Virus record (IMG/VR): IMGVR_UViG_3300020470_000105
Location: 1 to 33,358 of that record
Strand: one strand, 5' to 3'
Source: a virus
Length of the DNA: 33,358 nt
Shown here: positions 1 to 33,358 of the stretch, piece by piece
Position numbering within the stretch: the stretch's first letter is position 1
How the letters are laid out: the number at the start of each line of letters is the position of its first letter
Program-made: the position numbers and the translations under genes
The notes under the pieces: generated by a model
The model's database searches: none
What the model was told of the DNA's origin: nothing
Seen by the model: the letters and a program-made list of their open reading frames with translations, nothing else

Positions 1-92
1 TGATTGCCACATTATGTGCAATTAAGTTAAGTGACTTTCCAGAATCTCGTTTCTTCGGTAATAACGTAGAGGAGGGTGATTACGATGTATAA
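1..92 (+). CDS. C-terminal end of an upstream hypothetical gene (partial)
   Basis: The frame starting at position 3 is open from the window edge to a TAA at 90-92 and gives 29 residues ending in RFFGNNVEEGDYDV. No start codon is visible, so this would be the tail of a gene that begins outside the window. Its last 8 bases overlap the ATG of the next gene at 85, the tight packing seen throughout this segment. The other two forward frames are closed within the first 30 bases. The product is not recognised. The open frame is short enough to be chance. Confidence 0.35.
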   Translation, partial: IATLCAIKLSDFPESRFFGNNVEEGDYDV

Positions 93-312
93 AAGTGAAC
101 ATTTCGGTAGAATCTTCTGGGTCGATGATAACAACGATTTCAAATCATGCCCACTAAATGTTGATGATACAGGTGATTTTACCTGTGAAGATTATGTTTC
201 AGAGTGGACAGATTGGGAGGGAGTTAATTATGATTTACTCTTTAATATCCATCAGTCATGTGTACTTAACAAGAATAATTACGCAGGTTCATTAACAATT
301 AATGGAGTGTAA
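85..312 (+). CDS. Small conserved phage protein, unknown function
   Basis: This gene encodes 75 residues beginning MYKSEHFGRIFWVDD. An in-frame GTG at 76 would add three residues. The ATG at 85 is preferred because a strong ribosome binding site, GAGGAGGG at 69-76, sits 8 bases before it and the GTG lies inside that site. The protein is acidic and rich in aromatic residues, with two short segments (EHFGRIFWVD and YVSEWTDWEGVNYDLL) that resemble a small family I associate with T4-like cyanophages. That resemblance is from memory only. There is no signal peptide or membrane segment. Function is unknown. Confidence 0.75.
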   Translation: MYKSEHFGRIFWVDDNNDFKSCPLNVDDTGDFTCEDYVSEWTDWEGVNYDLLFNIHQSCVLNKNNYAGSLTINGV

Positions 313-323
313 TTGCACATGCT

Positions 324-563
324 ATGGTAGCACCATTTATCCTAATCCCTTGGTCTTTAATGACACATACTTTCGATAGTATTAGGGCAGAAAAACAACA
401 ACAATTACCTATGACTTACCTCGACTTATTAACAACAATTCAAAACTTTTCAGAGGAAGAGTTATTACTTCCAGTCAAATGTTATGATGAAGATTGTGAA
501 GAATTCGTGGACGTATTAAGGGTTGAGGGTGATAACGAAGATGACCCATATTTAATCATATAA
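324..563 (+). CDS. Small acidic phage protein, unknown function (start uncertain)
   Basis: The open frame gives 79 residues from the ATG at 324. A later ATG at 411 gives 50 residues beginning MTYLDLLTTIQNFSEEELL. The shorter form looks like a common small phage protein type: a helix of the 'LLxxIQxFSEEEL' kind followed by an acidic beta segment (VKCYDEDCEEFVDVLRVEG). The extra 29 residues (VAPFILIPWSL and onward) are hydrophobic and unlike the rest, so the true start may be 411. Neither start has a good ribosome binding site: GGAG at 304-307 is 16 bases from the first ATG. The gene follows the previous one by 11 bases. Confidence 0.6.
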   Translation: MVAPFILIPWSLMTHTFDSIRAEKQQQLPMTYLDLLTTIQNFSEEELLLPVKCYDEDCEEFVDVLRVEGDNEDDPYLII

Positions 564-574
564 GTATAAACAAT
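562..574 (+). repeat. 13-bp direct repeat, copy 1
   Basis: The sequence AAGTATAAACAAT occurs here and again at 1321-1333. In both places it lies at the very end of a small gene and runs into the following gap; here it begins within the stop codon of the gene ending at 563. A near copy with one extra T is at 1400-1412, just after a candidate -10 box. It could be a regulatory or processing signal, or chance in AT-rich DNA. Confidence 0.4.
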
Positions 575-588
575 CGCCACTTAATTAC

Positions 589-789
589 ATGCAACCAAAG
601 TTCATTAAAGGAGAGAAGATTACATGTAAAGATGATACTGGAAAGGTTAATTTTATAGGTGATAAGTATATAACTTTAACAACAAATGAATGGGAGGATA
701 GTAATACTTTATCAGGTAATAGACAGACAAATGTATTAGTTTATCCAAACGATTACGACAAGATAATATACCATGACAGAGACAAATAA
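589..789 (+). CDS. Conserved cyanophage-type hypothetical protein
   Basis: This gene encodes 66 residues starting MQPKFIKGEKITCKDD. The layout, a basic 'FxxGxKI' start, a central 'GxVxFIGDKYITL' beta stretch and a terminal 'TNVLVYPNDYDKI' segment, resembles a small beta-barrel-like family that I recall from cyanomyoviruses. Its role is unknown there too. No ribosome binding site is visible before the ATG at 589. The end overlaps the next small gene (start 773) by 17 bases in a different frame, which suggests translational coupling. Confidence 0.65.
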   Translation: MQPKFIKGEKITCKDDTGKVNFIGDKYITLTTNEWEDSNTLSGNRQTNVLVYPNDYDKIIYHDRDK

Positions 790-949
790 CAACAAGGTAA
801 GTGTTACTTCCGCAGAGCAAATTAACTATGTGTTTATAACACTTAAGGAACTAACTTGTATGACTTGGGAGTATATCAGAAAACACAGATTATGGACAGT
901 TATTAACACCCATGTGGAAAAGTCCGCAGAAAATGTTGAAAACAATTAA
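773..949 (+). CDS. Short ORF, hypothetical 58-residue protein
   Basis: This is a short open frame from ATG 773 to TAA 947-949. It encodes 58 residues starting MTETNNNKVSVTSAEQ with a probable helix around FITLKELTCMTWEYIRKH. It overlaps the end of the preceding gene by 17 bases and otherwise fills the interval with no competing frame. The protein has no signal peptide or recognised motif. Its interior carries one TGTGGAAAA motif (913-921). Support is position, frame and the absence of an alternative; I do not recognise the product. Confidence 0.5.
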   Translation: MTETNNNKVSVTSAEQINYVFITLKELTCMTWEYIRKHRLWTVINTHVEKSAENVENN

Positions 950-1000
950 ATGGTTATTTAAATAGGTTTGTGTGTTTAATACCTGTGGAAATGTGGAAAA
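913..1000 (+). repeat. Three clustered TGTGGAAA motifs (DnaA-box-like)
   Basis: TGTGGAAAA occurs at 913-921 and 992-1000, and TGTGGAAAT at 984-992. The first two fit the reverse complement of the relaxed DnaA-box consensus TTWTNCACA. The first lies in a small gene; the others lie in the otherwise empty 950-1061 gap before the sigma-70 promoter. Phages of this type do not normally initiate with host DnaA, so protein binding is only a possibility. I see nothing else in 950-1061. Confidence 0.25.
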
Positions 1001-1061
1001 CAATAACACTCTTAGCACGCAATCTACCGAATGTCAATATAAACGAAGAAATGCAACTTTC

Positions 1062-1090
1062 TTGACAAATTCTCACAAATCGGTTATAAT
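1062..1090 (+). promoter_or_regulatory. Consensus sigma-70 promoter
   Basis: A perfect -35 box, TTGACA (1062-1067), and a perfect -10 box, TATAAT (1085-1090), are separated by exactly 17 bases. Transcription would start near 1097 and reach the small gene at 1125. Early genes of T4-like cyanophages are read from host-type promoters of this form, so the genes downstream are probably expressed early in infection. This is the strongest promoter-like sequence I found in the window. Confidence 0.85.
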
Positions 1091-1109
1091 TAACCTTGTG
1101 AGAGGTTAA
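1090..1109 (+). promoter_or_regulatory. Operator-like palindrome at the transcription start
   Basis: TTAACC (1090-1095) and GGTTAA (1104-1109) form a perfect 6-base inverted repeat around an 8-base centre. It begins on the last base of the -10 box and spans the expected start site. A repressor dimer bound here would block the promoter. Alternatively the transcript's 5' end could fold through part of it. No repressor gene is recognised in the window. Confidence 0.4.
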
Positions 1110-1124
1110 ACAATTCTCTAACAA

Positions 1125-1328
1125 ATGCAGTACTTAATTGAAGACGAACAGGGCAAACTTCACGGGACATTTGAGTCAGTAACTGACCTGGAATTATACA
1201 TGGATGGTGTTAGAAACCGTAGGGGAGATAGATATAAAGATCTCCCAAGATATTCATGCTTTGATTATATCAAATCGATTGGATGGTATCTAACAATTAA
1301 GGATGACAATGTGCAACCCAAAGTATAA
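1125..1328 (+). CDS. Small hypothetical protein, first gene after the consensus promoter
   Basis: This gene encodes 67 residues starting MQYLIEDEQGKLHGTFES, with a likely beta-hairpin followed by a helix (VTDLELYMDGVRNRRGDRYK) and a C-terminal strand region. The ATG at 1125 lies about 28 bases after the predicted transcription start, and no Shine-Dalgarno sequence is visible in the short leader. The position directly behind a perfect sigma-70 promoter suggests an early, host-takeover type gene, but that is inferred from position only. No known family is recognised. Confidence 0.65.
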   Translation: MQYLIEDEQGKLHGTFESVTDLELYMDGVRNRRGDRYKDLPRYSCFDYIKSIGWYLTIKDDNVQPKV

Positions 1329-1333
1329 ACAAT
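1321..1333 (+). repeat. 13-bp direct repeat, copy 2
   Basis: This is identical to AAGTATAAACAAT at 562-574. It overlaps the stop codon of the gene ending at 1328 and runs into the gap before the second promoter. Confidence 0.4.
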
Positions 1334-1367
1334 TGATGTGACAGTCAACAAAGTGGCACACAGGGGG

Positions 1368-1396
1368 TTGTAACTTAGTCCGATTAATACTATACT
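1368..1396 (+). promoter_or_regulatory. Probable sigma-70 promoter
   Basis: TTGTAA (1368-1373) and TATACT (1391-1396) are 17 bases apart, matching the -35 consensus in four of six bases and the -10 consensus in five of six. TATAC (1391-1395) and GTATA (1401-1405) form an inverted repeat over the -10 box. The next gene starts at 1429 and is followed by a terminator, so 1368-1697 looks like a one-gene transcription unit. Confidence 0.6.
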
Positions 1397-1428
1397 ATTA
1401 GTATAAATCAATCAAGGGATTAATCCTT

Positions 1429-1659
1429 ATGAAACTAACACCAATTGCAGCAAATCAGAACGAGGTTTCTTTCACAAATGGAACGCAAATCTTCTTCAGT
1501 TATAAAACACCAGTTGCTGCATATTTGCCAGAGAAAGGTTATGTCAGAACAAGCAAATTCTGGTCAGTAACTACATCTAGGCACATAAATAAGTGGTTGC
1601 AAGGTGTTACAAACGTCGATGAAATTGATCAATCAATTCTTGACAATCTAACCAATTAA
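1429..1659 (+). CDS. Conserved phage protein of unknown function (DUF8033-like)
   Basis: This gene encodes 76 residues starting MKLTPIAANQNEVSFTNG. The arrangement 'ANQxEVxFxNGTQIFFSYKTPVAA' followed by 'FWSVTTSRHINKWL' is the hallmark of a small phage family I recall as DUF8033, found widely in phages and of unknown function; the family number is from memory. The sequence predicts a small beta-rich fold with a short C-terminal helix. The gene has its own probable promoter upstream and a terminator starting 8 bases after its stop, so it is probably expressed independently of its neighbours. Confidence 0.8.
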   Translation: MKLTPIAANQNEVSFTNGTQIFFSYKTPVAAYLPEKGYVRTSKFWSVTTSRHINKWLQGVTNVDEIDQSILDNLTN

Positions 1660-1667
1660 TGTTAGAA

Positions 1668-1697
1668 TGGGGGTGTTAACCAAGCACCCCTATTTTT
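1668..1697 (+). terminator. Rho-independent terminator
   Basis: GGGGTG (1670-1675) pairs with CACCCC (1685-1690) around a 9-base loop, with one or two weaker extra pairs at the base. The stem is followed by TATTTTTA. It lies directly after the stop codon at 1657-1659 and would end transcription of that gene. Confidence 0.75.
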
Positions 1698-1727
1698 ATG
1701 CCTATGTAACACACAAGGACAGTACAT

Positions 1728-1868
1728 ATGCTATTAAATATAAAGAAAGACCTCGAAAACACAGTCGTGATGGGGGTTCTCGGTCTTTGGGCGGCCCTTA
1801 TATTAAAAAAGCATACTTCCCTAACCTACAAAGGTTCCCAATCGACCTTTATATATAAAAATTTCTAA
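1728..1868 (+). CDS. Possible 46-residue single-helix membrane protein
   Basis: This short frame runs from ATG 1728 to TAA 1866-1868 and begins MLLNIKKDLENTVVMGV. AAGGA at 1715-1719 is well placed, 8 bases upstream, as a ribosome binding site. Residues 13-26 (VVMGVLGLWAALIL) are a hydrophobic stretch flanked by lysines, like a short transmembrane helix with a positively charged flank. A competing frame (1667-1858, 63 residues) uses a start inside the terminator hairpin and has no ribosome binding site, so this one is preferred. An inverted repeat (AAAGACC 1746-1752 with GGTCTTT 1782-1788) lies inside it. The function is unknown and the gene itself is uncertain. Confidence 0.4.
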   Translation: MLLNIKKDLENTVVMGVLGLWAALILKKHTSLTYKGSQSTFIYKNF

Positions 1869-1889
1869 AAAATTTTCTCAGGTAAAAAA

Positions 1890-2105
1890 ATGTCTCCTAC
1901 CTTTCGTCAAGACTCCCAAGATAATCGCACATGGGTGTTAGAACAACTTCTCAGGAATGAGGGTATGCTCGACCCCAGAATGTATGAGTGTGCTGACTAT
2001 TGTGCAAGTGCTGGTATTATAAATGATGTTAAAGATGTTATTAAAGAGTGGGATAAATGGAAGCGTAGTCACCCACCTAAAACATTTCAAGCAAATCGCC
2101 TATAA
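1890..2105 (+). CDS. Small hypothetical protein, mainly helical
   Basis: This gene encodes 71 residues starting MSPTFRQDSQDNRTWVLEQ. It looks mostly helical (TWVLEQLLRNEG, MYECADYCASAG, DVKDVIKEWDKWKRS) with two cysteines close together (ADYCASAG region) and a basic C-terminus. A weak CAGG lies 9 bases before the ATG. The next gene begins four bases after its stop, so the two are probably cotranscribed. The family is not recognised. Confidence 0.65.
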   Translation: MSPTFRQDSQDNRTWVLEQLLRNEGMLDPRMYECADYCASAGIINDVKDVIKEWDKWKRSHPPKTFQANRL

Positions 2106-2109
2106 GAAT

Positions 2110-2271
2110 ATGTCCCATAGATTTACATTACCTCTAGAAGAAAACGAGTTCGGAGAATTCACAATAACGTTAACTGACGAATTAGTACAAGAACTTGGTT
2201 GGGGTATAGGTGATCAACTGGACTATGATATTATCGATGATCAATTAACCTTTAAAAAATATGATGAATGA
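2110..2271 (+). CDS. Small AbrB-like/SpoVT-type hypothetical protein
   Basis: This gene encodes 53 residues from the ATG at 2110, beginning MSHRFTLPLEENEFGEF. A longer frame reaching back to 2023 exists but would overlap the previous gene by 83 bases, and its extra residues look random; the 2110 start leaves a 4-base gap. The pattern 'FxITLTDELVQELGWGIGDQLDYDIIDDQLTFKK' resembles the swapped-hairpin AbrB/MazE-type fold ('lxxLGWxxGDxl'), common as tiny stand-alone proteins in cyanophages. DNA binding is possible but not shown. Its last 11 bases overlap the next gene. Confidence 0.65.
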   Translation: MSHRFTLPLEENEFGEFTITLTDELVQELGWGIGDQLDYDIIDDQLTFKKYDE

Positions 2272-2626
2272 CAAAGCAAACGTAATCATTACTCCTGATG
2301 ATGTTACTATGAATAATAAGAGTAAAGATAATGTCGAGGTTGAAAAGATTGAGGTAGCATTAAAAGGACTAAGTGATGTTATGTCTAAGTTAACAGAGAG
2401 ATTACTAGACCTAGAGAAGATAGTATCAGAACTCCCTACACCTGATAAAACGTTATATAAACCAAATGGGTATACAGATTACTTAAATATAAAGGGGAAC
2501 TATGATGAGATATACCGTAGAATAGAGAAACTCGAATCTATGTCACATAAAGCACCCACTACTGATCATGGTAAACGACTCACCGCATTAGAGGAAAAGA
2601 TAGATGGGATGCAATCCTTGGAATAA
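2261..2626 (+). CDS. Coiled-coil hypothetical protein
   Basis: This gene encodes 121 residues starting at tandem ATG codons (2261 and 2264), overlapping the previous gene by 11 bases. Two heptad-rich stretches, roughly residues 25-58 (EKIEVALKGLSDVMSKLTER and onward) and 83-117 (IYRRIEKLESM, KRLTALEEKIDGM), suggest a coiled coil, separated by a Tyr/Asn-rich linker containing 'YTDYLNIKGNYDEI'. It has no cysteine, signal peptide or membrane segment. Its end overlaps the start of the large structural gene by 23 bases, so it could be coupled to that gene and serve in virion assembly, but this is inferred from position alone. Confidence 0.65.
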   Translation: MMNDKANVIITPDDVTMNNKSKDNVEVEKIEVALKGLSDVMSKLTERLLDLEKIVSELPTPDKTLYKPNGYTDYLNIKGNYDEIYRRIEKLESMSHKAPTTDHGKRLTALEEKIDGMQSLE

Positions 2627-5021
2627 TAAAGACGTTGATTCTTGTGTAGCATACCAACCTGGAGATGGATCAGGGGTTTCTATAGAGTTTAAAGAATACC
2701 CTCTGGCACCCGTCCGTTCTGGTGGATCATACAATATACCTGAGAGGGAAGGAATTGCTACCATGTATCCTTCTATCACGTTATGTGGTAGTCCTATAGT
2801 TAATAACTCTGCAGGAAACTGTGGCAAACCTACTCGTGCAGTTCCTGCTGGTTGGAATAACTTACCTAGCAGTCCTCCTTGCGTATTCGTCTATGACAAC
2901 TACCCTAGTGAGATATCCTTTGATTATGGGTATTCTGATAGGTGGTTTTCTTATTTGTATGATACCTCAGATGATCAAGGTATAATAGGCACACCTTGTT
3001 ATTATTATGAGACAGAGGAAACATCTACTACCGATGGATCCACGACTACTGAAGGTGGTAATGGTGGTCAGTGTTTTCCTTGTACTAATTTTACGTGTGC
3101 CCCCGCGAGCACCACATTATCATATACTATGCCTGAAGGGACTGCAACAGGAGATCCAGATTGCCCCCACCCCACAGTATTTGGATTTGGATCAGATAAA
3201 AACAAACTTGCGTTCTCTTACGACTCTTTATCCACTACACTTCCTAATGGAGTTACTGATTTTAGTTTCTCTTATAGTGGTGGTGCATATGCTGATGCAT
3301 GGAATCAGGCAGAAGTAACTGGTATTCTATACTCCTCGTCGCAAAATCCACCATATCAATCGGGAGACGAGTCATTAGATGACTTTGTTATATTTGAATT
3401 AGACGATGTACCTAATAATAAGACAGGACTAAGAGTAAAAGTAGAGGTAAAGTCCATTTATGATGATTCAGGTGCTTCTACGGTCTTTACAGGCACTTCC
3501 TGGTTAGCAACAGAGGTATTGAATCCTGGTACAGGTTATGCTGTTAATGACGTATTTACCTTAAATTATACTCATACTCACCCAGATAACTCTACTAGCA
3601 CGTTAACAGTCGATTTAAAGGTTACTGGTGTTGGTCCTAATACTGGTGTAGGTGATGCATCAGGTTTTGATGTACTTAGAGCAGGTGATACTATCAACGG
3701 ACATGAAATAACACGTACTTTCCATACAGATATGGATAATTTTCCTTATCATATCATCTATTTGGATGGTGCTGGTAATGATTTTACTAAGGAAACGCAA
3801 TATACATCTAGTAGAAATCATGTTATTACTGCAAAAGCGGGCTTTGGTATTAAAGATAGAGCAATATTAATGGGAATGTATGAGTTTTTAGAGAAATCTA
3901 TCCAATATACCACCGCAGATATCGATAAAAACGCACCAGATGTCTATAATACGCTAGTTCAACCAGAAGTTACACCTACTATTACAGGTGGAATACTTAC
4001 AGGTGTCTCAATTGTTAGTGGTGGAAGCGGTTGGAACAAACTAGGAAGGGAACCAGAGGTAATTGTTACACCACCTATGGTAGAAAGTGGCACAGGAGCA
4101 ACGGTAAAAGCAGAATTTACTAACGGAGTGATGACTGCAATCAAAGTTGTTACTGGTGGAAGCGGATATAGTAGTACAAGTTTACCAAAAATAGCAATTA
4201 TTAATGATGATTTGAAGGAAACAGACGTACATGATAGCGGGCTTAAGATGGATGAGTATAAAGATGACGCAATTAAGCTCATGGATGCATGGCCTGATGG
4301 AGAAATTAGTTGGTCACAAGCTGAAAAAGACAATTATTTGGGTGAAATGGACAAAATGCCCGTAAAAACGGTTGTAAACAGCTCAGTTCCTAACTTTTCG
4401 ATTAAATTTGACCCAAATAGGGAAAGAGTTGAAGAAGTTGGTCAATATGGGTATAGTAAAAAGGTAACTGATCCATTAAGAGAAGCATATGAAGTAAAAC
4501 ACAGTTTTAAGCACTTTGATGATTTAGATCTTGATAGAAGTTATAAAGATGTGCATTTAAATGAAAAAGAACGCAATATAAAATCACGGGAAGAGGAAGT
4601 TGATAGTGTTACGCAATTTAAAATACCAGAATATTATAAAGCAAACGCATCTCTTGTTGAAACAGTACAAGGACCGACTAGTTCTCTTCCTCATGCGTCA
4701 ACATATACTAAGTATTTCTTAAAACAATACAGACCTGACCCTACAGTAAGTACAAATCTTAGTGTCACATTATCATGTACTCCCGTAAATGCGGGATGTG
4801 CTCATTTTTCTTGTCCTCCACCTTCAGCACAAGCTGGTGGTACGGTTGATAATGGAGATGGAACAACTACGACGACTACATATGTTATGTCAGGTCTCTT
4901 AGGAGACGGTTGTAAAGCATGGACAGCAACAGGTAGTTTTAAAATATGGAACGATATGTCCAGTTCAGCTACTCAGTTCGTTAATGCTGTTGCAGCATAC
5001 GGTAACCCATTCCCAGAATAA
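2604..5021 (+). CDS. Large virion structural protein with GSGY repeats (tail/baseplate)
   Basis: This gene encodes 805 residues. The ATG at 2604 has GAGGAAAAG at 2591-2599 as ribosome binding site and overlaps the previous gene by 23 bases. The N-terminal ~170 residues are Cys-rich (including QCFPCTNFTC) and contain a Ser/Thr/Gly linker. Residues 300-350 contain 'NPGTGYAVNDVFTLNY', and residues ~460-535 hold two further 'GGSG(W/Y)' beta repeats, the same type found many times in the giant protein at 9981. The C-terminal third is charged and helical (residues ~540-690), ending in another Cys/Thr-rich segment. The PAAR gene follows after 3 bases. Context and repeats point to a virion tail or baseplate component, possibly spike-associated. 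No lysozyme or other catalytic motif is seen. The exact role is unknown. Confidence 0.7.
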   Translation: MGCNPWNNKDVDSCVAYQPGDGSGVSIEFKEYPLAPVRSGGSYNIPEREGIATMYPSITLCGSPIVNNSAGNCGKPTRAVPAGWNNLPSSPPCVFVYDNYPSEISFDYGYSDRWFSYLYDTSDDQGIIGTPCYYYETEETSTTDGSTTTEGGNGGQCFPCTNFTCAPASTTLSYTMPEGTATGDPDCPHPTVFGFGSDKNKLAFSYDSLSTTLPNGVTDFSFSYSGGAYADAWNQAEVTGILYSSSQNPPYQSGDESLDDFVIFELDDVPNNKTGLRVKVEVKSIYDDSGASTVFTGTSWLATEVLNPGTGYAVNDVFTLNYTHTHPDNSTSTLTVDLKVTGVGPNTGVGDASGFDVLRAGDTINGHEITRTFHTDMDNFPYHIIYLDGAGNDFTKETQYTSSRNHVITAKAGFGIKDRAILMGMYEFLEKSIQYTTADIDKNAPDVYNTLVQPEVTPTITGGILTGVSIVSGGSGWNKLGREPEVIVTPPMVESGTGATVKAEFTNGVMTAIKVVTGGSGYSSTSLPKIAIINDDLKETDVHDSGLKMDEYKDDAIKLMDAWPDGEISWSQAEKDNYLGEMDKMPVKTVVNSSVPNFSIKFDPNRERVEEVGQYGYSKKVTDPLREAYEVKHSFKHFDDLDLDRSYKDVHLNEKERNIKSREEEVDSVTQFKIPEYYKANASLVETVQGPTSSLPHASTYTKYFLKQYRPDPTVSTNLSVTLSCTPVNAGCAHFSCPPPSAQAGGTVDNGDGTTTTTTYVMSGLLGDGCKAWTATGSFKIWNDMSSSATQFVNAVAAYGNPFPE

Positions 5022-5024
5022 ACT

Positions 5025-5564
5025 ATGACAGTAGGAGCAGCCCTATTCATGGGCAATTGTAGTGGTCACGGTGTAGGATCAGGATCATCACACCATCCAG
5101 GTTTAGGTGGTGGTACTCTCAGTCCGTGTCCTCATTCACCAACAGTAGGGAGTATTGTACCAAAAGATGTAAATGCTATGGATGCTGTTACAACTTGGAA
5201 ACCACATGGGCAAAAGCCCTTGACCGCAATCAATAGAACTGTTATAATAAACAACAAGATTCCAATTATAGATGAGGATGAATTAATAACACATCCTACA
5301 CAAACTAAACACACTACCACTTCTGTAGGTTATAAGTGCTATAATACACAGTCAAGTCCTGCTTGGCATTGTACTATAGGAACATCTGGAGGTAGAGAAG
5401 CAGCAGCAGGACATGCAAGAAAACTATTTGCAACGTCTAAAACTGTTTTTATTGAAGGAAAACCCGCAGGAAGGATTGGTGATCCACTTGGAGATCAAAC
5501 TACTGCATATCCATGCAATTCCGTTGTATCGGGTGGCAGTAAAGACGTTTACATAGGTCTTTAA
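5025..5564 (+). CDS. PAAR-domain tail spike tip protein
   Basis: This gene encodes 179 residues. The C-terminal part has the PAAR signature: 'SKTVFIEGKPAGRIGD' (residues 138-153) followed by a Cys (164), 'VVSGGSKDVYIG' and the end of the protein. A degenerate earlier half-repeat, 'NRTVIINNKIPIIDED' (70-85), matches the usual first half. PAAR proteins form the sharp zinc-bound cone on the phage tail or type VI spike. Candidate metal ligands are the many His and Cys residues (CPH at 35-37, H61, H90, H130, C164), but the set cannot be fixed by eye. The Gly/Ser/His-rich first 35 residues are longer than usual. The gene follows the 805-residue structural gene by 3 bases, consistent with one spike or baseplate operon. 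Confidence 0.85.
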   Translation: MTVGAALFMGNCSGHGVGSGSSHHPGLGGGTLSPCPHSPTVGSIVPKDVNAMDAVTTWKPHGQKPLTAINRTVIINNKIPIIDEDELITHPTQTKHTTTSVGYKCYNTQSSPAWHCTIGTSGGREAAAGHARKLFATSKTVFIEGKPAGRIGDPLGDQTTAYPCNSVVSGGSKDVYIGL

Positions 5565-5573
5565 ACTTAAATT

Positions 5574-5720
5574 ATGGCAAAATCAGTAAAATGGAACTCC
5601 TCTGACACTTTTGTAGAGGCAAAACCAAAGAAAACCCGTCAAGGATTGGGTAAACATTCTAAATATTCCGCAACTAGTCGTAATGGTGCGAAAAAACGCT
5701 ATAAAGGGCAAGGAAAATAA
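5574..5720 (+). CDS. Small basic conserved phage protein (48 residues)
   Basis: This short frame runs from ATG 5574 to TAA 5718-5720 and begins MAKSVKWNSSDTFVEAK. It is strongly basic, with 'RQGLGKHSKYSATSRNGAKK' and a terminal 'RYKGQGK'. This composition and the C-terminal motif match a tiny protein I recall next to tail genes in T4-like cyanophages; its role is unknown there. The stop codon shares one base with the heme oxygenase start (TAATG at 5718-5722), which indicates translational coupling. A nucleic-acid or anionic-surface binding role would fit the charge but is only a guess. Confidence 0.75.
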   Translation: MAKSVKWNSSDTFVEAKPKKTRQGLGKHSKYSATSRNGAKKRYKGQGK

Positions 5721-6406
5721 TGGGATTAGCAAAAGATATGAAAGAAGGGACTAAAAAGTCCCATTCTGCTGCGGAAAATACCAAATTTGTTGCTGGATTC
5801 CTTAGAGGTGTCTTAGATCCAGAGAAATATCGTCAATTATTGACTAATTTCTATTATGTCTATGACACAATGGAGCAAAGAATTAGAGAATCTACGGATC
5901 CTTTAGTTAATATGATCCATTATCCCGAATTAGAGCGTGTTAATTCTCTTGAAAGGGATCTTAGGTACTATTATGGTCCTAATTGGAGGGGTTTACAGAT
6001 ACCTAGTGAAGCATGTAACGCATATTGCTATAGAATTAACGAAATTGCTAATGATAATCCGTATTTGCTTATAGCACATCACTATACTCGTTATATTGGT
6101 GATCTATCAGGTGGACAGATACTAAAAGGTATTGCGGAGAATGCATTAAATCCTCCAAGAGGTGAGGGATTGCATTTTTACGACTTTGATAAAATTGATG
6201 ATGCAAAAGAATTCAAAAATGGGTATCGTGCAACATTAGACTCTCTTGATATTGATGAATCTCAAGTAAATGCTCTAATTGCTGAAGCAAACTATGCTTT
6301 TAGGTTAAATATGTACATTTTTGATGAATTGGAAGGAAATGCATCAAAATCACTCTTTAAAGTCCTTTTTGGACTACTTAAATCTAAATTATTTAAAAGA
6401 AAATGA
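5720..6406 (+). CDS. ho1: Heme oxygenase (biliverdin-producing)
   Basis: This gene encodes 228 residues, full length for the bacterial HO-1 family. The heme-ligand histidine lies in 'KKSHSAAENT' (His15), and the signature GDLSGGQ is at residues 127-133 on the distal helix, preceded by 'AHHYTRYI'. The enzyme opens heme to biliverdin IX-alpha, CO and iron using host ferredoxin. In cyanobacteria and cyanophages biliverdin feeds phycobilin synthesis. No bilin reductase (pebS, pcyA) lies in the window. The start overlaps the previous stop by one base, and the stop overlaps the next ATG by four (ATGA 6403-6406), so it is translated with its neighbours. The C-terminus (LKSKLFKRK) is basic. Assignment is firm; which bilin is made downstream cannot be told from here. 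Confidence 0.95.
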   Translation: MGLAKDMKEGTKKSHSAAENTKFVAGFLRGVLDPEKYRQLLTNFYYVYDTMEQRIRESTDPLVNMIHYPELERVNSLERDLRYYYGPNWRGLQIPSEACNAYCYRINEIANDNPYLLIAHHYTRYIGDLSGGQILKGIAENALNPPRGEGLHFYDFDKIDDAKEFKNGYRATLDSLDIDESQVNALIAEANYAFRLNMYIFDELEGNASKSLFKVLFGLLKSKLFKRK

Positions 6407-6603
6407 TTAATTTACTCGCAGCTGCTACATTAGACCTTAATGAAGCATGGAATTTGTCTTGGAGCGAAGGTATTCAATTTATATTGGTACTTGCGTTCGT
6501 TTATTGGTTAAAAGTTAAAATTGACACTAGAGCAGGACTTGGTAAGAAGAAATTGAGACAATTGAAGACTGTAATTAAAGAGGCGATTGAAGAGACGAAA
6601 TAA
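6403..6603 (+). CDS. Small single-pass membrane protein, unknown function
   Basis: This gene encodes 66 residues. Residues ~20-40 (EGIQFILVLAFVYWLKVKI) form one transmembrane helix. The C-terminal third is basic and helical (KKKLRQLKTVIKEAI), expected in the cytoplasm by the positive-inside rule. The start overlaps the heme oxygenase stop (ATGA), and its own stop shares a base with the next start (TAATG at 6601-6605). The coupling hints at joint expression with heme oxygenase and the dioxygenase-like protein, but no functional link is established. I do not recognise a family. Confidence 0.7.
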   Translation: MINLLAAATLDLNEAWNLSWSEGIQFILVLAFVYWLKVKIDTRAGLGKKKLRQLKTVIKEAIEETK

Positions 6604-7220
6604 TGAACAAGAATCTTTTAAAAGATTATCATTTAGTTTTTAAAAACTTCATATCTAGAGATGTATTAGATCCTTTATACAAGGATCTAATTTTTTGTGC
6701 TAAAGTGAAGGAAAAATACAACGAAGATCCTGAAATTTGCGGTCCAGCATATAATTATTACCAATCCCGTGCTGGACAAGAAATGTTGTGCTATTTAACA
6801 GCAAGAATATCAGATATTGCGGAAGTTCCATTATTTCCAACATATTCTTGGATTAGAAACTATCAAAAGGGATCACACCTACCAAGACATGATGATAAAC
6901 CATCATGCGAGGTTTCTGTTACAATACACGTTGGTTCTGATAAAAAATGGGATTTTGGTATTGTAGATTCTGATAATAATGAACATTTAGTCAATTTAGA
7001 TCCAGGTGATGCTGTAGTTTACTTGGGTTGTGTTGCACCTCATTGGAGAGTAGGTAAATATGAGGGTGAAAATTATTGCCAAGCATTTTTACATTATGTA
7101 CGAAGTAGAGGACCATTAAGTTATCGTACATTTGATATAAACAATTTTACCCCTGCTGAGGGTTGGAAAGAAGATTTAAGAAAAGAGTATAAAGAAGTCT
7201 TACAAAACAACGATAAATAA
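6603..7220 (+). CDS. 2-oxoglutarate/Fe(II)-dependent dioxygenase-like protein
   Basis: This gene encodes 205 residues. The double-stranded beta-helix core carries an HxD iron motif, 'LPRHDDKPSCEVSVTIH' (His96, Asp98), and a distal histidine in 'GCVAPHWRVGKY' (His147), after 'LDPGDAVVYLG' (residues 132-142). Arg149 or a nearby basic residue could hold 2-oxoglutarate. The spacing of about 50 residues between HxD and the distal His suits prolyl/lysyl hydroxylase-type members. Such genes are common in cyanophages, and their substrates are mostly unknown. The protein lies in the coupled gene chain between heme oxygenase and the SET/gp25 genes, so virion proteins or host factors are possible targets. 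Family assignment is good; substrate is unknown. Confidence 0.85.
   Translation: MNKNLLKDYHLVFKNFISRDVLDPLYKDLIFCAKVKEKYNEDPEICGPAYNYYQSRAGQEMLCYLTARISDIAEVPLFPTYSWIRNYQKGSHLPRHDDKPSCEVSVTIHVGSDKKWDFGIVDSDNNEHLVNLDPGDAVVYLGCVAPHWRVGKYEGENYCQAFLHYVRSRGPLSYRTFDINNFTPAEGWKEDLRKEYKEVLQNNDK
7212..7219 (+). promoter_or_regulatory. Candidate T4-type late promoter box
   Basis: GATAAATA matches the NATAAATA form of the late -10 box described for T4-like cyanophages (T4 itself uses TATAAATA). It lies at the end of the dioxygenase gene, overlapping its stop codon, just before the one clear gap (7221-7242) in this gene chain. A transcript starting near 7225 would cover SET, gp25, gp6 and the giant gene. 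Because it also encodes the last residues and stop, chance occurrence is possible. Confidence 0.4.
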
Positions 7221-7242
7221 TAGATAGATTCGTAATGTTATT

Positions 7243-7527
7243 GTGACTTATAGGGCATTACCTGAAGGATTGTTCATTAGAAGCAGTCCTATTGCTGGAC
7301 AAGGGATATTTTCCCGAAATATTATAAATGAGGGTACTGAACTTGGTATGTCTCATATTATAATAAATGAAGAGATTATTAGGACACCTTTGGGTGGATT
7401 CATAAACCATTCAGATTTACCAAATTGTGAGAAATATAAAATCGATAATCGGTATTATATTCGTGTAATTAGACCAATTAGCCCTATGGAAGAACTATTT
7501 TTGAAATATACCTTCTATAACGTATAA
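7243..7527 (+). CDS. SET-domain protein (putative protein-lysine methyltransferase)
   Basis: This gene encodes 94 residues, a compact SET domain. The N-terminal 'IAGQGIFSRNIINEGTELG' (residues 17-35) is the usual opening strand and turn. 'FINHSDLPNC' (53-62) is the NHSxxPNC signature that forms the S-adenosylmethionine pocket. 'EELFLKYTFYN' (83-93) supplies the closing Tyr-containing segment. The only usable start is the GTG at 7243; no in-frame ATG precedes it and no ribosome binding site is visible, though a late-promoter-like box lies 24 bases upstream. Its stop shares one base with the gp25 start (TAATG 7525-7529). The insert and post-SET regions of cellular enzymes are missing, as in other short phage SET proteins. 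The substrate is unknown. Confidence 0.85.
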   Translation: MTYRALPEGLFIRSSPIAGQGIFSRNIINEGTELGMSHIIINEEIIRTPLGGFINHSDLPNCEKYKIDNRYYIRVIRPISPMEELFLKYTFYNV

Positions 7528-7946
7528 TGGCACTAAAGCAAATAACTGGAGAAGACCTTAAGAGTTCTAGATCTTTTAAGGATATTGGTATGGCATTTAG
7601 TAGAAATGCTTCTACCGATGATGTTGGTGTCGTTAAGAACGATAATGCAATTAAACAAGCACTCAGAAATTTAATTCTAACTACTCCTGGAGAAAAACCA
7701 TTTGATCTTTTGGTTGGATGTAGGGTTCGAGAGATGTTATTTGAACCTTTAGATCCTTTTGTTGCTGACGCAATTCGAGATGAGATCATAAATACAATAG
7801 GTCAATTTGAACCTAGAGTACAACTTGTTGATGTAGCAGTCCAAGCATTTCCTGACGGAAATAAATTAGCAGTTACTGTTGAATATCAGATTGTTGGTAT
7901 ACCAATAGTAGAAACAGTTAACTTCATTTTACAGAGACCAACCTAA
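7527..7946 (+). CDS. 25: Baseplate wedge protein gp25
   Basis: This gene encodes 139 residues, close to T4 gp25 (132). Hallmarks are 'AIKQALRNLILTTPGEKPF' (41-59), the 'EP(L)DPF' turn and the conserved 'FEPRVQL' (94-100), the EPR core motif of the gp25/T6SS TssE family. In T4, gp25 sits in the inner baseplate, clamps gp6-gp53 and helps nucleate the sheath. The lysozyme-like name of the family does not imply activity. The start overlaps the SET gene stop by one base, and gp6 follows after one base, matching the T4 gene order 25-6. Confidence 0.93.
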   Translation: MALKQITGEDLKSSRSFKDIGMAFSRNASTDDVGVVKNDNAIKQALRNLILTTPGEKPFDLLVGCRVREMLFEPLDPFVADAIRDEIINTIGQFEPRVQLVDVAVQAFPDGNKLAVTVEYQIVGIPIVETVNFILQRPT

Positions 7947-7947
7947 A

Positions 7948-9975
7948 ATGCAACCGAATAATTTAACAGCATTAGATTTTGCAGATGTTAAAGCATCTAT
8001 TAAGTCATATTTAAGGACGAGATCAGAATTTACAGATTATGATTTTGAGGGTTCTGCTTTATCGTATTTGGTTGATACTTTAGCCTATAATACGTATTAT
8101 ACTGCTTTTAACGCAAATATGGCGTTAAATGAAGCATTTTTACCTTCATCAACGATTAGAGATAATGTTGTTAATGTTGCTAAACTTTTAAATTATGTTC
8201 CTCGTTCAATTATTTCTTCTAAAGCATGTATTAAGTTAGAAATACAGACAGAACAGACAAATGCATCATATCCTAGTACTCTTACTTTAAAGAAAGGTGC
8301 TGTTGCAACTGGAGGTAATTATATTTGGAATGTACTTCAAGACACTACTGTTGAGGTAAATACCACTACTGGAGTCGCTGAATTTGATAATTTGATGATA
8401 CAGGAAGGTTCTATTGTAACCTTCCAGTATGTTGTTAATACCTTTACGGGTCAAACCTATAAAGTTCCTTCAGAAGATGCTGATATCTCTACTTTAACAG
8501 TAAAAGTTAAAGCAAACGAATCTGCAACTGCGTCTGACATTTATAATAGAGTTGATACTATCACTAATTTAGCAGCAACTACTAGGGTTTATTTTCTCTC
8601 AGAAGGAGAAGATATGCGTTATGAGTTGAGATTTGGTGATGATAGTGTTGGTAGAGCAGTTAAAGATGGTGAAGTTATTGTTCTTGAATACTTAGTTACT
8701 TCTGGTTCAGAAGCAAATGAAGTTACTCAGTTCTCTTTTATTGGTAATTTTGATGATAATTTAGGTAGATCATATACTGGTGCTGATGCAATTTTGACCA
8801 TGAAACAAAGGTCACAGTTAGGTGCTGATGCTGAAACTATAGAATCTATCAAATATAATGCTCCAAGATATTATTCTTCGCAGTACAGAGCAGTTACTGC
8901 ACAAGATTATGCTGTAATAACTAAAAAAGTTTACGATAATGCAGAAGCTGTTGTTGCTTACGGTGGGGATTCTCTTACTCCTCCTGTTTATGGAAAAGTC
9001 TTTATTGCTATCAAAACCAGAACTGGTTCGCTTCTAAATGATGCTACAAAGAAAGAAGTTTCTGCTAAATTAAGAGATTATGCGATGGCATCTATTGAAC
9101 CTGTAATTATAGACCCAGATCAGGTTTATATTTACAGTAAGATTTTTGCTTTATATGATACTGGATGCGGTTCTACTACATCAGAGATAAAAACAGATAT
9201 TCAAACTGCTATTACTGATTGGGCTACTCAAACTCAAATTAACAACTTTAATTCAACTTATAGGTCACAGAATTTCACTAAAGCAATTACACTTTCTAAT
9301 AAGTGTATTAGTGATGTTTCATTACAAACAACTATTCTAAAGTATATTAATCCTAGTACAAATCAGACAAATACGTATTGTGTTTCTACTGGTGGATCAT
9401 TATACAATAGTGCTCCAAGTAATACTGATGGAACTGCTTGTAAGAAGGAACCTATCTTATTATCAGGTAATTTTAGAACCTTTGATAGACCAGGTATTGA
9501 TCAGTATTTTGAAGATGATGGTTTTGGTAATTTAAGGACTTTCTATAATACTGGTAATAAAAAGGTATTCACTAATAATGCTGCAGGTACTGTCAATTAT
9601 GATACTGGAGAAATTTGTTTTGGACCAGTTAATATCATAGGTGCTGGTAATGACGTACCATCAAGTACTAATTTAAATGTTACTGATGCTACTAGTGGCA
9701 CAGGTACTATTATAGACCTTAGTCTATTAGCAACAAATTTACAAATTCCTGTATTATTCATTCCAGCGAATAACGCCACAATTCCTGCGTCAACTCCAGG
9801 TACTATTATTAATATTGTCAATCCAGAAGTAACGGTTTCGCCAATTGGTACAGTTCCACCTGGGACAATCCCTCTAAATAGTTTGACACCAACGGTTTTC
9901 AATCAGACACCAACTCTGATCGAAGTTCCAACAATTACCAATCCTGGTACACTTACCACTTCTACTTGTTTCTAA
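7948..9975 (+). CDS. 6: Baseplate wedge protein gp6
   Basis: This gene encodes 675 residues, near the length of T4 gp6 (660). The N-terminal segment 'FADVKASIKSYLRTRSEFTD' with 'SALSYLVDTLAYNTYYTAFN' and 'NMALNEAFLPSSTIRDNVVN' is typical of the gp6/baseplate J-like family. The central part contains 'DMRYELRFGDDSVGRAV' and 'YRAVTAQDYAVITKKVY', also diagnostic. gp6 dimers join the six baseplate wedges into a ring. The last ~75 residues are rich in Pro, Thr, Asn and Ile (around TVPPGTIPLNSLTPTV), a disordered or fibrous tail not present in T4 gp6 as far as I recall. It starts 1 base after gp25 and ends 5 bases before the giant gene. Confidence 0.93.
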   Translation: MQPNNLTALDFADVKASIKSYLRTRSEFTDYDFEGSALSYLVDTLAYNTYYTAFNANMALNEAFLPSSTIRDNVVNVAKLLNYVPRSIISSKACIKLEIQTEQTNASYPSTLTLKKGAVATGGNYIWNVLQDTTVEVNTTTGVAEFDNLMIQEGSIVTFQYVVNTFTGQTYKVPSEDADISTLTVKVKANESATASDIYNRVDTITNLAATTRVYFLSEGEDMRYELRFGDDSVGRAVKDGEVIVLEYLVTSGSEANEVTQFSFIGNFDDNLGRSYTGADAILTMKQRSQLGADAETIESIKYNAPRYYSSQYRAVTAQDYAVITKKVYDNAEAVVAYGGDSLTPPVYGKVFIAIKTRTGSLLNDATKKEVSAKLRDYAMASIEPVIIDPDQVYIYSKIFALYDTGCGSTTSEIKTDIQTAITDWATQTQINNFNSTYRSQNFTKAITLSNKCISDVSLQTTILKYINPSTNQTNTYCVSTGGSLYNSAPSNTDGTACKKEPILLSGNFRTFDRPGIDQYFEDDGFGNLRTFYNTGNKKVFTNNAAGTVNYDTGEICFGPVNIIGAGNDVPSSTNLNVTDATSGTGTIIDLSLLATNLQIPVLFIPANNATIPASTPGTIINIVNPEVTVSPIGTVPPGTIPLNSLTPTVFNQTPTLIEVPTITNPGTLTTSTCF

Positions 9976-9980
9976 GTTAG

Positions 9981-12900
9981 ATGACGAATATCAATAAGGT
10001 CTCTCAAGCGATTGAATCGCAGACTCCACAGTTCATCGGGGATGATTACCCGATGTTTAATAAGTTCATTCAATATTATTATGCATCTCAGGAGAAGACT
10101 GGACTAGGGCAAAATATAATCAACAATTTCCTCCAATATCTTGATATTGATAAACTAGATATTGGAATTCTTGATGGTGCCACTAAAGTTGTAGAAGAGG
10201 TAAAGGTTACAGATGAGACGATTGTTGTAGAGAATGTTGATAGTTTTTTAGAAGAGAATGGTTCAGTTTTAATTGGTGATGAGGTAATTTATTATGAAAA
10301 GACTACTCATGCACCTAATATTGCTCTAAGTCCAGGTATTTCATATGAGCAAGTTAAATTAAAGTTTACAGGTCTTGCTAGTCCTATTAATGACTTTGAT
10401 GATACGACTAAAAGGTTTGCTCTTAAATCTCAGAATAATCCTATTGCTCCTATTTCAGCACAACATTTAATTGTTAGTGTTTATGGTAAAGTTTTTATAC
10501 CTGGAGTTGATTATACTGTAGATGGTACAGATATAGTATTTACAACTGCTCCTAGAACTAAAACTCCATCAGATGATGCTAGTTCAACATATATCACATT
10601 TTTAAGTGGTTTTATTGAAAATAATATTGTAGAGATTGATAATTTATCTAATAGTTTTGGTGAAGGTAAGAGACAATTTGCTGTTACTAGAAATGGTTCG
10701 ACATATGAACCAGTAGCAGAAGAATATATTATTGCGGTCTATGATAATCGTTTACTTACTCCAAAAGTAGATTTTTGGGTTGATGGTAACTATTTCATCT
10801 TTAAAGATGCTCCATTAAACGGTAGATATCTGTCTTTGTATGTTATTGAGGCAGCAATACCTTCATTTGGATCTGGTGCTGTAGGATATGCTCGTGTTAG
10901 TGATACTGGTACTTTAACAGGTATTTCTACAAGTGTTAATGGAACTGGATATAGATTTGAATATCCTCCTAAAGTTTCTGTTAGTTCTGAGGTAGGTAGT
11001 GGTGGTGCTGCGACTGCATTAGTTAATGGTGTTAAAAGTGTTTCCTTACTTGATGGTGGTAAAGGATATAGTTCAACTAATCCACCAGTTGTTCAAGTTC
11101 AAACTCCAACAAAAACAGGATCTACTGCAGCAACTGTTAAAGCAACCGTTACTAATGGTTCCATTACTGGTCTAGAAATCACTAATTCTGGTAGTGGGTA
11201 TACATTCACACCTAGACTTACTTTCAAGCAGCCTGGAGGTGCTAAACTAGGCACTCCAACTGTTACTAATGGTCAGATTACAGGTACTATCCCTATAACT
11301 GATGTTGGATTTGGATATACTACAGTCCCAGAGGTTTATATTGATGAACCTACAGGTACAAACCCAATTAAAGCAGCTTTAAGAGCAAATTTAACGAATG
11401 GTGAAGTTACAAGTATTAGTATATTAAATGCTGGTCAAGGATATACATCTGTTCCTAGAATTGCTATTGTTGACCCTGTTGGTGCTCAAGTTTTAGAGAC
11501 ACAAGTTGATGGTGATGGTCGTGTCATTAATATCGATCTTTTAAGTGGTGGTACTGGGTATGATGATGTTCCATCTGTTTATATTGTTGATAATAGAGTA
11601 GATGGGCAAGGAAATTATGCTGGTGGTACTGGTGCTACTGCTACTGCATCAATTTTTAATGGAAAGATTATTGATATCAATATTGGTTCCTTTGGAACTG
11701 GATATAGTTCATCTAATCCTCCTCAGATTGTAATTCAAAGTCCCCCTGCAGCAAAAGCATCTGCTGAGATTGGTTTGAATGAAGTTACTGGTTTTACAGT
11801 AAATCAGACAGGTACTGGATATCAAAAAGCATCATTTACAGGATGTGCTAGAGCAGCAAGTGGTATTGTCAAATATACTGAAAATGGTAATGCAGTATTC
11901 TCAAATGATACTATAGCAGCAACAGCAGCAGTAAATACTGCTGTTAAATGCTTAGATGCTCTTTTTGTTAAGAGATTACTTGATAAGTACACAGAACAGT
12001 TTTTACCAGATGTTCCTGAACTAGATTATAAGAAAATTGATGTTCGTAACTCTATTAAGACTATTAAGGATTTTTATACTGCAAAAGGCACATCTTTCAG
12101 TATTGCGTACCTATTTAAACTATTATATGGTGAAACTGTAAGTATTTCATATCCAAAAGATCAGATTATCAAACCTTCTGATGCTACATGGTCTATTGAC
12201 ACTATTCTTCGTGCTACATTAGTTAGTGGTAGTGCAACAAACATTAAAGATGCTTTATTAGTACAAGAAGAAGATATTGCAGACTCTAATGTAAAAGCAG
12301 CGAGTGCTTTAGTAGAAAACTATATTTCAATTAAAACATCTGAAGTAGAGATTTTTGAACTTGTATTGTCTGAAGAGACAATTACTGGTTCATTTACAGT
12401 TCCTTATAAGACTAGACTTGCTGAACCTTTATCTACAACTGATGGTATTATTACAGTTGACTCTACAATTGGTTGGCCAGAAAGGAATGGAGAGTTTATT
12501 ATTGGTTCTGGTGCTGGAGCAGAAGTTGTTCAGTATAAAGAAAAATCACTTAACCAGTTTATTGAATGTACTCGTTCTGTAAATGGTGTTGTTGAAGATT
12601 GGGATGCTGCTACTTCAGTAGCATCAAACTTTAAAGTTTACCTTAATAAGGGTACTGCACAAGAAGTTGTGATGAATATTGTTGGTATTGTTGATGCTCA
12701 ACAAACAACTTTGACAGATACTGGATCTTATTATCTACCTGGAGATAAATTAACTGTTTCTAAGTTAGGTGGTACAGGTGAAGGATCAGAATTGAAAACT
12801 TGGTTATATAACGTTAAAAAATTAATTTCAGTTACAAGTATCACCTATGGTGGTGTTAATGATCAGTCTGCTACGGTTACTTGTGCTAATCCTCATGGAT

Positions 12901-15900
12901 TGTTAGTTGGAGATCAGGTTACCATTTATGGTGCTAACCCAATCATCTATAACGGAACCTTCTTAGTTACATCTAGGGATGGTGATAATATTTTCCAATA
13001 TAATCTACCTCAACCTGCTACTGTTGTTCCACAAGGTAATATTCTTGTATCTATTGACCTTAATAAAGGTAAATCTGATAATTCTGCAGTTCTAAATGCT
13101 ATTGGTCCTTATACTACCAATGTACAAAATACTTTCTTTAATGATAATTACACTTATGTTGCTGCCACGGGTATCCCCAACTATAAGATCGGACCTTTTC
13201 CAGGATCAGCACTTCTTCCAGGAAACCAACGTAAATTAAATAGATTTCCTAAAGTACCTACTACAATATCTACAAAAAACCTTATTAATCCTGGTCCTGT
13301 TGGTACTTGGGTTAATGGTGTATCTATTTGGTCATATAAGTCAAAAACAACTAAAACATTCGGTGCAGTAACAGGTATTGCTATTAATAATGCTGGTTCT
13401 GGATATGATGCTGCTTCACCTCCAACTATCACTATTTCTGGTGGTGGAGGATCAGGTGCAACAGCTAATGTAACTGTTAATGGTTCTATCTCTGAAATCA
13501 CAGTCACTGACGGGGGTTCTGGGTATACATCTTCACCATTGGTCTCTATTGTTGGTGGTGGAGGAGCTGGAGCTGCTGCAACTGCTATTATCACTAAAGG
13601 TGTTGTTTCACGTATTTTGATTAATGCTGGTGGTTCTGGATATACTTCACAACCTTCTATTACTATTGTAGGTGGTGGCGGATCTGGAGCAACAGGAACA
13701 GCATCTGTTAGAGGTCCAATTGGTGCAATTACTGTTGATTCTGGTGGTACTTCTTACACATCTACTCCTTCTGTATCTTTAAGTTCTGGTTCTGGTGCTG
13801 TAGCACAAGCAATTGTTAATAATGGTAGAATTATATCTATCGCTATTATTTCTGCTGGTTCTGGATATACTACTGCACCCGAAGTTGGTATTCAGGGTGT
13901 TGGTTTCGGTGCTATTGCAAGAGCAACAATTGATACTGATGGTGAAAATGCTGGTAGGGTTACTGGTATTACCATTATTAATAGAGGTATTAACTACGTT
14001 CAGGGTACTACACTTGTTAATTTGACTTCTGTTGGTCAAGACGCAACATTTACACCATCAGTTTTCCAATGGACTTATAACTTACAAGCAACATCAACAC
14101 TTGATACTGCTAAGGGTGGTGTATTTGAAGGATATAATAATGAATATGGTGGTGAGTATGCTCACCTTTCAAATCCTCAAAGAATGAGGTATATTCTTGG
14201 AGATAATCTATTTGAGCAAACTGCAGGAATTATTAAAGAGCAAGATGAGCAATTAGGGCATTCTCCTATTATTGGTTGGGCATTTGATGGTAATCCAGTT
14301 TATGGACCTTATGGATTTACTGATCCAACAGATCAAACATCAAATGTTGTTAGACTTGGTACTTCATATAGATTAAAGACTAATCTTGTATATGATGCTC
14401 AAACTAATCCATATCCAGTTAGAACTTCTGGACCTTTATTGAATGAAGAAGTTGCTGGTAATTTTGTAGAAGATTATGAATATGTTTTCGGATTAGGTGA
14501 TTTAGATCAATATAATGGTCGTTTTTGTAAGACACCAGATTTCCCAGATGGTAGATATTGTTATTTTGTAACTATTGATGCTACTGAAGATGGTAATCCA
14601 GTTTTCCCATATGTTTTAGGTCCAAGTTTCAACTCTGTTGTAGATACTTGGAACTTGAGTGCTGATGCTGTACAGCAAAATATTCCTTCTGGTGTTGTAC
14701 GTTATAGAGATCCTTATGAGAATGTTGATATTGATGTTGAGAGGGTTCCAAATGCCTCTACAAACGCTCTAACTACTGAAGATGGGCAAATACTCCTATT
14801 TGAGGTAGAAGACGAAAATAGGGACGGTATAATTGATTCTGATGAGACTGCTAATCCAAGACAAATTTACGAAGAAGCACCTCTACAACTCTTTGATTAT
14901 TTCCCTAAAGTTAAGTTTGACTCCAAAGTTGATATTGAAGTTGAAACAACAACTAAATTTGAAGATGCATCTGTAACTGGATTTACAGTTGAGAACCCAG
15001 GTAAAAATTATCAGGTTAATGACCGTTTAGTATTTGATAATACAGATACTGATGGTTCTGGTGTTTCTGCTGCAATTTCTCGTATTAAGGGTGAATCAGT
15101 TGCTTCATATACATTTGAAAATATTGCAGGAAAGAATTATGGTGTATTAAAAACTACTGTACCTCATAATTTGATTACTGGTGATAGTGTGTTTGTTTCT
15201 TATACACCTATCATGCAAAATACGAACAAAACGTTTGTTGTTCGTCAATTTAGAGGTATTGAAGAAATTGTTATAGATCAGAAAGGATCTGGTTATAATG
15301 AAGAAATACCACCATCAATTCTTATTGACGGTGTTGGTACTCAAGGTCAGTTACAAGCAGTTGTTACTACTGTAGGTTCTATTGATACTGTTAATATCAT
15401 CAATTCTGGATCTGGTTATACATCTAATCCTAGAGTTATATTGAGTCATCCTCAGATATTCAAGAAAGCAGATTATTACGTTTCTAAGATTACTAATAAT
15501 AATTACGTTAAAGTTAATGATATTTTTGTTAATGATAGTAAGGAAGTATTTACTTGTGGTAAGACAAAGGATGCTTCAGGTAATGTAGTTGCATTTGTTG
15601 CTAAATTGTCTGCTACTGGTGTTAAAGAGTGGCAAAAAACACTAGAAAGTGCTTCTGGTGCAAATTATGCTGAATTTGAAAAAATCTATGTAGATGGTAA
15701 TAGTATTTGGGTAGTTGGTAATAATAGACCAAATAGTGCTTTACTTGATGCATATAATCCTGATATTATACTTTGTAAGTATACTCAGGCATCTAATGGT
15801 CTTAGTGCAACATTAAACTTCCAGAAAGCATATGCTGGTATTTCTGGTTCTACTCGTGCAGATAATGTAACTGCACTTGCCAAGTATTCTGATACTCGTT

Positions 15901-18900
15901 ATGTTATTGGTGGTCATACCAATACAAACTCTGCGAATCCATTTGATGCATTTATTGCATCAATTGATACTTCTGGTAATTTCTCAGTTAAGAGAAAACT
16001 TGCATCCACTGCTGGATCTGAAAAGATTACCGATTTACTTGTTAATGGTACAGATATATTCTTTGTTATGGAAACAGCAGCATCCTCAAATGCTACTGCT
16101 GTTAATGTTGCTATTGGTAAGGCAACTCTAGGTACAAGTGTTATTACTGTTGATTGGCTTAAAGAGATTAGTAATACTCTCTATTCATTCCTTGATACTA
16201 GTTTAGCAATTGATGAATTTAATGAATTATATGTAGTTTCTTCTTTAAGAATTAAATCTAATAATATTGATAGAGATAGTTTCTGGATTGGTAAATTTGC
16301 ATCTGATGGAGATTTGATATGGAATTATAGATATCTTGCTCCAGGAAGAGATGTTGTAACTGCTGATTCATGTAAAATCGATATTTTTGGTGATCTTAAC
16401 CTTGCATTTACTAGAACTAATAGTACAAACCAACAGAAGACAGTAGATACTGTTAAGGTTGGTTATGATGGAAAGATCAAGAATCATACAACAACTGATT
16501 TCACATTAAAGAATATTGAAGGTATTACTGTACATGCTATTGATGTAGATAATTCTGGTGATGTTCATGTATTTGGACAAACTAATTGGAATAGAAATGA
16601 GTTCTTATTCCCATTTACTAATGGATCTGAGAATACAGATACTACAGGACATTATACTCTTACATCAGTTGGACCAACTAATGCGATAACTTATACTGAT
16701 AATTATGCTAAGATTTTAGGATATAATCCTGCAGGTTCTAATTCCACTTGGGTTAATTCATATCTTCAAATAACTGCTGCTCAATTAGGTACAAAATTAG
16801 GTGATGATTGGACAATAGAGTTTTTCTTATATAAGAGTTCAACTGAGTCACAAACATTATCACAAACACAACAAACTTTACTTGGTATTGGTGGAGCACG
16901 AGATGCTACTGGTGGATTATGGTTAGGTTATGATATTGCCTCTGGTTCTTTAGATCTTGTTATTACTAATAGTTCTACACAACTTATAAACGGATCAGGA
17001 ACTTCTTCATCACAAACAACTATGTTTGCTAACAATAGTTGGCAAGCTATAGCATTAACTAAGGTTGGTAATGACTTTAAGGTATATGTTAATGGTATAC
17101 AGGTAATTGCTGGTAGTATATCTGGTACTTCACTTGGTAGTAAAGATCTATACTTTGGTAACCAAGTTGGTTTTGGTGCTGGTGCTACAGACTTTAATCA
17201 GGCATTTCAGGGTCAATTCTATATTGATCATCTAAGATTAAGAAATCGTGGTCTAGTACCTACAGTTCCTTCTGATATGGTATCTCTACCTCCTGTAGCA
17301 ACTTATGCTCTGGATTATGATTGGGTAGATGATGCATTCTTTACCACATATAACAATAGATATGATTATATTGATTATGTTGGTTGGGGTCTTAAAGTTG
17401 ATAAGAATGCTGATGCCTCAAGACTTGGTACAACTGCTCTAACAACTAATACACAGGTTGGATGGACTAGAACTGCAGTAACTCCTACAACAGGAACTGC
17501 ATTAACCATTTCTAATGTTGGTTATACTCTTGGGGAAGCTGGATTGCAGTCTCTTGACTTTGATGATTCAACTGTTACGATGAGTCAAGATACGGAGACT
17601 TTAACTTATGCTAATGATATTTGGAGTTCTAGGACTGCAACTGTTCCTTCTCCTGGTAGCCAGAAACTCAAGGTCTCTGCGGTAGTTAGAGATAGGTATT
17701 ACTTTAAAGTTACTAATACAGTTAAGATTGATAATATTCAAGAACTTACAATAAATCAAGCATTTAATTTTACTGTTGGTTCAAAACTTGTATTAAAGAC
17801 AGATGCAGATGCGTTTGTTAATAGTGGTTATATTATTAGAAAAGATAATACAAATAATAAATTATATCTTGCTGTTAATAATAATGATTGGGCTAACGAT
17901 TTAGATACTGGTGTTCTATCAACAGAACAGTTTAGTGAGCAAACTGCATATAAGATTGTTGGACCTATTCCTAATGATGTTAATGAAATTGTAGCATATA
18001 CATTTGCTCAAGTTAACAACACAACTCCTGGAACATTTGATATAGATTTAGATGACTATAATTTAGATGGTACTTATAATGCTGGTGGTGGACAAAATCT
18101 TGATAGCTTTGCTAGGTTTAAACCTTATGCTGACTTTGATTATTCTATAAGAATTGATGAAGTTGCTGGCGGATCACCTTATATTGTTGGATCTGTAGTT
18201 ACAATTGCATCTGGGGATATATCATATAATGCTTCTTATACAACTACTCAAATAACAAACTTAACTGGTGTATTGAAGATTACTTTAATCACTAATCTTA
18301 AGAAACGTCTTCAAGTTAGTGCAGTTGCTAATAGTGATGAAGTTTATGTAATTACTGGAACAAATCATTACCTTAATAAAGGTGAGATGGTTTATGTTGA
18401 TGGTAATCCATCTCAGGAAGTTAGTGGTACAGTATATGATGAATATGATGGTGCATTCCCTGTTGATACTGTAGTAAGTCCATTAGAATTTACCTATAAA
18501 TTACCACAAGCAGCAGTATCAACACCATCTACAACTCCTGCAACAGTTAATATATTTGTCAAGTCACCTGTCTTGAAGATGTATTATGGTCATCAGTATT
18601 TGTTTGACCTAAGTCACTCTTCATTAGTTGGTGGTAATCTATCATTTGCTAAGGATAACCTTTATAAGTTGGAGTATTCCTTTAACTCTATTGAAAGAGT
18701 TGGTACTCCTGGTATAACTGGTCAAGGTGTTCCTACTCCTTCTGTTAAGTTGAAAGTTGATGAAGATATTGTTACTAATATTTCATACTACTTCGATCCT
18801 TCTAGAACTGGTTCTACTTCTCCTGTTATTCCAGGAAGTTATCTTGATGTTGTAGATTCTCCATATAAGGGAACATTTACAATTAGTTCTACTGATGGTC

Positions 18901-21900
18901 AAACTATTACTACTGGACCTGATATATTCAAGTTCTTACTACAGAATGAACCAGAAGGAAATGCTGACGTATCTAGAACCACTTATAGCACAAGTTCTGA
19001 GAAAGCAGTTGGTTCTATTAGTGATATTAGAATTATTAATCCAGGTGGTTTCTATACGAAATTACCTATTGTTACTGATTTAGTATCAACAAGACAAATT
19101 GAAAGGGTACAAATTAATGATCCAGGAACTGAATATGCAGTCGGACAATATAATGCTGTTCCTATTGGGGGTAATGGTGAAGGTGGTTTAGTTGGTATTA
19201 CTGTTGCTGATGGAACTGATGATGATGGAAATACAATTCCAGGTCAGATTCAAGAAGTTGTAGTTACCTCTCCAGGTAAAGGATATACTGAAGCAACAAT
19301 TGATATTGAAGCAATACCTGGTATTCTTGGATCTGGATTAACTGGATCTGGTGCTGAATTGGTAGTTGTTATTCCACCATTCGGTACAGAAGCATCTATC
19401 TTCACTAAGGGTGATAAAGTTGGAAAAATCAAGAAACTTAAGAATAATAACTTTGGATATGATTATCCTCATGACTATACTTTACGTCCTGAAATTACGT
19501 TCCCAATCAACGCACAATTAACATCTACAAGTATACTTTCTAGTATTACAGTCACAAATCCAGGTTCTGGATATGCTACTGCACCTACTGTAGTTATTAC
19601 AGGTGGTGGTGGATCTGGTGCTACTGCTGAGGCAACTATTAAGAATGGTCGTATAGATGGTATTATTGTTAAGGAACCAGGTGCTGGATATTCTTCTACA
19701 CCTACAATCGCTTTGAGATCTGCATTTAACTATGTTGTTAACCTTGACTTAGGATTACTACAATTTGCTTATCCTCATGGTATTGTAAATGGTTCTGAAG
19801 TAACAGTTACTGTAACTGATACTGGAGATGGTGCAGATTTCCCACTTGCTGCTGGTGCAACTGGTAGATTGAATCCAACTACTACTTACTATGCTATTTC
19901 TGGTGCAGCAAATTCATTAGAAGATGATCAATTAAAACTTGCTATTACTGCACAAAACGCTGCTCTTGGAGATGGTCTTACATTTGTTAACGCTGGTACT
20001 GGTCGTCAGACAGTTCTTACTGAATCATTTGGTGGTGCTGCAACTGCAAATGTTATCACTTCTACATTCCTAGAAGGTGAATTAGTTTATCAAGGTGATA
20101 GTTTAGATGTTGCTACTGCAACTGGATATGTTTCTACAAACTCTGGTTGGCAGGTTGGACCTAGAATCCTTAAGATTGTAGATTATACTGGTGATTTTGC
20201 AAGTGGACAAAGACTAACAGGTGTTATTTCTAAGTCTTCTGGTATTATTAGTGACCTTAAAGTTGCTCGTGGTGTTCTTGAAATTGGTTCTATTACCAAA
20301 ACAACAGGTCAGTTTATCGATGATGTCGGTAAACCATCCGAAATTATTCAAAAGATTCAAGACTCCTATTATTATCAGGACTTCTCCTATGCTGTTAAGT
20401 CTGCTGTTTCTATTAGTGACTGGAAGGAAATTCTTGTTAAGAACGTTCACCCTGCATCATTTAAAGTATTTGGTGAGTTAAATCTTAACGAGTATGGATT
20501 AATTCCTAATAAAGAGACTTTCTTTGAGTTAACTAAGTCTGTTGAACTTGCTCAAGAAGCTATTGTTCCAAATATTCAGAACTTTGCTCTTGTTGAACCA
20601 ATTTACTCTGAATTTAATAATACTGAGGTATTATTCAGACAGAAGAGACTAACATCTTCTGAGAATATTCTAACTTCTGTTGTACAGAGATTGGATGATA
20701 TTTCTAACTTATTTGACGGTGAAAGGATTTCGTTCCCATTAACAGTTGATACTAATAACGTTGTTGCTAATGCTAATCAGTTAATGATTATATTGAATGG
20801 TGTTGTACAGAACCCAGGAACATCATTTACTATTCAACAGGATTCTATCGTTTTTGCTGAACCCCCACAACCTCCAGCAAGTGTTAAGTATGCAAATGTT
20901 ACTGTCTCTCAAATTAATACAGTTGACTTTACATTTACTAATCAGAGTGGTATTTTCCCAACTATGGGTCAAACATTAGCAGGTATTACCTCTGGTGCTA
21001 AATTGATTGTAACTACTGTTGTTGGTGATACTATATCTGGATATATTAGTGAAGGTACATTTGTTATTGGTGAATTATGTACTGTTACTGCGACTGGATT
21101 CTCTGCTACTTTAGCAACAAATACTCCAGTTACTAATATTGGATTATTCAGTTTTGGTGAAAACATTACCAACTTTACTAAGGATACTGCGAAAGTTGAA
21201 AGAATTAACTTAGCAACAGGTCAAGAAACACCTATTGCTAAATTACGTTATGCTGTTGGTTCATCTACTACTGCTTTTGAGGTAGTTCCTTATACTGGTG
21301 CTGAAGCACCTCTTCCTGCAAATACATTTGTACCTACTAAGCAATATCAGTTTGGATCAGAAATCTTCTTAGTTAACACTGTAACTGATGGAACAGAATC
21401 TACAACTTTAGGTGTTACTAGAGGAGAATTAGGAACACAAGCTGTTGGTCAACAAGAAGATACTCCTGTTTATGGTACTGATATATTAGTTACTGATAAA
21501 TTAACATTAAGTAAGACTGCTGGTACTTATCAGTCTACTCCTGGATTGTTTGATATTCAGTTAAATGATGTTATTATCGGTGCTAGTTCTGGTGTTGTTG
21601 CAAGAGTTACTGCTACAAGTGCTTATCAAGATCCTGTAACTAATGAGTTTATTAGTCAGGTTAATATTTCTGAAGGTTCTTCATTCTTCGGTTTACTATT
21701 CAATAGAATCACCTCTCAATCATATCCAAACGTTGTTTTGGATGATATTTCACAATCTCAAGTAAGTATTGTTGATTTTACTGATAATGCTACTGCTTTT
21801 GATTCAAGTTTCCCTTCTAATGAGCAACTTAATAACTATATTATTCCTTTTGATAATCAAGTAGGAACATTAGTTCAAGATGAATTTATTCGTAATTATA

Positions 21901-24900
21901 AAGTTGAATATGGTAATAATGTTGGTGAATTTGTTGCTGGAGAAGATGGTAAAGTAAGAAAATTATCATTTACTGGTCAGACTGGTAGTGGATTCTTTAA
22001 TACTGGACAGAGAATTAGAACCTTAGATACTAAAGCTGAAGTTATTGGATTTAATCAAGCACGTAGTATTGTATATCTTGGTAAGATTGGTAGATCTAAG
22101 GCAAATGGTCAAGATTATCATATAATTTCATTCAACGGGCAATCACAATTAGATACTGCACAGAAGAAATTTGGAACAGCATCGTTATTACTTGATGGTG
22201 CAAATGATTATCTCTCTATTCCAACTTCAACTGAATTTGGATTTGGGACTGGTGCATGGACTATTGAGTTCTATTTCCGTCCTACTAGTGTAACTGGTAC
22301 TCAAGTTCTTGTTGATCTTAGAACTACAGCTACTGAATTATCACCTTTAATAAGAACAGATGGTACAGGATTGGAGTTCCATGTTAATGGATCTGATGTA
22401 ATTACTGGTGGTACAGTTGCTGTTGATACTTGGTATCATCTTGCTGTTTCTAAATCTGGTTCAACTACTAAGATGTTCCTTAATGGAGTTCAAGTAGGAA
22501 GTGATTGGTCTGATAGTAGTAATTATGGCACTACAAAACCAGTTAATATTGGTGCTGATTATCAAGCATTAACTGCATTTAATGGTCATATTGATGAATT
22601 AAGAATCTCAAATTCTGCTAGATATACTTCTGCATTTACTCCTGTAAATGGTGTTCATCAAGGAGATGCTAATACAAAACTATTAGTTCATTTTGATGGT
22701 GTAGATGCCCAAGTTTGGACAGAAGATTGGTCTGGAACTGAATCCTTTACTGCTGGAGAATTCTTTAATAATGATGCTATTCTTGAGACTTCACGTATTG
22801 CTGGTGCTCATATTTACAACGGTGGTACTGCGACTAATGCTATTACGATAACTGCTGGTAGTGTTCAGAAGGATGTAACTGCTGCAACTTATAATCCAGT
22901 AACAGGTTCTTTAGAACTTACTATTGGATCTCATAGTTATACAACTAGTGATACATTAAAAATTGCTGCTGGTTCTCTATCATTTACTTGCAGTAAGGAT
23001 AATCATACTACTTCACATACTTATCCTCGTACAACAGATCCTGCATATGATACTACTTTAGCAATTGTTTCTGTAACTAGTACAACACTTACAGTTAATG
23101 TTGGAGTTGCTGGAGATCCTAAAGGATTTGATGGTGATTCTCAAAGGTATTATGATGCTGCTAATCTAATTTTAGATAACAAAGATTATATTGCTAAGGA
23201 AGTAGTATTTTTAGCAGAGAAGAAATTCCCTGCACTTGCTGTTCCTGGTGGAAGTGTAAACTGTGAAGATGATGTTAAAGATATTCTTGATGCTCTTGTT
23301 ACTGATATACGTAATGGTGCTAATGAAAAGATGTGGGATGCATCAGCACTTTATGTTGATAGATCAGATACAAATAATGTTAAACTCAATCATGTTGAAA
23401 CTGAAATTACAGAAACTATTTGGGTTTATGATAAGGTAGATCAAATCTTAGAGTATATTGTTACTAATAGTCTTTGGGATACTCAAGGAAATCATGGATT
23501 AACACAGAAGACTGATACTTCTATTACAGATTCTTATAATCCTGCAGGTGTTCATACTTTTGTAAGTGGTGTAACTAATGCCATTACTCCTAGTGTTGGT
23601 AGTGCTGTTACAGCAGCTGCTGGAACAACTTATGATGGTGCAACTGGTAACTTAGTAATAGAAATCGGATCACATAGTTTAACAACTTCTAACACAGTCA
23701 CTATTGCTGATGGTGGTATAACCTTTACTTGTGATGCTGATAATCATACTACACAACATGCATATCCAAGACCAACTGATCCTGCATCTGGAACAGCACT
23801 TGCTATTACTGCAGAAACTGCTACTACAATTACAGTTAATGTTGGTGTAGCAGATCGTCGTAAGATAACTCCTACTGGAGCAACATATGATGCTGCCACA
23901 GGTGATCTTACAATTACTAAAGCATCTCATGGATTGATTGGTCCTACTTCTCTTACTGCAACAGGTGCAACATATAATGCTGAAACTGGTGTATTAGTAC
24001 TTACATCTAATGGACATGGATTAATTAATGGTGATAAGGTTCAACTTGAAGACGAATCTTTAACATTTACTTGTTCTATGGATCAATATAGATCTGAGCA
24101 TAAGTATCCAAGATCTTCAGATGAAGCAAGTAGTGGATGGTTAACAGTTTCTAATGTTCAAACAAATACTTTTGAAGTTAATGTTGGTAAATCTCCTGCA
24201 ATTGCATTCTCACCAACTACTGCTACCTATGACGGTGATAGTGGACATTTAGTATTAGATATTGGAAAGCATAATCTTAGAGCTGGTACTAACGTTAGAA
24301 TAGCAAAAGAATCGCTATCCTTCACTTGTGATATGGATGGTAATTATAGTACTAAGAAATATCCAAGAGTAACTGATCCTGTATATGGTGACACCTTACC
24401 TATTCTTTATGAAGGAAGTCGTCATACTGTAACAGGTGCATCATATACACCTACAAATGGTAAGATGGTGATTACTGCAGGTAGACAGTTAAGTCCTACT
24501 AATGCAGCATTCAATCCATCAACAGGTATGTTGACATTAACAGTACCTAATCATGGTATACCTGCTAATGATAAAGTTAAGATAATTGATGATTCATTAA
24601 TCTTTACTTGCTCTATGGATGACCATAGTAGTGAGCATAGTTATCCAAGATCTACAGATCCTAAGAGTGATGATTGGATAACTGTAGTTAATGTAACTAC
24701 AAATACATTTGATGTAAATGTTGGTGCAACACCTCTAGAACACTTTAAACCTAGTGCAGCAACTTATAATCCTGCTACAGGTGATTTGGTTCTAACAATT
24801 GGTAATCATACATTATCAGTTGGTGAGGGTATTAGACTTGCTGAGGAATCTTTAATCTTTACTTGTGATTATAATAGTGATGGTAATTCTACTCAGAAGA

Positions 24901-27900
24901 AATATCCAAGAGCAAGTGGTGAAAATGGTACTGCTGGAGGAGCAGATAATAATACAGGAACTCCTGATCCAGCATATGATACTTCAGTTTATATTACTGC
25001 AGTAACTGGAACAACAATTACAGTTAATGTAGGAACTTCGTCTGATACTACTGCACATACCTTTGTTGCTGCTACAGATTTAACACCTACTAATGGTGCA
25101 TACAACCCAACTACGGGTGTTATGACTTTGACTGCTAATGGTCATGGAATGAAGAATGGTGATTATGTTAAGATTGCTGATGGTGCTGTAACCTTTAGTT
25201 GTGCCTTTGGTGGTGCATCAGGTTCTTCTGCACAAAAGGCATATCCAAGATCAACCGATCCAATTAGCGGTAAGTGGGTTATAATTTCAGGTGTAACTAC
25301 TAACACATTTGATGTTCAAGTTTTAGCATCTGCTCCTTCTACAAATACCGATACTCATACTTGGGTTTCTGGTGTTGCTAATAGTATTCAAAGAGCAGTA
25401 GTTCAAGGTGGTGGTAATTATACACACATCTTTAAATATGCTAAACCTAATAGTGTTACCTATCAAAAGCATGGATTCTCTAATGGTGAGAGAGTAAGAA
25501 TTGTTGATGATTCTCTAACATTTACATGCCTTAAAGATAATAATATAACATATCATTCTTATCCTCGTGCTGGAACTGATCCTTTCTCTGGTAGATTATT
25601 AGACATTTCAAATGTAACTGATACTACTTTTGAGGTTAATGTTGGAGTCTCTCCTGATACATCTACACATACATTTAAATCAGCAGCTCCTGGTGGATTA
25701 ATTCATAAAGATAATACAGTTACTATAGATGTAGGTAAAGCACCTTTACAAGGATATGATATATCTAATGCGACATATGATCCTTCAAATGGTAATCTTG
25801 TACTTACAGTTGGTACTCATAACTTAACTGCAGGTGAAGGTGTTAAACTTCTAAATGAAGCAGTTACATTTACTTGTGATCAAGATAGTGATGTATCAGA
25901 GCATTCATATCCAAGAACAACTATTGATACTCATACAGCAGGTAGTGGTACTGGATATAACCCTGCTACAGGTGTATTGACTATTGTTACTACATCTGCT
26001 CATGGAATGCAGACTGGAGATTGGGTTAAATTTGCTGACAACTCGTTAACATTTACTTGCTCTAAAGATGGTGGATCTACTGAACATCAGTATCCAAGAT
26101 CTACTGATCCAGTTAGCGGTCAATGGATTCAAGCAACTGTAACTAATACAACTACATTTACAGTAGATGTATTGCAAGGTACAATATCTACACAACAACA
26201 TACTCATACATGGGTATCAGCAACTACTGATGGCATTAGTCAGAAACGTGATTTGTCTTATGATCAGACAATAGCAATTGCTTCTGTTGGTAGTACTAAT
26301 AAAACCGCATCTGGTGCAACATATAATCCTACAACTGGTGTATTAACAATCACTTCTAACGGTCATGGAATAAGTGGTGCTACTGAGCATACAACAACTG
26401 CTGCAACATATGCTCCTAAGACAGGAAAATTAACTTTAACTATTGCTTCTCATGGATTTAATAATGGAGATAGAATAAGAGTTAAAGCAAATTCATTAAC
26501 ATTTAGATGTGCTAAAGATGATTATGCAACTGTTCATACATATCCTCGTGCAACTGATCCAGTAAGTAATAAGTGGTTGACTATATCTGGAGTAACAACT
26601 AATACTTTTGATGTTAATGTTGGTTTATCTCAAGATATTTCTACTCACGAATTCATATCTGCTACTAGTAATGGAATTGAAAGAGCAGTAGGATCAGTTA
26701 AATTGGACGCTGATTCATTATCATTCACTTGTACTATGGATGGTAATAGTCAGACTAAGACATATCCAAGATCTACTGATCCAGTTAGTCAACAATGGGT
26801 TCCCATTACAAATAGTCAAACAAATACATTTGATATTTTTGTTGGTACAACTTCATTCGGTAACTTTGCTCATACTTATGTTACTGCTTCATCCAACGGT
26901 ATTAAGGTTCAAGATGGAACTATTACTTTAAATGTTGGAACTTCTTCCAATACAACTACTCATGCATTTGTAAGGGCAAAAACTGCTGCTTTAAGAACAG
27001 GTGGTCTTTATACACATACATTTGTTCCAACATCTGCTATGACAGTAACAGATGGTGCATATAACCCAACTACAGGTGTTATGACCTTAACTGTTGCTGG
27101 TCATGGAATGGAAGATGGTGATGTAGTTAAGATGGCAGATGGATCTATAGTCTTTAGTTGCGGTTTCGGTGGTGCTTCTGGTACTGCTGCACAGAAAGCA
27201 TATCCAAGATCTACTGACCCTGCGAGTGGTAAGTGGATGGTAATCTCTGGTGTAACCAATAATACATTTGATGTTCAGGTTTTAGATAATGCTCCTTCCA
27301 CCAATACTGATGCACATACATTCGTATCTGCTACTGCTAATGGTGTTACTAGAGGTGTTCTTCAGACTGGTGGTAATTATACACATGCCTTTAGATCTGC
27401 TGTAGCAAATGGTATTAAGAAGCAAGGAAAAGCAATTTCCTTTATTCCTGATGGATTAACATTCACATGTGGTCTTGATGGTGGTTCTACAACTCACACA
27501 TATCCTCGTAAGACTGATCCTGCTTATAATGCTGCTTTAGAAATTACTAAGTATGATACCAATACATTTACAGTAAATGTTGGTAAATCTCTTGCTGATA
27601 CTATCAATACTCCATATACACCAACTACTGCAACTTATAATCCTTCAACTGGTGATTTAGTTCTTAAGATTCCTGGACATTCTTTAACAACATCTGATAA
27701 AGTAACAATTGATAGTGAGTCTTTAGGATTTACATGTACGATGGATAATGGACAATCTACTAAGTTCTATCCTCGTTCTGGTCATGATACACGTGCTGCT
27801 GATAGACCTCTTACTATTACTGCAGTTTCTGCACAGGGTACTCCTGATGCTGATAAGACAATTACAATTAATGTCGGTGCTGCTCAAGCAAACGCACAGT

Positions 27901-30900
27901 TCACTCCTTCTGCAGCAACTTATGATGCAGAGACTGGAGATATGACATTAACTATTGGTCAACATGGTATTCGTGTTGGATCAAATATTACTATTGCAGA
28001 TAATGGATTAACTTTCAACTGCACAATGGATGGAGGATCTTCTAATAAGACATATCCTCGTGCAGCTGATCCTTATGGTGGACTTAAGTCTATCCCTGTT
28101 ACTCATGTAGGACATAACCATCATACTATAGAAGGTGCATCATATACACCTGCTACAGGTGTGATGCAATTCACAATTACTGGTCATGGATTCTCTAATG
28201 GAGATTATGTTCAGATTGTTGATGGATCTCTTACTATGAGATGTGGACTAGATGGTAATACCACAGATCATGCATATCCTCGTGCTGGATATGACTTCCC
28301 AAGTGGCAGATGGTTAATTGTTTCTAACGTTGCAACTAATACTTTTGAAGTTAATGTTGGTATATCTCAAGATACTTCTACTCATGTATTCAAAGCTGCA
28401 GCTACTAAAGGTCTTCGTAGACAAACTGGTGTAATTACAGTTAATGTTGGTGCTTCACCAATTAAGGGATATGATGTTTCTGCTGCTACATATGATCCTG
28501 CAACAGGTGTTTTAGTTCTAACTATTGGTAATCATAATCTTACAGTAGGTACGAGTGTAAGAATTGCGAATAATTCATTAGTATTCAAGTGTGCTCAAAA
28601 CTCATCTGTAACAAAGACATATCCTCGTGCTAATGGTCAAGATGGTGCAACTGCTGATGATCCAGCATATAACGATGCTGTTGCTATTACTGCAGTAACT
28701 GGTAATACAATTACTTTAAATGTTGGTACATCTTCTAATACTACTGCACATACTTTCCAAAACGCTAATAACACATATCAACCAACTGCAGTTGCTTATA
28801 ATCCAACTACAGGTGTTATGACTATTACTATTGCTGGTCATGGATTTGTTAATGGAGAGCATATTAAAATTACTGATAATTCACTTACATTTACATGTGC
28901 TAAGGATGTTAATGCAACTCAACACACATATCCTCGTGTAACCGATCCTGTAAGTGGTAAGTGGTTGGTAATCTCTGGTGTAACTACAGACACATTTAAT
29001 GTTCAAGTTTTGGATTCTGTTCCTTCAACTAACGTTAGTGCTCATGCATTCGTAAGTGCAACAACTGATGCAATTAAGAGATCAGTTATAAGCACAGGTG
29101 GTGATTATGCACATACATTCGTAACTGCTGCTTCTAATTGTGTATCATATAAACCACAAGAGGCACATACATTTGTAAGTGCTGGATATGGTTGTGTTAG
29201 GTTGATCCGTAATACTCACACATTTGGAACTCCAACAGCAAATTCTATCATAGTCTTAGATTATAAAACTAATGATTGTATAGATGTACAAACAACTTGT
29301 GAGAATCTAATTAATATCCTTACTGATACTTTATCTGCTGCTAATGCTGCTACTCCTACAGATCATCTAGGAAGTCTTACTAAGATTGCTCCTGCACATG
29401 GATTCCTTGGTGGTCAAGTTGCTAGTTATAGGGAAGTTCCTTTCCCAATTTCTTATCATGATAGTGCTAATGATATAATCTATACGACTCAAATTGATGC
29501 TGATACACAGTATAGATTCCGTGATGCTGCTAATTTAATTCGTAAGAATGCTGGTCCTATTGTAGATAAGGCATCTGCTGATATGCTTCTTAGATATCCA
29601 GATCTTGTTTTGGATATGCCAAGAAACCAAGGTGGTGTAAGTACTAATGGTACTTTACAATGTAAGACTGACCTATCCCTACTTCTTGAAGAATTCTGTA
29701 AGGATATTGAAAATGGTGGCAATTTCCATACTGTTAATGTTTCTAAGTTCTATCTTGGTGTAAATGACGTATTATTACACATAAGATTACAGGTATTCCA
29801 GTCTGTTTATGCTCATGAACGTCTTGCATATTACATGAAGCAAGCAATCACTGGAGATCTTGTAGCTGGTTCTACCGATGATGTTATTATTAGTGATTGG
29901 GGTATTACAAATGATGCTGGTGGATGTGCAAACGTTAAGACTGCTATCGATACTTTAATCACTACACTTAATGATATTATTGCTCCAACTGATAATGACT
30001 TTAAGATTGCTGCTGATAGACTTTATTTCAACAGAAAATGGGTATCAGAAGAGGCTACTGGTGCAACAACTAATGAATTTACATATAACTTAGGTGGTAC
30101 AGATTATCAAGCATTTACTTATCCTACTCAATCAGGCGGTGGTCAGGGTGGATCTGGTGAGGTTGTTTGTCAGAGAGACCTTAGATTTATCATAGAAGGT
30201 ATTATTTCCGACTTACAAACAGGTGGTAATAATAGTACTATTACTGCTATGAATAACTATCTTACTGCTACTAAACAAATTAGTTCAGTAGAGAAAGAAC
30301 TTCTACCAACAACATGGGCAATAGAACATATTAAGTTCTTAGCTAGTAAAGCAATCCAAAACCTTGCTTATTCTAGTACTGAATCTGTTACTGGTCAGCA
30401 GTATCAGGCACAATATACCACAACACCTGCTTGGAGGGATTCTGAAAATCCTACAACCATTAGTAATGTAGTTACTAGGATGGAGCAATTAGTTGATATT
30501 GCTGTTGATATGCTTGCTCCTGGAAGTCTAGTATCCAGAAAGGCTGGTAAGAACATTCTTTATAATGCAAATTACTATAAAGAAGAGATAACAACTGTTG
30601 TTAATGCACAATTTGGTTCTGGATCTTGGGTTTATAATGACTTTGTTGATGATATCATCATTAATAATTTACATGATTTGGTTACAACTGATGTTACTGA
30701 TAAAACTTTAGGATATGAAATTACACTTTCTAGTGTAGTTCTTAACTTTAAAGTTGGTGAGCAAGTAAATTCTAGTGGTGGTGGATATGCAACTGTTCTT
30801 GAATTTAATGAAGAGAATAATTTCTTTGTTGTTGGTCCATTTACAGGAACTGCATGGAAAGGTGGAGATACTTTAGAAGGAACTACATCTGGTGCTGTAG

Positions 30901-33358
30901 CAACTATTGCTCAACAAGGAGTTGCTTCTCCTTATGATTGGTATAATGCTCCTGGAAATGTTAGAACTCTTGGTCAAGCAAGATTAATAACTTCTAATAT
31001 TGCTGGAGAAACTTCTGGTGTTAACCTCTATTCTAATCCAGAGGCATTTGAAATTAATTGGGTTGGTACAGAATCAAATATTTTAGCAGATTCTTTAGTA
31101 GCACCTGATGGTACACTTACTGCTGAAAAACTTACATCTACTGCAGTAAATGGTGAGCACACAATTCATCGTAATTATAACTTAAGTGCATATGATACCT
31201 TTGATGATGGTACTATCAAATGGGATACTACTAATCAAAGATTTGACGAAGGTTTCAGCGATATTGATGATAATGATCAGCAGTTTACTTTCTCAGCATT
31301 TGTTAAGAAAGGAGTTTATAAAGCAGTTCGTTTCATGATTGCTCTTGATGAAGGAACAGCAGCAGTTCAAAGAGCATTCTTTGATCTTAATTTAGATGAT
31401 GGTACTACTGGTTCTTGGTTTAATCCTCAGAATGGTGTTACTGTTGATGATTTTGGTGCAGTTCCATATGGAGATGGTTGGTATAGAGCATATCTTACAA
31501 TTACATTCTCCTTCGGTTTTGCTGAATTGAGATCACAAATTTATATTAAGAATGCTACTGCTTCACAAACTTATGCAGGTAATGGAACTGATGGTTTATA
31601 TGTTTGGGGTGCAAAACTTAATAGAAACCTTTTAGATCCATATACTTCTGGAGATAATAAGATATTCTATGCTAACTCTGAATACAACATTAAGAGTTAT
31701 GCTATGAATCTTTTAGAAGATTATATTGATAAGGCTCTTACTGATTCACTAACAACTCCTGCTCCTAATTCTGGATTTATTAAGTATTTTGATAGTACTG
31801 CTGCAAGTTACTATGATAAGAAATCTATAATGAGAGTGCTACGTGCGAATCTTAATATAATACGTGAGCAACAAAAAATTGATAGTCATTACACAACTAT
31901 TACCACAAATAATGGTATAACAGTTCCTGCTATGACTTATGGAACTAGAGATCCTATTGCTGGTGTTGGTGGTGGATTACAGGATGCTGATTATCTATAT
32001 GGTATTTTAAGTGGTAGTTATGCTGAACTTGAAAAACTATCTGTTAATGAAGGAAAAGTTGTCCAAATCTTTAAGAGATTCAGAATAGATGGTGATATTA
32101 CTGATGGTCCATTCACTATGAATGAGGCAGTTCAGAAGCAAGGTGATGCTGGAATTACTGGTGTTGTTTATGGATTCCATAGTGATGCAAACTACAAATA
32201 CTTAGATGTTAGAGTTACTGCTGGTACTTGGCAAATTACAGATACCATTCAGGGTGCAGAAAATACAACACTTGCTCAGATTAGTGCTATCGAAGATAGA
32301 TTACATATTATCGATCTTAAGGGAGATTTTTCTGATAATATTCCATTCAAGGGATATACAAGTAGTGCTACTGCAACTCCTACAGGATTCTTAAAAACTG
32401 AAGCATCTATACTTGATAATTCAGGTGGTAAATTGACAGTTGATACCGCAACACTTAACGGTACATTTGAAACATCTTCTGTTGTTTATCCTTCAGCATC
32501 TAGACAATATCTAGAAGTTACTAAGACTGCAGGTCTTGATATTGCTGTTGGTGATAGAATTGCTTCGACTGGACACATACGTTTAGGAATTACTATTCTA
32601 TTAGGTTTAAATGAATTTGTACAAGGTGGAATAATCTATAGAGTTAGCGGTAATATTAATGATCAAGGATCTAATGATCTAACAACATACGCAACTATTA
32701 CTGAAGTAGATCTTGCGGGTGGTTTCATCTATTGTGTAATGGGTTCAGGAACCTTTAGTTTAGGTGAGCAGATAGGTTATTATGGTGCTAATACTACTCC
32801 ATCAGGATATGCATCAATTGCAACTAAGGTTACTAATGCTGGTGCAGGTGCAGCACTTGTACAAGATATACGTACAGTAGGTGTTAATCAAAGATTGTTC
32901 CTTTCTAATATTTCAGGAACATTTAATGCAAGAGACGGTATTACTGGTCCTGATAATTATGCTGCTGCAGGATTAAAATTAGTTAATCTTAAGGCACGTG
33001 TTAAGAGAGCATTTAGAGGATTTGATGGAGTTCAAACTAACTTCAGTCTAACGATTGATAATGGTACTTCATACCTTCCAGATCCTGCTGGACACCTCTT
33101 AGTATTTGTTAATGGTATTCTACAACCTCCAGGTGCTTCTAACGCATATACAGCGTTCTCTAACACTATTCAGTTTACTGAGGCACCAGATCTAGGTGCA
33201 TCATTCACAGGATTCTACGTAGGTAAGTTGAGACAGTTGGATGATATTTCCTTCGAGTTCGACTCTTTACGTCAGTCATTCAACCTCAAGCGTAATGATG
33301 TATTCTACTCACTAACTTTAACAGAAGGTGTTCAATCCTCTGTTATCAGACCTGAAAA
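9981..33358 (+). CDS. Giant modular virion protein, at least 7,792 residues (3' end outside window)
   Basis: One frame stays open from ATG 9981, 5 bases after the gp6 stop, to the window edge. I read nearly all of it and found no stop; all 19 repeat cysteines between 22.99 and 28.90 kb fall in this frame. The start 'MTNINKVSQAIESQTPQFIG' and a later 'IKTIKDFYTAKG' segment resemble the N-terminal module of large structural proteins found after gp6 in marine T4-like phages. Modules in order: adhesin-type NG..PG units, GSGY repeats, split helical module, more GSGY repeats, YHYH domain, beta-propeller, LamG-like fold, GSGY repeats, QDFSY segment, second LamG-like fold, 19-unit Cys repeat array flanked by helical DAANLI modules, carbohydrate-binding-like module, further NG..PG units. 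No enzyme signature or membrane helix was found. It occupies the T4 gp7 locus; a baseplate-anchored host-binding fibre is inferred. Codons end mostly in T. Confidence 0.9.
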   Translation, partial: MTNINKVSQAIESQTPQFIGDDYPMFNKFIQYYYASQEKTGLGQNIINNFLQYLDIDKLDIGILDGATKVVEEVKVTDETIVVENVDSFLEENGSVLIGDEVIYYEKTTHAPNIALSPGISYEQVKLKFTGLASPINDFDDTTKRFALKSQNNPIAPISAQHLIVSVYGKVFIPGVDYTVDGTDIVFTTAPRTKTPSDDASSTYITFLSGFIENNIVEIDNLSNSFGEGKRQFAVTRNGSTYEPVAEEYIIAVYDNRLLTPKVDFWVDGNYFIFKDAPLNGRYLSLYVIEAAIPSFGSGAVGYARVSDTGTLTGISTSVNGTGYRFEYPPKVSVSSEVGSGGAATALVNGVKSVSLLDGGKGYSSTNPPVVQVQTPTKTGSTAATVKATVTNGSITGLEITNSGSGYTFTPRLTFKQPGGAKLGTPTVTNGQITGTIPITDVGFGYTTVPEVYIDEPTGTNPIKAALRANLTNGEVTSISILNAGQGYTSVPRIAIVDPVGAQVLETQVDGDGRVINIDLLSGGTGYDDVPSVYIVDNRVDGQGNYAGGTGATATASIFNGKIIDINIGSFGTGYSSSNPPQIVIQSPPAAKASAEIGLNEVTGFTVNQTGTGYQKASFTGCARAASGIVKYTENGNAVFSNDTIAATAAVNTAVKCLDALFVKRLLDKYTEQFLPDVPELDYKKIDVRNSIKTIKDFYTAKGTSFSIAYLFKLLYGETVSISYPKDQIIKPSDATWSIDTILRATLVSGSATNIKDALLVQEEDIADSNVKAASALVENYISIKTSEVEIFELVLSEETITGSFTVPYKTRLAEPLSTTDGIITVDSTIGWPERNGEFIIGSGAGAEVVQYKEKSLNQFIECTRSVNGVVEDWDAATSVASNFKVYLNKGTAQEVVMNIVGIVDAQQTTLTDTGSYYLPGDKLTVSKLGGTGEGSELKTWLYNVKKLISVTSITYGGVNDQSATVTCANPHGLLVGDQVTIYGANPIIYNGTFLVTSRDGDNIFQYNLPQPATVVPQGNILVSIDLNKGKSDNSAVLNAIGPYTTNVQNTFFNDNYTYVAATGIPNYKIGPFPGSALLPGNQRKLNRFPKVPTTISTKNLINPGPVGTWVNGVSIWSYKSKTTKTFGAVTGIAINNAGSGYDAASPPTITISGGGGSGATANVTVNGSISEITVTDGGSGYTSSPLVSIVGGGGAGAAATAIITKGVVSRILINAGGSGYTSQPSITIVGGGGSGATGTASVRGPIGAITVDSGGTSYTSTPSVSLSSGSGAVAQAIVNNGRIISIAIISAGSGYTTAPEVGIQGVGFGAIARATIDTDGENAGRVTGITIINRGINYVQGTTLVNLTSVGQDATFTPSVFQWTYNLQATSTLDTAKGGVFEGYNNEYGGEYAHLSNPQRMRYILGDNLFEQTAGIIKEQDEQLGHSPIIGWAFDGNPVYGPYGFTDPTDQTSNVVRLGTSYRLKTNLVYDAQTNPYPVRTSGPLLNEEVAGNFVEDYEYVFGLGDLDQYNGRFCKTPDFPDGRYCYFVTIDATEDGNPVFPYVLGPSFNSVVDTWNLSADAVQQNIPSGVVRYRDPYENVDIDVERVPNASTNALTTEDGQILLFEVEDENRDGIIDSDETANPRQIYEEAPLQLFDYFPKVKFDSKVDIEVETTTKFEDASVTGFTVENPGKNYQVNDRLVFDNTDTDGSGVSAAISRIKGESVASYTFENIAGKNYGVLKTTVPHNLITGDSVFVSYTPIMQNTNKTFVVRQFRGIEEIVIDQKGSGYNEEIPPSILIDGVGTQGQLQAVVTTVGSIDTVNIINSGSGYTSNPRVILSHPQIFKKADYYVSKITNNNYVKVNDIFVNDSKEVFTCGKTKDASGNVVAFVAKLSATGVKEWQKTLESASGANYAEFEKIYVDGNSIWVVGNNRPNSALLDAYNPDIILCKYTQASNGLSATLNFQKAYAGISGSTRADNVTALAKYSDTRYVIGGHTNTNSANPFDAFIASIDTSGNFSVKRKLASTAGSEKITDLLVNGTDIFFVMETAASSNATAVNVAIGKATLGTSVITVDWLKEISNTLYSFLDTSLAIDEFNELYVVSSLRIKSNNIDRDSFWIGKFASDGDLIWNYRYLAPGRDVVTADSCKIDIFGDLNLAFTRTNSTNQQKTVDTVKVGYDGKIKNHTTTDFTLKNIEGITVHAIDVDNSGDVHVFGQTNWNRNEFLFPFTNGSENTDTTGHYTLTSVGPTNAITYTDNYAKILGYNPAGSNSTWVNSYLQITAAQLGTKLGDDWTIEFFLYKSSTESQTLSQTQQTLLGIGGARDATGGLWLGYDIASGSLDLVITNSSTQLINGSGTSSSQTTMFANNSWQAIALTKVGNDFKVYVNGIQVIAGSISGTSLGSKDLYFGNQVGFGAGATDFNQAFQGQFYIDHLRLRNRGLVPTVPSDMVSLPPVATYALDYDWVDDAFFTTYNNRYDYIDYVGWGLKVDKNADASRLGTTALTTNTQVGWTRTAVTPTTGTALTISNVGYTLGEAGLQSLDFDDSTVTMSQDTETLTYANDIWSSRTATVPSPGSQKLKVSAVVRDRYYFKVTNTVKIDNIQELTINQAFNFTVGSKLVLKTDADAFVNSGYIIRKDNTNNKLYLAVNNNDWANDLDTGVLSTEQFSEQTAYKIVGPIPNDVNEIVAYTFAQVNNTTPGTFDIDLDDYNLDGTYNAGGGQNLDSFARFKPYADFDYSIRIDEVAGGSPYIVGSVVTIASGDISYNASYTTTQITNLTGVLKITLITNLKKRLQVSAVANSDEVYVITGTNHYLNKGEMVYVDGNPSQEVSGTVYDEYDGAFPVDTVVSPLEFTYKLPQAAVSTPSTTPATVNIFVKSPVLKMYYGHQYLFDLSHSSLVGGNLSFAKDNLYKLEYSFNSIERVGTPGITGQGVPTPSVKLKVDEDIVTNISYYFDPSRTGSTSPVIPGSYLDVVDSPYKGTFTISSTDGQTITTGPDIFKFLLQNEPEGNADVSRTTYSTSSEKAVGSISDIRIINPGGFYTKLPIVTDLVSTRQIERVQINDPGTEYAVGQYNAVPIGGNGEGGLVGITVADGTDDDGNTIPGQIQEVVVTSPGKGYTEATIDIEAIPGILGSGLTGSGAELVVVIPPFGTEASIFTKGDKVGKIKKLKNNNFGYDYPHDYTLRPEITFPINAQLTSTSILSSITVTNPGSGYATAPTVVITGGGGSGATAEATIKNGRIDGIIVKEPGAGYSSTPTIALRSAFNYVVNLDLGLLQFAYPHGIVNGSEVTVTVTDTGDGADFPLAAGATGRLNPTTTYYAISGAANSLEDDQLKLAITAQNAALGDGLTFVNAGTGRQTVLTESFGGAATANVITSTFLEGELVYQGDSLDVATATGYVSTNSGWQVGPRILKIVDYTGDFASGQRLTGVISKSSGIISDLKVARGVLEIGSITKTTGQFIDDVGKPSEIIQKIQDSYYYQDFSYAVKSAVSISDWKEILVKNVHPASFKVFGELNLNEYGLIPNKETFFELTKSVELAQEAIVPNIQNFALVEPIYSEFNNTEVLFRQKRLTSSENILTSVVQRLDDISNLFDGERISFPLTVDTNNVVANANQLMIILNGVVQNPGTSFTIQQDSIVFAEPPQPPASVKYANVTVSQINTVDFTFTNQSGIFPTMGQTLAGITSGAKLIVTTVVGDTISGYISEGTFVIGELCTVTATGFSATLATNTPVTNIGLFSFGENITNFTKDTAKVERINLATGQETPIAKLRYAVGSSTTAFEVVPYTGAEAPLPANTFVPTKQYQFGSEIFLVNTVTDGTESTTLGVTRGELGTQAVGQQEDTPVYGTDILVTDKLTLSKTAGTYQSTPGLFDIQLNDVIIGASSGVVARVTATSAYQDPVTNEFISQVNISEGSSFFGLLFNRITSQSYPNVVLDDISQSQVSIVDFTDNATAFDSSFPSNEQLNNYIIPFDNQVGTLVQDEFIRNYKVEYGNNVGEFVAGEDGKVRKLSFTGQTGSGFFNTGQRIRTLDTKAEVIGFNQARSIVYLGKIGRSKANGQDYHIISFNGQSQLDTAQKKFGTASLLLDGANDYLSIPTSTEFGFGTGAWTIEFYFRPTSVTGTQVLVDLRTTATELSPLIRTDGTGLEFHVNGSDVITGGTVAVDTWYHLAVSKSGSTTKMFLNGVQVGSDWSDSSNYGTTKPVNIGADYQALTAFNGHIDELRISNSARYTSAFTPVNGVHQGDANTKLLVHFDGVDAQVWTEDWSGTESFTAGEFFNNDAILETSRIAGAHIYNGGTATNAITITAGSVQKDVTAATYNPVTGSLELTIGSHSYTTSDTLKIAAGSLSFTCSKDNHTTSHTYPRTTDPAYDTTLAIVSVTSTTLTVNVGVAGDPKGFDGDSQRYYDAANLILDNKDYIAKEVVFLAEKKFPALAVPGGSVNCEDDVKDILDALVTDIRNGANEKMWDASALYVDRSDTNNVKLNHVETEITETIWVYDKVDQILEYIVTNSLWDTQGNHGLTQKTDTSITDSYNPAGVHTFVSGVTNAITPSVGSAVTAAAGTTYDGATGNLVIEIGSHSLTTSNTVTIADGGITFTCDADNHTTQHAYPRPTDPASGTALAITAETATTITVNVGVADRRKITPTGATYDAATGDLTITKASHGLIGPTSLTATGATYNAETGVLVLTSNGHGLINGDKVQLEDESLTFTCSMDQYRSEHKYPRSSDEASSGWLTVSNVQTNTFEVNVGKSPAIAFSPTTATYDGDSGHLVLDIGKHNLRAGTNVRIAKESLSFTCDMDGNYSTKKYPRVTDPVYGDTLPILYEGSRHTVTGASYTPTNGKMVITAGRQLSPTNAAFNPSTGMLTLTVPNHGIPANDKVKIIDDSLIFTCSMDDHSSEHSYPRSTDPKSDDWITVVNVTTNTFDVNVGATPLEHFKPSAATYNPATGDLVLTIGNHTLSVGEGIRLAEESLIFTCDYNSDGNSTQKKYPRASGENGTAGGADNNTGTPDPAYDTSVYITAVTGTTITVNVGTSSDTTAHTFVAATDLTPTNGAYNPTTGVMTLTANGHGMKNGDYVKIADGAVTFSCAFGGASGSSAQKAYPRSTDPISGKWVIISGVTTNTFDVQVLASAPSTNTDTHTWVSGVANSIQRAVVQGGGNYTHIFKYAKPNSVTYQKHGFSNGERVRIVDDSLTFTCLKDNNITYHSYPRAGTDPFSGRLLDISNVTDTTFEVNVGVSPDTSTHTFKSAAPGGLIHKDNTVTIDVGKAPLQGYDISNATYDPSNGNLVLTVGTHNLTAGEGVKLLNEAVTFTCDQDSDVSEHSYPRTTIDTHTAGSGTGYNPATGVLTIVTTSAHGMQTGDWVKFADNSLTFTCSKDGGSTEHQYPRSTDPVSGQWIQATVTNTTTFTVDVLQGTISTQQHTHTWVSATTDGISQKRDLSYDQTIAIASVGSTNKTASGATYNPTTGVLTITSNGHGISGATEHTTTAATYAPKTGKLTLTIASHGFNNGDRIRVKANSLTFRCAKDDYATVHTYPRATDPVSNKWLTISGVTTNTFDVNVGLSQDISTHEFISATSNGIERAVGSVKLDADSLSFTCTMDGNSQTKTYPRSTDPVSQQWVPITNSQTNTFDIFVGTTSFGNFAHTYVTASSNGIKVQDGTITLNVGTSSNTTTHAFVRAKTAALRTGGLYTHTFVPTSAMTVTDGAYNPTTGVMTLTVAGHGMEDGDVVKMADGSIVFSCGFGGASGTAAQKAYPRSTDPASGKWMVISGVTNNTFDVQVLDNAPSTNTDAHTFVSATANGVTRGVLQTGGNYTHAFRSAVANGIKKQGKAISFIPDGLTFTCGLDGGSTTHTYPRKTDPAYNAALEITKYDTNTFTVNVGKSLADTINTPYTPTTATYNPSTGDLVLKIPGHSLTTSDKVTIDSESLGFTCTMDNGQSTKFYPRSGHDTRAADRPLTITAVSAQGTPDADKTITINVGAAQANAQFTPSAATYDAETGDMTLTIGQHGIRVGSNITIADNGLTFNCTMDGGSSNKTYPRAADPYGGLKSIPVTHVGHNHHTIEGASYTPATGVMQFTITGHGFSNGDYVQIVDGSLTMRCGLDGNTTDHAYPRAGYDFPSGRWLIVSNVATNTFEVNVGISQDTSTHVFKAAATKGLRRQTGVITVNVGASPIKGYDVSAATYDPATGVLVLTIGNHNLTVGTSVRIANNSLVFKCAQNSSVTKTYPRANGQDGATADDPAYNDAVAITAVTGNTITLNVGTSSNTTAHTFQNANNTYQPTAVAYNPTTGVMTITIAGHGFVNGEHIKITDNSLTFTCAKDVNATQHTYPRVTDPVSGKWLVISGVTTDTFNVQVLDSVPSTNVSAHAFVSATTDAIKRSVISTGGDYAHTFVTAASNCVSYKPQEAHTFVSAGYGCVRLIRNTHTFGTPTANSIIVLDYKTNDCIDVQTTCENLINILTDTLSAANAATPTDHLGSLTKIAPAHGFLGGQVASYREVPFPISYHDSANDIIYTTQIDADTQYRFRDAANLIRKNAGPIVDKASADMLLRYPDLVLDMPRNQGGVSTNGTLQCKTDLSLLLEEFCKDIENGGNFHTVNVSKFYLGVNDVLLHIRLQVFQSVYAHERLAYYMKQAITGDLVAGSTDDVIISDWGITNDAGGCANVKTAIDTLITTLNDIIAPTDNDFKIAADRLYFNRKWVSEEATGATTNEFTYNLGGTDYQAFTYPTQSGGGQGGSGEVVCQRDLRFIIEGIISDLQTGGNNSTITAMNNYLTATKQISSVEKELLPTTWAIEHIKFLASKAIQNLAYSSTESVTGQQYQAQYTTTPAWRDSENPTTISNVVTRMEQLVDIAVDMLAPGSLVSRKAGKNILYNANYYKEEITTVVNAQFGSGSWVYNDFVDDIIINNLHDLVTTDVTDKTLGYEITLSSVVLNFKVGEQVNSSGGGYATVLEFNEENNFFVVGPFTGTAWKGGDTLEGTTSGAVATIAQQGVASPYDWYNAPGNVRTLGQARLITSNIAGETSGVNLYSNPEAFEINWVGTESNILADSLVAPDGTLTAEKLTSTAVNGEHTIHRNYNLSAYDTFDDGTIKWDTTNQRFDEGFSDIDDNDQQFTFSAFVKKGVYKAVRFMIALDEGTAAVQRAFFDLNLDDGTTGSWFNPQNGVTVDDFGAVPYGDGWYRAYLTITFSFGFAELRSQIYIKNATASQTYAGNGTDGLYVWGAKLNRNLLDPYTSGDNKIFYANSEYNIKSYAMNLLEDYIDKALTDSLTTPAPNSGFIKYFDSTAASYYDKKSIMRVLRANLNIIREQQKIDSHYTTITTNNGITVPAMTYGTRDPIAGVGGGLQDADYLYGILSGSYAELEKLSVNEGKVVQIFKRFRIDGDITDGPFTMNEAVQKQGDAGITGVVYGFHSDANYKYLDVRVTAGTWQITDTIQGAENTTLAQISAIEDRLHIIDLKGDFSDNIPFKGYTSSATATPTGFLKTEASILDNSGGKLTVDTATLNGTFETSSVVYPSASRQYLEVTKTAGLDIAVGDRIASTGHIRLGITILLGLNEFVQGGIIYRVSGNINDQGSNDLTTYATITEVDLAGGFIYCVMGSGTFSLGEQIGYYGANTTPSGYASIATKVTNAGAGAALVQDIRTVGVNQRLFLSNISGTFNARDGITGPDNYAAAGLKLVNLKARVKRAFRGFDGVQTNFSLTIDNGTSYLPDPAGHLLVFVNGILQPPGASNAYTAFSNTIQFTEAPDLGASFTGFYVGKLRQLDDISFEFDSLRQSFNLKRNDVFYSLTLTEGVQSSVIRPE
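10400..10860 (+). repeat. NG..PG adhesin-type module, copies A and B (in the giant protein)
   Basis: Two ~75-residue units follow each other. Each has 'F-x-hydrophobic' at the start, then 'LIVSVYGKVFIPGVDYTVDG' or 'YIIAVYDNRLLTPKVDFWVD', then 'IVFTTAPR' or 'FIFKDAPLNG'. Further copies lie at about 20690-20910 and 33010-33225, and the first part of another at the window edge. This beta-sandwich pattern is frequent in phage tail and fibre proteins. Confidence 0.7.
10905..11850 (+). repeat. GSGY beta-repeat cluster 1 (in the giant protein, residues ~309-623)
   Basis: Eight units carry G-x-G-Y followed by 'SxxP-x-V-x-I': NGTGYRFEYPPKVSV, GGKGYSSTNPPVV, SGSGYTFTPRLTF, VGFGYTTVPEVYI, AGQGYTSVPRIAI, GGTGYDDVPSVYI, FGTGYSSSNPPQI and TGTGYQKASF. 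Units are about 40 residues long with 'A-x-A-x-V-x-NGxI' strands between them, suggesting a repetitive beta solenoid or sandwich string. The cluster splits the N-terminal helical module. Confidence 0.8.
11940..12195 (+). other. Second half of the N-terminal helical module (in the giant protein)
   Basis: Residues ~654-738 contain 'LFVKRLLDKYTEQFLPDVPE', 'IRN/VRNSIKTIKDFYTAKGT', 'AYLFKLLYGETVSISYPKD' and 'IIKPSDATW'. I recall the same order (helix, 'IKDFYxxKGTExSxxFLFxLLYGE', 'YPxxxILKxSDGxW') near the N-terminus of structural proteins in marine myoviruses. Here it is separated from its expected partner (residues 1-60) by about 600 residues of beta modules. Confidence 0.65.
13350..14030 (+). 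repeat. GSGY beta-repeat cluster 2 (in the giant protein)
   Basis: Six units: AGSGYDAASPPTITI, GGSGYTSSPLVSI, GGSGYTSQPSITI, GGTSYTSTPSVSL, AGSGYTTAPEVGI and a divergent RGINYVQGTTLVNL. Most are followed by 'GGGGSGA-x-A-x-A' glycine runs. The units are more alike than in cluster 1, so this cluster may have expanded more recently. Looser copies occur at about 15000-15450 and 19040-19720. Confidence 0.8.
14238..14643 (+). other. YHYH-type domain (in the giant protein, residues ~1420-1555)
   Basis: The segment 'GHSPIIGWAFDGNPVYGPYG' (from 14256) is the core signature of the YHYH protein domain (Pfam PF14240). It is followed by the expected second half, 'QYNGRFCKTPDFPDGRYCYF' then 'NPVFPYVLGPSF'. 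The YHYH tetrad that names the family is not intact here (nearest is YAHL before the core). The domain occurs in many marine secreted proteins; its function is unsettled. Confidence 0.75.
15522..16620 (+). other. Predicted beta-propeller domain (in the giant protein, residues ~1848-2213)
   Basis: Five to seven blades of the pattern 'hydrophobic, polar turn, D-x-x-G/N, a-F-V-x-K-h-x-x-x-G-x-h-x-W-x-K' can be read: 'FVAKLSATGVKEWQKTL', 'SIWVVGNNRP', 'YVIGGHTNTNSANPFDAFIA', 'FWIGKFASDGDLIWNYRYL' and 'DVHVFGQTNWN'. This resembles SBBP/PQQ-like propellers, which often bind ligands or proteins. No catalytic residues are suggested. Confidence 0.65.
16743..17256 (+). other. LamG/concanavalin-like domain 1 (in the giant protein)
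   Basis: Residues ~2255-2425 carry the usual order for a LamG-like jelly roll: 'LGDDWTIEFFLYKS', 'LLGIGG', 'GGLWLGYDIASGSLDLVI', 'NNSWQAIALTKVGNDFKVYV', 'NGIQVIAG' and 'GQFYIDHLRLRNRGL'. This fold commonly binds polysaccharide. A second copy is at 22170-22695. Confidence 0.8.
19040..19720 (+). repeat. GSGY-type repeats, cluster 4 (in the giant protein)
   Basis: Degenerate units NPGGFYTKLP, DPGTEYAVGQY and SPGKGYTEATIDI are followed by two good units, NPGSGYATAPTVVI and EPGAGYSSTPTIAL, with 'GGGGSGATAEATIKNG' between them. Here the first position prefers Pro-Gly rather than Gly-Gly, as in the repeat of the 805-residue protein ('NPGTGY'). Confidence 0.65.
20340..20475 (+). other. Conserved 'YYYQDFSY' segment (in the giant protein)
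   Basis: The sequence 'IIQKIQDSYYYQDFSYAVKS' followed by 'SISDWKEILVKNVHPASFKV' and 'FGELN' matches a segment I recall from large structural proteins of marine T4-like phages (IQDSxYYQDFSYxVKS...W...vHPAGF). It is helical and lies just before copy C of the NG..PG module. Confidence 0.55.
20690..20910 (+). repeat. NG..PG adhesin-type module, copy C (in the giant protein)
   Basis: 'RLDDISNLFDGERISFPLTV' opens the unit, followed by 'QLMIILNGVVQNPGTSFTIQ' and 'IVFAEPPQPP'. It is clearly homologous to the unit near 33010-33225 and to the truncated unit that ends the window ('QLDDISFEFDSLRQSFNL'). Confidence 0.75.
22170..22695 (+). other. LamG/concanavalin-like domain 2 (in the giant protein)
   Basis: Residues ~4064-4239 show a textbook LamG-like jelly roll: 'SLLLDGANDYLSIPTSTEF', 'GTGAWTIEFYFRP', 'DTWYHLAVSKSGSTTKMFLN', 'GVQVGSDWSDSSNYG', 'VNIGADYQ', 'FNGHIDELRISNSARYT' and 'LLVHFDG'. 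It is better preserved than domain 1. The likely role is carbohydrate binding on the host surface. Confidence 0.85.
22800..29190 (+). repeat. About 19-copy Cys/His/YPR repeat array (in the giant protein)
   Basis: The core unit reads about 'S-L-x-F-T-C-x-x-D-x-x-x-x-x-H-x-Y-P-R-x-x-D-P', followed by 'TTNTFxVNVG'. A complete unit also begins with 'ATYNPTTGxLTLTxxxHGhxxGDxVxI' and ends with 'THTFVSAxxNGI', about 100 residues. The Cys codons begin at 22989, 23730, 24072, 24327, 24609, 24864, 25200, 25527, 25875, 26058, 26508, 26730, 27159, 27468, 27735, 28020, 28242, 28590 and 28896, all in one frame. Spacing is 183-741 bases because many units lack the leading or trailing part. The units are diverged rather than identical, so this is an old or strongly selected array. 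One helical DAANLI insert lies between units 1 and 2. Confidence 0.85.
23145..23480 (+). other. Helical DAANLI module, copy 1 (in the giant protein)
   Basis: 'YYDAANLILDNKDYIAKEVV' is followed by 'CEDDVKDILDALVTDIRNGA' and a long helix. Related segments at about 29500-29760 ('RFRDAANLIRKNAGPIVDKA', 'CKTDLSLLLEEFCKDIENGG') and 30165-30380 ('CQRDLRFIIEGIISDLQTGG') share the Cys-x-x-D and 'D-I/L-x-x-G-x-N' spacing. I recall the same pattern in other cyanophage tail proteins. Confidence 0.65.
29500..30380 (+). other. Helical DAANLI module, copies 2 and 3 (in the giant protein)
   Basis: Copy 2 begins 'RFRDAANLIRKNAGPIVDKA' with 'CKTDLSLLLEEFCKDIENGG' after it, and is followed by 'VFQSVYAHERLAYYMKQAIT'. 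A partial copy 3 has 'CQRDLRFIIEGIISDLQTGG'. The helical block closes the Cys repeat array and may form a stalk or trimerisation region; that role is inferred. Confidence 0.6.
31068..31640 (+). other. Carbohydrate-binding-like module (in the giant protein, residues ~7030-7220)
   Basis: The module holds 'GTLTAEKLTSTAVNGEHTIH', 'FTFSAFVKKGVYKAVRFMIA', 'FFDLNLDDGTTGSW', 'GDGWYRAYLTITFSF' and finally 'GTDGLYVWGAKLNRN'. This order (ending in '(Y/L)-x-WGAxLx') is that of a common phage tail module related to CBM-type jelly rolls. It would be a third sugar-binding candidate, near the far end of the visible protein. Confidence 0.7.
33010..33358 (+). repeat. NG..PG adhesin-type module, copy D, and start of copy E (in the giant protein)
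   Basis: Copy D reads 'AFRGFDGVQTNFSLTIDNG', 'LLVFVNGILQPPGASNAYTA' and 'IQFTEAPDLGASFTGFYVG'. Copy E starts 'LRQLDDISFEFDSLRQSFNL' and is cut by the window edge. The repeating order shows the protein does not end soon after 33358. Confidence 0.75.

Follow-up and report, generated by a model that had tools for sequence, protein, structure and literature searches.

Downstream of gp6, where T4 carries gp7, the DNA analysed here holds a reading frame of more than 23 kb. T4 gp7 has 1,032 residues, in line with the roughly 1,030 quoted in the first-pass annotation of this locus. This raises the questions whether the frame is an intact gene, whether its product is a gp7 at all and what fills its length. 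The window, as we call the whole stretch analysed, is the complete IMG/VR record IMGVR_UViG_3300020470_000105 of 33,358 bases. We consider it about 85% probable that the frame belongs to a T4-like marine cyanophage (Kyanoviridae) and encodes its gp7-family wedge protein, in which a wedge core is joined to a projecting adhesion chain.

Integrity, full length and relatives of the frame

In the ORF listing the frame (9981..33356, plus strand) starts with ATG and is still open at the 3' edge after 7,792 codons. Because the window is the complete record, this open end is merely the contig edge. Neither a stop nor an N occurs in any of the 7,792 codons within 9981..33356, the remaining five frames contain 381-1,176 stops each, and from base composition a stop-free run of this length has a chance probability of about 10^-258. 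G+C by codon position is uniform along the entire frame at about 0.48/0.43/0.14, with ranges of 0.44-0.52, 0.38-0.52 and 0.10-0.17 at positions 1, 2 and 3, respectively.

A sibling scaffold, IMGVR_UViG_3300030333_004016, shares about 99% nucleotide identity with the window and is collinear with it over 4924-24212, 24390-31567 and 31560-33358. It contains two 10-N joins, one of which lies inside the repeat array described below and conceals 177 bases. The sibling also supplies the stop that the first-pass annotation had proposed to look for beyond 33358: it lies 188 codons past the window edge and is followed by a gp9-like gene and a gene for a 1,441-residue wedge protein. Since the sibling adds 188 residues before its stop, the full-length protein would comprise 7,980 residues and about 851 kDa. 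In agreement with this, three named relatives continue for 189-191 residues past the point that corresponds to the end of the window. Between window and sibling, pN/pS is 0.11 for the first 4,744 codons and 0.18 for 24390-31567, with a stop in neither stretch, and the frame is under purifying selection in this comparison. Overall, the frame (9981..33358, plus strand) is genuine and intact and encodes a giant baseplate protein. The ORF list, the coding signature and the sibling all agree with the earlier description of a stop-free frame of more than 23.3 kb and at least 7,792 codons that is still open at the edge; the product mass, put above 0.8 MDa, is 831.9 kDa for the visible part and rises to about 851.5 kDa once the 188 residues from the sibling are added.

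Such genes are already known in many marine cyanobacterial viruses and have been annotated for years in P-SSM4, P-SSM7 and S-SM1. Judged by profile comparison, the protein belongs to the cyanomyovirus giant gp7 family phrog_701: each of its thirds matches the profile, in order, and the matches reach position 5946 of 6136. Relatives in the same slot include P-SSM4 gp7 (PSSM4_080, 7,312 residues), P-SSM7_090 (7,124), P-RSM4_106 (6,603), S-IOM18 (6,387) and SSM1_102 of S-SM1 (6,180). The proteins of P-SSM4, S-SM1 and P-SSM7 follow gp6 as in the window and are collinear with the window's protein end to end; at least the first ~4,600 residues are 56-70% identical, and the C-terminal end is the same. 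In tblastn searches of phage records, the first 1,000 residues matched 478 records and the last 992 matched 298. Eighteen further IMG/VR contigs were examined, and each carries both ends in a single uninterrupted frame, 6,158-8,396 codons long. Some relatives, with up to 8,396 codons, exceed the window's protein in length, and a size exceptional among phage structural proteins, as initially proposed, can no longer be claimed given these relatives and the 7,312 residues of P-SSM4 gp7. Among single-chain virion proteins of marine cyanophages, giant gp7 probably ranks with the largest, and it is common. The labels of the family vary by record (P-SSM4, S-SM1, S-RIM50 KU594605 and others) between gp7, baseplate wedge initiator, YadA-domain, structural and hypothetical protein, and phrog_701 itself is labelled head and packaging. 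In some deposits (OQ319120, i.e. S-BM1, and P-RSM1) an arbitrary record start splits the gene, and annotated lengths can be too short because of such permuted records.

Members of the family are found in virions. SSM1_102 carries the tag T4-GC969, and this S-SM1 orthologue was found with multiple peptides in purified virions by mass spectrometry (PMC3037559). S-CREM2 gp122, a homologue of 1,937 residues in the same slot, was represented by 91 unique virion peptides with 27% coverage (PMC10665884). The S-SM1 peptides come without positions along the protein and would, like the very large, modular product, suit a polyprotein-like scheme in which the giant is made whole and then cut into several virion proteins, some of them separate fibres. 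We regard such processing as unlikely, given that family scans of the giant found no protease domain and that a single frame held both ends in 18 of 18 contigs.

Relationship to the T4 gp7 wedge core

BLASTP detects no similarity between the giant and T4 gp7, and profiles alone reveal the relationship. A family profile of residues 600-1000, for which P-SSM2-type proteins were among the relatives used, found T4 gp7 at 68-75 bits among 25 T4-type gp7 sequences, a small database in which bits outweigh E-values. Searched against the whole PDB, a profile of residues 1-1000 retrieved only two gp7 proteins, those of T4 and one other phage (E 1.4e-5 and 3.6e-5), and HMM-HMM comparison gave 96% probability over T4 gp7 727-812. 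The corresponding wedge-core motif, DFYTAKGTSFSIAYLFKLLYGE, occupies residues 690-780 (12048..12320, plus strand). The detectable homology is short, about 30-90 residues; only positions 731-758 of phrog_964, the narrow T4-type gp7 family of ~1,030 residues, match the giant, and profile comparison detected no counterpart of the N-terminal 640 residues of T4 gp7. Assignment to phrog_964 proper was rejected, as a full-length match including residues 1-640 was not found.

A putative bridge extends the likeness towards the N-terminus. Residues 5-56 of the giant match positions 3-54 of phrog_26741, and T4 gp7 664-759 in turn aligns with phrog_26741 positions 24-116. By this bridge, the N-terminal helices (residues 5-56; 9993..10148, plus strand) would be equivalent to the helical domain of T4 gp7 (~643-694), and the giant would begin near T4 gp7 residue 640, with the N-terminal domains of T4 missing. 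A direct profile comparison of these helices with T4 gp7 gave no significant match. Helices and core are separated by ~500 residues in the window's clade and by no gap in P-SSM2-type proteins, which lack this insertion; it holds a first block of 'GSGYxxxP' beta-modules (residues ~320-600; 10938..11780, plus strand).

The modelled region of residues 737-904 (12189..12692, plus strand) aligns to domain V of T4 gp7, in a register that agrees with the sequence motif, with modest Z values below 8 (6.8 over 85 residues for 5iv5_BJ and 5.8 over 79 residues for 5hx2_A). This alignment directly follows the sequence match, and the Z values are not decisive by themselves. The underlying model of residues 1-1000 is of middling confidence (pLDDT 73.9, pTM 0.51), Foldseek searches with the whole model returned mostly low-probability matches, and we found no structure for any giant gp7. 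Taken together, the profile evidence argues for homology to the T4-type gp7 wedge core. In T4 gp7 (1,032 residues, PDB 5iv5 and 5hx2) the core motif lies at 727-812, domain V may be shared and the gene order relative to gp6 is alike, whereas the long extension of the giant is absent. T4 gp7 is a wedge monomer present in six copies per tail (PMC3004832).

Gene order points the same way. Upstream on the plus strand lie genes for a baseplate wedge subunit of 805 residues (phrog_719, 2604..5021), a PAAR-type spike tip protein (5025..5564), gp25 (7527..7946) and gp6 (7948..9975). Relatives share the order gp25-gp6-giant-gp9-wedge-gp8-VrlC, the start of which is also seen in the sibling: gp25 and gp6 are found upstream in the window, the gp9-like and wedge genes in the sibling, and gp8 in relatives only. 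With this order and the wedge-core homology, the placement of the frame in the gp7 position of a T4-like phage holds.

The same neighbourhood contains genes of other kinds. A heme oxygenase gene (5720-6406; PF01126, E 7.5e-69), whose product would make biliverdin, lies among the baseplate genes between the PAAR gene and gp25, and a similar gene is present in 20 of 86 related loci scanned. The gene at 6603-7220 matches two PHROGs labelled 'ferrochelatase' but seems closer by sequence to a 2OG-Fe(II) oxygenase; P-SSM7 has a gene of this type at the corresponding place. Between it and gp25, a protein of 94 residues resembles SET domains (7243-7527; PF00856, E 9e-10), as in 14 of the 86 related loci. 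At the C-terminus of the downstream gp9-like protein (L086 2396-3616), GGAHPF ... YYQCTLHAAMQG looks by eye like a cupredoxin pattern and might represent a type 1 copper site.

Most of the giant resembles a fibre, and the records of some members name them tail fibre or YadA-domain protein, which could suggest a fibre or adhesin that merely occupies the slot while the true gp7 is encoded elsewhere. This is very unlikely: the core motif sits in the giant itself, and the same slot is filled in S-CREM2 by gp122, a virion protein whose fibre extension is small. Both S-CREM2 gp122 (1,937 residues) and P-SSM2 gp7 (5,195 residues) have N-terminal helices and a gp7 core homologous to those of the giant. 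P-SSM2 gp7 also has YPR repeats, as in the window, and S-CREM2 gp122 lacks most of the C-terminal chain.

A modular chain scaled by repeats

Downstream of the core, the chain consists mostly of beta modules, all on the plus strand. A YHYH domain (PF14240, E 7.7e-32) spans residues 1356-1534 (14046..14582), and the stretch of residues ~1,880-2,150 appears beta-propeller-like as judged by eye from the translation. A weak laminin-G-like module (16986..17216, E 0.019) stays under the Pfam cut-off, and a Laminin_G_3 or concanavalin-A-like lectin-type module (PF13385, E 1e-21) covers residues 4072-4214 (22194..22622). About 20 divergent repeats of ~90 residues with the pattern 'FTC..D...H.YPR.TDP', here called YPR repeats, occupy residues 4300-6352 (22878..29036). 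Towards the C-terminus, residues 7010-7065 (31008..31175) resemble the head-spike fibre Rcc01080 of the Rhodobacter gene transfer agent (GTA; E 1.8e-8).

Within the family, the length of giant gp7 is set by the number of repeats. In 15 full-length members, protein length correlates with the count of the YPR pattern (0-21) at r = 0.97 and ~121 residues per unit; counted by profile, relatives hold 0-25 domains. S-SM1 is collinear with the giant up to residue ~4,624 and again from 6,229, and the repeat array makes the difference. The window has more YPR repeats than P-SSM4, S-SM1 or P-SSM7, and the longest relatives surpass it in length, with 8,359-8,396 codons and, by profile, 23-25 repeat domains. 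With a mean identity of 39% in the window's array, the units are old. Many pair best with units of the same order in another phage, and the repeats at 5088 and 5741 (78% identity) are a more recent copy. A misjoined or expanded assembly, which the repetitive array and the sibling's 10-N join within it might suggest, was rejected and is scarcely credible, as the sibling is collinear across the array (24390-31567, 98.6% identity), the repeats are divergent without any tandem array found by TRF in the window, 18 other contigs carry both ends in one frame and pN/pS is 0.11-0.18.

The fold of the YPR repeat was modelled weakly (pTM 0.37), Foldseek gave no match at E <= 0.001, and the repeats have a weak match to carbonic anhydrase (E 0.018). 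Their conserved Cys, Asp and His (FTCxxDxxxTxHxYPR, 22878-29036) could bind metal.

The intact frame, the gp7 homology, the modular make-up and the length polymorphism are combined in the following model. At the N-terminus, a short wedge core would attach to gp6 in the manner of T4. Beyond it, a presumably extended chain of several thousand residues, mostly beta modules, would carry the YHYH, propeller-like and 'GSGY' elements, two laminin-G/lectin-like modules, the ~20 YPR repeats, three phycobiliprotein-like modules and the GTA-spike-like stretch. Most likely this chain extends outward from the rim of the baseplate and serves as an integral receptor-binding appendage, in which the YPR array may act as a length-adjustable spacer. 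By analogy with T4, six copies per baseplate are expected. The lectin-like modules and the spike-fibre likeness suggest a combined baseplate and adhesion role.

The first-pass annotation had seen a baseplate-type N-terminus followed by adhesion modules. The wedge core and the lectin-type modules bear this out, but residues 1-640 of T4 gp7 are undetected. Since these residues were not found, the giant is better described as a gp7 wedge core extended by new modules, some of them inserted and others appended, than as 'T4 gp7 plus fibres'. It had further been suggested that the protein unites baseplate and fibre functions. In two giant-bearing records (G016, 179 kb, and G020), gp11 (PF08677) was not found and only the first ~42 positions of gp10 (phrog_958) matched; a T4-like control has both. 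On the other hand, a gp9-type protein is still present in both records, as are gp8 and further wedge proteins in relatives. The lack of a recognisable gp11 and of a full gp10 lends the suggestion indirect support. The pattern fits, and does not prove, that the giant may have taken over peripheral functions.

Phycobiliprotein-like modules and their distribution

Three helical stretches on the plus strand attracted attention through a weak match to the Pfam Phycobilisome family (PF00502, cut-off 22.2 bits). Module 1 spans residues 4388-4499 (23142..23477) with Cys4427, module 2 residues 6510-6627 (29508..29861) with Cys6561, each with an Asp at +3, and module 3 residues 6672-6797 (29994..30371) with a C-Q-R-D motif at Cys6730. 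All three thus show the C-x-x-D pattern of a bilin-attaching Cys and its neighbouring Asp. Module 2 does not reach the cut-off (15.9 bits, E 0.013); the homologous module of S-RSM4 does (24.1 bits, E 3.9e-5). PF00502 is matched by five of 11 module members (best E 2.2e-4), and the P-HM2 modules do not match it. Among giants, the Cys is kept in 73/73 modules of type 1, 62/76 of type 2 and 44/71 of type 3, the latter two values implying that the bilin-type Cys can be lost, and the Arg of the motif is kept in module 3 only.

Profile searches connect these modules from both sides to phycobiliproteins, with which the host harvests light. A module profile from four phages matched 98 PDB sequences at E <= 10 (best 6.5e-4), and the best 60 of these 98 were all phycobiliproteins or bilin-type fluorescent proteins. 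In the reverse search, 56 of the best 60 matches fell in the module, i.e. in 2.2% of residues; individually these E-values are weak, and the counts are not independent because the phage ORFs are interrelated. HMM-HMM comparison gave 90% probability, and in a single-sequence search the S-PM2 module matched phycoerythrin alpha at E 1.4e-3. We discarded an earlier profile iteration that mixed phage and cyanobacterial loci and preferred a phage-only model, which yielded 83 matches, 81 of them with the motif C-x-[RKA]-D (2,549 ORFs, 80 cyanobacterial loci). Residues 38-104 of phycocyanin and phycoerythrin alpha align with the modules, including bilin Cys84 and Asp87, at 33-36% identity to the S-PM2 module over ~65 residues. 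All sequences of the aligned set share an Asn, the bilin Cys and its Asp, and the S-PM2/S-RSM4-type motif K-C-[EKR]-R-D-[IL]-G-[YFH] mirrors K-C-A-R-D-I-G-Y of phycocyanin alpha. The phage modules measure 100-125 residues, lie inside a virion protein and resemble about half of a phycobiliprotein. That they are real phycobiliprotein homologues is well supported by these comparisons. Their presence in giant gp7 appears to be what is new here: searches of an open-access library that lacks most subscription papers turned up, with the terms used, neither a description of such modules in virion proteins nor a discussion of giant cyanophage genes.

At BLAST sensitivity the module is restricted to cyanophages. 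Two module queries matched 309 and 361 phage records, all named Synechococcus, Prochlorococcus or cyanophage except one named 'Marine'. No module was found at E 0.01 in T4, HTVC008M, phiM12 or P-SSP7, nor in P-SSM2 and S-CREM2, which differ in this from the window. S-PM2 and P-HM2 carry the module and P-SSP7 does not, a contrast confounded by P-SSP7 being a podovirus. Light-dependent adsorption has been reported for S-PM2 and P-HM2, and S-PM2 is said to have been the subject of a study of this trait by Jia et al. in 2010. The modules of giant gp7 and of the S-PM2, S-RSM4 and P-HM2 tail proteins, some of which would have a near-canonical K-C-x-R-D-[ILT] pocket motif, could be derived from phycobiliproteins, bind bilins in the virion and act as light sensors that gate adsorption. 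We consider this full reading improbable, and bilin binding and light sensing by the modules are speculative.

In conclusion, the gp7 identity of a known kind of gene has now been tested and its length explained, and a wedge core with a repeat-scaled adhesion chain offers a testable model of host reach without recognisable T4 gp10 and gp11. If the light-sensor reading were true, it would provide a molecular basis for the light-dependent adsorption of S-PM2 and P-HM2. If the modules are homologues and bind bilins, cyanophage adsorption would be tied to light, an unexplained trait of several cyanomyoviruses.
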